64,000 nucleotides of DNA, from the NCBI RefSeq assembly GCF_001522865.1, contig NZ_LOWB01000116.1:434001-498000 (forward strand). The letters are read 5' to 3'. The DNA comes from Burkholderia sp. TSV86. Lineage in GTDB: Bacteria > Pseudomonadota > Gammaproteobacteria > Burkholderiales > Burkholderiaceae. Below the pieces are notes generated by a model. That model saw only the letters and a program-made list of their open reading frames with translations, did no database searches and was not told where the DNA came from. Positions 1-64,000 of the stretch are shown here, in pieces; the first letter of the stretch is position 1; every line of letters starts with the position of its first letter. The position numbers and the translations under genes are program-made.

Positions 1-1
1 G

Positions 2-829
2 CCGTTGAAGATCTGGAACGCGATGTTCTTGAAGGACGGCCCATATCAGGTCAAGCCGAATCAGAGTGTCGAGTGGAATCGCGGCGCGTACCTGGTGCAG
101 GGGCTCGCGCATTGCGGGACGTGCCACACGGCGCGCGGTGTGGCCATGCAGGAGAAGTCGCTGGACGAGACGGGCGGCAGTTTCCTGTCGGGCTCGGTGC
201 TGGCCGGCTGGGAGGGCTACAACATCACGTCGGACCGGAACGCGGGGATCGGCGATTGGACGCAACCGCAGCTCGTCCAGTACCTGCGCACCGGTAGCGT
301 GCCGGGCCTGGCACAGGCGGCGGGCCCGATGGCCGAAGCGATCGAGCACAGCTTCTCGCGAATGACGGATGCGGACCTCGGCGCGATCGCGACGTATATC
401 CGCACGGTGCCGGCGGTGAGCGACGGCAGCAAGCAGTCGCGCTCGTCATGGGGCAAGCCGACGAACGACGGTGTGAAGTTGCGCGGTGTCGCGCTGTCGT
501 CGGCGGGGGTCGATCCGGCGCGGCTTTACCTGGGCAACTGCGCGACATGTCACCAGATGCGCGGCAAGGGCACGCCGGACGGCTACTATCCGCCGCTGTT
601 TCACAATTCGACGGTGGGCGCGTCGGATCCGACGAATCTGGTGCAAGTGATTCTGCATGGCGTGCAGCGCAAGGCGGGTAGCAACGATGTCGGGATGCCG
701 GCATTTGGCTATGAATTGTCGGATGCGCAAATCGCCGCGCTCACGAATTACCTGACCCAGCGGTTCGGCAATCCGGGCGCGAAGCAGGTGACTGATCAGG
801 ACGTCGCGAAGCTGCGCGCCGCGCGGTAA
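2..829 (+). CDS. Cytochrome c subunit of a membrane alcohol/gluconate-type dehydrogenase (5' end cut off)
   Basis: The reading frame is open to the left edge, so the start and first haem site lie outside the window. Two CxxCH haem-attachment motifs are visible, CGTCH near residue 37 and CATCH near residue 180 of the visible part. Candidate axial Met ligands are in the GPM segment near residue 108 and in VGMPAFG near residue 228. This spacing fits the three-haem cytochrome subunit (AdhB/GndC type) that passes electrons from a periplasmic flavin or quinoprotein dehydrogenase to ubiquinone. The partner dehydrogenase is presumably upstream, outside the window. A perfect palindrome 37 bp past the stop probably ends the transcript. 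The family call is secure; the substrate of the partner enzyme cannot be told. Confidence 0.85.
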   Translation, partial: PLKIWNAMFLKDGPYQVKPNQSVEWNRGAYLVQGLAHCGTCHTARGVAMQEKSLDETGGSFLSGSVLAGWEGYNITSDRNAGIGDWTQPQLVQYLRTGSVPGLAQAAGPMAEAIEHSFSRMTDADLGAIATYIRTVPAVSDGSKQSRSSWGKPTNDGVKLRGVALSSAGVDPARLYLGNCATCHQMRGKGTPDGYYPPLFHNSTVGASDPTNLVQVILHGVQRKAGSNDVGMPAFGYELSDAQIAALTNYLTQRFGNPGAKQVTDQDVAKLRAAR

Positions 830-865
830 CGTTCGCATCCCGCGCGCCGAACCAACCGCTCGACG

Positions 866-891
866 AGCCGCCGGGCGCGCGCCCGGCGGCT
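866..891. terminator. Perfect 26-bp palindrome downstream of the cytochrome gene
   Basis: Thirteen bases (866-878) are followed directly by their exact reverse complement (879-891), giving a very GC-rich stem with no spacer. There is no T-run after it, so it is not a textbook intrinsic terminator. Its place just after the cytochrome stop codon suggests transcript ending or 3'-end protection. Confidence 0.5.
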
Positions 892-1399
892 GGAAGAATT
901 TGAAGCACGCGCGGCGCACGCCTGCGTTGCCGGTGTTGCTGCCGCGCGCGTTATCGCCGTGCCCATGACTCTCCGTTTGCTGCAATGTGCCGCATAGGCT
1001 GGCGGCGCCCCCCGACATATCCGCCGACACGGGTTCGACCATTGTTGCGATCGTCGGCGGCACGGCAATGCCGATTGGCGGCGAGCACCTTGCCGGCCGG
1101 TAGACTGGCCGCAAGCGGTGGTAACGTAAGGCCGGGCGGGCCGTATCCATACCGATGCCGCCGTGCGGACACCGGGCTTCGCACGAGCGCAAACCATAAG
1201 CGGTTACCATCAGTGGTTACGAACGGCTGCGCGAGGCCGCAAAGCCTGTCTTTCACGGGGTTATCGTTGATTTATTGAGTTTTTGATTCTATTCTTCGCC
1301 CCTTTCGTCCGGGTTTGGCAGGCGGACGCGGATGTCGGCGTCTGTCGCCAGACGTGCGTCGGGCGGCGGGTTGTGTGCCATAGAGAGAAGTTTATCGAG
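892..1399. other. Intergenic region before mqo, no gene seen
   Basis: No ORF here has a recognisable product. The last 140 bp become AT-richer (around 1255-1300) and probably hold the mqo promoter. An AGAGAG purine stretch near 1383-1389 sits about 10 bp before the chosen mqo start and can serve as its ribosome binding site. Confidence 0.5.
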
Positions 1400-3043
1400 A
1401 TGTTGAGAACAATACGCTGGGTGGTAACGGGTTGGGTGGTATCGTTGACCGCGCTGTCCGCGCAGGCGGCCGAGACGAAGAAGGTGGACGTGCTGCTGGT
1501 GGGCGGCGGGATCATGAGTTCGACGCTCGGCGTGTGGTTGCACGAATTGCAGCCCGACTGGTCGATGATGATGATCGAGCGGCTCGACGGCGTTGCGCAG
1601 GAGAGTTCGAACGGCTGGAACAACGCCGGCACCGGCCATTCCGCGCTTGCGGAACTCAACTACACGCCCGAAAAGCCGGACGGCTCGATCGATATTTCGA
1701 AGGCGATCGAAATCAACGAGGCATTCCAGGTGTCGCGCCAGTTCTGGGCGTGGCAGGTGAAGAACGGCGTGCTGAAGAACCCGCGCTCGTTCATCAACTC
1801 GACGCCGCATATGAGTTTCGTCTGGGGCGACGACAATGTCCGCTATCTGAAGAAGCGCTACGAAGCATTGCAGGCGAGCCCGCTGTTCCGAGGCATGCAG
1901 TATTCCGAGGACTACGAACAGATCAAGAAGTGGGTGCCGTTGATGATGGAGGGCCGCGATCCGAAGCAGAGAGTCGCGGCTACCTGGACTCCGATCGGCA
2001 CCGACGTGAACTTCGGCGAGATCACGCGCCAGTTCGTCGGCTATCTGCAGAGCCAGCCGAATTTCGCGCTGTCGCTGTCGAGCGAGGTGCGCGAGATCAA
2101 GCGCAATGCCGACGGCACGTGGCATGTGGCTTACGTGAATACGAAGACGGGCAGCGACGGGCGGGACGTTGATGCGAAGTTCGTATTCATTGGCGCGGGC
2201 GGCGGCGCGTTGCGGCTGCTGCAGGCGTCAGGCATTCCCGAAGCGAAGGATTACGGCGCGTTCCCGGTTGGCGGCTCGTTTCTCGTGACGGACAATCCCG
2301 ATATCGTGCGCCGGCATCTCGCGAAGGCTTATGGCAAGGCGTCGGTCGGCTCGCCGCCGATGTCGGTGCCGCATCTCGACACGCGAATCATCGATGGTAA
2401 GAAAATCATCCTGTTCGGGCCGTTCGCGACATTCTCGACGAAATTTCTGAAGCAGGGCTCATATTTCGACCTGCTCAAGAGTGCCAATATGCACAACGTG
2501 ATGCCGATGATGCATGTGGGCGTCGACGAATTCGCGCTCGTCGAATATCTCGCGGGGCAGTTGATGTTATCCGACGACGACCGCTTCAACGCGCTGAGGG
2601 AGTATTTCCCGAATGCGAAGAAGGAAGACTGGCGCTTGTGGCAGGCTGGCCAGCGCGTGCAGATCATCAAGCGCGATAGTGAGAAGGGCGGCGTGCTGAA
2701 GCTCGGCACCGAGATCGTCAGCGCGAAGGACGGCAGCATCGCGGGCTTGCTCGGGGCTTCGCCGGGCGCGTCGACCGCCGCGCCGATCATGCTGAGCCTG
2801 TTGCAAAAAGTGTTCAAGGACAAGGTCGCGACTCCGGCATGGCAGGACAAGCTTCGCCAAATCGTGCCTAGCTACGGAACCAAGCTCAACGACGATCCGG
2901 CCAAGGTCTATCGGGAGTGGGCCGAAACGAGCGATGTGCTGCAACTCACGCCGCCGCCGCAGATCGACTTGAGCGCGCCGCCGCGCGCGGCCGCGCCGGC
3001 CGCGCCGCGCCCCGCGAAAGCGGCGCAGGATATGGCGCTGTAA
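1400..3043 (+). CDS. mqo: Malate:quinone oxidoreductase, exported form
   Basis: FAD-dependent enzyme oxidising malate to oxaloacetate and reducing quinone. After a hydrophobic N-terminal segment ending in AQA (about residues 1-24) comes the FAD dinucleotide-binding motif [11 protein letters not shown] (about 33-43). The family signature [20 protein letters not shown] follows near residues 70-90. The length, 547 residues, suits the family. The frame stays open upstream to 1283, but the ATG at 1400 is preferred because it puts the signal-like peptide at the N terminus and has a purine-rich stretch upstream. The N-terminal signal or anchor is unlike the cytoplasmic-face E. coli enzyme. The C-terminal 30 residues are Pro/Ala-rich and probably disordered. 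It is transcribed alone. Confidence 0.93.
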
Positions 3044-3079
3044 CTGCAACGGCGCCTGCGAGGTCGCGGCCGTTCGGCA

Positions 3080-3859
3080 TCAACGACGTTCGACGAATAT
3101 GTCGCGGTAGCCGCCGTAGATTGCCAGCAGCGGCAGTGCCGTGACGAGCGGAGTTGCGACGAGCGCGCGCAGCATCGCGCTCATCGTCGGCAGCAGCGCG
3201 GCGGCGCAAACGAATGCAGGCACGCAGGCGAGCGCGATCCGCCAATTGAGTGCGGCGGCCTTCAGGCTTGCCGTCATCGCTTCGAGCGGCGATGCATCGT
3301 GCAGTACCACCAGCGCGGGCGCGAATCCACTCGCGGCGAGCGCGATGACCAGCGCCGGCACGCCGGGCGCAATCTCGATCATGCCGCGCGGCGCCTGCGC
3401 GAATGCGCGCACGTCGTTCGACGCGGCAATCGGTTGCAAGATGTCCCGCATGCCGATGGCGAATACATAGGCTATCGCCCAGTACGCAAGCATCGCGAAT
3501 GCAACGACGATCAGCGCGTCGCGCCGCGCGATCACGATCGACCTGATTTCGCTGAACGTGGCAGCACGCCCGGATTGCGCGCGATGCTGCGCAACAATCA
3601 GGATGCCGACCGCATACGGCACAAGCAGCAGTGCGAGTGGGCTCAGCACCGGGGCGAGTTGCGCGAGCGTTGCGATGTCCGCGCACAGCAGCATGATGTT
3701 CAGCCACAGCAGCGGTTGTGCGCAGGCGGCTTGCCAGCCGTTCGCAAGCCAGCCGCCGATGCGTGCGATGCGGACCATGCGGCCGTCCGGATGGGGCAGG
3801 GCGGCAAGCGGCGACGGCCGGGCGTTCCGATGAATGAGTCTCAAATATTCGATGCTCAT
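3080..3859 (-). CDS. Multi-pass inner-membrane protein, third gene of the PadR operon
   Basis: 259 residues with about six hydrophobic segments (near residues 48-70, 72-92, 113-135, 165-185, 205-225 and 228-248) separated by short polar loops. The N-terminal 45 residues are polar and basic. It resembles the uncharacterised BPSS1799-type membrane proteins of Burkholderia, but this is from memory of the family only and no function is known. A good ribosome binding site (AAGGAG) lies just before the start. It follows the HAAS-domain gene by 58 bp on the same strand, so it probably belongs to the PadR operon. Confidence 0.7.
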   Translation of the reverse strand: MSIEYLRLIHRNARPSPLAALPHPDGRMVRIARIGGWLANGWQAACAQPLLWLNIMLLCADIATLAQLAPVLSPLALLLVPYAVGILIVAQHRAQSGRAATFSEIRSIVIARRDALIVVAFAMLAYWAIAYVFAIGMRDILQPIAASNDVRAFAQAPRGMIEIAPGVPALVIALAASGFAPALVVLHDASPLEAMTASLKAAALNWRIALACVPAFVCAAALLPTMSAMLRALVATPLVTALPLLAIYGGYRDIFVERR

Positions 3860-3917
3860 GTTGGTCTCCTTGCTTGAGGCGAAGCGAAGATGGGCTCAGG
3901 TTCGGCGCGCCGGCCGC

Positions 3918-5033
3918 TCAAACCGACGCGTCGCGCTCCAGGCTGGCCGAGATCACGCCGATCTGCCGCCTGACGTAGCGGGCGAGCGCGCGCCACGTGA
4001 TACGAGTAAGCCATATGCAGAACAACAGGCCGGCGATACCGATCGGCAGCATCGCGAGCGACGCGCGTGACGAGTAGCTGGAAAGCGCGTTGATGTTCGA
4101 CGCGACGATGTGCACATGCTGGTTCGCCGTGTCGATAGCAATCTGTCCGTTCTCGATCGCGACCGATGCCGGTCCGTCATGAATGGCCGCGCCGGTGGTT
4201 TTACCGTGCTCGTCTTCGGTGAAGCTCGCCGTCTTGCCGTCGTCGCTGGCCATGCTCCAAATGGTCGATGGATTGTCGCGGCCGGTGCGCGCAAGCGACA
4301 CGCGATCGCCGTCGTCGGTGTGAAGCTCGAGCGAGATGACGTCGCGGCGCGCGATCGTGAACGCGGCATCGCCATCGGGCGTGAGCAGCTTGCGCGCGGC
4401 TTCGCTCGGCGTGTCGATCACGGGCTTGTCGTCCTGCAGGCGCAGGACGATCGGGCCTGCGGACGTCACGATCGAGATGCGCGTACCGTTGTCGAGCATC
4501 AGCCGGTAGCGATCGCCGACCACCTTCAGCGCGTCGATGTCGTCGAGCGTCAGCGTGCCGTGGCTGGCGTCGCGATGCTTGGCGTCGCCGTCGAACAAAT
4601 GAATGTTGAACGGTGCCGTCTCGGCCGGCTTGCCGAGCAGCGCGTGGCTGCCGAACAGCGCGAGCGCGACCAGCCCGGCCACCGTGAGCGCGCCTGAGGC
4701 GATATAGCCGGCCGTGAGCACCAGCATGTAGAGCATGAGCGGCACGAGCAGCACCAGGTGCAGCAGGCCGAGCCCGGCGATCGAGCCGACGACTCGCATC
4801 AAGTTGCCGAACGAGCGGCGTTTTTCCCAGCGCCGGTAATTCGCCTGTGCTTTCAGCTCGCGTGCGAGCCTGGCCGGATCGCCGAGCGCGGCGATCACGT
4901 CTTCCTCATTGCGCCCGGCCGCGATCGCATCGCCGATGTATTCCCGATAATCGGCGACGATCTCGTCGATTGCCTCCTTGGGCAGACTGCGCAGCTCGTG
5001 TCGCAATTGCTGAATGAACGCATCCTGTTTCAT
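3918..5033 (-). CDS. HAAS (DUF1700) domain membrane protein with a C-terminal DUF4097-like region
   Basis: The N-terminal 70 residues form a HAAS/DUF1700 domain (pattern FIQQLRHELRSLP, EIVADYREYIGD, ALGDPARLARELKAQ), an alpha-helical module almost always encoded beside PadR regulators. Two or three membrane segments follow (about residues 85-140). Then comes a beta-rich stretch of about 150 residues rich in Asp and Thr, probably extracytoplasmic, resembling DUF4097. A final membrane helix near residues 315-335 ends in a basic cytoplasmic tail. The start overlaps the stop of padR by four bases, so the two are translationally coupled. HAAS proteins are thought to act with their PadR partner in envelope-stress control; here that is inferred from context. 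Confidence 0.8.
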   Translation of the reverse strand: MKQDAFIQQLRHELRSLPKEAIDEIVADYREYIGDAIAAGRNEEDVIAALGDPARLARELKAQANYRRWEKRRSFGNLMRVVGSIAGLGLLHLVLLVPLMLYMLVLTAGYIASGALTVAGLVALALFGSHALLGKPAETAPFNIHLFDGDAKHRDASHGTLTLDDIDALKVVGDRYRLMLDNGTRISIVTSAGPIVLRLQDDKPVIDTPSEAARKLLTPDGDAAFTIARRDVISLELHTDDGDRVSLARTGRDNPSTIWSMASDDGKTASFTEDEHGKTTGAAIHDGPASVAIENGQIAIDTANQHVHIVASNINALSSYSSRASLAMLPIGIAGLLFCIWLTRITWRALARYVRRQIGVISASLERDASV

Positions 5034-5371
5034 CTCGACTCCTTATCGTCCGCTGCCGGGCCGGGCAAGCCCAATACGCCGTTGACTTCGTCGACGAAGC
5101 TGCGCCATTCGTCTTCCATTTCACGCAGCGCGCGCCGTCCTTCGGCCGTGACCGAGTAGTACTTTCTGGGTGGCCCCGAATTCGATTCGACGAGGTAGGT
5201 CGACACCCACGATTCGCCTTGCAAACGCCGCATCAGCGGGTAGATCGTGCCTTCGCTGATTTCCATCGTGGCCGACAGCGTCGATACCAATTCATATGCA
5301 TAGCTGTCGCCACGTGCGAGCACCGCGAGAACGCACATGTCGAGCGTGCCTTTCTTCAGTTGGGTCTTCAT
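5030..5371 (-). CDS. PadR-family transcriptional regulator
   Basis: 113-residue winged-helix regulator. The start (MKTQLKKGTLDMCVLAVLARGDSYAYEL) is typical of PadR subfamily 2, followed by SEGTIYPLMRRLQ, the recognition-helix region, then the wing PPRKYYSVTAEGR and a short C-terminal dimerisation helix. It is first in a leftward operon with the HAAS protein and the membrane protein, an arrangement seen widely. PadR proteins usually repress their own operon. The 20-bp direct repeat upstream (5395-5414 and 5480-5499) is the obvious candidate operator. Confidence 0.88.
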   Translation of the reverse strand: MKTQLKKGTLDMCVLAVLARGDSYAYELVSTLSATMEISEGTIYPLMRRLQGESWVSTYLVESNSGPPRKYYSVTAEGRRALREMEDEWRSFVDEVNGVLGLPGPAADDKESR

Positions 5372-5394
5372 GCCGATCGGTTTAACCTGCGTTG

Positions 5395-5499
5395 CAAGGT
5401 ATTGTGTAATGCATGATACAGCGTGGCAGCTTAGACCTTGGAAAACGTGGTTGCACTATAGCAGCCACTATTGTTCTATGCAAGGTACTGTTTTATGCA
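5395..5499. promoter_or_regulatory. Two copies of a 20-bp site upstream of the PadR operon
   Basis: The sequence GCAAGGTAYTGTKTWATGCA occurs at 5395-5414 and again, same orientation, at 5480-5499 (17 of 20 bases identical, starts 85 bp apart). The whole stretch is AT-rich compared with its surroundings and holds further ATGCA elements. PadR regulators often bind paired sites in their own promoter, so this is a likely operator and promoter region; no footprint is known. Confidence 0.5.
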
Positions 5500-5589
5500 A
5501 GCCTTCTTGAGGCGAGATGAGGTGAGGCGGGGCGAGCAAGGGCGGGCCACGCGCATGCCTGGCCCGCTCGGGCGGCCGCTAGGCGGCCG

Positions 5590-6891
5590 TCATTCGCTGC
5601 TGGTCCATTCAACGTTTGCGCCGACGGAGCGCAGGTTCTCGACAAAATGTGGGTGCGCGCGGCGAATCGGCTGGGCGTTGAGGATTTCCGAGCGTCCGTC
5701 GATGCTCGATGCGACCATCAGCAGCGCGATCGCGACGCGGATGATGTACGGGCTCTCGACCCGCGCCGGGCCGAGCGGCAGCCCGCCGAACGTGATCAGG
5801 CGGTGCGGATCGGACTGGAACACATGCGCGCCGAATTTCGACAGATCTCCTGTCCAGCCCATCGCGCCGTCGTAGATCTTGTTCCAGAACATCACGCTTC
5901 CCTGCGCTTGTACGCCGAGCGCGACGAAGATCGGCAGCAGGTCGACGGGCAGGTACGGCCACGGCGCCGCTTCGACTTTCGTCAGAATGTTGCGGGTAAA
6001 CGGTTGTTTGACCTTCAGCGGGCCGTCGCGCAGCGCATGCGACCAGCCGTTCTCGTGCTTGACTTGCACGCCGAACTTCGCGAAGGTCCGGTCGATCAGC
6101 GGAAACTGCTCGGGAGAGCCGTTGCGCACCGCGATGTCGCCGCCCGTAATCGCGCCGAGTGCGAGGAAAGTGGCGATTTCGTGGAAATCCTCGGCGAAGC
6201 GGTGCTCGCCACCGCTGAGCGGGCGGCCGCCCTGCACGCTGAGGTGCGATGTGCCGATGCCGTCGATCGGCACGCCGAGCATCGCGAGAAACCGGCAGAA
6301 CTCCTGCACGTGTGGCTCCGAGGCGGCGTTGACGAGCGTCGACACGCCGCCGGCCGATGCCGCGCACAGCACGAAATTCTCGGTGGTCGTCACGGAGGCA
6401 TAGTCGAGCCAGTGATGATTCGGCGTGAGCGGGCCGTCGGCGCGCACGATCAGCGAATCCGCGGTGCGCTCGATGCGTGCGCCGAAGCGTTCGAACACTT
6501 CGACGTGCGGATCGATTTCGCGCACGCCGAGCGTGCAGCCCTTGACGTCGTTTTCGAGCCGCGCGACGCCGAAGCGCGCGACGAGCGGCGGCACCAGCAT
6601 GATGGAAGAGCGCATTTCTTCCGGCAGCCGGTGCACGGCCGGATCGAACCGCGTTTCGCGATGGTGCAGATCGAGCACGCCCGTTGCATAGTCGATCGAT
6701 ACGTCGCTGCCCAGCGTGCGGAAAATCTCGAGAATCTTGCGGACGTCGGTGATGTCCGGCACGCCGATGAGCCTGAGCGGCTGATCGGTGAGGAGCGTCG
6801 CGCATAGGATGGGTAAAACGGCATTCTTGTTGGCGGACGGGGTGATTTCCCCACGAAGCGGGGCGCCGCCGTGGACGATCAGATTCGACAT
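5590..6891 (-). CDS. UDP-N-acetylglucosamine 1-carboxyvinyltransferase paralogue (MurA-like)
   Basis: EPSP-synthase-fold enzyme of 433 residues, matching MurA, which transfers enolpyruvate from PEP to UDP-GlcNAc in peptidoglycan synthesis. The PEP-binding Lys is at K22 (SANKNAVLP). The catalytic Cys is at C119 in KGCTLGVREID, where typical MurA has PGGCAIGxRPVD; the Cys and nearby Arg are kept but the PGG turn is lost. A conserved Asp (VDLLP) and the C-terminal Arg (IIRVAIALL) are present. The start at 6891 is chosen because MSNLIVHGG aligns with family N termini. It stands alone, far from any mur-his locus, so it is probably a second, divergent copy; fosfomycin sensitivity should be kept because the Cys is intact. 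Confidence 0.82.
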   Translation of the reverse strand: MSNLIVHGGAPLRGEITPSANKNAVLPILCATLLTDQPLRLIGVPDITDVRKILEIFRTLGSDVSIDYATGVLDLHHRETRFDPAVHRLPEEMRSSIMLVPPLVARFGVARLENDVKGCTLGVREIDPHVEVFERFGARIERTADSLIVRADGPLTPNHHWLDYASVTTTENFVLCAASAGGVSTLVNAASEPHVQEFCRFLAMLGVPIDGIGTSHLSVQGGRPLSGGEHRFAEDFHEIATFLALGAITGGDIAVRNGSPEQFPLIDRTFAKFGVQVKHENGWSHALRDGPLKVKQPFTRNILTKVEAAPWPYLPVDLLPIFVALGVQAQGSVMFWNKIYDGAMGWTGDLSKFGAHVFQSDPHRLITFGGLPLGPARVESPYIIRVAIALLMVASSIDGRSEILNAQPIRRAHPHFVENLRSVGANVEWTSSE

Positions 6892-7088
6892 AACTGAGTG
6901 CAGGTGGGTAATGACGCGCAAGGTCGATATCATGCCATCGTTCCGCCGGACTTTCGCGCTTTCGTTGCACGGCGAAGGCGAGGCCGCGTTTGCATCGCAA
7001 GCATATTGCGCTTCACTGGAGCCGCGCGCGGCGGGATGATCATCGGCGCGCGCCGCCGTCGATCGGGCCCTTTCAAGCGAGGCGGCAC

Positions 7089-7589
7089 ATGCCGGCCGAA
7101 AAGCCCTCGTTTTACGAAGGCGGCTGCACTTGTCGCGCGGTACGTTGCCGGATGACCGGCGCGCTGCTCATCGTGCATTGCTGCCATTGCTGCTGGCGCC
7201 AGCGGCAGACGGGCGCATCGTTCGCGCTGCGCGCATTGATCGAATCCGCCAGGCTGTTGTTGTTACATGGCGAGATCGAGCGCGCGCATGCGTTCGCAGA
7301 TTGGCAAGAGGCAAACGATCGTGCGTTGCCCGCCATGTCGCGTGGCGGTGGGGGCATTATGCGGGCGGCGGCGAGCTGGTGTCGTTCGTTCGCGTTGGCG
7401 CGCTCGATGAGCCCGATCGGCTGCCGCCGGACATTCATATTTTTACGTCTTCGAAGCAGCCCTGGCTGGTCTTGCCGCCCAAAGCGCGCGCCGTACCCAA
7501 ATACTATGCGTTTGGGCGAAGTTTGGCCGGCACCAAGCCTTGCACGGCGTGCCGCGATGCTCGAAGCGCGCGGAGCGGGGCACGTGTAA
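7089..7589 (+). pseudogene. GFA-family (CENP-V/GFA domain) zinc protein, broken by frameshifts
   Basis: The start (MPAEKPSFYEGGCTCRAVRCR, then VHCCHCCWRQRQTGASFAL) is a GFA domain with its Cys zinc ligands. Reading then has to change frame at least three times to stay homologous. Near 7290 it moves to the frame giving IVRCPPCRVAV. Near 7345 it moves to the frame giving GHYAGGGELVSFVRVG and DIHIFTSSKQPWLVLPP. Near 7507 it returns to the first frame for GEVWPAPSLARRAAM, the usual C terminus. All segments are in family order, so this is a decayed gene or an error-rich stretch of assembly. The intact family resembles glutathione-dependent formaldehyde-activating enzyme, though most members have no proven activity. 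Confidence 0.75.
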
Positions 7590-7781
7590 TCCTCATGGGC
7601 GGGCGATTTCCGGGCGTCTAACGGCGACGCAGGCACGTTCAGGGCAGGGCGGGAGGGGGTGGAAGGTGACAGGGGCGCGGCGTAGGCGCCGCTGCGGGAC
7701 AAAGCGCGCGATTCATGTGCGGCTTCCCGCTGATCGACGCGCCGGCGCGCATTGCTGTACAGCCTGCGCCGGCACGTCTTC

Positions 7782-7803
7782 GATGCCGGCGGGAGCCGGC
7801 ATC
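7782..7803 (-). terminator. Hairpin just after the small exported-protein gene
   Basis: A perfect 9-bp stem (7782-7790 with 7795-7803) with a 4-base loop begins 8 bp past the stop of the minus-strand gene ending at 7811. There is no strong T-run. Position and stem suggest a transcript end for that gene, and it may also block read-through from the other side. Confidence 0.5.
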
Positions 7804-7810
7804 TCAAGCA

Positions 7811-8155
7811 TTACAGACAGCTGTTGATGTCGCTTGCGGCTGCGCCGCCGGCCGAGCCGCTGCCGCTGCGAAAGCCAACCCAGGTCTTCGCGTTGCTGGC
7901 GAACGCCGGACGCACGACGGCGGCTGCGCCATTCGGCGGCTGCTGCCCCGGCACGTAGACGTCCGTTGCCAGACCGTTCGCGAGTTCATATTGCGAGACG
8001 ACCTGCTGCTGCGCCTTGTCGGCCCAGGTCTTCGCGATGCAGGTTGCGACTTCTTCGGCCGGCTTTTGGCTTTGTCCGACGTTTTGAACGTCAGCGGCCG
8101 GCGCGGCGATGGCGGAGGTTGCCGCAACCAACGCGATCAGCGGTAAGTATTTCAT
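7811..8155 (-). CDS. Small exported protein of unknown function
   Basis: 114 residues. The N terminus MKYLPLIALVAATSAIAAPA is a clear Sec signal peptide. The mature part has two Cys residues (in EEVATCIAKTW and at the C-terminal SCL) that could form a disulphide. A Gly/Ser/Ala-rich stretch lies near residues 95-107. A good ribosome binding site (AAGGAG) sits 6-8 bases before the ATG, and a hairpin follows the stop, so it looks like a monocistronic gene. I do not recognise a domain; such small secreted proteins are common in Burkholderia. Confidence 0.72.
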   Translation of the reverse strand: MKYLPLIALVAATSAIAAPAADVQNVGQSQKPAEEVATCIAKTWADKAQQQVVSQYELANGLATDVYVPGQQPPNGAAAVVRPAFASNAKTWVGFRSGSGSAGGAAASDINSCL

Positions 8156-8856
8156 GTTATCTCCTTCTGGTCGTGATTCACGATTCGGTTCTTAACGGGT
8201 ACTGCGATGAAATGGAGTGCGGAATTGCGCCAATGTTCCGTGGATTCGGAAACAAGTTGTTAAGGCGCTTGCCAAACGATGAAATTTGGCTCTGCGAAGC
8301 GAAGGAAGCAAAGAAGATGCGGGACGGAAAAAGAATGAAAGATGCGATCGAAACCGTCAGCCTACGCCACGGCTCTGATGGCCGCTTGGCGTAGGGTTCG
8401 TGCTAACGGTGGCCCCGTCGCTGTTTGAGTTCATCATCGCAAAGTGGCGGCGCAATGTCTGTTAAGCACCTTCAAATCGATCGCCAGAATTGTCATAGAT
8501 TGTTCAGGGTGCCTTATTTGTTTGACGGTCGATGCAGGCGTCCTTACACTGGCCGAACGTTCAGATCACGGGCTTACGTTTTGAACAGCGATAGTCATAT
8601 TCGCAAGGTTTTCCCGCCTGACATGCAGAACGCCTGCCGGTTTTCCGCTTCATCATTCCAGCCGTCGTTCCGCTAGTAGGCGAACGGCGCGCGTCGCGGC
8701 ATGACGCTACGCGATTTCAATGCTTTCGCGCTTCGTATTGATTGGCCTGTGCGGCATCGGTGTGCCGCCGATGCGGCGCACACCTTGCCCGCGCCGCGCA
8801 CGTCGCGACGGTGCGGGCGTTGACGCATGCGCAAGCACGTGATGAAGGAGGATCAA
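8156..8856. other. Long gap without a recognisable gene; holds a hairpin at 8361-8395
   Basis: No ORF here has a recognisable product or a convincing start. The left end carries the promoter of the leftward exported-protein gene. At 8361-8395 there is an inverted repeat: a 9-bp outer stem (8361-8369 with 8387-8395) and a 4-bp inner stem separated by a 2-base bulge. No T-run follows it. Confidence 0.5.
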
Positions 8857-8925
8857 TGCCCGACGACAGTGACCCTTACCCCTTATGTCGACACCTCGAC
8901 GCTTTTCGTGGTCGGTTCGTGTGAC
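8857..8925 (+). CDS. Possible 22-residue peptide with a strong ribosome binding site
   Basis: An exact AAGGAGG lies 6 bases before an ATG that opens a 22-codon ORF beginning MPDDSDPYPLCRHLDAF. The ORF is too short for homology to help, and a chance match cannot be excluded. The quality and spacing of the Shine-Dalgarno sequence in an otherwise empty region is the only evidence. Confidence 0.3.
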
Positions 8926-9039
8926 AAACCGTTTCGCACGCCGCACGCCGCCTTCTCGAGCTGCCTGAGATGCCGCGCTGCTTGCCCCGGTTCGTTGCGC
9001 GAGCGCTTTACTTCAACGTAATGAACCAGGACGCACACC

Positions 9040-9189
9040 ATGCATTTCGCACTTCTCGTTTCTGATTTGCCTCACCTGAATGAATCGCGGGCGTATTACG
9101 ACGCGCTGCTTTCGCCCGATATCCGCGAGCCGAAGCAGCGAGGTTTGCTTGGCGCTTGCAAACGCTTGCTCAGTGCGTTGTTTCGGTAA
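9040..9189 (+). CDS. Possible 49-residue protein followed by a terminator
   Basis: The ORF starts MHFALLVSDLPHLNESRAYY and ends with a basic Lys/Arg-rich stretch (KQRGLLGACKRLLSALFR). It is amphipathic with no signal peptide and I recognise no family. A strong intrinsic-type terminator begins 27 bp after the stop, which supports a short transcript ending here. No good Shine-Dalgarno sequence is visible. Confidence 0.4.
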   Translation: MHFALLVSDLPHLNESRAYYDALLSPDIREPKQRGLLGACKRLLSALFR

Positions 9190-9215
9190 CGAATTCGCCG
9201 CTGGGCGATCGAGCG

Positions 9216-9249
9216 CGCCGGCGCCGGGATGGGGCGCCGGCGGCTTTTT
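9216..9249 (+). terminator. Intrinsic terminator after the 49-residue ORF
   Basis: A 10-bp GC-only stem (9216-9225 with 9233-9242), a 7-base loop and a following T5 run (9245-9249) give a classic rho-independent terminator reading rightward. Confidence 0.75.
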
Positions 9250-9656
9250 AGTTGACGGCGGCTGCGGCTGCCGCCGGGCGCTTACCGCGAATCGTTAGAA
9301 GGCCGTGACGAACATCGGATAATTCCGATCTGGCGGGCGGGCCAATGGAGCGCTTTGCCATGTTGCGGGGCGGGTGCGGGCGCTCGGTCGTAATGTCCGT
9401 CAGGCGGCGAATCACGCGCTTGATGAGCGCTCGGCAGCGCGCGTTCCGATGCATCGGCGTACAATGCGCCGCATCCGATTCTGACGAATTCAAAATAATT
9501 GCCGTCCGCGATGCCCGCCCTTAGCTTGCCCAATGGCCCGCGCATCCGTTCGGCCGATTATCGATCAGCGTATCGACCCAGGGCCGCATTCAGCGGTGTG
9601 CGCCAACCATTGCTGCCGCCGGCCATCGTTTCCCCGCTACTCGTCATACCCATCCA
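9250..9656. other. Gap upstream of the LysR gene
   Basis: No supported gene. A small inverted repeat, ATCGGA-TAAT-TCCGAT, lies at 9314-9329, too far (over 300 bp) from the LysR start to call an operator with confidence. The promoter of the LysR gene is presumably in the last 100 bp. Confidence 0.4.
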
Positions 9657-10634
9657 ATGGACATGCTCGAAAACATGCGCTTGTTCGTGCGCGTCGTCGA
9701 AGCAGGCAGTTTCACCGCCGTCGCCCGCGAAATCGATGCGACTACGGCCCAGGTTTCGCGCGCCGTCTCGAATCTCGAAGCGCACGTGCAGACGCGTTTG
9801 CTGCACCGGACGACCCGCCATCTCGGGTTGACCGAAAGCGGGCAGCGCTATTTCGAACGCACGAAATCGATTCTCGCCGAGATCGATCACGCGAACGCGG
9901 AGGCGCGCAACGCGCTGCTGAGGCCGACCGGCAAGCTGCGGATTCACGCGATGACGGGGCTCGGACAAACCCACGTGGTGGCGTCGATCGTGCGCTATCA
10001 GGAGGACAATCCGGACGTGTCGGTCGAGCTGACGCTCGCGCAGCGGGTGCCGAATCTGATCGAGGAAGGGTACGATGTGTCGATCGTGTCGGCCGCCCAT
10101 CTGCCCGATTCGGGTTATGTCGCGCAGACTTGCGGGGCGAGTTGCAGCGTGCTCGTCGCATCGCGCGAGTATCTTGAGCGGCGCGGTGCGCCCAAGACGC
10201 CCGACGAGCTTGCCAAGCACATTTGCCTGCGGCTCGATACGCCTGCGTCGCCGGGCGGCACGTGGCGTCTCGAAGGCGACGATGGCGAGGTGACGACCTA
10301 CGATTTGCCGCCCGCGACGTTCCAGGTGAACGTGCCGGATGCAATGCGCGCCGTGCTGCGCGCGGGGCGCGGCATTGGCTCGATTTCACTGTACACGGCG
10401 CTCGATGATCTTCGTGAAGGGCGGCTTGTGCGCGTGTTGCCGAACTATCGGCTCGATACGCTGAGTGTCTATGCGGTATACGCGACGCGCCGCTATCTCG
10501 ACGCGAAAATCCGCACGTTCCTCGATCATCTGCGCACGACGCTCACGCCGATGCTCGAAAACGATCTGACGGAACTCGACCGGATGAGCGCGGCGGCGAA
10601 GCGGGTGGCGCGGGCTAAGCGCGAAATCGTGTAA
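9657..10634 (+). CDS. LysR-family transcriptional regulator
   Basis: 325 residues. The N-terminal winged helix-turn-helix (about residues 1-65: MRLFVRVVEAGSFTAVARE, QVSRAVSNLEAHVQTRLLHR) is followed by a periplasmic-binding-like effector domain (about 90-300). It is of the CrgA/DmlR-like group, marked by LHRTTRHLGLTESG and the C-terminal LPNYRLDTLSVYAVYATRRYLDAK motif. The C-terminal tail is Lys/Arg-rich. The start could also be the ATG two codons on. It is convergent with the antiporter gene to the right and has no divergently read partner, so its target and effector are unknown. Confidence 0.9.
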   Translation: MDMLENMRLFVRVVEAGSFTAVAREIDATTAQVSRAVSNLEAHVQTRLLHRTTRHLGLTESGQRYFERTKSILAEIDHANAEARNALLRPTGKLRIHAMTGLGQTHVVASIVRYQEDNPDVSVELTLAQRVPNLIEEGYDVSIVSAAHLPDSGYVAQTCGASCSVLVASREYLERRGAPKTPDELAKHICLRLDTPASPGGTWRLEGDDGEVTTYDLPPATFQVNVPDAMRAVLRAGRGIGSISLYTALDDLREGRLVRVLPNYRLDTLSVYAVYATRRYLDAKIRTFLDHLRTTLTPMLENDLTELDRMSAAAKRVARAKREIV

Positions 10635-10729
10635 TGCGCGTTTCGGCGCGGGCGTTTGCTCACGCGCAGCACGCCGGGTGAGCCCGCCGCCGCTTGGCGG
10701 CAGGGTGTGCGATGCGCGGCGCGGTTGCG

Positions 10730-11815
10730 TCAGTGCGTGATCGACAGGAACAGATACGCGGCAAACAGCGACAGATGCACGACGCCATGCAGCATGGTCG
10801 TGCGCCCGGTGCTCAGCGTAAGTGTGCTGACGAGCAGCGTGAGCGACAGCAGCACGGTTTCCATTGCACCAATGCCGAGCGTGAGCGGCGCGCCCGTCCA
10901 GATGAACACGGCGGCGACGGTGGGGATCGTGAGCCCGATGCTCGCGAGCGCCGAGCCGAGCGCAAGATTCATGCTGGTTTGCAGCCGGTTCGCGCGCGCG
11001 GCGCCGACGGCGGCAAGCCCCTCCGGCAGCAGCACGAGCGCGGCGATCACGATGCCGACTGCCGCTTCCGGCGCGCCGAGCCGCATCACCGTGCGCTCGA
11101 CCGCCGGCGACAGCAGCTTCGCGAGCAGCACGACCGCGACGAGGCTCAACAACAGGAATACGATGCTGACGAGCGCGGTGCGGCCGGATGGCGGCACCGC
11201 GTGAACGGATTCGTCGGCGCTGTCGGTGATCAGAAAATAGTCGCGATGGCGAACCGTCTGAACGAACACGAACATGCCGTAAAGCACGAGCGACGACACG
11301 CCCGCGAACGCGAGCTGCGACGTCGAGAAATGCGGGCCGGGCGCGGCGCTCAGATAGTTGGGCATCACAAGCGAGAGTACCGACAGCGACGCCAGCACCG
11401 CGAGCGCCTTGGCCGCGCCGCGTCCCTGGAAGTCCTGCTCGCCGTGCTTCCAGCCTCCGACGAGCAGGCATAGCCCGACGATCCCGTTGCTGACGATCAT
11501 CACCGCGGCGTAGACCGTATCGCGCGCGAGCCCGGATTTTTCCGGGCCGCCCGACAGCATCACCGATACGATCAGCGCGACCTCGATCACCGTCACGGCG
11601 ATCGCGAGCACGAGCGTGCCGAACGGCTCGCCGACCCGGTGCGCGACGACTTCGGCGTGATGGACTGCGGCGAACACGGCGCCCGCGAGTGCCGCGGCAA
11701 CGAATGCAATGGCGAAACCCTCGGCGGGCACGACGCGCGACAGCGCGAGCACGAGCCAAGCGGCGAGCGGTGCGGCGAGTGTCCAGCGCGCAAGAGTGGG
11801 CGATGAAGCCGGCAT
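10730..11815 (-). CDS. chaA: ChaA-like calcium/sodium-proton antiporter
   Basis: 361 residues with about eleven membrane helices in two inverted halves, as in the CaCA superfamily. The two alpha-repeat signatures are FGTLVLAIAVTVIEVALI near residues 64-81 and VLLPEGLAAVGAARANRLQTSMNLALGSALASIGLTIP near residues 257-294, carrying the acidic residues (Glu in each repeat) that bind the cation. A short acidic loop (ITDSADESVH, near 191-200) joins the halves. ChaA proteins exchange Ca2+ or Na+ for protons across the inner membrane. The ATG at 11815 is chosen over the upstream in-frame one at 11890, which would add 25 non-homologous residues. It appears to be transcribed alone. Confidence 0.85.
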   Translation of the reverse strand: MPASSPTLARWTLAAPLAAWLVLALSRVVPAEGFAIAFVAAALAGAVFAAVHHAEVVAHRVGEPFGTLVLAIAVTVIEVALIVSVMLSGGPEKSGLARDTVYAAVMIVSNGIVGLCLLVGGWKHGEQDFQGRGAAKALAVLASLSVLSLVMPNYLSAAPGPHFSTSQLAFAGVSSLVLYGMFVFVQTVRHRDYFLITDSADESVHAVPPSGRTALVSIVFLLLSLVAVVLLAKLLSPAVERTVMRLGAPEAAVGIVIAALVLLPEGLAAVGAARANRLQTSMNLALGSALASIGLTIPTVAAVFIWTGAPLTLGIGAMETVLLSLTLLVSTLTLSTGRTTMLHGVVHLSLFAAYLFLSITH

Positions 11816-12335
11816 ATGATGTCCTTGATCGAAGCGGGCGCAAGCGGGACATTCTAGCAGGCGGGTCGGCGCCGACATATCGGAGCGCAACGATCAGTGT
11901 GCCATGCCGCGCATGGGCCGTGCGGCGGCCTGTCCGCGCTCCGATGGCCGATCCGGCATGCCGCGCCGGGCCGAGTGGCCAAGGGCGTGCGGGCGACACG
12001 GCCGCGCATGACGCCTGCTTCTGCTGTGTCCGAGCCGATGCGCGCGGTGTATCGGCATGACGTCGAATGCTGGCCGCGCGCTGTCGCGGCCGACGTCGCC
12101 GCGCGCCGGGCAGCGATCTCGCACGCCGCCGCCTGCGGTTCGGCGACGTTCGACGTTTGGCGGGGGGTATGGGCGGCGCACTGTGCCGAGATGCCCGATA
12201 TCCGTCGCGTGGTAGAGAGGCTTTATCGAATCGTTTGGTTGGTTCGGGTTTGCCCAAGCCGGTTGGCGTCAGCATGATTGCGCGATCGCCGGGAATTGCG
12301 TGAATCCATCCGTCGGCCCCGATGGGATCGTTGCG
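11816..12335. other. Gap with no supported gene
   Basis: A 126-codon ORF on the plus strand (11897-12277) is open but matches nothing I know, has no ribosome binding site and is Arg/Ala/Cys-rich, as is usual for chance ORFs in GC-rich DNA. Nothing else is seen. Confidence 0.4.
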
Positions 12336-13154
12336 TCAAAGGGGGCGCACGCTCGCTTCGGCGGACGGATAAACGCTGGGGCTGTTTTGCAGCGCGTGGC
12401 CCATCGCAGCGGCGAATGTGCCGGCAGACCAACCAGCAGCGGTCTTGAGCACATGATCGGCCGATGCCGCGGTATCCCCGCGCGCCGATGCGTTTTGGGC
12501 GGCGATCAGGTTGAGCCCCGCGAAGCCGTCGCATGCCGCGCTGACTAGTTGGCAGCCACGGGAGAGCCAGGTTCGATTTTGATCGAACAGCGCATGGATG
12601 CCTTTCGCAATGGCGCTGAGTGCCCATAATCCGCCGCTGAGCCTGGCGGAATCGTTCGACGTATCCGGGCGGATAGTCGATGCGGCCGACGCGGCGGCGG
12701 CCAGCGTAGCCAACCCGTCCGATGCGTGCGCGCTGTAATCGGCGATCTTTTCCGTGGCGCGCCGGGGCGCTTGCGATGGAGTCTGCGCCAGCCGTTGGCC
12801 GAGGTTGATGGCCGAGCCCGCGGCCCAAGGCAGGTCGGAGTTGATCAGATTGACGCCGGCGGGTAAGCCGCTGCCCGTGGAATGATTTTTCAATGCGTTG
12901 ATGGCGTTGGTCGTCGACGCCAACGCATCGAGCATGATCGGCGCGGCGCGGCGCAGCTGGGAAGACCAGCCAAGCGTGGCGCTGCGCGGCGGTAGTCCGC
13001 CACGCAGTTCGGAAGAGGCTGGAGCAGGCGCCGCACCGCTGGTCGATGGCTTGCGGCTTTTCAGGTTTAAATTAGCATTTGGCTCGGCATTGGCCGCACT
13101 GGCCGCATGGAATGAAAACGAAGGCGTCAGTTCGTTTACGCTGGGGTTGACCAT
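12336..13154 (-). CDS. Unknown Ser/Ala-rich protein, possibly secreted
   Basis: 272 residues with no domain I recognise. The first 55 residues are rich in Ser, Ala, Asn and Pro and lack a Sec signal peptide. The middle and C-terminal parts are Ala-rich and helical, with moderately hydrophobic stretches (about 60-80, 175-195, 205-220 and 240-255). An AGGTGG sequence 8-9 bases before the ATG is a fair ribosome binding site. A disordered Ser-rich N terminus followed by helical Ala-rich segments is seen in type III secretion substrates, but no secretion genes are in the window, so this is only a suggestion. It stands alone between gaps. Confidence 0.55.
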   Translation of the reverse strand: MVNPSVNELTPSFSFHAASAANAEPNANLNLKSRKPSTSGAAPAPASSELRGGLPPRSATLGWSSQLRRAAPIMLDALASTTNAINALKNHSTGSGLPAGVNLINSDLPWAAGSAINLGQRLAQTPSQAPRRATEKIADYSAHASDGLATLAAAASAASTIRPDTSNDSARLSGGLWALSAIAKGIHALFDQNRTWLSRGCQLVSAACDGFAGLNLIAAQNASARGDTAASADHVLKTAAGWSAGTFAAAMGHALQNSPSVYPSAEASVRPL

Positions 13155-13283
13155 GATTTACCACCTGTCGAATTCGATGACCTAAAGTGGTCAATCTAGT
13201 GGAAATCAGCGTCGCGCCGGGCAATGGCGCCGAAATCGCCAGCATGACGGCGAAAGCCCGGCACGGATCGGCAGCCGGCGGCG

Positions 13284-14162
13284 TCAAGCCGCCGCGGCGA
13301 GCATCGGATAGGTGAACAGTCCGAAATGAATGACGTTCAGGCCGGCATGCGCAAGTATCGCGGCCCGCAATCCGCCCGCGCGATAGGCGAGCCCGTAGCC
13401 GACGCCTGCCGCAGCGGCGAGCACGATCCATTGCCAGCCGCCGGCGGCGTGCGCCGCGCCGAACAGCAACGCGGCGATCGCGAGTGCCCACAGGTGGCCG
13501 CCGCGCACGCGATTCGCCAACAACCGGCTCAGACCGCCTTGCAGATAGCCGCGAAACAGCGCTTCCTCGGCGAAGCAGACGAGCAGCAGATTATTCGCGA
13601 ACCATAGCCAGCCCGATGCCGGCCATTTCGGCGCCCAGCCGACGAGGCCAACACCGAGCGCGAACACGAGGCAGGCCGCGGACGTCGCGACCGCCGCGCC
13701 GATGCCGACGCGCCATGTGCGCGCACAGCGTTCGTCTGATCTCAGCCACGGCAGCACCCACAGCAGCCAAAAGCCGACGAGCGGTTTGTCGAGATTCAGA
13801 TACATCGAGAACGGTACGGCGTCCGGCGTGAAACGGACCGAGTCGATGACGCGTGGATTATGGAAGCCGGGCAGCCAGTGCAGCATCAGTGCGACGGCGA
13901 GCACGGCGAACAGCGCGTGGCCCGCGTAGCGCACGGATGGGTTGCGCTCGGGCGCCACCGCGTAGGCAGCGGCCACGAGCAGCGCGATGGGCGCAAGCGC
14001 GACGGGTGCCAGCATGCCGGTCGCGAGCGCGCCTGCGTAGGCCAGTGCGCCGAGACCGATGCTTGCCGAGCGCAGCTTCGGCCCAAGCCAGACGGCCGCG
14101 AACGCGGCGGCAAACAGTGCGGCCCACACAGCCGCGAACCAGAAGGAATTGCCAGTCATCAA
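13284..14162 (-). CDS. CPBP-family intramembrane metalloprotease (CAAX protease-like)
   Basis: 292 residues with about eight membrane helices. The three catalytic motifs are in order near the C terminus: EEALFRGYLQGGL (about residues 195-207; EExxxR), HAAGGWQW (about 235-242) and HAGLNVIHFGLF (about 272-283; HxxxN). This is the Rce1/Abi group of membrane glutamate proteases. Bacterial members act in bacteriocin immunity or protein maturation, but no precursor peptide gene is seen nearby. The gene is alone, with short gaps on both sides. Confidence 0.85.
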   Translation of the reverse strand: MMTGNSFWFAAVWAALFAAAFAAVWLGPKLRSASIGLGALAYAGALATGMLAPVALAPIALLVAAAYAVAPERNPSVRYAGHALFAVLAVALMLHWLPGFHNPRVIDSVRFTPDAVPFSMYLNLDKPLVGFWLLWVLPWLRSDERCARTWRVGIGAAVATSAACLVFALGVGLVGWAPKWPASGWLWFANNLLLVCFAEEALFRGYLQGGLSRLLANRVRGGHLWALAIAALLFGAAHAAGGWQWIVLAAAAGVGYGLAYRAGGLRAAILAHAGLNVIHFGLFTYPMLAAAA

Positions 14163-14344
14163 GTAATCGTAAGTTTTATGAAAGGCCGCACATCATACCG
14201 TTTTCGCGCTTCGCGGGCTCGTGCGCGGGATTCGGCGGCCGTTCGAGCGCCATGCGGCGCGACGCGCGCCAAGCGGCGCACGAGCGCGGCTCGCGGCTGG
14301 CGTAAGGGCCGTGATCCGCTTCAGTGCGCGGCCTGCTCGCGGCT

Positions 14345-15049
14345 CTAGATCGTAGGCTTCATCCCGATGACGAACTCGAACGACGCAACGCCGTCGACGC
14401 CTCCCGTCACGCGGTCGCCCGGTTGCAGCGCGCCGACGCCGGCCGGCGTGCCGCTGAAGATCAAATCGCCCGGCCGAAGTTCGACGGCGTGCGACGCATA
14501 GCTGACGATGTCGGCGACGGGCCAGATCATCTCGGCGAGATCGCCTTGCTGGCGTGTGCCACCGTTGACGGCAAGCCAGATGCGGCCGCGCTGCGGATGG
14601 CCGATCGACGTGGCGGGATAAAGCGCCGATATGGGGCCGGACGCGTCGAAGCCCTTCGCCCAGTCCCACGGGCGCGCCAGCTTCTTGGCTTGCGCCTGCA
14701 AGTCGCGGCGCGTCAGATCGACGCCCGCGCCGTAGCCCCACACGTGCTCGAGTGCCGTATCCGCGGCAATCGCGCGGCCGGCTCGGCCGATCGCGATCAC
14801 GAGTTCGATCTCATGGTGCAAATCCGACGTGAGCGGCGGATAGGGAACCGTGCCGCTTGCCGCGACGATCGCGTCGGCTGGCTTCGTGAAAAAGAACGGT
14901 GGCTCGCGGGCCGGATCGGCGCCCATCTCGCGGGCGTGGTCCGCGTAATTGCGGCCGACGCAGAACACGCGGCGCACTGGAAAGCGGGCGTCGGTTCCGC
15001 CGATTTCGACGCAAGGGGGGGCGGGCGGCGCGAAAACGTATTCGGTCAT
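14345..15049 (-). CDS. Fumarylacetoacetate hydrolase-family protein (possibly fumarylpyruvate hydrolase)
   Basis: 234 residues, the usual size for the short FAH family. Motifs are VFCVGRNYADHAREMG (about 29-44), PFFFTKPADAI (about 52-62), the metal ligands in HHEIELVIAIG (about 78-88), GYGAGVDLTRRDLQ (about 104-117) and the C-terminal SGTPAGVGALQPGD (about 199-212). The family cleaves C-C bonds in acylpyruvates or related diketo acids with Mg2+ or Mn2+. Similarity of the DLTRRDLQ and KPWDWAKGFD-like segments to NagK suggests fumarylpyruvate hydrolase of the gentisate route, but the other gentisate genes are absent. The start at 15049 is chosen; the longer frame would need a TTG start. It follows an AraC regulator by 146 bp on the same strand. 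Confidence 0.83.
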   Translation of the reverse strand: MTEYVFAPPAPPCVEIGGTDARFPVRRVFCVGRNYADHAREMGADPAREPPFFFTKPADAIVAASGTVPYPPLTSDLHHEIELVIAIGRAGRAIAADTALEHVWGYGAGVDLTRRDLQAQAKKLARPWDWAKGFDASGPISALYPATSIGHPQRGRIWLAVNGGTRQQGDLAEMIWPVADIVSYASHAVELRPGDLIFSGTPAGVGALQPGDRVTGGVDGVASFEFVIGMKPTI

Positions 15050-15195
15050 GGTGGGGTTTCGCAAAGGAGGCGATGAAAGTAACGATAAAAGGGCGCGTCA
15101 CCGCCGGTGTTGCAGGCAGGCGGTGTGTCGCATGTCGACGATAGCAGCGCCAAGCGGGTGCCGATGCGACGAATGTATCGTCTTCATGGACAAAA

Positions 15196-16479
15196 CTACG
15201 TGTGCGGTGTTGCGTTTTTCGATGCGTGTTGGGTGAGCGGATCGCAGAGGCGGCGGGCTGGCGCAGACGAGGTGTTCGGGATGTCTGAACATACCGGAGT
15301 ATTTGACGCATTGGAGTCGCCCGGATAATGCGATGCATCTGGGCGCGGCGACGCGTGCCGACACTCCGGCGCGCTCGATAGGCGCGCATTGTCCGTGCGC
15401 TCCGAAGCGCTTGAGCGGGGCGGCGTATGCGAATGATTCGGCATGCGCGGCGCGGGAGGGTGGTCCGAACGATTCGGGGTGCTCGAGAAATACGATTCGC
15501 GCGGCGGGTGCGGTGCGCCGGACGCACGCGCATCGCCCGGCATACGCGCGGCAGCATCACCCGCGCGCCGCGCGCCGCCCGTTGCATGCGCGTCCCGATA
15601 ATCTTTCGGCGATACCCCGACGCATGCGCGAAAGCGCCTCGAAAAATAACCTTCGTCGCGAAACCCGACCGCATGCGCGATATCTGCGATTCGGCGCATC
15701 GTGTGCACGAGCAACGATTGCGCGAGCGCGATCCGCCGTTCGGTGACGAGATTGATGAAGGTACGGCCGGTTTCCTTGCGGATCAGGTGGGCAAGATAGT
15801 TCGGTGTCACGAACGCGGCGCGCGCAGTGCCGGCGAGCGTGAGCCGTTCGTCCGTCAGATGGGTGCGCACATGCCGCAACGCGCGTGCCAGCGCATCGCG
15901 GCGGCCCGTGTGCGGCGCGCCCTCGTGCGCGAGTTTTACGAGTGCGTCCGCATACTGCGTGCAGACGAGCCCGATCAGTTGCAGCAGATAGCCGCGCAAC
16001 AGCGGCACCGAGCCGAACGTGCGCGCGCGATCTGCCTCCAGCATGCGTTGCGCGAGTTGGCGCGCATGGTCGAACGAGGCGCCCGTCAGAATGAAGTCGA
16101 TGGATTCCTGCAGCCGGAACGGCGCAAGCTCTGGCGTGTGCTGCATGGGAAGGCTGTCGAGATCGAGCGGATCGATATCGAGATCGGCCCGCAGGAACGG
16201 CAGCGAAAAGTTGATCACAATGAAATGCGCGCCCGGCGGATGCGGAATCAGATGTTCGCGATACGGCGGCACGAACGCGAGTGCGCCGCGTGGAAACGGC
16301 CGCGTGGCGTCGCCGATCCGCTGCTCGGTGTCGCCGCCGAGATTGAACTGGATTTGGAAATAGGCATGCCGGTGCGGCTCGGCGATGGCCCGGCGGACGG
16401 TTTCGTCGCGAATATAGAAATCGAGGCGGTCGCTTCGCTCGGACATTCCGTAGGTGCGCGGCTGGGTGATGGCAGGCAT
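15196..16479 (-). CDS. AraC-family regulator with a long low-complexity C-terminal tail
   Basis: The first 120 residues form a cupin-type sensing domain (HRHAYFQIQFNLGG, FVPPYREHLIPHP). The AraC DNA-binding domain with two helix-turn-helix units lies at about residues 195-300 (LALGTARAAF-like first unit, then RIADIAHAVGFRDEGYFSRRFRACVGVSPKDYR). Normal members end here. This one continues for about 125 residues rich in Ser, Pro, Asn, His and Arg, with no predicted fold, encoded by irregular repeats. The tail may be a recent repeat expansion or a lost stop codon. The gene is divergent from the FecI-type sigma gene and upstream of the FAH hydrolase on the same strand. Confidence 0.85.
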   Translation of the reverse strand: MPAITQPRTYGMSERSDRLDFYIRDETVRRAIAEPHRHAYFQIQFNLGGDTEQRIGDATRPFPRGALAFVPPYREHLIPHPPGAHFIVINFSLPFLRADLDIDPLDLDSLPMQHTPELAPFRLQESIDFILTGASFDHARQLAQRMLEADRARTFGSVPLLRGYLLQLIGLVCTQYADALVKLAHEGAPHTGRRDALARALRHVRTHLTDERLTLAGTARAAFVTPNYLAHLIRKETGRTFINLVTERRIALAQSLLVHTMRRIADIAHAVGFRDEGYFSRRFRACVGVSPKDYRDAHATGGARRAGDAAARMPGDARASGAPHPPRESYFSSTPNRSDHPPAPRMPNHSHTPPRSSASERTDNARLSSAPECRHASPRPDASHYPGDSNASNTPVCSDIPNTSSAPARRLCDPLTQHASKNATPHT

Positions 16480-16671
16480 GGGCGGTCAGGCGGATTGGAC
16501 GAGGGGCAAGTCGGGGGGCGGGAGCACTCGTGCGCCCCGGAATCGTCGGATTGTCGCTAAAAATGCACGATCCTGGGGAAGGCGGCGCGTCGTTTTCCGC
16601 GTTTTCGACCCACCGGAAAAGAAGGTGCGCCGCACAGGCACGAGTTGGTCTCGCGACATGATTGCGATTTC

Positions 16672-16690
16672 TTATATAATAATCATTCTC
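16672..16690 (+). promoter_or_regulatory. Fur box upstream of the ECF sigma factor gene
   Basis: The stretch TTATATAATAATCATTCTC matches the Fur consensus core AATGATAATCATTATC at about 13 of 16 bases by hand alignment. It lies 43 bp before the sigma factor ATG in an AT-rich dip, the usual place for iron repression of FecI-type genes. Confidence 0.75.
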
Positions 16691-16732
16691 ATTTACAATT
16701 TAACATCCCGGCGCGACGCCGGCATCCTGTCC

Positions 16733-17242
16733 ATGGCAGCCAACCCTTTGCAACTGCAGCACGAAATCGCTGCGCTCTACACCGGTCATCGCGGCTGGCT
16801 GCACGGCTGGCTGACGAAAAAGCTCGGCTGCAGCGAGCGGGCCGCCGATCTCGTCCACGACACGTTCATGCGCCTGCTCGCGCGTACCGAGCCGATTAAT
16901 GCGCTCGAACCGCGCGCATTCTTGACGACAGTCGCGCAGCGCGTGCTGTTCAACTATTGGCGGCGTGAGCGGCTCGAGCGCGCGTATCTCGATGCGCTCG
17001 CGCAATGGCCGCAGGACGTGGCGCCGTCGCCGCAGACGCGCGTGATCCTGTTCGAAACGCTCGTCGAGATCGACCGGATGCTCGACACGCTGCCTGCGGC
17101 CGTCCGGCAAGCGTTTCTGCTCGCGCAACTCGACGGCATGACGCATGCGCAGATCGCGGCCGAACTGAGCGTGTCGCTTGCGACTGTCAAGCGCTACCTC
17201 GTCAAGGCCGGCGCGCAATGCTATTTCGCGATCGCCGCATGA
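16733..17242 (+). CDS. FecI-family ECF sigma factor
   Basis: 169 residues. Sigma region 2 spans about residues 15-85 (RGWLHGWLTKKLGCSERAADLVHDTFMRLL, FLTTVAQRVLFNYWRRERLE) and region 4 about 110-165 (LDTLPAAVRQAFLLAQLDGMTHAQIAAELSVSLATVKRYL). Both match FecI/PvdS-type sigma factors that switch on one TonB-receptor gene when its siderophore is bound. The ATG at 16733 is chosen because it starts just before region 2 and sits 43 bp below the Fur box. It overlaps the anti-sigma gene by four bases. Confidence 0.92.
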   Translation: MAANPLQLQHEIAALYTGHRGWLHGWLTKKLGCSERAADLVHDTFMRLLARTEPINALEPRAFLTTVAQRVLFNYWRRERLERAYLDALAQWPQDVAPSPQTRVILFETLVEIDRMLDTLPAAVRQAFLLAQLDGMTHAQIAAELSVSLATVKRYLVKAGAQCYFAIAA

Positions 17243-18237
17243 GTGGGCCGCCCGCCGTACCCGCGCATGTAGCGCGACGCGCGGTCGAATGGTGGGTCGA
17301 ACTCGGCTCGGGCCGGGCGACCGATGTGACGCGCGCGGATCTTGCACGCTGGCGTGAGCAGGACCCCGCGCACGATGCCGCGTGGCGGCATATCGAGGCG
17401 GTCAATGGGCGGCTCGATCGCGTCGCCAGCGGATTGAATGCGCAGGCCGTGCGTGCCGCGCTGCTGCCGCCGCCCGCGCAGGCGCGACGCCGTACAGCCG
17501 CGAAAACGCTGGTCGCGCTGTCGGTCGCGGGCGGGGCGGCTTGGATGGCCAACAGCTACGCGCCGTGGCGCGTGTGGGTCGCGGACGTGCGCACTGCCGT
17601 CGGCGAGCGGCGCACGCTTCATCTTGCCGACGGCACGATCGTCGTCGTCAACACGGATAGCGCGATCGACATCCGTTTCGACGACGCGATGCGCCGCGTG
17701 CAACTGGTGCGCGGCGAGATCATGGTGACGAGCGGCCATGACGGCGCCGGCGGCGTGCGCCGTTTGCCGCGTCCGCTGGTGATCGCGACCGTGCACGGTG
17801 ACGTGCGCCCGGTCGGCACGCGTTTCGCGGTGCGCGACCGGGGCGCGACGACGCGCGTGGACGTATTCGAAGGCGCGGTGCGAATCGCGCCGGCGCGATT
17901 TGCCGGCATGGGCCCGGTGATCGCCGCCGGCCAGCGTGCGGATTTCACGCGCGACGCGCTCGCGCGGCCCGCGCAGCCGATCGGCCTGGATGCCGCCGCG
18001 TGGGTGAACGGAATGTTCGTCGCGTCGAATCTGCGCCTTGCCGATCTGCTCGCCGAGATCGGCCGCTACTATCGCGGGCGTGTGCGCTGCGACAGCGCGG
18101 TCGCGAACCTGCGCGTGTCGGGCACGTATCCGCTCGATGATCCCGACCGCATCCTCGCGACGCTGCGTGCGACGTTGCCGATCGATCTCGACTATTTAAC
18201 CCGCTATTGGGTGACGGTCGTGCCTGCTCGCGGTTAG
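17239..18237 (+). CDS. FecR-family anti-sigma/sigma-regulator membrane protein
   Basis: 332 residues. The N-terminal cytoplasmic domain (DUF4880/FecR N-term, about residues 8-60: AVEWWVELGSGRATDVTRADLARWREQDPAHDAAWRHI) binds the sigma factor. A membrane helix lies near 92-110 (TLVALSVAGGAAWMA). The periplasmic FecR domain spans about 120-225 (VGERRTLHLADGTIVVVNTDSAI, RLVRGEIMV-like, GTRFAVR, VDVFEGAVRI), followed by a secretin/TonB-like C-terminal module (about 255-330) that contacts the receptor signalling domain. The ATGA overlap with the sigma gene shows translational coupling. Confidence 0.92.
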   Translation: MSGPPAVPAHVARRAVEWWVELGSGRATDVTRADLARWREQDPAHDAAWRHIEAVNGRLDRVASGLNAQAVRAALLPPPAQARRRTAAKTLVALSVAGGAAWMANSYAPWRVWVADVRTAVGERRTLHLADGTIVVVNTDSAIDIRFDDAMRRVQLVRGEIMVTSGHDGAGGVRRLPRPLVIATVHGDVRPVGTRFAVRDRGATTRVDVFEGAVRIAPARFAGMGPVIAAGQRADFTRDALARPAQPIGLDAAAWVNGMFVASNLRLADLLAEIGRYYRGRVRCDSAVANLRVSGTYPLDDPDRILATLRATLPIDLDYLTRYWVTVVPARG

Positions 18238-18496
18238 GCGATGTGTTTCACATTGCCGAGCGCGCATACGCGGTGCGCATACACGTCAGCATGCGAGGCG
18301 GCCGCGTGGCAGTGGCCCGGCGCGTTCGACCTGTGGGCGCGGCGAGCGTGACGGCACGTTGAACGGCTTCCGCAAGACAGGCCGCGCGCGCGTCGTTGGG
18401 CCGGCCAGCATGGCTCGATATCGTTTGGTCCGGTAAAAAATTTTCTGCCTGGTCGACTCGATGACGGCCCCAGCGTGAGCTGTTTTCGATGCTCGC

Positions 18497-21067
18497 GTGA
18501 CATGGGAGGTGAAGGCTGCATTCCACCCATCGCCAACGAGTCATCGATCATGGATTTATTCTGCAATCGCCACTTTCGGCGTGGCGCCGAGTCCGCGAAC
18601 CCTGCGCGCCCGCCGGCCGGCCGTGTCGTGCATCCGCCTGGCCGCCGCCGTAAATTTGGCCGCAGCGACGCTGTTTTCGGCGCTGGCCATTTCCGTCGCG
18701 GCTCAGGCGGCCGCGGCCGAGCCGTCGGCCGCGTCGTCGCGCATCTACGACATCCCGGCCGGCCCGCTCGAAGCGGCGCTGAACCGCTTCGGCCGCGAGG
18801 CGGGCATCCTGCTGGCGTTCCCTGGCGAACTGACTGCCGGGTTGACAAGCCCTGGCCTGCGAGGCCGCGCCGATACGCCGTCAGCGCTCGACCGGCTGTT
18901 GACCGGCACTGGCCTCGTCGCCGTCAAACAGCCGCACGGCGGTTATACGCTCGAAAAGCTGCCTGGCGCGGCGGCCGCGCCGTCGGCGGCGGCCCTGGCG
19001 GCCGACATGACGCTGCCCACTGTGTCGGTGCGCGGCAGCCAGCCGCATGCCGACAGCTACCGGCCGCCGCGCGAGGCAACCGGGCTGCGCAGCGACGCGC
19101 CGCTTTCCGACGTGCCGCAGGCGGTCAATATCGTGCCGCGGCAGGTGCTGCGCGATCAGCGCCCGCGCAATCTCGACGATGCGCTCGCGAACGTCAGCGG
19201 CATCACGCAAGGCAACACGCTCGGCAGCACGCAGGACACGGTGATGAAGCGCGGTTTCGGCGACAACCGCGACGGCTCGGTGATGCGCAACGGAATGCCG
19301 ATCGTTCAGGGCCGCTCGCTGAATGCGACGGCCGACAGCGTCGAGGTGCTGAAAGGTCCGGCATCGCTGCTATACGGGATCATGGACCCTGGCGGCGTGA
19401 TCAACGTCGTCACCAAGCAGCCGCAGCTAGCGCGCCGTCACGCGATCTGGGCGGGCGGCTCGACATACGGGCACGGCAAGAACGGCGGCGAGATCGGGCT
19501 CGACTCGACCGGCGTGCTCGGCGACTCGAAGCTTGCGTATCGGCTGATCGTCGATCAGACCGACGAGTTGTACTGGCGCAACTATGGCGAGCATCGCGAA
19601 ACGCTCGTCGCGCCGTCTCTCGCCTGGTACGGGCGCGATACGCAGGTCGTGCTGTCTTACGAGTACCGGAGATTTCTGATGCCGTTCGACCGCGGCACCG
19701 CGCTCGATCCGCGGACCAACGCGCCGCTTGCGATTTCCAGCCGCACACGGCTCGACGAGCCGTTCAACGATATGCGCGGTGAATCGAATTTGGCGCAGCT
19801 CACGGTCGATCACCAACTCGCCCCCGACTGGAACGCGCATTTCGGATACAGCTACAACCGGGAAGTCTATGACGCGAATCAGATCCGCGTGACCGGGGTG
19901 GACCCCGTCAAAGGCACGCTGACGCGCAGCAACGATGCGACGCACGGCGCGCGCAGCGTCGACAGCTATGCGATCGCGTATGTCGACGGGCATGTGACGC
20001 TCGCGGGCATGCGGCACGATGTGCAGATCGGCGTCGATAGCGAATACCGGCGGATCTATCGCGCCGATCTGCTGCGCCAGCCGATCAAGACACCGTTCAA
20101 TTACCGAGATCCGGTCTATGGGCGGATTTCGCCGTCGAGCCAGGTGTCCGCGTCGGACAGCGATCAGACCGATACGCTGCACGACCAATCGCTATTTTTT
20201 CAGGACAGCGTGCATCTGACCGACAAGTGGATCGTGGTCGGCGGTGCGCGTTTTTTGCGCTACAACCAGGTCGCGGGGCGTGGCCGGCCATTTAACGCGA
20301 ACACCGACATCTCCGGCACGAAATGGCTGCCGCGGGCGGGCGCCGTCTACAAGTGGAACGACGCGCTGTCGCTGTACGGCAGCTATACGCAATCGCTCAA
20401 GCCCACGTCGAAGATCGCGCCGATGGCGGGCGGCTATGTGATCGGCGCGTCGACGCCCCCCGAGCAGGGCACGTCGTGGGAGCTTGGCGCGAAGCTCGAC
20501 ATGAAGAACGGCATGGCCGGCACGCTGGCGCTATTCAACATCGACAAGAAGAACGTGCTCGTTTCGCAATTCAACGACGCGACCGGGCAGACCGACTGGC
20601 GGACGTCGGGCCGCGCGCGCTCGCGCGGCGTCGAGTTGGACGTATCGGGGCAACTCGGCGCGCGCTGGAACGTGATGGCGAGCTACGCGTATCTCGATGC
20701 GAAGACGACGGAGGACCCTCTGTATGCCGGCAACCGGCTATGGAACGTCGCGCGGCATACCGCGTCGATTACGGCGGCCTACGATGTGGGCACGGTGTTC
20801 GGCGGGGACGATCTGCGTCTCGGCGCGTCCGGCCGCTATGTCGGCGCCCGGCCGGGCGATTCGGCCAACAGCTTCACGCTGCCCGCCTATGCGACCGCCG
20901 ACGCATTTGCGACCTACGGCACGCGCATCGGCAAGCAGAAGCTTCAGCTTCAGCTCAACGTGAAGAATCTGTTCAACCGCACCTACTATCCGTCGAGCGT
21001 GAATCGGTATTTCGTGTCGATCGGCGATGCACGGCAGGTGTCGTTGCTGACGACGTTGGAATTTTGA
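18497..21067 (+). CDS. TonB-dependent ferric-siderophore receptor with signalling domain
   Basis: 856 residues from the GTG at 18497, though a GTG at 18581 would give a more usual signal peptide. Domain order: signal peptide (hydrophobic to about residue 72), STN signalling domain (about 80-155: YDIPAGPLEAALNRFGREAGI), plug (about 180-300: LSDVPQAVNIVPRQVLRDQ, VEVLKGPASLLYGIMDPGGVINVVTKQP) and a 22-strand barrel ending in the usual terminal Phe (SLLTTLEF). The plug signature is that of FpvA/FoxA/FhuE-type siderophore receptors. With FecI and FecR just upstream it makes a cell-surface signalling unit. No siderophore synthesis genes are in the window, so it probably takes up a siderophore made elsewhere or by others. 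Confidence 0.92.
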   Translation: MTWEVKAAFHPSPTSHRSWIYSAIATFGVAPSPRTLRARRPAVSCIRLAAAVNLAAATLFSALAISVAAQAAAAEPSAASSRIYDIPAGPLEAALNRFGREAGILLAFPGELTAGLTSPGLRGRADTPSALDRLLTGTGLVAVKQPHGGYTLEKLPGAAAAPSAAALAADMTLPTVSVRGSQPHADSYRPPREATGLRSDAPLSDVPQAVNIVPRQVLRDQRPRNLDDALANVSGITQGNTLGSTQDTVMKRGFGDNRDGSVMRNGMPIVQGRSLNATADSVEVLKGPASLLYGIMDPGGVINVVTKQPQLARRHAIWAGGSTYGHGKNGGEIGLDSTGVLGDSKLAYRLIVDQTDELYWRNYGEHRETLVAPSLAWYGRDTQVVLSYEYRRFLMPFDRGTALDPRTNAPLAISSRTRLDEPFNDMRGESNLAQLTVDHQLAPDWNAHFGYSYNREVYDANQIRVTGVDPVKGTLTRSNDATHGARSVDSYAIAYVDGHVTLAGMRHDVQIGVDSEYRRIYRADLLRQPIKTPFNYRDPVYGRISPSSQVSASDSDQTDTLHDQSLFFQDSVHLTDKWIVVGGARFLRYNQVAGRGRPFNANTDISGTKWLPRAGAVYKWNDALSLYGSYTQSLKPTSKIAPMAGGYVIGASTPPEQGTSWELGAKLDMKNGMAGTLALFNIDKKNVLVSQFNDATGQTDWRTSGRARSRGVELDVSGQLGARWNVMASYAYLDAKTTEDPLYAGNRLWNVARHTASITAAYDVGTVFGGDDLRLGASGRYVGARPGDSANSFTLPAYATADAFATYGTRIGKQKLQLQLNVKNLFNRTYYPSSVNRYFVSIGDARQVSLLTTLEF

Positions 21068-21164
21068 GCGTGGTTTCGCACCGCCGGCGGATGTATTTCG
21101 TCATCCCAATCGATCAATGGCACCGCGGGTTGTGAACGGACTGCGCGCCGGACAGAGACAATTC

Positions 21165-21956
21165 ATGAAAAACCGATTCGATCATCGAATGAAGGCACGC
21201 CGCACGGTGCTGCGTGCGCTATCGTGCGTGGCGCTGGCATGCGCGGTGGCCGCGCCGGGCGGGACGCACGCCGCTTCGGCGGCCGAAACCGCCCCGGCTG
21301 GAGCGCATTGCGCCGCGCCGGGCGCGGGCAAGCGGGTGACGATGCTCGTGCAGCTCGCCGGCCCCAATCTCGCGACCGACCAGCGCGTGAAAACGCATCT
21401 GGAGGCGCGCGGCTATAACGTGCGCCTGGTGGACGAGGCGCAACCCGTCGATGCAGCCGCCGACGCCGATCTCGTGGTCATCTCGTCGACGGTGTCGAGC
21501 AAACGGGTCGGCAGCGGCTGGCGCGCGCTCGCCAAGCCGCTGCTGACGTGGGAAAACGACATGCTCGACAGCCTCGCGATGACGGGCAAGCGGCACGATG
21601 TCGATTTCGGCGCGACAGCCAACGAGCGTTACCTGTGGCTCGTCAACGCGCCACATCCGATTGCGGCAGGACTGCCAGCAGGCAAGATCAACGTCTACGG
21701 CAAGCGGATGCCGATGAGCTGGGGCAAGCCGGGACTCGGCGCGACGATCATCGCGACGGTATATGGCGAGCCGGGCAAGGCCGCGATTTTTGCCTACGAG
21801 AAGGGCGCGACGATGGACTACGAGTCACTCGCCCCTGAGCGCCGTGTGATGTTCCTGCTGGATAACGACACGTTCGGCAATTTGTCGCCGGAGGGTGTCG
21901 CGCTGTTCGATGCCGCGGTCGATTGGGCAGCGGGCGCGCGCTGCCTGATGGAATGA
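21165..21956 (+). CDS. Exported protein of unknown function linked to the TonB receptor
   Basis: 263 residues. The N terminus is basic then hydrophobic (RRTVLRALSCVALACAVAAPGG), a signal peptide ending near an AxA site. The mature part looks like an alpha/beta flavodoxin- or glutamine-amidotransferase-like fold: a beta strand (KRVTMLVQLAG), DADLVVISSTVSSKRVG, and a loop PLLTWENDMLDSLAMTG. It lacks the catalytic Cys-His-Glu of amidotransferases, so enzymatic activity is doubtful. It starts 97 bp past the receptor stop on the same strand and could be co-transcribed. A periplasmic role in handling the siderophore is only a guess from context. Confidence 0.65.
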   Translation: MKNRFDHRMKARRTVLRALSCVALACAVAAPGGTHAASAAETAPAGAHCAAPGAGKRVTMLVQLAGPNLATDQRVKTHLEARGYNVRLVDEAQPVDAAADADLVVISSTVSSKRVGSGWRALAKPLLTWENDMLDSLAMTGKRHDVDFGATANERYLWLVNAPHPIAAGLPAGKINVYGKRMPMSWGKPGLGATIIATVYGEPGKAAIFAYEKGATMDYESLAPERRVMFLLDNDTFGNLSPEGVALFDAAVDWAAGARCLME

Positions 21957-22205
21957 TTCCGTGCTCGGCGGCCGCGGCGATCCGGAAAACAATTGCGTAA
22001 GCCGATCCGCTTATAAGGTCCGACGCTTGGATTGAATTTTCGCGAAACTTTGCGAAAGCGGCATGCATGCCATGGCCGCGCGGCGGCGCCCGCTTCGTGG
22101 CTTGACCCGGTATGCGGCGCGGCGCGCGAGCCGCTGCTTCGACGCGCTTGCTCGCCAGCGCGCGGCGCTTGCCGGCGGGCTGGTCCCGCGCCGCTGCCGC
22201 TCCGG

Positions 22206-23177
22206 TCACGCCGCCTGCTGCGCGTGCCGCTCGCGGCCGAACGCCGAACCTAGTGCCAGCACCGCGAATACGAGCACACCGGCTGCGACTTGCTGCCAAT
22301 AAAAATTCCAGCCGATCAGCAGCAGCCCGTTTGCGACGAAGCTCATCAGCAGCACGCCGACCATCGTGCCGGCGACATTCGGCCGATGCGTCGCGGACAA
22401 CGTCGTGCCAATGAAGGCCGCGCCGATCGCATTCAACAGATACGCATTGCCTGCCTGCGGCGCATACGATTTGACCGTCGACGACAACACGAGCCCCGCG
22501 ACCCCATAGATCAACGCGCTCGCGACGAATACGCCGGCCGTCAGGGCGCCGATGCGCAATCCCGTATAACGGGCGACGCCGGGGTGCGCGCCAAGCGTGC
22601 GCGCCTGACGGCCGAACGTTGAGCGTTCGAGCGCAAGATGGAGCGCGATCGCAAGCGCCGCGACGATCCACAGCGGCAGCGCGACGCCGGCGAACGCGCC
22701 GTGCGCGAGCGCGCCGAATGCGCTCGGCGGCGCGGTGCTCAACAGGTAGATCGGTTGCCCGCCGCCGGTCGCGAGCTGCTGGATCGTCTGGCCGATGAAC
22801 AGCGTGCCGAGCGTGGCAAGAAACGGCGCGATGCCGAGGCGGGTGACGAGCAGCGCGTTGAGCGTCCCGACGGCGAGCGCCGCGCCCAGCCCGGCGAACG
22901 CGGCGCTCGTGAAACCGGCATGATGCGCGAGCGCCGATACGCACACGAGGCTCGCGACATCGACCGCCGTGCCGAGCGATAGATCGATCGCGCCGATCGA
23001 CAGCGCGAGTGTCACGCCGAGCGCGGCGATCGCCAGCAATGCGAAATTATTGACGAGCACGCGCTCGGCGTTCGCGAGCGTCGCGAATCCGGGCGCCGCG
23101 AACGCGAAGAATGCGAGCACCGCGGCGAGCGCGCCGACGGCGGCGAAGCGCTGCAGGCGATCGGCGAGATCATGCAT
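22206..23177 (-). CDS. ABC sugar-type transporter permease (second)
   Basis: 323 residues with about nine to ten membrane helices, of the RbsC/XylH/LsrC family (BPD_transp_2). Family marks are LALSIGAIDLSLGTAVDVASLV, the conserved GAIDLS loop, and APFLATLGTLFIGQTI with TxxT-like spacing. The start overlaps the end of the first permease gene by 8 bases. It is last in a four-gene leftward operon (binding protein, ATPase, permease, permease). The substrate is unknown; related systems carry ribose, rhamnose, xylitol or autoinducer-2. Confidence 0.88.
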   Translation of the reverse strand: MHDLADRLQRFAAVGALAAVLAFFAFAAPGFATLANAERVLVNNFALLAIAALGVTLALSIGAIDLSLGTAVDVASLVCVSALAHHAGFTSAAFAGLGAALAVGTLNALLVTRLGIAPFLATLGTLFIGQTIQQLATGGGQPIYLLSTAPPSAFGALAHGAFAGVALPLWIVAALAIALHLALERSTFGRQARTLGAHPGVARYTGLRIGALTAGVFVASALIYGVAGLVLSSTVKSYAPQAGNAYLLNAIGAAFIGTTLSATHRPNVAGTMVGVLLMSFVANGLLLIGWNFYWQQVAAGVLVFAVLALGSAFGRERHAQQAA

Positions 23178-24201
23178 CGAACGGTCCCTCCGATTGGCGC
23201 CGGCGCAGCAGCGCGACGGCCGCAACGACGCAAAGAATCAGCGCGCCCTCGATGCCGCTGACCCAATAGCTCGATACGTTGTTCAACTGAAAGCCGTTCG
23301 CGAGCATGCCGACGAACAGCACCGCGACGAGCGTGCCGGGGATCGTCGGCACGAGCCGGCGCGAGAATACGACGCCGAGCAGCACCGCCGCGACGACCGG
23401 CAGCAGATTGTCACCCGCGCCGGGTGCGCTGCCGCTTAGCAGCGCGCACGATACCAGGGCGGCGAGCGCGGCCGACAAGCCGCTGGCCAGATAGCTCGAT
23501 GCCACGTAGCGATCGACGTCGACACCCACGGCGAGTGCTGCCGTGCGGTGCGCGCCGACTGCATGGAGCGTCAATCCGTAACGCGTTCGATGGACGAGAA
23601 CGGCGAGCGCCGCCGCGCCGGTCATCAGCACATAGGCGAGCCACGGCAGGCCAAACGGGCCACTGCCGAGCAGCGCGGCCGCGAGCGGGCTCGTACTTGG
23701 AACGGGCGTGTTTTCAGTCAGAACGAGTTCGAGGCCCGCGCAGATGTTCATGGTCGTCAGTGTCGCGAGCAGCGGCAGGATGCGCAACGATGTGACCGCC
23801 CAGGCGTTCAATGCGCCGATCGCCACGCCAGCCGCGCAGGTGGCGGCGAATGCGGCGGCATCGCCGTAACCGTTGCGCGTGAGCACGGCGAATACGGCTG
23901 AGCACCAGCCGAGATTCGCGGCGATCGACAGATCCAGGCCGCCTTTGATCGCATCCGCGCCGCCGCCGATCATCACGATCGTCAGCCCAAACGCGAGCAA
24001 TCCGGTCACGACGCTTTGCTGCAGCACGTTGCCGAGGTTCGCGATGCTCAGGAACAACGGCGAGCTGGCGGACAAGCCGACGAAGACCAGGGCGAGCGTC
24101 AGCCACGCGGCGCTTTGCAACGCGATGCGGCGGCTCAGGCCGCGATGGCTACGGCGGGGTGCGGCGGCGCGGGACGAGCCGAGCTTGAATGTGTCGCTCA
24201 T
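23170..24201 (-). CDS. ABC sugar-type transporter permease (first)
   Basis: 343 residues, BPD_transp_2 family with about ten membrane helices. The N-terminal 28 residues are basic and cytoplasmic. The family loop appears as MIGGGADAIKGGLDLSIAANLG (the usual GxIDLS modified to GGLDLS), followed by LPLLATLTTMNI. Two different permeases in one operon imply a heterodimeric channel, as in the rhamnose and autoinducer-2 importers. It overlaps the ATPase gene upstream by four bases. Confidence 0.88.
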   Translation of the reverse strand: MSDTFKLGSSRAAAPRRSHRGLSRRIALQSAAWLTLALVFVGLSASSPLFLSIANLGNVLQQSVVTGLLAFGLTIVMIGGGADAIKGGLDLSIAANLGWCSAVFAVLTRNGYGDAAAFAATCAAGVAIGALNAWAVTSLRILPLLATLTTMNICAGLELVLTENTPVPSTSPLAAALLGSGPFGLPWLAYVLMTGAAALAVLVHRTRYGLTLHAVGAHRTAALAVGVDVDRYVASSYLASGLSAALAALVSCALLSGSAPGAGDNLLPVVAAVLLGVVFSRRLVPTIPGTLVAVLFVGMLANGFQLNNVSSYWVSGIEGALILCVVAAVALLRRRQSEGPFDA

Positions 24202-25841
24202 GCCGTCGCACCGTTGGCTGGGGGCGCAGCATCCGAGTACCGTGCGGCTTCATCCGGCCTGCCGCCGGCATCGCGGCGCGCGGTTCGCGTCAGCGTTGCC
24301 CATCCGAGTATGTCCTGCGTGGTCGTTTGTAACGACGCGCGCTCGGCAACGATCTGGCCGCGCGCCATCACATAAACGCGGTCGGTTATGTCGAGCAACT
24401 CGGTCAGGTCGGTCGTGAACAGCAGCACCGCCGCGCCCGCACGGGCGAGTTCGTCGATCAGCCGGTAGATCTGCGCTTTCGCGCCGACGTCCACACCAAG
24501 CGTCGGCTCGTCGAGCAGGTAGACCGACGATGCGCGGCCGAGCCATTTCGCGAGTGCGACTTTTTGCTGGTTGCCGCCGGACAGGAAGCGGGTGGGCCAA
24601 TCGGCGCGAGCCGGACGGATGTCGAGCCGGCGGATCAACGTCTCGGCTGCCTGGGCGGCGCTGCGCTCGCGCACGAAGCCGAAACGGGACACGCGCGGCA
24701 GGCTGGCAAGCACGATGTTTTCGCGAACCGGCAGCGTGCCTGCGACACCATGCGCAATGCGGTTTTCCGGCACGAGTGCGATGCCGTGCGCGAGCGCGTC
24801 GGGCGGCCGGCGCACCTTCGCGGGCCGGCCGTCGACCGTGAGTTCGCCGCGCATGCCGCGTTCGAGGCCGAACAAGGCGCGGATCACCTCTTTGCCGCCG
24901 GAGCCCAGCACGCCGGTCAGCCCGACGACTTCGCCGCGATGCACGGTGAAAGACAGGGGGCCGAAACGACCGGGCAGCGTCAGGCCGCGTGCGTCGAGCG
25001 CGAGCCCGCTCGGCACGCGCGGCACGATCGGCTGCTTGGCCGCATTGTGGCACCGAACGGGGCCCGCCGATGGTGTGCCGAGCATCGCGGCGACAAGTAC
25101 GTCGTGCGATGTGGCGCGCGCGTCGAGATGCGCGACGTCGACCCCGTCGCGCAATACGCTCACGTGATCGCAAATGCGGGGGATCTCGTCGAGATAATGC
25201 GATACGTAAAGAATCGTGAGGCCGTCATCGCGCAGCCGCTCGATCGTTTTCAGCAGCCGGTCGATCTCGCCCGATACGAGCGCGGCAGTGGGTTCGTCGA
25301 ACACGAGAATCTCGCTGCGCCGCAACAGTGCATTCGTGATCTGCACGATCTGCTGCTCGGCGACAGACAGCTCGCCGATCAGGCGATCGGGTGGCAGATC
25401 GATGCCGAACTGCTCATGTAATACCGCGCGGCTCTCGCGGCGCATTCTGCGCACGTCGAGCGGCAGCAGCTGGCTGAGCCGCGATCGGCCGCTCAGCATC
25501 GTCGGCGGGTGCGGGAAGAACAGCGCCTCGGCAACCGTGAACGTCGCGGGCAGCAACCGTTCCTGATGGATGAAACCGATGCTTGCCGCCTGCGTGCGCG
25601 CACGCGCGCCACGGCGAACCGCAAGCGGCGCGCCGCCGACGAGAATGCTGCCTTGGTCCGGCGCGTGAAGGCCGGCGAGGATTTTGATGAGCGTGGATTT
25701 GCCCGCGCCGTTCTGGCCGATCAACCCATGCACGGTGCCGCGCCGCACCGCGAGCGATACGCCGCGCAGCGCGGCTACGCCGCCGAAGCTTTTGCTGACG
25801 CGCGATACGTCGAGCGCGAGCGGAGCCGGGGCCGACGTCAT
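24198..25841 (-). CDS. ABC sugar-type importer ATPase, two nucleotide-binding domains
   Basis: 547 residues with two fused ATPase domains, as in RbsA/MglA. The first has Walker A GQNGAGKST (about residues 38-46), signature LSVAEQQIVQI (about 148-158) and Walker B EILVFDEPTAAL. The second has a degenerate Walker A (GVLGSGGKE, about 290), signature LSGGNQQKVALAKWL (about 417-431) and Walker B VYLLDEPTLGVDVGAKAQIY. Loss of a full Walker A in the second domain is usual for this family. Four-base overlaps with both neighbours show tight translational coupling. Confidence 0.92.
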   Translation of the reverse strand: MTSAPAPLALDVSRVSKSFGGVAALRGVSLAVRRGTVHGLIGQNGAGKSTLIKILAGLHAPDQGSILVGGAPLAVRRGARARTQAASIGFIHQERLLPATFTVAEALFFPHPPTMLSGRSRLSQLLPLDVRRMRRESRAVLHEQFGIDLPPDRLIGELSVAEQQIVQITNALLRRSEILVFDEPTAALVSGEIDRLLKTIERLRDDGLTILYVSHYLDEIPRICDHVSVLRDGVDVAHLDARATSHDVLVAAMLGTPSAGPVRCHNAAKQPIVPRVPSGLALDARGLTLPGRFGPLSFTVHRGEVVGLTGVLGSGGKEVIRALFGLERGMRGELTVDGRPAKVRRPPDALAHGIALVPENRIAHGVAGTLPVRENIVLASLPRVSRFGFVRERSAAQAAETLIRRLDIRPARADWPTRFLSGGNQQKVALAKWLGRASSVYLLDEPTLGVDVGAKAQIYRLIDELARAGAAVLLFTTDLTELLDITDRVYVMARGQIVAERASLQTTTQDILGWATLTRTARRDAGGRPDEAARYSDAAPPANGATA

Positions 25842-26875
25842 CGCCGGGCAGCCTCGGCGCTGGCCGGCACCTGCCCGGGCGCGCGTTGCACGGCGTTTGC
25901 ATTATCCTTGGTCACGAGCACCGATGGCACGAACGTATACGCGGGCAACGACCGGTCACCGGCGAGATAACGCGCGACGTTGCGCACGGCGGTCCGGCCG
26001 ATCAGCGCTGGCTGCTGCGCAACGACGGCCGCCGCGCTCGATTTCGGATTCCTGACGAGCGTGATCGCATCGGGGCTGCCGTCGACGCCATACGTGCGGA
26101 TTTCATGGCGGCCCGCGGCGTCGACGGCCTGCGTCGCGCCAATCTGCGGAATGTCCCACGCAGCCCAGATCGCCGCGACCGAGCCCTTCGGATATTTCTG
26201 CAGCAACTGGCTGATCTGCGCGTAGGCGTTTTGCGCGGTATTCGGGATCACGTCGCGCAATTCGGGCTCGATGATCTTCACCTTCGGATACCACTTGAGC
26301 ACGGCCTTCAATTGATCGTAACGGATCGTGCATACCGGCACGCCGTAAAAGCCGTTGAAGACGAGAATATTGCCTTCGCCGCGAATGTCGTTGACGAGCT
26401 GCAGCGCGAGCTGCGAGCCGATCACGAAGTTGTCCGACGTGACGACATTCAAGCTGGACGGCGATGCAGTGTCGATCGTGAAGAGTGGAATGCCCGCCTG
26501 CCGGATTTTTTTCAGCCACGGCTCGAGCACCGAGACGGTGCCGAGCTGTTCGATGATCGCATCGGGTTTTTGCGCGATCAATGTTTGAATTTGGGCGATC
26601 TGACGGCTGTCGTTGCGTCCCGCGTCGAGCGCGATCGGCGTGCCGCCGAGGCGTTTTACTTCATCGACCGCGCCTTGATACGCTTGCAGATCCCAATAGT
26701 GATCGGTGCCGGCGGCCGTGATGCCGATCCGCTTGCCAGCGAGCGTAACGCGTGCGGTATCGGCGCTGTCTGGCGCGCCCGCCTGCGCAAAACCGGCGAT
26801 CAGGCCTGCCGTGAGCACGGCGGTACGCAGCAAGGCGGGCAGCAGGCGGGCGAACGGCGAGGGCGGCTTGGCCAT
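25838..26875 (-). CDS. Periplasmic sugar-type substrate-binding protein
   Basis: 345 residues. Signal peptide of about 32 residues (LLRTAVLTAGLIAGFAQA), then a type I periplasmic-binding fold (Peripla_BP_4): KRIGITAAGTDHYWDLQAYQGAVDEVKRLGG, AQIQTLIAQKPDAIIEQLG, IPLFTIDTA and GNILVFNGFYGVP. It delivers the ligand to the two-permease importer encoded downstream and is first in that operon. The ligand pocket has aromatic residues (YW near 59-60, W near 244) typical of sugar or polyol binding, but the substrate cannot be named. Confidence 0.88.
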   Translation of the reverse strand: MAKPPSPFARLLPALLRTAVLTAGLIAGFAQAGAPDSADTARVTLAGKRIGITAAGTDHYWDLQAYQGAVDEVKRLGGTPIALDAGRNDSRQIAQIQTLIAQKPDAIIEQLGTVSVLEPWLKKIRQAGIPLFTIDTASPSSLNVVTSDNFVIGSQLALQLVNDIRGEGNILVFNGFYGVPVCTIRYDQLKAVLKWYPKVKIIEPELRDVIPNTAQNAYAQISQLLQKYPKGSVAAIWAAWDIPQIGATQAVDAAGRHEIRTYGVDGSPDAITLVRNPKSSAAAVVAQQPALIGRTAVRNVARYLAGDRSLPAYTFVPSVLVTKDNANAVQRAPGQVPASAEAARR

Positions 26876-27149
26876 GTTTCGACGAAATCCGGTAGCAGAC
26901 GTTGAGACGAGCTAAGCATTTTGTGCAAGCGTCTCGCCGAATGGAACGATGGATTCGTGCTTTCTTTATCGATTATCGGCAATTGCGCGGGCGATCCGTT
27001 CTTCGCGGATGCGGGCGAGGCCGGTACGATTTAGCGGCTCAGCCGCTTGTACGCGCGCGTATCAGCCTCTGAATGGGCCGCTGTATCGCGGTATTGGCCG
27101 CTGCGCGGCGGGTTCGAGGCAGCTGCGCGTGCGTTGCGTGCGCGTGCCG

Positions 27150-27347
27150 TCAGCGTTGCTCGCGCGGAAAAATGCATGGTTGCATTTTCACGTACATATT
27201 CTGATTGACGCACGCGCGGCCCGCATAGTCGACGGTAGCGGGCGTCGACTTGTTGGAGAGCATCGTGCCGTCCCGATGTTTGCCGGATAGCGGCGCGCAG
27301 GCCGCCAGTGCGATGCTCGCCGCGATGACGATGGTCGACGTTTTCAT
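27150..27347 (-). CDS. Small lipoprotein, proposed metal-regulon member
   Basis: 65 residues from the ATG at 27347; the frame extends upstream without homology or a better start. MKTSTIVIAASIALAAC is a lipoprotein signal with Cys17 as the acylated residue. The mature protein is short, with two further Cys (in GRACVNQN and MQPCIFP) that may form a disulphide or bind metal. A palindromic site (27420-27436) like those of heavy-metal response regulators lies 73 bp upstream. Function unknown; the lipobox call is firm. Confidence 0.7.
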   Translation of the reverse strand: MKTSTIVIAASIALAACAPLSGKHRDGTMLSNKSTPATVDYAGRACVNQNMYVKMQPCIFPREQR

Positions 27348-27419
27348 CGTGGTCTCTTGCTCGGTTTGGATCGATGCATCGATATTGCGGGCAGGCCCTC
27401 TACGCGAGCATGAGCGCGA

Positions 27420-27436
27420 CATGACAAAATTGTCGG
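27420..27436 (-). promoter_or_regulatory. Candidate CzcR/CusR-type operator before the small lipoprotein gene
   Basis: The core TGACAAAATTGTC (27422-27434) is a palindrome of the kind bound by CusR/CopR-family regulators (TGACAA-2-TTGTCA). Read on the minus strand, 27420-27436 fits the wider consensus ATGANAWTTYNGTCATG shared with three other sites in this region at about 13 of 17 positions. Confidence 0.55.
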
Positions 27437-27468
27437 CGAATGGCGAATGGCGAATGGCGAATGGCGAT
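27435..27468 (+). repeat. Tandem heptamer repeat GGCGAAT
   Basis: Four exact copies of GGCGAAT (27435-27462) plus a partial fifth (27463-27468). It starts at the end of the candidate operator and lies upstream of the lipoprotein gene. Short tandem repeats like this often vary in copy number between strains of the B. pseudomallei group. Confidence 0.85.
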
Positions 27469-27612
27469 GCGCAACGCAGCGCGCCGGCTTCTCGCACGAT
27501 GGCGGGACGGTAAGCCGCTTGCCGGCCCGTTCGTGCCATCCATTGCCATGGGCATGGCGCGCCGTGCTTCAACCCGGTCTCACATGGCATGCCCGCTATC
27601 GCACGGCAAATC

Positions 27613-27647
27613 AAAAAAAAATGCCGGACAGCGTGAAGCTGTCCGGC
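27613..27647 (-). terminator. Strong intrinsic terminator, minus strand
   Basis: A 10-bp perfect stem (27623-27632 with 27638-27647), 5-base loop, then nine or more T residues on the minus strand (27613-27622). This is the clearest terminator in the window, and it ends an otherwise unexplained transcript. Confidence 0.9.
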
Positions 27648-27775
27648 ACAGACGGCGTGCAGCATTTGGGGGAATGCCGCGCGCCTCGCGTGTTCTGGGG
27701 GAACACAATGACTCGCTTGAATCTCCTCGTCGTCGTGTGTGGTATGGATGGGTAGGACGAATCATAGCGAGCGGA
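27613..27775 (-). ncRNA. Candidate small RNA with C-rich loops
   Basis: A perfect intrinsic terminator on the minus strand (27613-27647) has no minus-strand gene directly upstream of it. Reading into it from about 27770 there is a TATGAT -10-like sequence (about 27759-27764) but no strong -35. A second hairpin lies at about 27690-27706 (GTGTTC stem with a C5-containing loop), and another unpaired CCCCC lies nearer the terminator. Exposed C-runs are typical of small RNAs that pair with Shine-Dalgarno sequences. The 5' end is a guess. The unit is divergent from the DUF4148 gene, with metal-type operators between them. Confidence 0.4.
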
Positions 27776-27797
27776 CAAAGCGCGAAGCTGACGCGAA

Positions 27798-27846
27798 CAT
27801 GAAATTTCTGTCATTCATGCCGAATGCTTCATGACGAAATTCTCAT
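27798..27846. promoter_or_regulatory. Two candidate heavy-metal regulator sites upstream of the DUF4148 gene
   Basis: CATGAAATTTCTGTCATT (27798-27815) and, in the opposite orientation, ATGAGAATTTCGTCATG (27846-27830) both match the site before the czc operon (CATGATATTTCCGTCATG) at about 14-15 positions. They lie 84-132 bp before the DUF4148 ATG and beside the start of the proposed divergent small RNA. Confidence 0.55.
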
Positions 27847-27929
27847 CCAGCGTTCATCTTGGCGTGTTGACCGTTCTTCATAGTGGAGGCGCTGTCACTT
27901 GACAGCTTCTACTTGATGGAGAACGAACT

Positions 27930-28205
27930 ATGAAGACGAAAACGATTGTTGCAGGAAGCGTGGCGATTGCGTTGTCGATGCTGGTGTCCACGCAGGCCGC
28001 ATGGGCGCAGAGCAAGACGCGGGCCGAGGTCAAACAGGAGCTGGTCCAGGCTCAACACGAAGGCATCGTGCCCGCGGGCAAGAACGATTACCCGCCGAGC
28101 AATGCGCTCGTCAAGCGAAACCAAGCGACGCATGCGGTTTCCGTGCATGGCGGCAAGCCGAGTGCGACGCTTGATGAGCATGACAAGCAAGCCGCCGGGC
28201 GCTGA
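27930..28205 (+). CDS. DUF4148-family small periplasmic protein
   Basis: 91 residues. Sec signal peptide MKTKTIVAGSVAIALSMLVS to the AWA site (about residue 26), then the DUF4148 pattern KTRAEVKQELVQAQHEGIVP (about 29-48). The family is abundant in Burkholderia and its role is not established. A purine-rich GATGGAGAA lies 5-14 bases before the ATG. The paired palindromic sites upstream suggest control by the heavy-metal regulator encoded at 29722-30405. Confidence 0.8.
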   Translation: MKTKTIVAGSVAIALSMLVSTQAAWAQSKTRAEVKQELVQAQHEGIVPAGKNDYPPSNALVKRNQATHAVSVHGGKPSATLDEHDKQAAGR

Positions 28206-28324
28206 TCCGGCGCGCCGCTCGCTTGCTTGCGGCCAGCCGGCGCGCGACGCGCGTGTCTCGGATTCGCGGCTGCGATACCGAACCGCGCGTACCGCGCCGA
28301 TCGCGCGGCCGGACCGTGCATCAC

Positions 28325-29725
28325 TCACGCTGAGCGCGGATTGGCCGGGAATTTCAACCAGAAGGTCGTGCGCACGTGCGGCTCGCTGTCGACGCCGCAC
28401 GTGCCGCCGTGGTCTTGCATGATCGAACGGACGATCGCGAGCCCGAGCCCCGTGCCTGAAGCCGAATTGTGCCGGGCGGGATCGACGCGATAGAAGCGCT
28501 CGAAGATATGTTCGCGATGCTGCGGTTCGATGCCGCGGCCGGTGTCCGAGACGCTGACCGTCGTGAAGTCGGCCGTCTGCTGGCATTCGATGGTGATCGT
28601 CGAGCCATGCGGCGCGTGATTCAGCGCGTTGCTGAGCAGATTGCTGAGCGCGCGGTGATAGAGCAGCGGGTCCGCCTGCACGCATGCCTGTCCGCGCACC
28701 ACGACGCTGACCATCGCATCTTCCGCGACCGCCTCGTAATACCCCGCAACGCGTTCGGCCTCCTCGGCCGCATCGAGCGTGCGGATGGCCAGATTGCTTT
28801 CCGCGTTGTCCGAGCGCGCGAGGAAAAGCATGTCCTCGATCATCCTCGACAGACGGCGATACTCGTCGATGCTCGATTCAATCACGCTGCGGTATTCGTC
28901 CGCTGTGCGCGGCTTGGACAGCGCGACTTGCGCTTCGGCTAACAGGTTCGTCAGCGGCGTGCGCATGTCGTGCGCGAGGTTCGATGAAAATTGGCTCAGG
29001 CGTGCGAACGAATCGTTAAGACGCGCGATCATCTCATTGAACGCGTGCTCCATTTCCTTCAATTCGCCTGACGTATCGAGCGCCGGCAACGGCTGCGCAA
29101 GGCGGCTCGTCGACATCTGCTCGGCGCGCGCGGCGAGCTGGCGCAGCGGGCTCAGGCCGAGCATCGCGATGCCGTAAGCGAGCGCTGCGGTCAGCATGAC
29201 GCCGAGCACTTCGATCAGCACGACGGTATACGCATACGCGCGCAGCAGGGCGCGATCGTTTTTGCCGTCGTATTGGACGACGACGCTGACCGTGCGGTTG
29301 TCGGCATGGCGTAGCGGCACATTGGCGCCGAGATAGTGCAACATCAGGCCGGGCGACGACGATCCGCTCGTTGCCGGCGATGACGGCCAGGCCGTGCGCA
29401 GCGAGGCGGCAACGAAGCCGCGCGTGCTGAACAGCTTGCGGCCGTCGGCGTCGATGATCGCCATGTCCAGGTTCTGATGCCCGTGCAATTGATCAGTCCA
29501 CAGGGCTGCGTTGAGCGCGATGTCATTGATGCCGCCGATGTCTACAAGATGCGTGCGAATTGCATCGAGCGTCGCGGCCATCTCATGCGCCGACGTGCTT
29601 TCGATGCGATTGCGCAGCGCACCATACAGTGCGATGCCGCTCAGCGCGAGCGTTGCCGATGTCGCGAGGATGATCAGCGCCGTCATCCGGGCGCGCAGCG
29701 TGCGAGGCATGATGCGTCTGATCAT
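28325..29725 (-). CDS. Heavy-metal sensor histidine kinase (CzcS/CusS/IrlS type)
   Basis: 466 residues from the ATG at 29725; the frame runs further upstream, but that part overlaps the regulator gene and is not homologous. Order: membrane helix (about 13-33), periplasmic sensor of about 125 residues, second helix (about 160-180), HAMP (about 183-235), HisKA with [15 protein letters not shown] (His near 253) and HATPase with [31 protein letters not shown] and [13 protein letters not shown]. This layout and position fit the family that senses zinc, cadmium or copper in the periplasm; in B. pseudomallei the IrlRS pair next to efflux genes is the likely orthologue, from memory only. Start overlaps the regulator stop by four bases. 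Confidence 0.88.
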
Positions 29726-30405
29726 CGGCCCGCGGCGCTCCTGTCTTCGAGCACATAGCCCATCCCGCGCACTGTATGAATCAGCTTGGGTTCGTATGCA
29801 TCGTCGATTTTCGCGCGCAGCCGGCGGATGGCCGCGTCGACGACATTCGTATCGCTGTTGAAATTCATGTCCCACACCTGCGAGGCGATCGTCGCACGCG
29901 GCAGAATTTCGCCTTCGCGCCGCATCAGCAGCCACAGCAGCGCGAATTCCTTCGCCGTCAGCAGTACGACGTCACCCTGGCGGGTTGCCTTACGCCGTGT
30001 AAGGTCGAGTTCGAGATCGGCGATCCTCATGATCGTCGATTCGCGCCCCTGGCCGCGGCGCAGGATCGAGCGCACGCGCGCGACCAGCTCGACGAAATCG
30101 AACGGCTTGACGAGATAATCGTCCGCGCCGAGTTCGAGTCCTTTTACACGGTCGCCGACATCGTCGCGCGCGGTCAGGAACAGCACCGGCGTCAAGCGCT
30201 CGCGGCGTAACTTTTCCAGCACGGTCCAGCCGTCCTGGCCGGGCAGCATCACGTCGAGAATGATGAGATCGTAGTCTTCCGTCTGCGCTTGATGCAGCCC
30301 GGTTACGCCGTCGTCGACCCAATCGGCGACGAACCCGGCCTCCGTCAGTCCCTTGCTTAGATAGATGCCGGTCTTCGGCTCGTCTTCGACGATCAGTATT
30401 CGCAT
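29722..30405 (-). CDS. OmpR-family response regulator for heavy metals (CzcR/CusR/IrlR type)
   Basis: 227 residues. Receiver domain with [20 protein letters not shown], phospho-acceptor Asp in [10 protein letters not shown] (about residue 51), Thr in FLTAR and Lys in DYLVKPF. C-terminal winged helix about 130-220 ([47 protein letters not shown]), typical of the CusR/CopR/CzcR subgroup. The ATG at 30405 is chosen for alignment; the upstream extension overlaps czcA. It lies 4 bp after czcA, so it is the fourth gene of the czc operon. The proposed targets are the four palindromic sites described at 27420, 27798, 27830 and 36603. Confidence 0.9.
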
Positions 30406-30409
30406 GATT

Positions 30410-33400
30410 TCACCTCGATGATTCGCGTTGACGGCGCGGCGACACGGCGGCCGCAAGCCGCCCGGCACGCCCGCCGAGCACCGTGCGCAGCGATATGGTA
30501 TGCGCTACGCGATAGAGTACCGGTAAAACGAGCAACGTTAGCGCAGTCGATGACAAAATACCGCCGATCACGACTGTCGCGAGCGGGCGCTGGACCTCGG
30601 CGCCCGTGCCGGTCGCGAACGCCATCGGCAGGAATCCCAACGATGCGACGAGCGCCGTCATCAGCACGGGGCGCAGGCGGGTCAGCGCGCCTTCGCGCAC
30701 GGCCGCGTCGAGCGGCATGCCTTGTTCGCGCAAATTACGGATGAATGCGATCATGACGAGCCCGTTGAGCACCGCGACGCCCGACAGGGCGATGAAGCCG
30801 ACGGCCGCCGTGATCGACAGCGGAATGCCGCGCAGCCACAACGACATGACGCCGCCCGTCAGCGCGAACGGAATGCCGGTGAACACCAGCAGCCCGTCCT
30901 TGACGTTGTTGAACATCGCGAACAGCAGCACGAACACCATCAGCAGCGCCACCGGCACGACAATCTTCAGCCGCTCGCTCGCGCTTTGCAACTGTTCGAA
31001 CTGGCCGCCCCACGTAATCCAATAGCCAGGCGGGATCGGCACCTCGGCGCGCAGCTTGGCCTGCGCGTCGGCGACGAACGAGCCGACATCGCGGCCTCGC
31101 ACGTTCGCGCTGACGACGATCCGCCGCTTGCCGTCTTCGCGGCTGATCTGGTTCGGGCCTGGTGCGAGCGTGATCGTCGCGATTTCCGACAGCGGCACGA
31201 ACCCGGCGCCGGGCGGCGTATTGGCGGCCGCCGGGCCACTTGCCTGCGTGAGCGGGAATGCCACGGGCGCGGCGGCTGCCGCCGGCAGCGCGATCGGCAG
31301 CCGCTTGATTGCGTCCAGGTCCGAGCGCAGCTCTTCGGGCAGGCGCACGACGATGTCGAAGCGCCGGTCGCCCTGGAACAGCGTGCTCGCGGCCTTGCCG
31401 CCGATCGCGGCCGAGATCGTGGCCTGCGCGTCGGCAATGTTGATGCCATAGCGCGCGAGCTTGCCGCGATCGAGCTGGATCGTCAGTACCGGCAGGCCGG
31501 TGGTCTGCTCGACCTTGACCTCGGCTGCGCCAGGCACTTGCTGCAGTGCGTCGGCGATGCGTTTCGCGCTCGAGTCGAGCACGGCCATGTCGTCGCCGAA
31601 CAGTTTTACCGCGACGTCGCTGCGCACGCCTGAAATCAGCTCGTTGAAGCGAAGCTGGATCGGCTGCGAGAATTCGTACACATTGCCTGGAATCTTGTCG
31701 AGTTCGGCCTCGATTTGCGCGCGCAGCACGTCACGCGGCTTGGCCGGATCGGGCCAATCCTTCGTGGGCTTGAGCATGATGTACGCATCGGACTGGTTCG
31801 GCGGCATCAAATCGGTCGCAACCTCGGCGGTGCCGGTGCGTGCGAAGATACGTTCGATTTCGGGGATGCGCGCCTTCAGCGTGGCTTCGATCTGCCGCTG
31901 CATGTCGAGCGACTGCGTGAGGCTCGTGCCGGGAATGCGCAGCGCGGACACCGAGAAATCCCCTTCGTTCAGGCTTGGAATGAATTCGCTGCCGAGCCTC
32001 GAGGCCACCAGCGCGGTTGCGACCACCACGACGCCGGTGCCGATCAGCACGCGCCGGGTATATCGCAGGCAATAGTCGAGCACCGGGCCGTACAGCCGGC
32101 GCGCCCAGGTCATCAGCCGGTTTTCCTTTTCCTCGACCTTCTCGCCGATGAGCACGGCGACCGCGGCCGGAATGAACGTGACAGTCAGCACCATTGCGGC
32201 GGCGAGCGCGAGCACGACGGTCGTCGCCATCGGATGAAACATCTTCCCCTCGACACCTGACAGCGCAAAGATCGGCAAATAGACGACCATGATGATGATC
32301 TGCCCGAAGATGAGCGCGCGGCGCGCTTCCTGCGACGCCGCATAGACCTCGGTGAAACGCTCGTCGCGCGTGAGCGGCCTGCCGAGCGCGGCTTGCGCAT
32401 GGGACAGGCGCCGCACGCAGTTCTCGACGATCACGACCGCGCCGTCGATGATGATCCCGAAATCGAGCGCGCCTAGGCTCATCAGGTTCGCGCTGACTTT
32501 GGCGTTGACCATGCCGGTGAACGTCATCAGCATCGCGAGCGGAATCACGAGCGCGGTGATCAACGCCGCGCGCAGGTTGCCGAGAAACAGAAACAGGATC
32601 GCGATCACGAACAGCGCGCCTTCGAGCAGGTTCTTCTTGACAGTCGCGACGGCCTTGTCGACGAGCACCGTGCGGTCGTACACGGCGATCGCGCGCACGC
32701 CGGGTGGCAGCGACCGGTTCACGTCCTCCATTCGTTTCGAAACCGCTTTCGCCACTGTCCGGCTGTTTTCGCCGATCAGCATGAACACGGTGCCGAGCAC
32801 GACTTCGCGGCCGTTTTCGGTGGCCGCGCCCGTGCGCAGCTCGCGGCCGATCTCGACGCGCCCGATATCCTGCATGCGCACTGGCACGCCGCCCACATTG
32901 GTCAGCACGATGTTCGCGAGATCGTCGAGCGAGCGCGCCTGGCCCGGTACGCGCACCAGGTATTGCTCGCCGCGCTTTTCGATGTAACCGGCGCCGACGT
33001 TGTCATTGTTCGCCTGAACCGCGCGCATCACATCCGATAGCGACAATCCATACGACATCAGCTTGGCCGGATCGGGGGCGATCTGATATTCCTTCACGTA
33101 GCCGCCGATCGAGTTTACCTCGGTCACGCCGGGCACGTTGCGCAGCTGCATCCGGACCACCCAGTCCTGCAATTCGCGCAGATCGGTTGGCGTGTAGCGG
33201 GTGCCGTCGGGCTTTCGCGCATTCGCGTCGGCCTCGATCGTCCACATATAGATCTCGCCCAGCCCGGTCGACGTCGGGCCCATGGTCGGCGTGACGCCTT
33301 CCGGCAAACGGTCCTTCGCCTGCTGCAATCGTTCATTGACGAGCTGGCGCGCGAAATAGATGTCGGTGCCGTCCTTGAAGATCACGGTGATCTGCGAGAT

Positions 33401-33667
33401 GCCGTAGCGCGAGATCGAACGCGTTTGCTCGAGATGCGGAAGGCCCGCCATGGCCGTCTCGAGCGGGTAGGTGACGCGTTGCTCGACTTCGAGCGGCGAA
33501 TAGCCGGCAGCAGGCGTGTTGATTTGCACCTGAACGTTGGTGATGTCGGGCACGGCGTCGATCGGCAGCCGCTGGTAGCTGTATGCGCCGAGCGCGGCGA
33601 GACCGAGCACCGCCAGCAAAACGAGCCAGCGGTGCGCGATGGAAAAGCGAATCAGGCGTTCGAACAT
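30410..33667 (-). CDS. czcA: CzcA-type heavy-metal RND efflux pump
   Basis: 1085-residue proton-driven inner-membrane pump of a tripartite metal exporter. Family marks: N-terminal [20 protein letters not shown] helix, [22 protein letters not shown], and in helix 4 the motif [16 protein letters not shown] (about 400-415), which is the HME1-like form found in Co/Zn/Cd pumps and not the DVGAMVDAAIVMIEN form of Cu/Ag pumps. Divalent zinc, cadmium or cobalt is thus the likely substrate. An Ala/Pro-rich insert of about 30 residues sits near residue 795-825 in the second porter region, where relatives have a short loop. It lies between the membrane-fusion gene and the regulator in one operon. Confidence 0.93.
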
Positions 33668-33720
33668 GAGGGGAAATCCAATGCGATGAATTCACGGACG
33701 GCCGCGCGGGCGGGCGCGGC

Positions 33721-35178
33721 TCAGTCGTCGGCCGCGCTTTTTTCGAGATCGGCCTTCAGCACAAAGCTGTTCGCCGCCGCGTAACGCTGGCCTGCGGCCA
33801 GGCCGCCTACGATTTCAGTGCGTTTGCCGTCGCGGCGGCCGATTTCGACAGGCTGCGCGACGAAGCCGCGCTTCGATTCGACGAATACGGTCGGCTGACC
33901 GTCGACGGTTTGCAGCGCGTCAGTCTCGACCGCGACGGGCACCGTTTGCGCGCCCGCATCGACTGCCACGTTGACGAACATGCCGGGACGCCACGCGCTG
34001 CCCGGATTCGGCAGCACGACGCGCGCGGGGGCGGTGCGGGTCTGCGCGCCGAGCAGGGCGCCCACGTATGCAATCTGACCACGCGCCTGCGATTCGAACG
34101 CGGCTGCACTCACAGTCGCTTGCTTGCCGACGCGCACGTCGCCGAGCCGCTGCGGCGGCACGGCCATCTCGGCCCAAACCGTTGACAGATCGGCCAGCAC
34201 GAACAGATTTGCCTCGGCGCTCACCGCTTCGCCGGGCGCGACATGTTTCTCGACGATCGTGCCGGCAAACGGGGCGCGCAATTCATAGCGATTGAGCGCG
34301 CCGGAGGCCGGCGCATTGATCGCCGACAACTTCTGCTGGGCGTTCTGCACGGCGATTTCCGCCTCGCGAAGCTGCACCTGAGCGGCCTGATAATCCTGCT
34401 CGGCCGAGATACGCTCCTCCCACAGTTTCTTCTCGCGCTCGTAGACCTGCCGTGCGCCAGTCAGCCGCTTTTGCGCGGTGAGCAGCTCGCTGCGCCGGTC
34501 GGACAAATCGGTGCTCGCGATCACCGCCAGCACCTGGCCCTTCGACACCTGCTCGCCGACCGACACCCCGACTCGCTCGACGACGCCCGCCACGCGAGGC
34601 ACGATATGCGCGGTGCGGTCTTCGTTGAACTTGATTTCTCCGGGAAGCTGGAAACTGTCGACGATCTGCGCGGGGCCGGCTTGCGCGACGCCGATCCGGG
34701 CTGCGCCGATTTGTTCGCCGGTCAGCGCGATCGCGCCATCGGTTCGTGAGAACGCAAACGTCGCGACCATGCCGTCGGCTTTTACCTCGATCGCAGCGTC
34801 GAAGACGTGCGGCTTGGCGATCGCCGCCTCGGACGTGAAGCGCGCGGCGGACTGCGTGAAGCGCAGCGCGATGCGGCTGCCGTCGTAGCGCGTCAACGTG
34901 CCGGAAACGGCGGCGCCGGTTGCGACAGGCTTGCCGTCGACGAGAGGGACGACGACCAGGCGTGCGTCACCCGGTTTTTCCGACAGCTGGATGTTTGCCG
35001 CCAGCCGGCCTTGCGTGAGCACGACCCCGCCATCTTGGCCGGGTTGCGCGCCGCGTGTGTCGGGTGCCGTGCCTGGGCCGGGCGCGGCCGGTTGGGACGG
35101 GGCGCGAGCGATTGCCACAACGATGGCGAGCGCGCAAGCGGCGAGTGCCGCGGAGAGAATCAGGTTCTTGCGTCGCAT
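33721..35178 (-). CDS. czcB: CzcB-type periplasmic adaptor (membrane fusion protein)
   Basis: 485 residues. N-terminal anchor (about 6-26). An extra N-terminal domain of about 110 residues is typical of the CzcB group. Then come the barrel-sandwich hybrid (EDRTAHIVPRVAGVVERVGVSVGEQVSKGQVLAVI, about 190-224), a coiled coil (about 225-290: LLTAQKRLTGARQVYEREKKLWEERISAEQDYQAAQ), and the C-terminal beta-barrel and membrane-proximal domains. It joins the RND pump to the outer-membrane channel. Gaps of 10 bp to czcC and 53 bp to czcA keep it in the operon. No His-rich metal-binding stretch is seen at the N terminus, unlike the C. metallidurans protein. Confidence 0.92.
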   Translation of the reverse strand: MRRKNLILSAALAACALAIVVAIARAPSQPAAPGPGTAPDTRGAQPGQDGGVVLTQGRLAANIQLSEKPGDARLVVVPLVDGKPVATGAAVSGTLTRYDGSRIALRFTQSAARFTSEAAIAKPHVFDAAIEVKADGMVATFAFSRTDGAIALTGEQIGAARIGVAQAGPAQIVDSFQLPGEIKFNEDRTAHIVPRVAGVVERVGVSVGEQVSKGQVLAVIASTDLSDRRSELLTAQKRLTGARQVYEREKKLWEERISAEQDYQAAQVQLREAEIAVQNAQQKLSAINAPASGALNRYELRAPFAGTIVEKHVAPGEAVSAEANLFVLADLSTVWAEMAVPPQRLGDVRVGKQATVSAAAFESQARGQIAYVGALLGAQTRTAPARVVLPNPGSAWRPGMFVNVAVDAGAQTVPVAVETDALQTVDGQPTVFVESKRGFVAQPVEIGRRDGKRTEIVGGLAAGQRYAAANSFVLKADLEKSAADD

Positions 35179-35188
35179 GGCGAAAATT

Positions 35189-36535
35189 TCAAGGAAGTTG
35201 GGCTAGAGGGCGGGACGGGGCCGGCATCGGTGCGCCGACCAGTCGGTCGAGATCCGTTCGGGCTTGTTGAGCGTCGGCGAGCGCCTGCACGTAGCGCGAC
35301 TGCTCGGCGAACAGTGTGCGCTGGGCGTCGAGCACGTCGAGAAAGCCGAACTTGCCGAGCTGATAGCCGCGCGACATCGCGTCGAGCGCTTGCCGCGCGG
35401 CGGGCAGCACTTCGTCTTTCAAACGCCGGGCCTGCGCTGTTGCGCGTTCGTAATTCGCATACGCCTGCGTCAGCTCGAGCCGCAGCCGCGCGCGCTCGCT
35501 ATCGAAATCGGCATCGGCTTTCTTGGCCCGGTGCACCGCTTCGAGCAGCGCGCCCCGGTTGGTGTCGAACAGCGGCAGCGGAATCGACACGCCGACGACG
35601 GCCTGGTTATACGGCGAACCGGCCGCGACGACACGCTTGAACCCCGCACTGACGGTAATGTCAGGAATACGCTTGGCCTGCTCAATCGCGATTCGCGCGT
35701 TGTTGCGCTGCATGTCGGCTTTTGCCGCGCGCGTGAGCGGCGCGTCGTCGAGCAGGGCGAGCAACTCGCTCAGCGGCTCGACGTCGGGCACGGTTTCGAG
35801 ATCTCCGGTTGCGGTGCGGCCGCGCACGTCCGCGCTGCCGGTTACGTTGACCAGCCGGGCAAGCGCTGCTGCCGTTTGCGTTTGTGCGCTCATCAGCTCG
35901 ATCTGCGCTCCTGCTTGTGCGACACGCGCCTTGGTTGCCTCGACCGGCGACACCTTGCCCGCGCGGGCGCGCTTGTCGGCCAGCTCGGCGGAGCGGGCGG
36001 CGATCGTCGCGGATTCCTCCGCGACTTGCTGTTGCCGCTGCGCCGCCAGGAGTCCGTAGAACGCGCTTGTCACGTCGGCTCGCAGCGCCGCCGTGCGGAC
36101 GTCGAGCGAGGCGAGCGCGTATTCGCGGCCATATGACGCGGCGTCGAGCCGCGAGCGGCGCTTGCCGCCAAGCTCGATCGTCTGGCTGATCATGCCGGTG
36201 GTAGTGCGCTCCCGCGCGCCGAAGCCTTCCTGCAGCACCGATACGCTGGGATTCGGCCGCGCGCCGGCCTGGATCAGCGTGCCGACCGACGCATCTGCTT
36301 CGGCGCGCGCACTGCGCAGCAGCGGATTGTTCGCGGCGGCGAGACTGAGCGCGTCGTCAAGCGACAGCGCACGGGGTGCGGCAGCCGATGGGGAGGTGGG
36401 CGGCCCTTCGTCGGATGGCGCGGCAGTGGCGGGCGAGACGGGCGCGACCGGAGGCGAAACGGGTTGGGCGAATGCCCAGGCCGTTGGCGCCACGATCGCG
36501 ACCGACAAGGCCGCGGCGAGAATACGCTTGAGCAT
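35189..36535 (-). CDS. czcC: CzcC-type outer-membrane efflux channel (TolC family)
   Basis: 448 residues. Signal peptide (LAAALSVAIVAPTAWAFA) and a Pro/Ala-rich linker to about residue 55. Two OEP repeats follow: ALSLDDALSLAAANNPLLRSARAEADA (about 53-80) with its helical hairpin, then PLSELLALLDDAPLTRAAKADMQRNNARIAIEQAKR and NRGALLEAVHRAKKADADFDSER with the second hairpin. It forms the exit duct of the metal exporter. It is first in the efflux operon, with a perfect palindromic site (36601-36622) 66 bp before its start. Confidence 0.9.
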   Translation of the reverse strand: MLKRILAAALSVAIVAPTAWAFAQPVSPPVAPVSPATAAPSDEGPPTSPSAAAPRALSLDDALSLAAANNPLLRSARAEADASVGTLIQAGARPNPSVSVLQEGFGARERTTTGMISQTIELGGKRRSRLDAASYGREYALASLDVRTAALRADVTSAFYGLLAAQRQQQVAEESATIAARSAELADKRARAGKVSPVEATKARVAQAGAQIELMSAQTQTAAALARLVNVTGSADVRGRTATGDLETVPDVEPLSELLALLDDAPLTRAAKADMQRNNARIAIEQAKRIPDITVSAGFKRVVAAGSPYNQAVVGVSIPLPLFDTNRGALLEAVHRAKKADADFDSERARLRLELTQAYANYERATAQARRLKDEVLPAARQALDAMSRGYQLGKFGFLDVLDAQRTLFAEQSRYVQALADAQQARTDLDRLVGAPMPAPSRPLAQLP

Positions 36536-36600
36536 GGTCGATCGTGTCCTGGAGAAACGCGATCGATGCTACGGACGTGGTGCAATGCAAACATGAGATG

Positions 36601-36622
36601 AACATGATATTTCCGTCATGTT
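36601..36622 (-). promoter_or_regulatory. Palindromic operator candidate before the czc operon
   Basis: AACATGA (36601-36607) and TCATGTT (36616-36622) form a perfect 7-bp inverted repeat around TATTTCCG. The inner 18 bases, CATGATATTTCCGTCATG, match the sites at 27798 and 27830. The distance of 66 bp to the czcC start suits an activator site of a CusR/CzcR-type regulator, making the operon self-regulating. Confidence 0.65.
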
Positions 36623-36726
36623 TGCCGGCGGCGAGGCGTGCGCCCATGCGAAAGAGGCGGCCCGTATGGGCCGCCGTTTGCAAGGCGATGCAACGACGAT
36701 ACAAGCGCGATCGGTCGATTTGCCGA

Positions 36727-36936
36727 TCAATCCGCCGGCTGCGCGGGCGCGTCGTCTGCTGCCCGGCAGCTCGGCGCTTCGCAGTTGGACGAGGGGGCGT
36801 CGGGGCTCGGTGCGGGCGTTTCGCTGCGAACCGACTTGTGCTCCTTGAACACGCGCTCGGGCATGCCGTGCGCAAACGCGGAACCCGATGCTGCCGCGAG
36901 CATGGCCGCGGCGGCGACGAAGGCAAGAGGTTTCAT
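36727..36936 (-). CDS. Small exported protein upstream of the czc operon
   Basis: 69 residues from the ATG at 36936 (upstream extension rejected because this start gives a clean signal peptide MKPLAFVAAAAMLAAASGSAFA). The mature part is polar, Pro/Ser/Ala-rich, with a His just after cleavage (HGMPERVFKEH) and two Cys near the C terminus (SSNCEAPSC). It lies 191 bp upstream of czcC on the same strand, so it could be the first gene of the metal operon or a separate small unit. A weaker site related to the metal operator (CATGTTGCGGTCATC on the minus strand, about 37006-37020) lies 70 bp upstream. No family recognised. Confidence 0.6.
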   Translation of the reverse strand: MKPLAFVAAAAMLAAASGSAFAHGMPERVFKEHKSVRSETPAPSPDAPSSNCEAPSCRAADDAPAQPAD

Positions 36937-37256
36937 GAGTTTGTCGCTCCTTGGTGACCCTGGCTCAGGGAATGGCTTCAGTCTGACGCGCGCGCGAAGC
37001 GTGGCGATGACCGCAACATGAAAAATCGACCACAAACTGCGCTCCAGAGCACCCAATCATCGGCCGGACCCGTGCCAGTGTGTTGGCTGGGAAGCCTTTC
37101 ATCCGCGCACGCAGCCGGCGAACGAAAAAGGGATCGGAGCCGGGTTGAGGCTGTCGACGTTGCCGTTATTCATGCCGGCGAATGCGACCTATGCTGGAAA
37201 TATTGCGCGTATGGGGCCGCCGCAAGATGCGGCGCTTTTTTCAGACGAGGTGTGCG

Positions 37257-37742
37257 ATGTCAATGTCGACCAAGTTGCAGGACTGCTTGCGCGAAAAAGC
37301 TTCGCGCTACGAAATCATTTATCACCCGTACAGCTATTCGAATATGGAAGCGGCGTCGGCCGCGCATATTCCCGGCGACCGGCTCGCTAAGACAGTCCTG
37401 CTGGAGGACGAGGACGGCTATGTCGCCGCGGTGCTGCCGGCGACGCATGCGATACGGCTGTCCGAGCTTTGGACCCGCACCGGGCGTCATCTGGTGCTCG
37501 CGAAGGAAAGCGAGTTGCGAGCGCTTTTCAACGATTGCGATTGGGGCGCGGTGCCGCCCGTGTGCATGGCATACGGTATGCAGACTTTCCTCGACGAAAG
37601 CCTCGCGCGGCAGCCGGATATTTATTTCGAAGCAGGCGATCATCGGGAATTGATCCATATGGAGCGCGACGAATTTCTCGCGTTAATGGACAAGGCCGAG
37701 CGTGCGAACTTCGCGCATAGAATCCGGCATGTGGCGGGATGA
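37257..37742 (+). CDS. YbaK/ProX-like aminoacyl-tRNA deacylase
   Basis: 161 residues forming a YbaK/aminoacyl-tRNA editing domain: YEIIYHPYSYSNMEAASAAHIPGDRLAKTVLLED (about 19-52, with the conserved Lys in LAKTV), then AAVLPATHAIRLSEL, FNDCDWGAVPPVCMAYGMQTFLDE (about 91-114; the usual GxxxPxG loop appears as GAVPPVCMAYG) and FEAGDHRELIHM. Such free-standing domains remove wrongly attached amino acids from tRNA. A GAGG ribosome binding site lies 7 bases upstream; MSTK two codons on is an alternative start. It is a single gene. Confidence 0.85.
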   Translation: MSMSTKLQDCLREKASRYEIIYHPYSYSNMEAASAAHIPGDRLAKTVLLEDEDGYVAAVLPATHAIRLSELWTRTGRHLVLAKESELRALFNDCDWGAVPPVCMAYGMQTFLDESLARQPDIYFEAGDHRELIHMERDEFLALMDKAERANFAHRIRHVAG

Positions 37743-38139
37743 GCGTCGCATTCGCGGCGGCAGGTGCTTCGTCATCCGAATGGAATGGCGCGCGCACCGG
37801 CCATGTATGCAACCGGTTGCGGCAGGTGGTCGTGCCGTAGCACGCCGCGCGCCGGTTATCCGCGCCAGCGCATGGTTCGATGCATATCGGTGCCGCTGGG
37901 CATCGAATCCGGATCAGCGAACCGGACGGCACGGTAATCACTCTAGCGCGACCTGTCATATACTCGATCCGATTTGAAATTCGTTTCGGCGCCGGCGCCG
38001 GCAACGTTTGCCCGTCAGGGACTTGTGATCACACGCAAGCCCGCGGAGCATGACGGCGCGAATGGGCGCCCAAGGCATCTTCTTGGCCGGATGCGTTTCG
38101 ACCCACGACGAAAAACCAGCAAAAACGGAACCGAGCTGC
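37743..38139. other. Gap before the atypical kinase, no gene seen
   Basis: No supported ORF. The region probably holds the promoter of the kinase gene. The kinase frame is open back to 38050 but the added 30 residues look non-coding. Confidence 0.4.
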
Positions 38140-39531
38140 ATGTATTCGATCTTGCCAGCGTTTGTGTCTGCGCTCTTTCTCGGATTTGGCGCCTATGTGT
38201 GGCTGACCGACGGCATGACACGGCGATCGATGCCGTTCGTGCTGATGTGCATGGCGACGTTCGCATGGCAGGGAAGCTGGTCGTTTTTGTTCCAGACTAC
38301 CCAGCCGGACATTGCCGCCGCGCTGGTGAAGATCGGCTATGTGTTCATTCTGTTTTTGCCGACGACGTTCTATCACTTCATGACGGAAGTGGTCGGCAAG
38401 CGCGATGAACGTCCGTTGCTGCTCGCTTCGTATGGCTTGTGCGTGATTCTAGTGGTGTTGCTGCTGACAGGCGACGAAGTCGTCGACGGCTTTCGCCGCT
38501 ATGCTTTCGGCGATTATCCGAAAGCCGGGCGCTTGCATCCCGTGCATGTCCTGCAAACGATGGCGCTCGCCGTGCGCAGTGCATGGCTGCTGATCGGCGC
38601 GCGGCGCGCGGCGCGCACGCGCGATCAGCGCAGGCTCTTCAATCTTTGCTTGCTCAGCTTGAGTCTGTATTCGCTCGCCGCGATCGACTATGCCGTCAAC
38701 TATGGTTATCCATTCTATCCGCCTGGCGTCATCTTCATCGCGATCAGCCTCGGCATACTCGCGGTGACGATCGTGCGTTACCGGCTGATGCGGCCGTTTC
38801 TGGTGGCGGCAACCGTCGCGCACGAGGTCGCGACGCCGCTCGCGGCGATCGGCATGTACGGCGAGGAACTGGGCAGTGCGCTGCCGGCGTTGCTCAGCGG
38901 ATATCAGCTTGCGGTGAAGCACCAGCTCGTCGACGGCGATTTCGAACCGGGGCAGCTCGAGCGTCTGCCCTCGCTGGTCGCCGCGATTCGCCGGCAGGTC
39001 GACAGCACGCACGCGATGGTGGAAATGTCTCTTGCGATGTTTACGATCAACCGCGTGGACCGCCGTACCTTCGCTTCACATTCGATCCGGCATTGTATCG
39101 ATACGGCGCTTGCCAGCTATCCGTTTTCCGCAGGCGAGCGCGAGCGCATCCATGTGATGCCGATCGACCCGCAACTGCGCTTCTTCGGCTCGGATTCGTT
39201 GATGCTGTTCGTCGTATTCAATCTGCTGAAGAACGCGTTGCATGCAACGACGGGCGCAAAGGGCAGCCGCGTCGAGATCAGCGCCGAGCGCGCGGGCGGA
39301 TATTGCGCGTTGCGCATTTGCGATACGGGGCCCGGCATCGCGGCCGACGTGCTGCCTCATATCTTCGATCCGTTTTTCTCCACTAAATCGCACGGCCGCG
39401 GTGCCGGGCTTGGATTGGCGTTCTGCCGCCGTGTATGCGAGGTGTTCGGCGGCAATATTTCATGCGAATCGATACCGGGATCGCCGACCACCTTCACGCT
39501 CAAATTGCCGGAACCACAGACGGCGGCATGA
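38140..39531 (+). CDS. Atypical membrane sensor histidine kinase with 7-TM-like input domain
   Basis: 463 residues. The N-terminal 230 residues are six to seven membrane helices with short loops (about 3-20, 28-45, 55-78, 88-108, 130-150, 167-185 and 190-210), so the signal is probably small and membrane-soluble. The H-box is VAHEVATPLAAIGMYGEEL (His near residue 228), with Ala where most kinases have Arg. HATPase boxes are clear: NLLKNALHAT, DTGPGIAADVLPHIFDPFF and GAGLGLAFCRRV. The layout recalls CqsS/LqsS/PhcS quorum-sensing kinases, but no autoinducer synthase gene is present. Next to it lie a thioesterase and an atypical response regulator. Confidence 0.82.
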   Translation: MYSILPAFVSALFLGFGAYVWLTDGMTRRSMPFVLMCMATFAWQGSWSFLFQTTQPDIAAALVKIGYVFILFLPTTFYHFMTEVVGKRDERPLLLASYGLCVILVVLLLTGDEVVDGFRRYAFGDYPKAGRLHPVHVLQTMALAVRSAWLLIGARRAARTRDQRRLFNLCLLSLSLYSLAAIDYAVNYGYPFYPPGVIFIAISLGILAVTIVRYRLMRPFLVAATVAHEVATPLAAIGMYGEELGSALPALLSGYQLAVKHQLVDGDFEPGQLERLPSLVAAIRRQVDSTHAMVEMSLAMFTINRVDRRTFASHSIRHCIDTALASYPFSAGERERIHVMPIDPQLRFFGSDSLMLFVVFNLLKNALHATTGAKGSRVEISAERAGGYCALRICDTGPGIAADVLPHIFDPFFSTKSHGRGAGLGLAFCRRVCEVFGGNISCESIPGSPTTFTLKLPEPQTAA

Positions 39532-39556
39532 TCGGGGTTCGTGCGATCCCGCATCA

Positions 39557-39586
39557 TCCAGCCCGGCGCGAGAGCGCCGGGCTGGA
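39557..39586. terminator. Hairpin between convergent kinase and thioesterase genes
   Basis: A perfect 13-bp stem (39557-39569 with 39574-39586) closed by a GAGA tetraloop. It lies 25 bp past the kinase stop and 20 bp past the thioesterase stop, so it can end both transcripts; it lacks a T-run on either side. Confidence 0.7.
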
Positions 39587-39605
39587 CGATGCCAGCCGGA
39601 GCCGG

Positions 39606-40100
39606 TTAGTTATCGAATGACGGCAGGCTCAATTCATATTCCTTGACTCGTTCCAGCACGCCTGCCGGGAAGCGTCGAATGCGCTTGTCCGGCCCCGCGA
39701 ACAGGATTTGTTGGTAGCCGAGCGAAACGGGACGCCCATCCACGTAGAAACGGAACAGCAGGTAGGCCGAGCATTGCCTGATTTGGAAGGTATTCAAATA
39801 GCAGTCGACGCGCTGAAACGGAAACGTCTCCTGCACGTATTCCTGGTGCGCGCGCTTCGTGATGAATGTGCCGCCGGCGGCCAGCAGATTGCCGTCGACG
39901 CATTCGTGAAACCAGCGCTCACGGCATATACCTTGCCATTCAAAGTATCGGGAGAAGTAGGTATTCATGAATGCATTGGAATCCTTCAGGTAAATATCGA
40001 TAACATGATGAAACGTCTTGCGCGTCGTCGTCTGGATTTCCGACGACAGCAGCGCGGTGTGACGAAACAGGGCTTGAGGGATGATGTCTTTGGACAACAT
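39606..40100 (-). CDS. Hot-dog-fold acyl thioesterase, TEBC/CalE7-like
   Basis: 164 residues. The stretch KDSNAFMNTYFSRYFEWQG followed by ICRERWF (about residues 38-63) closely follows the signature of the enediyne/polyketide thioesterases (TNLVGNVYYVNYLRWQGRCREMF in that family, quoted in part): Asn in SNAF, Tyr-Phe, the RYFEWQG helix and the CRE. The rest fits a single hot-dog domain (YVQETFPFQRVDCYLN, YLLFRFYVDGRPVSLGYQQI). Such enzymes release acyl chains from carrier proteins. AGGAG lies 6 bases before the ATG. It is convergent with the kinase, divergent from the response regulator, and 2.7 kb from the PKS cluster. Confidence 0.7.
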   Translation of the reverse strand: MLSKDIIPQALFRHTALLSSEIQTTTRKTFHHVIDIYLKDSNAFMNTYFSRYFEWQGICRERWFHECVDGNLLAAGGTFITKRAHQEYVQETFPFQRVDCYLNTFQIRQCSAYLLFRFYVDGRPVSLGYQQILFAGPDKRIRRFPAGVLERVKEYELSLPSFDN

Positions 40101-40500
40101 GAAATGCTCCTGAGGAACGGCTGCTTGCGGCAGCGGCGCACGCCTTCGAGATGAGGGCATGTCCTATTTTGAATTCGCGGCACGCAGAGGTGGTCCGGGC
40201 CGCTTGAGCCGTATTCCGGGATTTTGAAGCGCAATGTCCGGAGAAATCAGGCTGCGGGGTTTGCCTAGACCGCGCAGCCGGCTCACCCGGATTTACCCGA
40301 CGTTGCGGCGATCCGATCGTCGAGCGCGCCCTGAACCGTGGCACGCGGCGCGAATAGGGCGCATCCGTGCGCATGGGGCGCGTAGTTGCCGGCGGTCGTC
40401 GAGATGTTCGATAATTTGCTTCCAGAAAGAGGGCTCTTGCGCGGAATCGCCGCCTGATGACGACATGGGCCTTGTTCTATTCACGTTTTTCGGGCCCGCT
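40101..40500. other. Divergent promoter region between thioesterase and response regulator
   Basis: About 400 bp with no supported gene. It must hold the start signals for the leftward thioesterase and the rightward regulator. No obvious operator palindrome was found. Confidence 0.45.
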
Positions 40501-41466
40501 ATGAGCCGCTTTGCCAAGCAACCGGTGTTCTATCCCGTGTCGGTGGTTTTTCTTGACGACAATCCGGATTTCCTCGACGCATTGCGCGGAATCTTCCGCA
40601 ATGAACGCCTGCACCGTTTTTTTAACGCGCCGGACGACGCGTTGAATTTCATGTTGAAGCATGGCCGCCGTGCGACGCCACGGCGTTTATCGGGCACGGA
40701 ATATTCGGAGTTCGAAAAGAAAGGCCTCAATGCATTCGGCCAGGACCCGCTGACCGACGCCGCGCGATTCGACGAAGTGGCAGCAATCGTCGTCGATTAT
40801 CAAATGGGTGAGATCAATGGCGTCGAATTCCTTGCTTCTCTCGGCGACATTGCCTGCGCGAAAATCCTGCTCACCAGTGTGGCGAGCGAGCGCGAAGCCG
40901 TCGATGCATTCAATGACGGGTTAATCGATTTGTATCTGAAGAAGTCCGCGCCGGACATGACCCGGAAGCTGACCGCGGCGCTTGCTGACGCAAAGATGCG
41001 GCACTGCGCTGAAAGAGGGCACATCGGCGTGCACGGTATCGGGTCGGCGTATTGCGACTCCAGGGCGATAGCGGCGATGCGCACGATTGTCGAGCGCGAG
41101 CGCATCATCGAGTATTACTGGCGTCCTGAACAAAATGTCGTTCTGATGTTCGATGCCCATGGCCAACCGAGCGTTTTTCTTGCCTGGGACGACGACGAAT
41201 GGGCGTTCCAGTGCGACGTTCTGACCGATGAGGGCGGAGATGCCGATATGCGGCGCGACATGGAGGCGCGCCGTATGATGCCGCTATTCTGGCCATTTCA
41301 GGCTTACCGGTCCGGGATGACGTCGATTCGATCGACCTTGCCGATCGCCATCCCTGGCTGGGATGGCGCTTTTTATGGCTGGTGCCCGGTGGATGCGCCG
41401 GTGCTCGACGTCGACACGTGGACGTTTGCTCGCTGGCGCGCTGCGCATGTCGGGCAAGGGCGCTGA
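40501..41466 (+). CDS. Atypical response regulator with unknown output domain
   Basis: 321 residues from the ATG at 40501. The receiver starts YPVSVVFLDDNPDFLDALRGIF with the acidic pair DD, but the phospho-acceptor is unusually late (D99 in AIVVDYQMGEINGVEFL) because of an insert of about 40 residues (around 50-90). Thr/Ser (KILLTSVAS) and Lys (LYLKKS) of the active site are present. The C-terminal 170 residues show no helix-turn-helix or enzyme motif I know; they are rich in Trp, Asp and aromatic residues (VFLAWDDDEWAFQ, ALPFWPF-like, FYGWCPVD). It probably pairs with the kinase at 38140. It may work by protein contact and not DNA binding, as for PhcQ/LqsR-like proteins. Confidence 0.75.
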   Translation: MSRFAKQPVFYPVSVVFLDDNPDFLDALRGIFRNERLHRFFNAPDDALNFMLKHGRRATPRRLSGTEYSEFEKKGLNAFGQDPLTDAARFDEVAAIVVDYQMGEINGVEFLASLGDIACAKILLTSVASEREAVDAFNDGLIDLYLKKSAPDMTRKLTAALADAKMRHCAERGHIGVHGIGSAYCDSRAIAAMRTIVERERIIEYYWRPEQNVVLMFDAHGQPSVFLAWDDDEWAFQCDVLTDEGGDADMRRDMEARRMMPLFWPFQAYRSGMTSIRSTLPIAIPGWDGAFYGWCPVDAPVLDVDTWTFARWRAAHVGQGR

Positions 41467-41915
41467 GCAGCGTTGCCTCCATTTGTTGCTTAAGTAGGTA
41501 TGCAGATGCCGGTAATGTCTTGTAGATGTCGGTCAGATCCGGCATCCGGCGGCGAGGCCCAGAACGCTGCCAAATGACGCCAGGAGTCGGGCCGAAGGTG
41601 GGCATAAATCTTATGCCTACCCGCCAGTTTAAATAAGAGGCTATGTCCTGCGTTTCAGGGGACGACTCCAATCAGTTCGCCTGGGCACGTGCGTCGCGCT
41701 CGCGGCTGATCGATCTTCGGCGGTCACTGCCGGCGCGGTACTCATAGCCTGGCATCCGTCATCAGCCGACGTACTTGGCGACGTGAAACGCGATACCGCA
41801 GGCACGCGGCCCGTGCTCAGCCGCACTGCCTCCTCGCCCCCAAAGCCGAAGCCCCGGCTCACGCATCTTAACCAGTGCAGGTTTCGCCGGGTCATTACCG
41901 CACCGGCCGTGCAAC
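41467..41915. other. Gap left of the IS remnant, no gene seen
   Basis: Several ORFs are open on both strands but none matches a family, and they have no ribosome binding sites. The stretch may include further decayed insertion-sequence DNA. Confidence 0.35.
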
Positions 41916-42046
41916 AAGCGCTTTGTGACCGACGACGGCACATTCGACGTCGAGATCCCGCGTGAGCATGAAGGCGCCTTCGCCCCGGTGCGAATTGCGA
42001 AGAGCAAGCGGCGCTTTACCGATTTCGATGACCGGTTCATCGCGGC
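41916..42046 (+). pseudogene. IS256-family transposase fragment
   Basis: About 43 codons give NKRFVTDDGTFDVEIPREHEG and then RRFTDFDDRFIAA, which follow the conserved IS256-family block just before the first catalytic region (KxVxxxxGxFxVxIPRDRxGxFEP and RFxGFDDKIIA). Homology is lost abruptly on both sides, so only an internal scrap remains. It lies between the kinase/thioesterase/regulator genes and the PKS cluster and suggests past insertion-sequence activity at this junction. Confidence 0.65.
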
Positions 42047-42782
42047 GCACCCATTGGAAAGTCCAGCGTGGGATCGCTCCAATGAGTCGTTCCGCTTCCA
42101 GCTGAGCGGTTTCGGTTTCGCGTCAATACCGTTGTCCGCGCTGCACGCCGCAGCTGCGCACATACGGTTTTTCCGATTTCCGAGGCGTGGCCGATCCACA
42201 CACGATCTGCCTGATGTCGGACGCGGCGTAACACACGACTGTTCTTCGCCACCGGTGCCGCTCATCACGCAAATAGCTAGTGCAGGGCATCACCCCGAAT
42301 CTCGTCAGATCCGTTCGAAGGTCCGTAACACGTGCACAGTCTCGCTGTGATTTTTTAAATTATGTTTTTCAAAAATAGAAAAAATCGCGGGCATAGATCA
42401 CTCTATTTATGAGGAATGGAGCGCATTCGATAAATTTTGTTTGGGTGTGAAAAAGAGAAAGTTGGCCATGTCGTTGGTTGTGAAAGTAAAATAGTAAACG
42501 GGATTTGATTTTGATTGGATAATTTTAAAAATTTGATTGATAACATTATTTTGGAAGATTTTTTGTGCCTCATTTGTAACTCATGAATTTGCAATGGGAT
42601 TGGTTGTTGATGAGTTGATCGGAGTAAATCGGATGAACGTGCTGGCGAGCTGATGCGTGCGATTCAATGCCTCTTTGCGTCGCGTTCCTGGAGTGTCGAG
42701 ACATGCGAATGACGAGGTATGCCCGCGGCTGTATCCGCTGATTTTTCGGGGGCAGGATATATCTAAGAAGGTTTGCAGTGTA
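42047..42782. promoter_or_regulatory. AT-rich non-coding stretch upstream of the P450-PKS cluster
   Basis: Bases about 42340-42610 are strikingly AT-rich (many A4-A6 and T4-T6 runs) in a genome otherwise near two-thirds GC, and hold no gene. At 42335-42349 a short CACAG/CTGTG stem is followed by a T6 run, a weak rightward terminator. The stretch ends in the P450 leader with AAGAAGG about 12 bases before its ATG. It probably holds the cluster promoter. Curved AT-rich DNA of this sort is a usual target of H-NS-type silencers on acquired islands; that is inference. The first 290 bp hold nothing recognised. Confidence 0.55.
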
Positions 42783-44192
42783 ATGAAGACGCTGAGAATA
42801 CCAAACGGTCCGGGAGATCGATTGCTGGGCGTGCCGCACATTTGGGGGATGAGGCGGAATTTCCTGAAATTTTTCTCGAATTTACATCGGCTATACGGTG
42901 ACGCCGTCCATATGCGAATACTGGGGCGCCGATATTTCAGTTTTTTTCATCCGGATTTGATCAGGGAGGTGCTCGTCGACAACGGCGATGCTTTTGTCCG
43001 CTGGGAAACCGGAATTCGCATTTTCACCAAGACCCACGGACTTGGCGTATTGACGTCGGAAGGCGATGTGTGGCGCCGCCAGCGACGTTTTTTGCAGCCG
43101 GTGTTCTCCACCCGAACGCTGGCCGATTTCGCGAAGCAGGTCGCCAGCGCGGCCGATGCCGCGCTGGAAAAACTGCCGGTCGGCGTGCCGTTCCGCTATG
43201 GTTCCGCGATGGGCGCGTTGGCCGTCGACGTGATTCTAGGCAGCATGTTCCGCAACGCGGCGCAATTTTCCGGCAGTGAGGTCGACCACGCGGTGACGTC
43301 GCTTGCCGAAGCCGCGTATCGCGATATGTTCATGCCGGTTCGGTGGCCCGACTGGCTGCCGTTTCCGACCGAGCGCGGCCGGCATCTTGCGATGCTGCGG
43401 CGGTTGATCGGTCAATGCGTGGCCGACCGCCGGCAGCACCCCGGCGGCTATCGCGATTGGGTCTCGCTGTTGCTCGAAGGGCAGGGCAGGGACAGCGGGC
43501 AGCCCGACGAACAGGAAATCTTCGATCAGGCGATCACGCTGTTCCTCACGCGTCACGAAACGACCGTCGCCACGCTCGAATGGATCGGCTGGGTGCTTGC
43601 GTCTCGCCCCGCGCTTGCCGCACGCGCGGCGGGCGAGGTCGATGCGGTGTTGGAAGGCCGCATGCCGGGCTACGACGACATCGCGAAGCTGCCGGTGCTC
43701 GGCCAGATGATTCGTGAAACGATGCGTCTTTATCCCGTCGCGCCCGCGCTGTTCATGCGTCAGGCGGTGCGCGACGTCGAAATCGGCGGCTGGGACGTGC
43801 CTAAGGGCTCGTTCGTCGCGCTGCAAAACTTCGAGGTTCATCGGGACCCGCGCTGGCATCCCGATCCCGATCGATTCGACATCGATCGCTTCGCGCCCGA
43901 AAACACGAAGCGCATCGCCCGCGGCGCGTACTTCCCGTTCGGCATGGGGCCGAGAGCCTGCGTCGGGATGAACTTCGCGCTGATGGAACTCACGATTGTC
44001 TATGCGCTGCTGCTGCAACGCTTCGAGTTGCGGCTCGCGCACGCTCAGACGGACCCCGGCTGGACGTTCACGGTCGCGTTACGGCCCGAACGGCCGGTGG
44101 AAATCGTTCTCACGCGCCGCGTCGACGCGCTCAATGTCAATGCACCAAGGGTCTTCGCCTGCGCGGCGAACGATTCCCAGGATGACCAATGA
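42783..44192 (+). CDS. Cytochrome P450, first gene of the biosynthetic cluster
   Basis: 469 residues. Haem-ligand loop FPFGMGPRACVGMNFALME (Cys393), K-helix ETMR (E312-R315) and the PERF-region equivalent DPDRFDIDRF are all present. The I-helix, normally AGxET/DT, reads TRHETT (256-261): the Glu-Thr that relays protons is kept, but the small Ala-Gly is replaced by Thr-Arg. There is no N-terminal anchor, as usual for bacterial P450s; the C-terminal 25 residues are extra. The overall pattern is closest to CYP102/CYP4-like fatty-acid P450s, fitting an acyl-chain tailoring role. The frame is open to 42657, but the ATG at 42783 has the better ribosome binding site. The acyl-AMP ligase follows after 48 bp. 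Confidence 0.9.
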   Translation: MKTLRIPNGPGDRLLGVPHIWGMRRNFLKFFSNLHRLYGDAVHMRILGRRYFSFFHPDLIREVLVDNGDAFVRWETGIRIFTKTHGLGVLTSEGDVWRRQRRFLQPVFSTRTLADFAKQVASAADAALEKLPVGVPFRYGSAMGALAVDVILGSMFRNAAQFSGSEVDHAVTSLAEAAYRDMFMPVRWPDWLPFPTERGRHLAMLRRLIGQCVADRRQHPGGYRDWVSLLLEGQGRDSGQPDEQEIFDQAITLFLTRHETTVATLEWIGWVLASRPALAARAAGEVDAVLEGRMPGYDDIAKLPVLGQMIRETMRLYPVAPALFMRQAVRDVEIGGWDVPKGSFVALQNFEVHRDPRWHPDPDRFDIDRFAPENTKRIARGAYFPFGMGPRACVGMNFALMELTIVYALLLQRFELRLAHAQTDPGWTFTVALRPERPVEIVLTRRVDALNVNAPRVFACAANDSQDDQ

Positions 44193-44240
44193 CCGACGGG
44201 CGTGATCGCTCCCGCCGGCGGAAACCAAAAGGATTATCAG

Positions 44241-45980
44241 ATGCAGCTGATCATCGATACTTTGTGCGCGAGATCCGCGGCGAGGCCCGAACAAACGGCG
44301 TTCGAATTTCTGTCGACGACGGGGGCGCCCCTCGCGGCGCTGAGCTATCGCGCGCTGGAGCGCGCGGCGGCTGGCGTGGCGGCGGTGCTGCGCGCGCGCG
44401 GCGTGCCCGCGGGCGCGCGCGTGCTGTTGCTGTGTCAGCCGGGGCCGGATTACGTCGCTGCGTTCTTCGGTTGTCTGCATGCCGGCGCGGTTGCGGTGCC
44501 GCTTTACCCGCCGAGAAACCGTCTTCACGTCGCACGGATCGTCAGCGTGCTGCGCGACGCGGGCGCGAGCCTCGTATTGTCCAGCCGCCAGAGCATTGAG
44601 CGGTGCGGCGCGTTCTTTGCCGAGCAAGGCGTATCCGAATCGATGCTCGTCGCCGTCGACGGCGATGCGCTTCGCGATGCCGAGCCGAACGCCCCGGCCG
44701 CGCAGCGCGCCGACGCGCTCGCGTTCCTGCAATACACGTCAGGTACGACAGGCGATCCGAAAGGCGTGATGATCTCGAACGGCAATCTCGCCCATCATCT
44801 TACGATGCTCAACGCATGGCTGGGCGGCGCGCCCGGCGGCACGATGGTGAGCTGGCTGCCGCCGTATCACGACATGGGGCTCATCAGCGGCCTGCTTGCG
44901 CCGGTGGCGGGCGGCTATCCGTGTGTGCTGATGCCGCCCGAGTCGTTCGCGCAGAATCCGTTTGTGTGGCTCGATGCGGTGAGCCGCCATCGCGCGACGA
45001 TCAGCGGCGGCCCGAACTTCGCGTATGGGATGTGCTGCAAGCGCTTGACCGACGAGCAAATCGCGACACTCGACCTGAGCCGTTGGCGGCTCGCGTTCAA
45101 TGGCGCGGAGCCTGTGCGGCAAAAGACGATCGACGCGTTCGCGACGCGTTTCGCGGCCGCGGGCTTCGAGCCTTCCGCGATGGCGCCGTGCTACGGCCTG
45201 GCCGAGGCCACGCTGCTGGTCGCGGGGCGTGAGCCGCACACATTGGCGCACGGGCTCGACGTCGATCGGCAAATTTTGCAGGACGAAGGCCGCGCGGCGC
45301 CCGCGCGCGACACATCGCCGATGGCCGGGGGCGACGCGGCGCGCTGGCGCTCGATTGCCTGCATCGGCCGCGTAACGGGCGACCAACATGTGTTGATCGT
45401 CGATCCGGAGTCGGGCGAGCGTTGCGCGGACGGCCGGGTCGGTGAGATCTGTGTCGCCGGGCCGAGCATCGCGCAGGGCTACTGGCGGCGTCCCGAGCTG
45501 AGCGATGCGGTGTTCCGCACGGTGCGCGACGGCGTGGCCGGCCGCGCATACATGCGCTCGGGCGATCTCGGCTTTCTGCTGGACGGCGAACTGTACGTGA
45601 CAGGGCGTCTGAAGGACATGATCGTGATCTCGGGGCGGAACTACTACTCGGAAGATCTCGAGCAGACGGTCACGGCGACCCAGGAGAAAGTGGTTCAGAA
45701 CGGCTGCGCGGCGTTCGTCGCGGACGATGACGAGCGGGAGAGCCTCGTCATCGTCGCCGAGATCGAGCGTGTCGAGCGTCACGGCAATCTGAACGATGTC
45801 GTGACGGACATCCAAAAAGAAATCTGGCTCAAGCACGAAGTCAATCCGCATTCGGTGTTCCTCGTCTCTCCGGGGCAACTGCCGAAGACGTCGAGCGGCA
45901 AGGTGCGCCGCAAGGCGTGCCGCCGGGCGCTCGAAGCGGGCGAACTCAAGGTGCTCGCTTACTGGAACGGCGCAGGCTGA
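44241..45980 (+). CDS. Fatty acyl-AMP ligase (FAAL) for polyketide starter activation
   Basis: 579 residues of the ANL superfamily. P-loop YTSGTTGDPKGVMISNGNL (from Y165), then SWLPPYHDMGLISGLLAP and ISGGPNFAYGMCC, marks of the FAAL group that make acyl-AMP and pass it to a carrier protein instead of CoA. Further motifs: CYGLAEATLLVAG, YMRSGDLGFLLDGELYVTGRLKDMIVISGRNYY and the C-terminal LPKTSSGKVRRKACR with the catalytic Lys near 553. No carrier domain is fused. AAAAGGA lies 8 bases before the ATG. It lies between the P450 and the PKS and presumably supplies the starter; the ACP it loads is not evident. Confidence 0.92.
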   Translation: MQLIIDTLCARSAARPEQTAFEFLSTTGAPLAALSYRALERAAAGVAAVLRARGVPAGARVLLLCQPGPDYVAAFFGCLHAGAVAVPLYPPRNRLHVARIVSVLRDAGASLVLSSRQSIERCGAFFAEQGVSESMLVAVDGDALRDAEPNAPAAQRADALAFLQYTSGTTGDPKGVMISNGNLAHHLTMLNAWLGGAPGGTMVSWLPPYHDMGLISGLLAPVAGGYPCVLMPPESFAQNPFVWLDAVSRHRATISGGPNFAYGMCCKRLTDEQIATLDLSRWRLAFNGAEPVRQKTIDAFATRFAAAGFEPSAMAPCYGLAEATLLVAGREPHTLAHGLDVDRQILQDEGRAAPARDTSPMAGGDAARWRSIACIGRVTGDQHVLIVDPESGERCADGRVGEICVAGPSIAQGYWRRPELSDAVFRTVRDGVAGRAYMRSGDLGFLLDGELYVTGRLKDMIVISGRNYYSEDLEQTVTATQEKVVQNGCAAFVADDDERESLVIVAEIERVERHGNLNDVVTDIQKEIWLKHEVNPHSVFLVSPGQLPKTSSGKVRRKACRRALEAGELKVLAYWNGAG

Positions 45981-46124
45981 CGCTCGGCGCCGCGTGCGCT
46001 TTTCCTCACGGCCTTCCTTTTCGCGATTTCGTCTGACTTGCGTGCCGCCGCGCTCCGGGGCTCACGGCGCGCGGTTGTCGCTGCGTCGTCGCGCAACATC
46101 TCTTCCGGACTACTGGTGGACATC

Positions 46125-49100
46125 ATGAACAAGCCGACTCTTCTTCCCGCGATCGACACGATCAATGCAGCGCGGGCGGCCGATCGCGCGCGGCGTGACA
46201 TCGCGGTCATCGGCCTCGCGGGACGTTACCCGATGGCCGAGCATCTCGATGCCTTTTGGCGCAATCTGGTCGACGGACGCGACTGCGTGTCGCCGCTGCC
46301 TCCCGGCCGCTGGCTGGCGGATCACCCGCAACTGAGCGGTTTCGGTGATGTCTGGGGCGGGTTTCTCGACGACGTCGACAGCTTCGACGCGCTGTTCTTC
46401 GGCATTACGCCGCGCGAAGCCGCGAAGCTCGACCCGCAGGAGCGCCTGTTTCTGCAATGTGCGTATGCGGCGATCGAGGATGCCGGATACACCCGCGCGA
46501 CGCTCGGGCGGGGCGAGCCTGGCGGCGCGCACGAGCATAACCGTGTCGGCGTGTTCGCGGGCGCGATGTATCAGGAGTACCAGCTCTATGGCGTAGAGGC
46601 GTCCTTCGCGAGCGAACCGACGGCCGCGACTGGCATCGCCGCGTCGATCGCGAACCGGGTCAGCTACTTCGGCGGCTTTCAAGGGCCGAGCCTTACGCTC
46701 GACACGATGTGCTCGTCGTCGATCACGGCGATCCATCTCGCGTGCCGCAGCCTCATGTTCGACGAATGCGAGGCGGCGCTCGCGGGCGGCGTCAACGTGT
46801 CGATCCACCCGAACAAATATCGGCTGCTAAAGGAGAACAAGTTTCTCGCCGCAACCGGCCGCTGCCGCAGCTTCGCGGCGGACGGCGACGGCTATGTGCC
46901 GGGCGAGGGGGTTGGCATCGTCGTCCTGAAGCGGCTCGACAAGGCGCTGCGCGACGGCGACCGGATTCACGCGGTGATCAAGGCGAGCGCGATTAATCAC
47001 GGTGGACACTCGAAGGGCTACTACGTGCCGAACGCGCGGCAGCAGGCGGCGCTGATTCACGAGGCGATCGAGCTGGCGGGCGTGGACCCGCGGCACATCC
47101 AGTATGTCGAGGCGCATGGCACGGGCACGCCTGTCGGCGATCCGGTCGAACTGCAAGGGTTGACCGATGCGTTTTCCGCCTATACGTCCGATAAGCAGTT
47201 CTGCGCGCTCGGCTCGGTGAAATCGAACATCGGGCATTCGGAAAGCGCGGCGGGCATCGCCGCGTTGACGAAAGTGATCCTCCAAATGAAAAACGGCATG
47301 CTCGTGCCGTCGCTGCATGCGCAGCAGATCAACCCGGCGCTCGATTTCGCCGCGTCGCCGTTCTACCTGCAGCGCTCGCTCGCGCAATGGCCGCGCGCCG
47401 TCGACGCGGCGGGCCGGGAATTGCCGCGGCTCGCGAGTCTGTCGTCTTACGGCGCAGGCGGCTCCAACGCGCACCTGATCGTCGCCGAGCATGTGCCGGA
47501 AACGGCGCATGCGGCATTGCGGACGGCGGCGGCGTTGCCGCCGATTATCGTGTTGTCCGCGCCGAATCCGGCCGCGTTGCGCGCGCGAGCGCAGCAGTTG
47601 CTGACGTTTTTGCGCGAAGGTGGCGCGGCCGGCGACAGTGCGTTACACGACTGCGCCTATACGCTGCAGGTCGGGCGCGACGCGTTTTTGCATCGCATCG
47701 CGTTTGTCGCACATGACGTCGCGCTTGCGCAGGCTTGTCTTGAGGCATACGTCGCCGGGGGCGCGCTGCCACAGCATGTGTATGCCGGCAAGGCCCGTGC
47801 GGAAACGGCCGCGGTGCCCGCCGCCGAACGGGATGCGCAGCGGATCGCGCGCGCGTGGGTCGACGGCGCGCAGGTCGACTGGACCCATTTGCATCGCGAC
47901 GCGCGGCCGCGCCGGATCAGTTTGCCGACTTATCCGTTTGCAAGCAGCAAGATCTGGATGAAGGCGGATACGCGCTTGCAGGCCGCCGAGCCTGCGCCAT
48001 CGTCGAGCAACACGCGTGACGGCGGTCATCCGTTGCTGCATCGGCGTGAGCCGGCCGGCGACGCGTTTGCCTCGCATTTCAGCGCACGCGAGCCGTTTCT
48101 TGCGGATCATCAGATCGACGGCCGGCCGATGCTGCCTGCCGTCGCCTATCTGGAAATGGCCCGCGCGGCGTTTGCCGCGCGAATGAACGCCGAGCCGGCC
48201 GTGCGCGTTGCCGACGTGACGTGGATGCGCCCCGCGCGCGCCGACGGTGCGGCGCTCGCGATGCGCATCGCGTTTTCCGCGCAACACGGCGAGCGCGATG
48301 CGTTCGTCGTCGAACACATCGGCGACGGCAAGCCGTCCGTTTGCGCGACGGGCCGTGTCGACGCGTTGACGCAAGCGGCGTCCGCGCGCATCGATGTGAA
48401 CGCATTCATCGCGCGTCATTGCGACAAAACCTACGACGCTGACGCCTGCTACCGCCGCTTCGCCGCCGTGGGCCTGCAATACGGTCCCGCGCACCAGGTC
48501 ATCGCCGGGCTGCATGCGGGGCCGCGGCATGTCGTTGCGCGCTTGTCGCGGCCGCGGACGGACGACAATTATTGGCTGCATCCGTCGATCGGCGACGGTG
48601 CGCTGCAGTCGATCATCGGGTTTTATCTCGACGACGCGCGCGATTGGGTGCCGGTACCTTTCTCGCTCGCGCGCGCCGATCTGCATCGGCGCTGCGGCAC
48701 TGATATGTGGTGCATTGCGTCGCGCGCGGACGGCGACGATACGTTCGACATCGCACTGCTCGACGCACAGGGCGAACTGTGCGCGCGCTTCGATATGTTG
48801 AAGATCCGTAATTTCGCGCGGGTGCGCGCGGCCGATTCGCCGTCCGGCGCCGCCGACGGCGCCGCCGCTCGCGTCGAGCTGAATGTGCCGCTCGCGATGC
48901 GCTGGGTGCGCGCCGCCTGGCAGCCGCAGACGGGCGCGCGTCCGGCGCTCGTCTGGCAGATCGGCGGCGATGACGCGGCGGACCGCGAACTGGCGCAATA
49001 CGGAGCGCGCCGTGTCCGCGTCGGGCGCGATTCGCTTGGCAGCATCGACGCATGCGCGGCGCTGCTCGAGCGCGAAGGACCCGTCGACGAGATCGTCTGG

Positions 49101-52100
49101 ATTGCGCCGCCCGCAGGCGAGGACATCGCGCGGATACAGCGGCACGGCGTAGGCGTGCTGTTCCGCCTCGCGAAGGCGCTGATCGCGCAGGGGTATCTCA
49201 CCAAGCCGCTCGCGTTCACGATCGTCACCCGTGGCGCGCAGGCGGTGCTCGATGAAGAGCCGCTCGAGCCGACGCATGCGTCGGTGCATGGTTTCGTCGG
49301 CGTGCTCGCGAAGGAGATGCGCGCGTGGCGGTTCCGTCTCGTCGATCTCGAACTCTCGGAGCCGCGGCCGATGCACGAAATCCTGTCGATGCCGTTCGAT
49401 CGGGACGGCGAGGCGTGGAGCCGGCGCGCGGGGGGGTGGTATCGGCAGCAGCTTGTGCCGTGTTGCGAGACGCTGCGTGACGAAGCGCCAGCGTTTCGCC
49501 AAGGCGGCGTGTACGTGATCGTCGGCGGGGCGGGCGGCATTGGCAAGGTGTTGAGCCGTTATCTGATCGACTGTTACGACGCGCAGGTGGTATGGCTGGG
49601 CCGGCGCAGCCTCGCGCAGGGCGTCGACGCGGATCTCGCCGGGTTCGCGGCCGCGCGCCGCCAGCCCGCCTATTGGCAGGTCGATGCGACCGACGCGCAC
49701 GCGCTCGCGCGCGTTCGCGGCGAGATCGCCGCGCGCTTCGGCGCGGTGCATGGCGTGATCAATTCGGCCATCGTGCTGCGCGACCAGGGCATCATGACGA
49801 TGGACGAAGCGCAGTTCTCGCAGGTGCTCGACGTGAAGGTGGCGACGAGCGTCAACGTGGCGAGCGCGTTCGGTGGCGATGCGCTCGATTTCATGCTGTT
49901 TTTCTCGTCGCTCGCCGGTTATCTGAAGATGCCGGGGCAGAGCAACTACGCGGCCGGTTCGGTGTTCCAGGACACGTTCGCGCACTATCTGGGCCGAGTC
50001 GGCCGGTTCCCGGTCAAGGTGATGAACTGGGGCTACTGGAGCGAATTTGGCGCGGGCGCGTCCGAACATTATCGCAAGCGCATGGCGGCGATCGGCGTGG
50101 CGTCGGTGCGGATCGCGGACAGCATGGCGGCGCTCGAGCAGCTGCTGCGCGGCTCGCTGCCGCAGATGGGTTTTATCCGGATGCTCGATCTGGCGCGTGT
50201 CGCGATCATTCCGTCGGCGCGGCTCGACGAGGCCGTCGAAATCGTAGGCGGCCGCGCACATCCGCGCCGCGACGTCGCGCGTGTGCTGGACGACGCGCAG
50301 CGGCAGCTCGTGGCGCTGCGCGTCGAGGATGGCGGCATTGTGCGCGCGCGCGGCGAGCGCGGCGTCGCGCTTGCCGCCGCGCAGAGCGCGTCACACGCGC
50401 GAGCGCCGCTGCCGGCCGCCGCCGCACCGTCGGCGACCGCACCCCGGCCGGCGCCCGAGCCGGCTTCAACCGCGTCCGGCGCGGGCGAGCGTCGCGGCGC
50501 CGCGCTCGCATACATGAAGGCGCTCGTGAGCCGCGCGCTCGAAGTGCCGCTCGACGCGCTGGACGACAGCACGCCGCTCGTGCGTTATGGCGTCGATTCG
50601 ATTTCCGCCGTTCACATCACCAATGCGCTGAATGAACGGTTCGGCGACGTCGACAGCACGCTGCTGTTCGATCTGCAAACGATCGCGGATCTCGCCGATC
50701 ATTTTCTCGCGACGCATCCGGATGCGTTCCCCGCGCATGAGGCTGCCGAACCAGCGGCGCAATCCGCCGATCCGGCGGCGCACCCTGCCGTGGACGCCTG
50801 CGCGGTACGAAGCGGCGAAATCGGCCCGCATGCGGACGCCACCGGTCAGGTAGCGGACGCACCGCACGCGTTGCGCGTCGCGATGATCGCCTACATGAAG
50901 ACGCTGGTGGCGAACGCGCTCGAAGTTCCGTTCGATGCGCTGGACGACAGCACGCCGCTCGTGCGCTACGGCGTCGATTCGATTTCCGGCGTTCACATCA
51001 CGAACGCGCTCGGCACGGTGTTCGACGGCGTCGACAGTACGCTGTTGTTCGATCTGCAAACCATCGAGGAATTGGCGGATCACTTCCTCGAGCGCGACGC
51101 GGCGCGTTGCGCGGCGCTATGCGCCAGTGCCAAGGCCGGGATCGAAACTGAAACTCGACGCGATGCGAGGTTCGGGCCGCTGGAAGCGGCGGCCGTCGGC
51201 GGCGATCCATCGCCGACGGCAACTCCGGCACCTCCCCACCACGACGCGACGCCGCCGCTGCTCGCACTCGAACGTGACGACGACATCGCGATCGTCGGCC
51301 TGTCCGGACGTTATCCGGAGGCCTCGGATCTGCGCGCCTTCTGGGCGAATCTGCGCGATGGCGTGCACAGCATTCGCGAGATTCCCGCCAGCCGCTGGGA
51401 TTGGCGCGCACTGCACACGGACGATCCGGAGACGGTCGGACGTTCCTATTCGCGCTGGGGCGGTTTCATCGACGGGCACGACGAATTCGATCCCGACTTC
51501 TTTCATATCGCGCCCGCCGATGCAGAACTGATGGACCCGCAGGAACGTCTGTTCCTGCAGTACGCGTATGCATGCATCGAGGATGCGGGCCATACGCCCG
51601 AGAGCCTCAACGCGGCGGGCGAGGTGGGCGTGTTCGCGGGCGCGATGAACAGCGACTATCCGCTCGCGTCGCGCGCGTGGTCGATCGCGAATCGCGTGTC
51701 ATACGTGTTCGACTTCCAAGGGCCGAGCATGACGATCGATACGGCATGCTCGTCGTCGCTGACGGCGCTGCATGTCGCGATGGAGGCGTTGCGCGCCGGC
51801 ACGTGCGCGAGCGCGCTCGCCGGCGGCGTCAATCTGATTACCGATCCGGCGCATCTGGCCAGCCTGTCGTACATGCAGATGCTGTCGCACGGCGACGCAT
51901 GCCGCGCGTTCGGTGACGGCGCGGACGGCTTCGTCGCCAGCGAGGGCGTCGGCATCGTGCTCTTGAAGCCGTTGCGCGCGGCCAAGCGCGACGGCGATCA
52001 TGTCTACGGCGTCGTCAAGGGGACGATGGTCGCCGCCGGCGGACGCACGTCGGGGTATACGGTGCCGAGCCCGCGCGCGCAGAGCGCGGTGATCGAGCGC

Positions 52101-55100
52101 GCGCTGGCGCGCGCGGGCGTCGGCGCGGACAGCATCAGCTATGTCGAGGCGCATGGCACTGGCACCGCGCTGGGCGATCCGATCGAGGTCAAGGGGCTCA
52201 CCGGTATCTACGGCGGCGCGCGCCGCGACGGTTCGACGTGCGCGCTCGGCTCGGTGAAATCGAACATCGGCCATGCCGAGAGCGCAGCGGGTCTCGCCGG
52301 ACTGACCAAGATCCTGCTGCAAATGAAGCACGGCACGCTCGCGCCGACGCTGTACGCGCAGCCGGTCAATCCGCGCATCGACTTCGCGCGCACGCCGTTT
52401 TGCCTGCCACTGCACGCGCAGCCGTGGGCGCGGCCGACCGTCGAGCGTGACGGCCGCGCGTGGACGCTGCCAAGGATCGCGGGGCTGTCGTCGTTCGGCG
52501 CGGGTGGCGCGAACGCGCACGCCATCATCGCGGAGGCGAACTTGCCGGACGACGCGCCGTTGGCGGCGCCCGGTCCTCAGGCGATCGTGTTGTCCGCGCA
52601 GAGCCGCGAGCAAGTGCGCGAGCGCGCGAGCGCGCTGCTCGCGCAGATTCGCGACGAAGCGCTCGGTGACGATCGGCTGCATTCGATCGCGTTCACGCTG
52701 CAGGTCGGCCGGGAAATGCTCGATGTGAGGCTCGGGTTCGTCGTCGACTCGATTGGCGCGCTGGCCGCATGGCTCGCGAGTATCGTCGACGCCGATTGGG
52801 CGACGCTCGACGGGCTCGCGTTCGGCAGCGGCCGGCCGCGCGATCGCACACCGGTGCAAGCGCGTCTCGTCACGCCCGGCGATGTGCGGGCGCTGAATGG
52901 GCTCGTCGCCGACTGGGCGGCCGGAGCGCGCGTCGACTGGAACGCATGGCATATCCGCAAGCCGCGCCGGATCAGCTTGCCGACCTATCCGTTCAAGCGG
53001 GAACGCTATTGGATTACGCCGAGCCACGATATCCGGCGCTTGACTGCGCTGGCGCTGGCGCAGTCAGATGAGCGGCGCGATAGCGTGGCGCCGCCGCGGG
53101 CTGCACTGCCGCGCGCCGCGCCGCCGGCCGAAGCCGCGCCGGTGTATCTGTATCGGGAGACCTGGCGGCCGCAGGCGCCCGGCGACGCGTTAGCCGACGC
53201 CGCGCGGCGTGTGCTGTGCATCGTCGACACGTCCGCGGCCGCGGACGTGCTGGCGCCCGTCGTCGCGCAAGGGCATCCCGGCGCGGACGTGCTGTTCATC
53301 GTTTGCGCGGACGCCGCCGCTGCAGGACCGGACCGGATCGCGCTGCGCGGTGAGGCCGCCGATGATTACCGCGACGCATTCGCCGCGGTGCGCGAGCGCT
53401 GGCCGGCCGTCGACGTCTGCTATCACGCGCTCGCCGCGTGCGATGTCTACTATTGCGAACGCGATCACGCATTGCTGTACACGATCCAGGGGATGATCAC
53501 GGCCGGCCTGCCCGTTGCGCGTTTGCTGCTGCTTGCGCGCTGCAAGCAGACGCGTCTGCAACCTCAGGTGGATAGTTGGATCGGCCTGTGCCGGTCGCTG
53601 CCGATGGTGTTGCCGCAAACCGATGCGGCACTGCTCGCGTGTCACGATACGGCGGCGGCGGGCGGTGCGCCGTTTGCCGACTGGTTCGCGCAACGCGCGA
53701 TTGCCGAGGCGCGCGCGCAGAAGATGCAAAGCGTGCTGTACCGGGACGGCGTGCGTCATGTCGCCGACGTCGAGCCGCTCGCGCTGCCCGATGCGCCGTC
53801 CGGGCCGCATGCCGGACACGCCGGACAGACTTGGCTCGTCACGGGCGGCATGGGCGCGCTCGCCACGCTGCTGTGGCGTCATCTGCATGCACAGGGCGCG
53901 AACGTCGTGCTGACCGGCCGCTCCGCGCCGGACGCGGAACAGAATCGCAAGCTCGATGCTTGCGATCGCGGTGCAGGGCGCGTGCTGTATGTGCAGGCGG
54001 ACGCGGGCGACGAAGTGGCGATGCGGGCCGCCATTCAACTGGCGAAGACGCGTTTCGGCCGGATCGACGGCGTGATTCATGCGGCCGGCGTCGCGCCGAC
54101 CACGACGATCGAATCGATCGATTTCGACGATTACCGGCGCGTGCTCGCGCCGAAGGTCGACGGCGCACGCGTGTTGACGCGGCTTGCCGAGCGCGAGGGC
54201 TGGCGCTGGCTCGTGCAGTTTTCGTCATCGTCCGCCGTGCTCGGCGATTTCGGCTCATGCAGTTACGCGGTCGCCAACCGCTTTCAGACCGCGCATGCGC
54301 TCGCGCAGCCGGACGGCCCCACCCGGCATATCACGATCAACTGGCCGTTATGGCGCGACGGTTCGATGGGGCTGGGCGGCGAGCGTCGCGAGCGGGTCTA
54401 TCTCGCGAGCAGCGGCCAGGATTATCTCGAAACGCACGCGGGGCTCGCGTGTTTCGAGCGCATCCTCGCCGCGTCGCCGCGGCAGGCGATCGTGCTCGTC
54501 GGCGACGGCAATCCGTTGCGCCGCCGCGCGGGCGGGCCGAACGAAGCTGCAAGGAACGAAGCTGCGATGAACGAAGTGGACGCGTCCGGCCCGGACGCGC
54601 CGCCCGCATCGCCCATGCCAGCCGCCGCGATGAACGCCGACGAGGCGACGCTGCGCGCGATTGTCCTCGACGCCATCGAAGCCCAACTCAAATTGCCCGC
54701 CGAACGCGTGCGCACGGGGCTCAACTGGGTCGAACTCGGTTTCGACTCTATCCGCCTCGCGGCGCTCGGCAAGCGGCTGGGCGAAACGCTCGGGGTGCGC
54801 GTGACGCCCGCGACGTTCTTCGCCAACCCGAGCGTCGACGATCTCATCGGCCATCTCGCGCAGGCTGGCGTGTCGGCCCGCGCGGCGCAGCCGGCGCGCT
54901 CGGCAGCCGCCGAGCGGGCGCTTTCCGACGCACACCGGGATTCTCCGGTGCAGGCGGATGCGACGCCGGATTCGCCGGCGCGCGATTGCGCATCCGCGCC
55001 GCCGGATGCGGCGACACGCGGCGCCCCCCGCGCCGCGCCGCGCTACGAGCCGATCGCGGTGATCGGCATGAGCGGACGCTTTCCGGGGGCCGAATCGATC

Positions 55101-57230
55101 GATGCGCTGTGGCGCAACTGGGCAGACGGCGTGTCGGGGATTCGCGCCGCATCGACGCTCGAAGGCCCGCGTGCGTCGAGCCTGGGCTTCGCCGCGCGCG
55201 AGCGGCTGTACGGCGGCTTTCTCGACGACGTCGAGATGTTCGATCCGCTGTTCTTCGAGTTGTCGCCGAACGAGGCGGCCGAGATCGATCCGCAACAGCG
55301 CCTTTTCCTGCAAACGGCATGGCACGCGTTCGAGGATGCGGGCTATGTCGGGGACGCGATCCGGGGCAGCGACTGCGGCGTGTTCGTCGGCGCGGAAGAA
55401 AGCTTGTATGGCGAGCAGCTTGCGCGCCGGGAATACATCACCGCGAACCGCAACGCGACGCTGCCGGCGCGGATCGCCTATGCACTCGATCTGAAAGGGC
55501 CGAATTGCAGCGTCACCGCATCGTGTTCGTCGGGCCTCGTCGCGGTGCATCAGGCGTGCCGCGCGCTGCAGAACGGCGAATGCTCGGTCGCGCTGGCCGG
55601 CGCGGTCAGCGTGGTGGCGTCCGCGCGCGAACTCGGCAGCCTGGCCGCTGCGATCGCGCTTGCGACCGAGCCCGCATGCCGCGTGTTCGATGACCGCGCG
55701 ACGGGGCTCGTGCCGGCCGAGGCCGTCGCGGCGGTCGTGCTCAAGCCGTTGTCGCGCGCGCTCGCCGACGGCGACCGCATTCACGGCGTGATTCGCGGCA
55801 CCGCGATCAATTACGACGGCCGGACCAACGGCATGCTCGCGCCGAATCCGGCGAGCCAGGTGCGGCTTTTCCGCGCCACGCTCGATACGGCAGGGCTGGC
55901 CGCCGAGCACGTCGGGATGGTGCTCGCGCACAGCATCGGCTTGCGGCTTGGCGATTCCGTCGAGATCGACGCGTTGCAGCAGGTGTTCCGCGCGCCGTGC
56001 GCATTGACGTCGACCAAACCGATGCTCGGCCATAGTTTCGCGGCGTCCGGTGTCGTCGATCTGCTCGCGCTCATGATGGCGTTGCACCATCGCAGCGTGC
56101 CGGCGTTGCATGGCTTCGAAACGGCGAACGAATACGTCGATTTCTCGACGCCGGGCGCCGTCGCGCCCGTGCGGCGGCGGCAAGCGTGGGACGCGCCGGC
56201 GGGCGGCGCGCGCTACGGTTTCGTCAGCACGACCGGCATCAACGGCGCGAACGCGTGCGCGATCGTCGAGGAAGCGCCGCCGCGGCCGGCCGTCGCTGCG
56301 GCGCCTGCGGGCCGCGCGCACCTCGTCGTGTTGTCCGCGCCCGACGCGGCGCGGCTTGCACGGCTCGAAGCCGCGCTGCGGCAAACCCTCGACGCCCCCG
56401 AGCCGCCGCGGATCGAGGACATCGCGTTCACGCTGCTCGCAGGCCGCGCGCAGCTCGAATCGCGCGTCGCGTGGGTGGTGACGTCGCGCGACGAACTGCG
56501 CGCGGCACTCGACGCGCCGGCAGCTGGCGCGGGCAACGGCTATCGCGGCGACCACCCGGTGCTCGATCCGCGCCGGCGGATCGCATGGCCCGCTCAGCCG
56601 ACGGCCGAGGCGCTGCGCGAGGTCGCGGCGGCCTGGGCCGCGGGCGCGCAGCTCGACGGCGGCCGGCCGGACGTGGGACGCCGCATCACGCTGCCGACGA
56701 CCCCATTCGCGCGCATCGCGTGTTGGGCCGCACGCGATCCGGCGGCCGCCGATGGAGCCGATGGCGGCGCGCCCGCTCCAGCGCCGCTTCCGCCTGAAGC
56801 GGCAGCGTCATCGCTATCGTCGCCGTCGATCCCAACCGCCACGCCGTCACCCACGGCCGGCCAATCGGACGCTCAAACCGTCCGCGCGTTCCTGCACGCG
56901 TTCGTCGAACGCCAGCTCGGCTTCGCGCCGTCGCAGATTCTCGACGATAAGCCGCTGCGCCAGTACGGCATGGATTCCGTGCTCGCGCTCAAGCTGGGCC
57001 ACGCGATCGAGAACCGTTTTCACGTGAAGCTGACGCCGCGAACCTTCCACGAGAATCCGTCGATCGCGGCGCTCGTCCGGCACATCGGCATGCATGCCGG
57101 CTCCGCCACGCGCGCGGCGGACGAAGCCGGCGCGTTCGCGCGATTCCGGGACGAGCGCGTGCTCGACATGCTCGATCGAATCGCCGGTCTCGATCCGTCA
57201 CTCGCCGATGTCAGGGAGTTGCTGAAATGA
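46125..57230 (+). CDS. Trans-AT modular polyketide synthase: KS-DH-KR-ACP-ACP-KS-KR-ACP-KS-ACP
   Basis: 3701 residues with no acyltransferase domain, so malonyl units must come from a separate AT. KS1 starts near residue 25 (Cys196 in DTMCSSSIT, EAHGTGTPVGDP, SNIGHSESAAG). DH has H662 in HQIDGRPMLP and D824 in GDGALQ. KR1 has GGAGGIG near 1133 and Tyr1275. Two near-identical ACPs follow (Ser1492, Ser1619). KS2 (from 1720; Cys1875) with KR2 (from about 2568; Tyr2714) and ACP3 (Ser2875) make module two. KS3 (from about 2976; Cys3134) is divergent: EAHGTGT is replaced by LAHSIGL, His3269 and His3303 remaining. ACP4 has Ser3618. There is no loading domain before KS1. MNKPT at 46125 is the chosen start. 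The stop overlaps the next gene by four bases. Domain calls are firm; the product is unknown. Confidence 0.93.
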   Translation: MNKPTLLPAIDTINAARAADRARRDIAVIGLAGRYPMAEHLDAFWRNLVDGRDCVSPLPPGRWLADHPQLSGFGDVWGGFLDDVDSFDALFFGITPREAAKLDPQERLFLQCAYAAIEDAGYTRATLGRGEPGGAHEHNRVGVFAGAMYQEYQLYGVEASFASEPTAATGIAASIANRVSYFGGFQGPSLTLDTMCSSSITAIHLACRSLMFDECEAALAGGVNVSIHPNKYRLLKENKFLAATGRCRSFAADGDGYVPGEGVGIVVLKRLDKALRDGDRIHAVIKASAINHGGHSKGYYVPNARQQAALIHEAIELAGVDPRHIQYVEAHGTGTPVGDPVELQGLTDAFSAYTSDKQFCALGSVKSNIGHSESAAGIAALTKVILQMKNGMLVPSLHAQQINPALDFAASPFYLQRSLAQWPRAVDAAGRELPRLASLSSYGAGGSNAHLIVAEHVPETAHAALRTAAALPPIIVLSAPNPAALRARAQQLLTFLREGGAAGDSALHDCAYTLQVGRDAFLHRIAFVAHDVALAQACLEAYVAGGALPQHVYAGKARAETAAVPAAERDAQRIARAWVDGAQVDWTHLHRDARPRRISLPTYPFASSKIWMKADTRLQAAEPAPSSSNTRDGGHPLLHRREPAGDAFASHFSAREPFLADHQIDGRPMLPAVAYLEMARAAFAARMNAEPAVRVADVTWMRPARADGAALAMRIAFSAQHGERDAFVVEHIGDGKPSVCATGRVDALTQAASARIDVNAFIARHCDKTYDADACYRRFAAVGLQYGPAHQVIAGLHAGPRHVVARLSRPRTDDNYWLHPSIGDGALQSIIGFYLDDARDWVPVPFSLARADLHRRCGTDMWCIASRADGDDTFDIALLDAQGELCARFDMLKIRNFARVRAADSPSGAADGAAARVELNVPLAMRWVRAAWQPQTGARPALVWQIGGDDAADRELAQYGARRVRVGRDSLGSIDACAALLEREGPVDEIVWIAPPAGEDIARIQRHGVGVLFRLAKALIAQGYLTKPLAFTIVTRGAQAVLDEEPLEPTHASVHGFVGVLAKEMRAWRFRLVDLELSEPRPMHEILSMPFDRDGEAWSRRAGGWYRQQLVPCCETLRDEAPAFRQGGVYVIVGGAGGIGKVLSRYLIDCYDAQVVWLGRRSLAQGVDADLAGFAAARRQPAYWQVDATDAHALARVRGEIAARFGAVHGVINSAIVLRDQGIMTMDEAQFSQVLDVKVATSVNVASAFGGDALDFMLFFSSLAGYLKMPGQSNYAAGSVFQDTFAHYLGRVGRFPVKVMNWGYWSEFGAGASEHYRKRMAAIGVASVRIADSMAALEQLLRGSLPQMGFIRMLDLARVAIIPSARLDEAVEIVGGRAHPRRDVARVLDDAQRQLVALRVEDGGIVRARGERGVALAAAQSASHARAPLPAAAAPSATAPRPAPEPASTASGAGERRGAALAYMKALVSRALEVPLDALDDSTPLVRYGVDSISAVHITNALNERFGDVDSTLLFDLQTIADLADHFLATHPDAFPAHEAAEPAAQSADPAAHPAVDACAVRSGEIGPHADATGQVADAPHALRVAMIAYMKTLVANALEVPFDALDDSTPLVRYGVDSISGVHITNALGTVFDGVDSTLLFDLQTIEELADHFLERDAARCAALCASAKAGIETETRRDARFGPLEAAAVGGDPSPTATPAPPHHDATPPLLALERDDDIAIVGLSGRYPEASDLRAFWANLRDGVHSIREIPASRWDWRALHTDDPETVGRSYSRWGGFIDGHDEFDPDFFHIAPADAELMDPQERLFLQYAYACIEDAGHTPESLNAAGEVGVFAGAMNSDYPLASRAWSIANRVSYVFDFQGPSMTIDTACSSSLTALHVAMEALRAGTCASALAGGVNLITDPAHLASLSYMQMLSHGDACRAFGDGADGFVASEGVGIVLLKPLRAAKRDGDHVYGVVKGTMVAAGGRTSGYTVPSPRAQSAVIERALARAGVGADSISYVEAHGTGTALGDPIEVKGLTGIYGGARRDGSTCALGSVKSNIGHAESAAGLAGLTKILLQMKHGTLAPTLYAQPVNPRIDFARTPFCLPLHAQPWARPTVERDGRAWTLPRIAGLSSFGAGGANAHAIIAEANLPDDAPLAAPGPQAIVLSAQSREQVRERASALLAQIRDEALGDDRLHSIAFTLQVGREMLDVRLGFVVDSIGALAAWLASIVDADWATLDGLAFGSGRPRDRTPVQARLVTPGDVRALNGLVADWAAGARVDWNAWHIRKPRRISLPTYPFKRERYWITPSHDIRRLTALALAQSDERRDSVAPPRAALPRAAPPAEAAPVYLYRETWRPQAPGDALADAARRVLCIVDTSAAADVLAPVVAQGHPGADVLFIVCADAAAAGPDRIALRGEAADDYRDAFAAVRERWPAVDVCYHALAACDVYYCERDHALLYTIQGMITAGLPVARLLLLARCKQTRLQPQVDSWIGLCRSLPMVLPQTDAALLACHDTAAAGGAPFADWFAQRAIAEARAQKMQSVLYRDGVRHVADVEPLALPDAPSGPHAGHAGQTWLVTGGMGALATLLWRHLHAQGANVVLTGRSAPDAEQNRKLDACDRGAGRVLYVQADAGDEVAMRAAIQLAKTRFGRIDGVIHAAGVAPTTTIESIDFDDYRRVLAPKVDGARVLTRLAEREGWRWLVQFSSSSAVLGDFGSCSYAVANRFQTAHALAQPDGPTRHITINWPLWRDGSMGLGGERRERVYLASSGQDYLETHAGLACFERILAASPRQAIVLVGDGNPLRRRAGGPNEAARNEAAMNEVDASGPDAPPASPMPAAAMNADEATLRAIVLDAIEAQLKLPAERVRTGLNWVELGFDSIRLAALGKRLGETLGVRVTPATFFANPSVDDLIGHLAQAGVSARAAQPARSAAAERALSDAHRDSPVQADATPDSPARDCASAPPDAATRGAPRAAPRYEPIAVIGMSGRFPGAESIDALWRNWADGVSGIRAASTLEGPRASSLGFAARERLYGGFLDDVEMFDPLFFELSPNEAAEIDPQQRLFLQTAWHAFEDAGYVGDAIRGSDCGVFVGAEESLYGEQLARREYITANRNATLPARIAYALDLKGPNCSVTASCSSGLVAVHQACRALQNGECSVALAGAVSVVASARELGSLAAAIALATEPACRVFDDRATGLVPAEAVAAVVLKPLSRALADGDRIHGVIRGTAINYDGRTNGMLAPNPASQVRLFRATLDTAGLAAEHVGMVLAHSIGLRLGDSVEIDALQQVFRAPCALTSTKPMLGHSFAASGVVDLLALMMALHHRSVPALHGFETANEYVDFSTPGAVAPVRRRQAWDAPAGGARYGFVSTTGINGANACAIVEEAPPRPAVAAAPAGRAHLVVLSAPDAARLARLEAALRQTLDAPEPPRIEDIAFTLLAGRAQLESRVAWVVTSRDELRAALDAPAAGAGNGYRGDHPVLDPRRRIAWPAQPTAEALREVAAAWAAGAQLDGGRPDVGRRITLPTTPFARIACWAARDPAAADGADGGAPAPAPLPPEAAASSLSSPSIPTATPSPTAGQSDAQTVRAFLHAFVERQLGFAPSQILDDKPLRQYGMDSVLALKLGHAIENRFHVKLTPRTFHENPSIAALVRHIGMHAGSATRAADEAGAFARFRDERVLDMLDRIAGLDPSLADVRELLK

Positions 57231-60200
57231 ATGCTGTCGATACCCATGCGCAACTTGCCGCTGCTTACAGGGCCGGCGAGATTTCCACCGACGAACTGAA
57301 GCGCGCGCTGCGCGCGTTTGCGCCGATTCCGCTGTCGGTCGGGCAGAAGGGCCTGTGGGCCTTGCACAAGACTTGGCCCGACATCGGCGCTTACGTGATT
57401 CCGCTCGCGTTGCGCTGTGAACGGCCGCTCGACGTCGCCGCATTGGAGCGCGCGTATCGGCACACGCTCGCGTCGCATCCGCTATTGACGGCCCGGCTCA
57501 TCGACGTGCAAGGCGAGCCGGCGCTGCAACCCCGCTCGCCCGAGGGCTTCGGCCTGCGCGTGCACGACGCGGGCGCCGCCGGCGACGAGGAGATGGTCGA
57601 GCGCCTGCGCGCGTTGGCCAAACGGCCGCTGCCGCTCGAAGGCGACGCGCTGATCGACGCCGAGATCCATCGCGTCGGTGATGCGTGCTGGTATGCGTTG
57701 ATCCGCGTTCATCACATCGTATTCGACGGCACCTCCGCCGTGCTGGTTCTGAACGATCTGTTCGACGCGTATCTGAACCTGTTGCGCGGCGCGCCGCCTC
57801 GCGCGGTGGCGCCCGCCGCGCCGTTTCGCGAGTTCGTCGATTGGCAGCGCGCGATGCTCGACGGCCCGCAAGGCGAGCGCCATCTCGACCATTGGCGCGG
57901 CGCGCTCGACGGTGCGCCCGCGCCGCTCGCGCTGCCGACGGACCAGCCGCGCGGCGAGCACGCGTCGTTCGACGGCCGCAGCCTGCGGGTAGCCGTGCCG
58001 CCCGCGCTGCATGCGCGCGTCGCCGCGTTCTGCGACGCGCACGACGTGTCACGGGCGGTGCTGTATCTCGGCGTGTTCAACGGCCTGCTGAGCCGATACG
58101 CGCAGCGCGCGGACATCGTCGTCGGCATGCCGGCGCTCGGCCGGCCCGATGCGCGCTTCGAATCCTGCGTCGGCTACTTTGTCAACATGCTGCCGATCCG
58201 CAGCCGGAACGTGCAGGACGTCCCGGCGCTCGATTACCTGCGCGATCTGCGCGAGACGCTGTTCGACGCGCTCGAACACGCGGACTATCCGTTTCCGGCG
58301 CTGCTGGAGGCATTGAAGGTGCCGCGCGACGGACGCCAGCGGCCGCTCTTCGATGTCGCGTTCGCGTATCAGAATTTCGCGCACGGCCATTGGCTCGAGC
58401 AGATCGAGCGCGATTACGCGGCGCCGCTCGGCGTGCGGATGATCGACGACATCCGGCAGGAGGGCGAATACGAACTGGAACTCGAGGTGATCGAACGCGC
58501 GGGCGGCGCGACGCTCAATCTGAAATACGCGGGCGAGCTTTACGATCGCGCGCGCGCCGGGCGGATCATCGCGCATTTCCTGCGCCTGCTCGATGGCGTG
58601 CTCGCGCATCCGGCGCGACCGCTCGCCGATCACGACATCCTGACCGATGGCGAGCGCGCGTTGATCGAGCGTTGCAACGCGACGGCGCGGCCGATACCGC
58701 GCATCGCGCATTTCGTCGAATGGATCGCCGGGCAGGCGGCGCACGCGCCGCGGAAGATCGCGGTTCGCCATGGCGACGTCGCGCTGGACTACGCGACGCT
58801 GATGCGCGACGCGACGGCGCTCGGCAATTATCTGCGCGCGCGCGGCATCGGCCCCGGCGCGAAGGTTGCGATCTGCGTCGAGCGCTCGCCGGATCTGCTG
58901 CGCGCGACGCTTGGCGTCGCGCTGAGCGGCGCCGCATACGTGCCGCTCGATCCGCGCTACCCCGCGCAGCGTCAGCGCTACATGCTCGACGATAGCGGCG
59001 CGGCGCTGCTGCTCACGCAGGCCGCGATCGAGCGCGACTGGCTGCCCGGTTGCCCGACGCTCTTTGTCGATCGCGAGCGCGAGCGGATCGCCGCTTATGC
59101 GGACAGCGTCGTGCCGGAACGGGCCGCGCTCGACGAGGGCGCGCTGGCGTACCTGATCTATACGTCCGGCTCGACGGGCACGCCCAAGGGCGTGATGGTC
59201 ACGCATCGCGCGCTGAACAACTTCCTGAGCGCGATGGGCGAGTTGCTCGACGTCCGAGCGGGCGACACAATGCTCGCGCTGACGACCTTCAGCTTCGATA
59301 TCGCCGCGCTCGAACTGTTTCTGCCGCTCGTGCGAGGCGCCGAGTGCGTGCTGTGCGATACGGACGTCGCGGCCGATGCCGAGCGGCTGAAGACGTTCGT
59401 CGAGACGGTGCGGCCGAGCGCGATGCAGGCGACACCGACGACTTGGCAGATGCTGTTCCAGGTCGGCTGGCATCCGTCGCCCGCATTGAAGGTGCTGTGC
59501 GGCGGCGAGGCGCTGCCGCCCGCGCTGCTCGAGCGCTTCGCCGCATCCGGCGCGCGCTGCTGGAACCTGTACGGACCGACCGAAACGACCATCTGGTCGA
59601 GCGCGAAGCGGCTCGACGGCGCATCTCGCGTGACGATCGGCGCGCCGATCGCGAACACACGGCTTTACGTATTGAACGCGCACCGCCGGATGCAGCCGCC
59701 CGGCACGCCGGGTGAACTCGCGATCGCGGGCGCGGGGCTCGCGGCCGGCTATCACCGGCTGCCCGCGCAGACCGACGAGAAGTTCGTCGACGATCCGTTC
59801 CATCCGGGCGAGCGGATGTTTCTGACGGGCGATCTCGCCGTGCGCGACGGCGACGGCGATTTGCGCTGCCTCGGCCGCCGCGATCATCAGATCAAGCTGC
59901 GCGGCCACCGGATCGACGTCGAGGAGATCGAGGCTTGCCTGATCCGGCAGGGCACGCTCGATGCGGCGGCCGTCGTGCTGCACGAAGCGCCGTCGCGGCC
60001 GCCGTGTCTCGTCGCGTATGTGGTGCCGCGCGCGGACGATGTGTCGTCCGCGGCGCTCAAGGCCGAGCTTGGCTTGCGTTTGCCCGCGTACATGGTGCCG
60101 CAGCGCATCGTGTTCGACACGCGATTGCCGACCACCGCAAACGGCAAGATCGATCGCCGCGCGCTGATCGAACGGCCGCTGCAGCCGGCCGCCGACGATG

Positions 60201-63200
60201 CCGCGCCTGCGCCTGCGCCCGCGCATGGCGGCGCGGGCGCGGCACTCGTGCGGGCGGCGTGGGAGGCGGTGCTCGGCTATCCGATCGACGACGACGCGGC
60301 GGGCTTTTTCGATTTCGGCGGGGATTCGGTGAGCGCCGTGCAGGTCGCGCAGTGGCTTGGCGAGCGCGTCGGACGCAAGATCGAAGTGACCCTGCTGTTC
60401 CGGCATCCGACAATCGCCCGGCTCGGCGCGGTGCTCGACGAAATGGGCGCGACCGTGCGTGCCACGCAAACGGAGCGCGCGGATGCCGACGGCGGCGCGG
60501 TCGCGGCGGCCCGCGTGGCCGGCGACGCCCGGCCGGGCCCGGCCGCGCGAGCGCCTGGCGCGCCGGCGAGCGGCCCCGCGCGCTCGCGCAGTGTCGCGGT
60601 GATCGGCATATCGTGCGAATTCGCCGAAAGCTCGGATGTCGACGCGTTTTGGGCAAATCTCTGCAACGGCCGCGCATGTGTGACGCGCTGGAGCGATGCG
60701 GAACTCGAAGCGCTCGGCGTGCCGCAAGCAACGCGCCGAGATCCGCGTTTCGTGCCGGCGAAAGCGGTGATCGAGCATCGCGGCGCGTTTGACGCCGCGT
60801 TTTTCGGCCTGTCGCCGCGCGACGCCGGCTTCATGAGCCCGGCATTCCGGCACTTGCTGATGCATGCGTGGCGTGCGTTCGAGGATGCGGGGCAGGTGCC
60901 GTCCGACGCGCCGCGCACGGCCGTTTATATGTCGGCGGGACAGGGCGCGTCCGGCGGGGCGGACGCCGCGCGCGGCGCGTACTGGATCGAGGAGGCGGAC
61001 GAATACGTGCGCTGGCTGATGGCGCAGGGTGGCAGCATCCCCACGATGATCTCGCATAAGCTCGGCTTGACGGGCCCAAGCGTGTTCGTGCAGTCCAATT
61101 GCTCGTCGTCGCTCGTCGCGCTCCAGGCGGGGCTCGAAAGCATCCGCAGCGGCGCCGCCGACTATGCGCTTGTCGGCGCGGCCAATGTGTTCGCCGCGCC
61201 GATGGCTGGCTATCTGCACCAGCCGGGCCTCAATTTCTCGAGTAACGGCCAGTGCCGCGCGTTCGACGACGCAGCGGACGGCATGGTGGGCGGCGAGGGT
61301 GTCGCCGTGCTGCTGCTCAAGCGCGCCGAACTCGCGCTCGCGGACGGCGACGCCATCTACGCATGGCTTGATGAAGTGCAGGTCAACAACGACGGCGCGC
61401 TGAAGGCCGGTTTCTTCGCGCCGAGCGCGGCGGGCCAGGCGGAGGTCATTCGCGGCACGCTCGCGCGCGCGGGCGTCGCGCCCGCCGACGTCGGCTATGT
61501 GGAGACGCACGGCACCGGCACGGCGCTTGGCGATCCGATCGAGTTCGCGGCGCTCAGCGATGCGTTCGGCGCGCTCGCGCGCGACGGCGAGCGCTGCGGC
61601 ATCGGCTCGGTCAAGAGCAACATCGGCCACACCGACACCGTGGCGGGGCTGGCGGGCGCGATCAAGGCGATCCTGAGCCTGCGCCACGGCGTGATCCCGC
61701 CGACGCTCCACGTCGACGCGCCCGCTAAACGGCTGGATCTCGAACATTCGCCGTTCGCGCTCGTCGAGCGTGCACGCGCGTGGCCGAGCCGCGACGGCAA
61801 GCCGCGCTATGCCGCGGTCAGCTCGTTCGGCGTTGGCGGCACGAACGCGCATGCGTTGTTCGGGAGCGCGGACGATGCGCCGTCAACGTCGCCGTGCGCG
61901 GCGACCGGCGAGCCGGCGGCGTGCGTCGTGCTGTCCGCGAAGACGCGCGACAAGCTCGTCGCCGTCGCGCAGCGGATGCTCGCCTTCGCGCGGCGCCCCG
62001 GCCCGCTGCCCGACTTTCGCGCGGCGGCATACACGCTGCAGACCGGACGCGTTGCGTGGACGCATCGCTTGGCGATCGTCGCGCGCGATTGGGACGACGC
62101 GCGCCGCGCGCTGGCGTCGTTCGTCGCGGGCGACGCCAACGCGGCCGTCCACGTCGGCGACACGAAGCGCAGCGCGCCGCCCGCCGGCACGTTCGATGCG
62201 CACGACGATGCGCACGCGCTCGCGCGTCACTGGACGGCGGGCGGCGAGGTCTGCTGGGCGCGCGGGCCGCTGCGGCCACCGCGCGTTCATCTTCCGACTT
62301 ATCCATTCATCACCGCAAGGGAACTCATCGACATGCCACTCACCGCACGCGACGCCGATACGGCGTCGAGCACGGCTGCTCCTCCGTCCCGCGTCGCGCC
62401 GGTTGCGGCCGCGACCCGCGCATCGGTCGCATCGAACACGTCGGTCGCGCCTATTGCGCGCGGCCGCGTGGTGGCCGCCGTGCCGTGCTGGGAGCGTTGC
62501 GCGGCCATGCCGGCCGGCCCGCACGACGCGGGCTTGACGGCCGTGGCCTGCGCCGGGCGCGAGGTGCCGCTGCCGTTCATGCACGCGCGGCGCGTCGATC
62601 CGTGCGAACACGGTGACGCCGCCGCGCTGGAGCGGCTGGTGCGAGCGCACCCGGACGTCGATCACTGGGTCTGGCTGCTGCCTGACGACGCGCCCGGCAC
62701 GCCGGCCGAGATGGCCGCGCAGCAGCGTTGGGGCGTGCTCTGGGGCGCGGCGTTCCTGCGCGCGCTCGGCGGTGCGTATGGGTCGAAGCCGTTAAAGCTG
62801 ACGGTGGTGACGCGGCGCGCCGTCGCGATTCTCGCGGGCGACCCTGTCACGGCAACGCACGCGGGCGTGCATGGTCTTGTCGGCACGGTGGTCAACGAGC
62901 ATCCTCATTGGCGGGCGCGGATCGTCGATCTCGATGACGCTGGCGGCGCTGACGAGGCGGCGGCGCGCGCGCTTGACGCGCTGCCGTTCGAGCGCGGCGG
63001 CCGGCCGTGGGCGCGCCGCCGCGGCGACTGGTTCCGCCCGGCGCTGCGTCCCGTTGACGATGCGCTCGTCGCGCGGGCGGCGCCGGGCGGCCGGGAGGGC
63101 GGTGTCTATGTGGTGGTAGGCGGCGCGGGCGCGATCGGCCAGGACTGGAGCGAGCACATGATGCGCACGCATCGCGCGCAACTCGTGTGGATCGGCCGCC

Positions 63201-64000
63201 GCGCGCAGGATGACGCGATCACCGCTGCGATCCGCCGGCTCGAAGCGCTCGGCCGCGCGCCCGTCTATATCCAGGCCGATGCGGCCGATGCGCGGCAATT
63301 GGCGCGCGCCTGCGACGAGATCCGTGCGCGCTTTGCACACGTGCATGGCGTCGTACATGCGGCGATGCTGCACGAGAACCAGCCGCTGCACCGGCAAAAC
63401 GCGGACGCGTTCGAGCGGAATTTGTCGGCGAAGGTGACGGTCGCGTTGAATCTCGTCGAGGCATTCGATTTCGGCGCGCTCGATTTTCTGCTGTTCTTCT
63501 CGTCGGTCAACGAGTTTTATCTGAATCCGAACTGCGCGGCGTATGCGGCGGGCGGCACCTTCATTGCGTCGTTCGCGGATCAATTGAACCAGCGCGGCGC
63601 GGGGCGGGCGAAGGTGATCCACTGGGGGCATTGGGAGACGCCGCGGCTGCGCGACGACGCCCACGGCGCGCGGCGGCACTTGGCGCGTGCGGGATTCGGC
63701 ACGCTCGAGCCGGCCAACGGCATGGCGTTGCTCGATATGCTGCTCGCGCAGCCGTTCGAGCGGCTTGCGGCGTTCAGCATCGTCCACGCGGGCGGCGCCG
63801 CGCCGCTGCATTTCAGCGACATGGCGTTGCACGCGAAGGCGCCGGCGGCCGTGCCGGTGCACGACGCGCCGCAGCCGGCCGGGCTGGCGCAAGCCCAGGA
63901 CATGATCGATGTGATCTACGGCCGGGTGGACGACATCGCGCCGCTGCTTTGCGCGCTGCTGTGGCGGCAGATCGCCGCGTTCGCCGCCGATGCCGGCTTG
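57227..64000 (+). CDS. NRPS/trans-AT PKS hybrid: C-A(Gly)-PCP-KS-KR, then off the window
   Basis: 2258 residues visible, 3' end missing. The ATG at 57227 overlaps the PKS stop (ATGA). Condensation domain about 25-450 with HHIVFDG (162-168). Adenylation domain about 490-990: YTSGSTGTPKG from 645, FSFDIAALELF, NLYGPTETTIW, and the A10 Lys974. By hand alignment the specificity residues read D-I-L-Q-L-G-L-I-W, the glycine pattern. PCP Ser1034 in FGGDSV. KS4 from about 1124 (Cys1292 in SNCSSSL, ETHGTGTALGDP, SNIGHTDTVAG). A ketoreductase follows with GGAGAIG near 1970 and FFSSVNEFY then AAYAAGGTF. No AT is present. The last visible residues (LLCALLWRQIAAFA) look like the start of a C-methyltransferase domain. 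The chain from the previous protein is presumably joined to glycine and then extended. Confidence 0.92.
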   Translation, partial: MNAVDTHAQLAAAYRAGEISTDELKRALRAFAPIPLSVGQKGLWALHKTWPDIGAYVIPLALRCERPLDVAALERAYRHTLASHPLLTARLIDVQGEPALQPRSPEGFGLRVHDAGAAGDEEMVERLRALAKRPLPLEGDALIDAEIHRVGDACWYALIRVHHIVFDGTSAVLVLNDLFDAYLNLLRGAPPRAVAPAAPFREFVDWQRAMLDGPQGERHLDHWRGALDGAPAPLALPTDQPRGEHASFDGRSLRVAVPPALHARVAAFCDAHDVSRAVLYLGVFNGLLSRYAQRADIVVGMPALGRPDARFESCVGYFVNMLPIRSRNVQDVPALDYLRDLRETLFDALEHADYPFPALLEALKVPRDGRQRPLFDVAFAYQNFAHGHWLEQIERDYAAPLGVRMIDDIRQEGEYELELEVIERAGGATLNLKYAGELYDRARAGRIIAHFLRLLDGVLAHPARPLADHDILTDGERALIERCNATARPIPRIAHFVEWIAGQAAHAPRKIAVRHGDVALDYATLMRDATALGNYLRARGIGPGAKVAICVERSPDLLRATLGVALSGAAYVPLDPRYPAQRQRYMLDDSGAALLLTQAAIERDWLPGCPTLFVDRERERIAAYADSVVPERAALDEGALAYLIYTSGSTGTPKGVMVTHRALNNFLSAMGELLDVRAGDTMLALTTFSFDIAALELFLPLVRGAECVLCDTDVAADAERLKTFVETVRPSAMQATPTTWQMLFQVGWHPSPALKVLCGGEALPPALLERFAASGARCWNLYGPTETTIWSSAKRLDGASRVTIGAPIANTRLYVLNAHRRMQPPGTPGELAIAGAGLAAGYHRLPAQTDEKFVDDPFHPGERMFLTGDLAVRDGDGDLRCLGRRDHQIKLRGHRIDVEEIEACLIRQGTLDAAAVVLHEAPSRPPCLVAYVVPRADDVSSAALKAELGLRLPAYMVPQRIVFDTRLPTTANGKIDRRALIERPLQPAADDAAPAPAPAHGGAGAALVRAAWEAVLGYPIDDDAAGFFDFGGDSVSAVQVAQWLGERVGRKIEVTLLFRHPTIARLGAVLDEMGATVRATQTERADADGGAVAAARVAGDARPGPAARAPGAPASGPARSRSVAVIGISCEFAESSDVDAFWANLCNGRACVTRWSDAELEALGVPQATRRDPRFVPAKAVIEHRGAFDAAFFGLSPRDAGFMSPAFRHLLMHAWRAFEDAGQVPSDAPRTAVYMSAGQGASGGADAARGAYWIEEADEYVRWLMAQGGSIPTMISHKLGLTGPSVFVQSNCSSSLVALQAGLESIRSGAADYALVGAANVFAAPMAGYLHQPGLNFSSNGQCRAFDDAADGMVGGEGVAVLLLKRAELALADGDAIYAWLDEVQVNNDGALKAGFFAPSAAGQAEVIRGTLARAGVAPADVGYVETHGTGTALGDPIEFAALSDAFGALARDGERCGIGSVKSNIGHTDTVAGLAGAIKAILSLRHGVIPPTLHVDAPAKRLDLEHSPFALVERARAWPSRDGKPRYAAVSSFGVGGTNAHALFGSADDAPSTSPCAATGEPAACVVLSAKTRDKLVAVAQRMLAFARRPGPLPDFRAAAYTLQTGRVAWTHRLAIVARDWDDARRALASFVAGDANAAVHVGDTKRSAPPAGTFDAHDDAHALARHWTAGGEVCWARGPLRPPRVHLPTYPFITARELIDMPLTARDADTASSTAAPPSRVAPVAAATRASVASNTSVAPIARGRVVAAVPCWERCAAMPAGPHDAGLTAVACAGREVPLPFMHARRVDPCEHGDAAALERLVRAHPDVDHWVWLLPDDAPGTPAEMAAQQRWGVLWGAAFLRALGGAYGSKPLKLTVVTRRAVAILAGDPVTATHAGVHGLVGTVVNEHPHWRARIVDLDDAGGADEAAARALDALPFERGGRPWARRRGDWFRPALRPVDDALVARAAPGGREGGVYVVVGGAGAIGQDWSEHMMRTHRAQLVWIGRRAQDDAITAAIRRLEALGRAPVYIQADAADARQLARACDEIRARFAHVHGVVHAAMLHENQPLHRQNADAFERNLSAKVTVALNLVEAFDFGALDFLLFFSSVNEFYLNPNCAAYAAGGTFIASFADQLNQRGAGRAKVIHWGHWETPRLRDDAHGARRHLARAGFGTLEPANGMALLDMLLAQPFERLAAFSIVHAGGAAPLHFSDMALHAKAPAAVPVHDAPQPAGLAQAQDMIDVIYGRVDDIAPLLCALLWRQIAAFAADAGL

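Follow-up and report, generated by a model that had tools for sequence, protein, structure and literature searches.

According to the available text of PMC8506256, trans-AT PKS clusters are evidenced in 20 of the 224 Burkholderia sensu lato species groups, and such Burkholderia clusters have yielded antibiotics, e.g., gladiolin (PMC12838130, in part). Individual features of the locus studied here are known from other described systems. In the kirromycin cluster of Streptomyces collinus, the ATs are discrete, an NRPS module incorporates beta-alanine, and an aspartate decarboxylase, KirD, is encoded within the cluster (available text of PMC5818483). The solanimycin cluster of Dickeya solani holds an AT-less PKS, an AT and an acyl hydrolase, a glycine A domain, a P450 and a KS-DH module without KR (available text of PMC9765074, PMC10204066). 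In Gynuella sunshinyii, the trans-AT PKS-NRPS line for janustatin, which contains KS0 domains, installs beta-alanine and builds a heterocycle from it (available text of PMC11755721). For desmamide, a FAAL is placed ahead of a PKS and no ACP is identified between them in the accessible part of PMC11837247.

Layout and class of the cluster

The window is the whole analysed stretch of 64,000 nucleotides from Burkholderia sp. TSV86. Within it, the preliminary description had proposed a collinear set of four genes, i.e., P450, FAAL, an AT-less PKS (PKS1) and a PKS-NRPS (PKS2), running from 42783 past the window end. This is borne out by the ORF listing and Pfam, and the domain mapping gives the same order as described before (KS-DH-KR-ACP2, KS-KR-ACP, KS-ACP, C-A-PCP-KS-KR; Table 1). 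The cluster indeed continues past the window end, and the rightward extension that had been called for was read from the remainder of the contig. This right-hand half comprises a second, beta-alanine-type NRPS module, a third PKS with a terminal thioesterase (PKS3, TE), two discrete AT-like proteins and PanP, while a sensor kinase and a LuxR regulator come after the PanP, AT and PKS genes. The cluster spans about 49 kb, regulators extra.

Table 1. Cluster features within the window (positions of the whole stretch).
Feature	Position	Strand	Basis
Cytochrome P450, 469 aa, first cluster gene	42783..44192	+	ATG 42783, stop 44192; Pfam p450 E 1.3e-71
FAAL-type AMP-binding ligase, 579 aa, free-standing, without fused ACP	44241..45980	+	ATG 44241, stop 45980; Pfam
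PKS1, AT-less, 3701 aa: KS1-DH-KR-ACP-ACP, KS2-KR-ACP, KS3-ACP	46125..57230	+	ATG 46125, stop 57230; Pfam, domain mapping
KS1 and linker	46185..47924	+	domain mapping
DH1, HxxxGxxxxP present	48015..48839	+	domain mapping, motif
KR1 and structural part	48840..50084	+	domain mapping
ACP1a	50490..50729	+	domain mapping
ACP1b	50871..51104	+	domain mapping
KS2 and linker	51270..52979	+	domain mapping
KR2	53769..54398	+	domain mapping
ACP2	54627..54884	+	domain mapping
KS3, HSIGL in place of HGTGT	55038..56693	+	domain mapping, motif
ACP3	56847..57104	+	domain mapping
PKS2 (PKS-NRPS), open at window end	57227..64000	+	whole gene 15,693 bases on contig
Condensation domain C1, HHxxxDG present	57317..58681	+	Pfam, domain mapping
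Adenylation domain A1, signature DILQLGLIW	58727..60166	+	domain mapping
PCP1	60224..60451	+	domain mapping
KS4 and linker, would accept glycyl intermediate	60578..62293	+	domain mapping
KR4	62438..63679	+	Pfam, domain mapping

The earlier class assignment, a FAAL-primed AT-less PKS-NRPS hybrid, is supported, since Pfam lists no acyltransferase domain (Acyl_transf_1) in PKS1, PKS2 or PKS3 (the latter two scanned in three pieces each). Further trans-AT PKS traits are a discrete malonyl acyltransferase within the cluster (AT1), RhiE-like_linker matches, the split of KS6//DH6 between PKS2 and PKS3, and three KS domains without HGTGT. On domain order, we set aside both a PUFA synthase and a lipopeptide line of the pure NRPS type; the whole assembly line contains nine KS domains. 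We thus read the locus, with a probability of roughly 0.8, as a complete orphan trans-AT PKS-NRPS cluster of the class and building-block set given here, while its exact collinear chain is less certain.

The P450 carries the Cys-ligand loop and ExxR. Its I-helix motif (TRHETT) is unusual: it shows Arg where relatives show Gly (compared with three loci from other genomes, L011, L012 and L015; L013, L014 and L016 were left out), so the enzyme may not be an ordinary hydroxylase. For the FAAL, the profile search returned FAAL models among the best matches, with the PKS/NRPS model PRK05691 on top and none of the best 25 of 100 families passing its curated cut-off; the PDB matches include the fatty-acid-AMP ligase chains FadD32, FadD23 and FadD28. 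We found no cognate ACP fused to or beside the FAAL and no discrete one within 103.5 kb. An ACP in such a position is usual, not universal (PMC11837247, in part).

Among the two AT-like proteins, AT1 passes the FabD cut-off (282 vs. 261 bits) and holds GHSLG as well as an Arg, which we take to be the residue binding the malonyl carboxylate; AT2 stays below the cut-off (82 bits), and its residue at the position of this Arg is Ser. PanP scores 772 bits against the equivalog TIGR03799 (cut-off 606) and is the only one of five matches in the genome above it. An ordinary PanD is encoded on another contig, i.e., PanP is a second aspartate decarboxylase. Homologues of the sensor kinase were found in 3/65 Burkholderia genomes at E <= 1e-150 (its own, B. 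singularis at 91%, and one at 41%); by this sequence comparison, the kinase is cluster-specific.

Assembly line and predicted chain

On the contig, the full order of PKS2 reads C-A(Gly)-PCP, KS4-KR-MT-ACP, KS5-ACP, C-A(beta-Ala-like)-PCP, KS6//, where the C-methyltransferase, its ACP and the remainder follow KR4 beyond the window. The signature DILQLGLIW of A1 is presumably a glycine code, which upholds the glycine-type NRPS module proposed before. The second A domain (A2) shows VDAVFSLAD, which we take to be a beta-alanine code, and PanP is at hand as the supply gene. Six signature strings, these two included, were sought in print and none was found. PKS3 continues with //DH6-ACP without KR, two KS-DH-KR-ACP modules, KS9, an ACP and the TE. 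Here, the motif of DH6 is intact, yet its module has no KR.

KS3, KS5 and KS9 have lost HGTGT, a loss used in print as a mark of KS0, and KS9 also lacks the catalytic His. Given this loss, KS3 is probably non-elongating and serves to transfer the chain to the NRPS module for glycine. On that proviso, the domains fit the product start put forward earlier, i.e., a fatty acyl chain extended by an alpha,beta-unsaturated and a beta-hydroxy unit and amide-linked to glycine.

As to the product class, our best reading is a putative dienoyl polyketide that contains glycine and beta-alanine, carries a fatty acyl group and is released by the TE. The FAAL would activate a fatty acid as acyl-AMP for transfer to a carrier, and PKS1 would add a 2-enoyl and then a 3-hydroxy unit, with KS3 only relaying the chain. 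NRPS module 1 would insert glycine, KS4-KR-MT an alpha-methyl-beta-hydroxy unit and, after relay by KS5, NRPS module 2 would insert beta-alanine, which PanP, encoded in the cluster, would form from aspartate. KS6//DH-ACP (without KR) would add one unit, probably kept as a beta-ketone, and the two KS-DH-KR-ACP modules a diene, before KS9 and the ACP relay the chain to the TE, which may hydrolyse it or close a lactone on a chain hydroxyl. In this scheme, AT1, the discrete malonyl-type enzyme, would load the extender units, AT2 may be an editing acyl hydrolase, the P450 would oxidise the starter or the finished chain, and the hybrid sensor kinase and LuxR regulator would control expression. For a linear acid with an n-carbon saturated starter and without oxidation we calculate C(n+18)H(2n+26)N2O7, that is, C26H42N2O7 for octanoate.

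The chain length would differ if the line were not strictly collinear, i.e., if KS3 and KS5 elongate, if the twin-ACP module 1 iterates, or if DH6 acts on the product of another module. This is a variant of the scheme above and not exclusive with it; we consider it rather less likely than not. KS3 and KS5 retain the motif His and could thus still elongate, and module 1 has its tandem ACPs. Against elongation by KS3 and KS5 stand the lost HGTGT and their location in modules without reducing domains immediately ahead of a C domain, which is the usual place of a KS0. Both an iterating module and a KR-less module leaving a beta-ketone are proposed by the solanimycin authors in the available text of PMC9765074 and PMC10204066.

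Distribution and conservation

A syntenic cluster with the same genes, order and A-domain segments is found in Burkholderia singularis LMG 28154 (NZ_FXAN01000050.1; about 93% DNA identity). When public genome contigs were searched with the FAAL, 38 pattern matches came up and 2 loci were confirmed, one in B. singularis LMG 28154 (96%) and the other in an Actinomycetota MAG (34%); such a single-protein query reaches close relatives only. Close orthologues were found neither for the P450 in 63 other Burkholderia genomes nor for the FAAL in 396 other genomes of the family. For the KS1-DH part of PKS1, 65 Burkholderia genomes yield one 95% orthologue (B. singularis), the only one above 80% protein identity, and 38-58% among the other matches listed, which is consistent with the preliminary statement that the architecture could not be matched to a known Burkholderia product. 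The C-A2-PCP module is matched by 21 plasmid records, all below 60% identity (the 15 listed at 31-32%). A scan of viral contigs gave 12 pattern matches and 0 confirmed ones. In three other Burkholderia genomes (40 kb from each), DNA similarity ends before the P450 is reached, at 41.4 kb. As far as tested by sequence, the cluster appears confined to the B. singularis lineage.

Next to this synteny, the frames are open for 3701 (PKS1), 5230 (PKS2) and 5031 (PKS3) codons in the window genome, and dN/dS of cluster genes against B. singularis is 0.15-0.25; the genes are therefore not chance frames. These dN/dS values are above the genome mean of 0.076 published for the B. singularis/TSV86 pair, which was obtained by another method (source available in part). 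The PKS protein alignments of the two species contain gaps, and across DH8/KR8 in PKS3 the lengths of the indels are not multiples of three, with the gene being interrupted there in the draft genome of B. singularis LMG 28154. This module may thus be inactive or mis-sequenced. One could go further and take the whole cluster to be decaying and to make nothing, in line with the interrupted PKS3 and the departed oxygen-binding motif of the P450. We consider this highly improbable given the open PKS frames of TSV86, dN/dS well below 1, and motif segments of which 31/35 are identical between the species (including those of the A domains, KS5, KS9 and TE), each of the other 4 being one residue off.

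The available text of PMC7912996, PMC8506256 and PMC5592201 does not describe the cluster, the main text of the trans-AT survey PMC7930024 names neither singularis nor TSV86, and our literature search found no product report for the B. singularis LMG 28154 cluster. Another B. singularis isolate, LMG 28155, is antimicrobial, with the active agent not recovered upon fractionation (PMC7912996, in part). It is in our view rather unlikely that this activity stems from a new scaffold made by the cluster, namely a dienoyl-ended polyketide that contains glycine and beta-alanine and is acylated with a fatty acid, for which the starter would be taken up without dedicated ACP and be modified by a P450 with non-canonical oxygen-binding helix. 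All of the cluster lies on a single contig; it brings along genes for beta-alanine supply and for its regulation, and a formula and labelling pattern can be predicted from it. It is a promising yet ordinary kind of undiscovered natural-product cluster: the general kind is already known, and the line probably joins a fatty acid to two simple amino acids and a number of two-carbon units, giving an as yet undescribed small molecule.

Comparison with known systems

The features shared with kirromycin and janustatin would also suit a divergent member of a characterised family with a known or nearly known scaffold, e.g., a chain similar to that of kirromycin in which the beta-alanine becomes part of a terminal ring. 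We hold this to be very unlikely. According to the available text of PMC5818483, the beta-alanine of kirromycin is incorporated by the last core enzyme and the line ends with KirB, without a typical TE, whereas the beta-alanine module of TSV86 is internal and followed by four more KS domains and a TE. Moreover, none of 396 other family genomes contains a match to this module (E <= 1e-150), and in 368 other class genomes no close orthologue was found (E <= 1e-120). The TSV86 cluster, read as an orphan, further differs from kirromycin by its FAAL start and by a decarboxylase that is a PLP enzyme, PanP.

In contrast to TSV86, the solanimycin gene table contains neither FAAL nor PanP, and it has serine and valine modules instead of a beta-alanine module (available text of PMC9765074, PMC10204066); the SolI P450 model scores the TSV86 P450 with 51.5 bits (cut-off 850). 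Janustatin differs in that its single NRPS module is located at the line end, with no FAAL or glycine module described in the available text of PMC11755721. Finally, the desmamide FAAL belongs to a multidomain enzyme (PMC11837247, in part), while that of TSV86 is a free protein.

Extent, layout and borders of the cluster

The preliminary description had claimed four collinear genes (P450, FAAL-type ligase, PKS1, PKS2), an AT-less PKS, the domain order KS-DH-KR-ACP-ACP, KS-KR-ACP, KS-ACP, C-A-PCP-KS-KR and a cluster running off the window. Gene coordinates and domain mapping bear this out, Pfam lists no AT domain, and contig C116 (537,501 bases; draft genome 5.82 Mb), of which the window covers 434001-498000, continues such that the cluster is readable to its end. 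The trans-AT PKS-NRPS cluster is real, complete and apparently uncharacterised, and gives a useful product prediction open to testing.

Genes of the cluster (positions beyond 64000 are the contig position minus 434000; // marks a module split between proteins)
Feature	Position	Remarks
P450	42783-44192	
FAAL-type ligase	44241-45980	
PKS1	46125-57230	
PKS2	57227-72919	after KR: C-methyltransferase, ACP, then KS5-ACP, C-A2-PCP, KS6
PKS3	72909-88004	5031 aa; //DH-ACP, KS-DH-KR-ACP, KS-DH-KR-ACP, KS-ACP-TE
FabD-type acyltransferase	88001-88876	
PanP	88954-90486	span of profile match
AT-like protein	90676-91671	
Hybrid sensor kinase	91685-94657	minus strand
LuxR response regulator	94776-95429	

Between ACP4 and KS5, PKS2 carries a low-complexity linker of repeated Ala-Glu-Ala/Ala-Glu-Thr units (residues ~2758-2910; locus L006, which holds the whole gene).

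The upstream genes at 38123-41447 (a 7TM kinase and neighbours) align at 71-77% with 40-kb stretches from three other Burkholderia genomes, and the similarity ends there. The upstream kinase is found in 20/65 Burkholderia genomes (E <= 1e-80), the downstream hybrid kinase in 3/65 (E <= 1e-150; B. singularis 91%, one other 41%). Given where the similarity ends and how both kinases are distributed, the left border is between 41.4 and 42.8 kb, and the downstream kinase, being rare, is probably part of the cluster. Alignment to the same 40-kb stretches did not find the right border. RND efflux genes (30410-36535, minus strand; AcrB-type pump, HlyD-type adaptor, outer-membrane factor) lie some 6 kb to the left of the cluster and may either serve product export or have nothing to do with it; B. 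singularis has three frames of equal sizes, matched by size and position, at the corresponding location. Downstream of the cluster, two adjacent Gly-rich repeat proteins are encoded (13201-15710 of the downstream locus L008).

Distribution and state of repair

The cluster is syntenic in B. singularis LMG 28154, with DNA identities of 92.3-94.5% in the main blocks and 88.9% in one 404-base block; the ANI between this strain and Burkholderia sp. TSV86, a water isolate from Australia, is reported as 94.4% (PMC5592201). Matches to the P450 occur in 34/65 Burkholderia genomes (E <= 1e-60), to KS1-DH in 12/65 (E <= 1e-120) and to the FAAL in 21/398 family genomes (E <= 1e-130). Within these sets, only the own genome and LMG 28154 exceed 39% identity for the P450 (LMG 28154: 90%) and 51% for the FAAL (96%). 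The same two hold the KS1-DH orthologues (95%), the others among the matches listed showing 38-58%. C-A2-PCP is found in 2/398 family genomes (E <= 1e-150) and 1/369 class genomes, the own one (E <= 1e-120); the class sample is thin and evenly drawn, so relatives elsewhere were possibly missed.

Every PKS gene is open in the window genome. Pairwise dN/dS values against B. singularis (P450 0.225, FAAL 0.147, PKS1 0.188, PKS2 0.250, first 3300 codons of PKS3 0.238) exceed the genome mean of 0.076 reported for the B. singularis/TSV86 pair by another method (PMC5592201). Two close indels between the species, with lengths that are not multiples of three, are located in DH8/KR8 of PKS3 (~516800-517200 of contig C116, i.e., 82.8-83.2 kb extrapolated from the window), where the window-genome peptide is Arg-rich and in or near which LMG 28154 PKS3 is interrupted. 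Two further such runs, at the termini of the segment compared, are possible edge effects. Indels and interruption may be genuine or may stem from draft errors in one genome or the other.

A published screen (PMC7912996) found S. aureus ATCC 29213, A. baumannii LMG 10520 and C. albicans inhibited by B. singularis LMG 28155; a wider test gave 3/3 S. aureus strains, some fungi and 0/3 A. baumannii. Activity is reported for one of two B. singularis isolates. All LMG 28155 fractions were inactive, and each of the three compounds found in its extract is nitrogen-free. On that account, the product predicted from the cluster is not among these three. A link between cluster and activity is possible; the activity was seen in LMG 28155, the cluster in LMG 28154 and the window genome.

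Predicted assembly line

The P450's nearest solved structures are 7wzl, 3dbg, a P450-reductase fusion and CYP3A4. Its I-helix oxygen-binding motif is TRHETT in both cluster-bearing species, with Arg replacing the usual Gly; three Burkholderia relatives have AGHET at this site, and 4/5 best PDB chains have AGHETT or AGYETT (two of the four being one protein and a near copy). GC content is 56.7% at 42001-44000 (most of the P450 plus upstream) and 66-72% over the remainder of the window from 44001 on.

Against the PDB, the FAAL matches best to 7r7e-g (listed under the name polyketide synthase), 3kxw and several chains that carry the name fatty-acid-AMP ligase. A profile built from the cluster's own carrier domains found no discrete ACP in 103.5 kb, all matches being confined to the three PKS frames; the starter would enter via a carrier elsewhere, via the twin ACPs or directly.

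HGTGT is absent from KS3 (HSIGL; HSIGM in B. singularis), KS5 (HGIAS) and KS9 (AATGS, His also missing), the latter two motifs being the same in B. singularis. Swinholide work took its absence as a sign of a non-elongating KS (PMC5772238). DH1, DH6, DH7 and DH8 carry HxxxGxxxxP, both C domains HHxxxDG and the TE GxSxG.

Adenylation signatures were read by placement on a GrsA ruler, giving DILQLGLIW for A1 and VDAVFSLAD for A2; neither string was located in the literature searched. We take the former to be a glycine code and the pattern V-D-x-V-x-S-x-A-D to be a beta-alanine code. TIGR03799 has 5 matches in the genome, and the only one above the cut-off is PanP, inside the cluster, which independently supports the beta-alanine call. 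Since an ordinary PanD aspartate decarboxylase is present (contig C21, 238772-239116), the PanP of the cluster is a further, distinct enzyme that makes the same compound.

The kirromycin cluster likewise encodes its own aspartate decarboxylase (PMC5818483). The DH6 module, which has no KR, resembles module 2 of solanimycin (DH without KR), interpreted by its authors as leaving a beta-ketone (PMC10204066).
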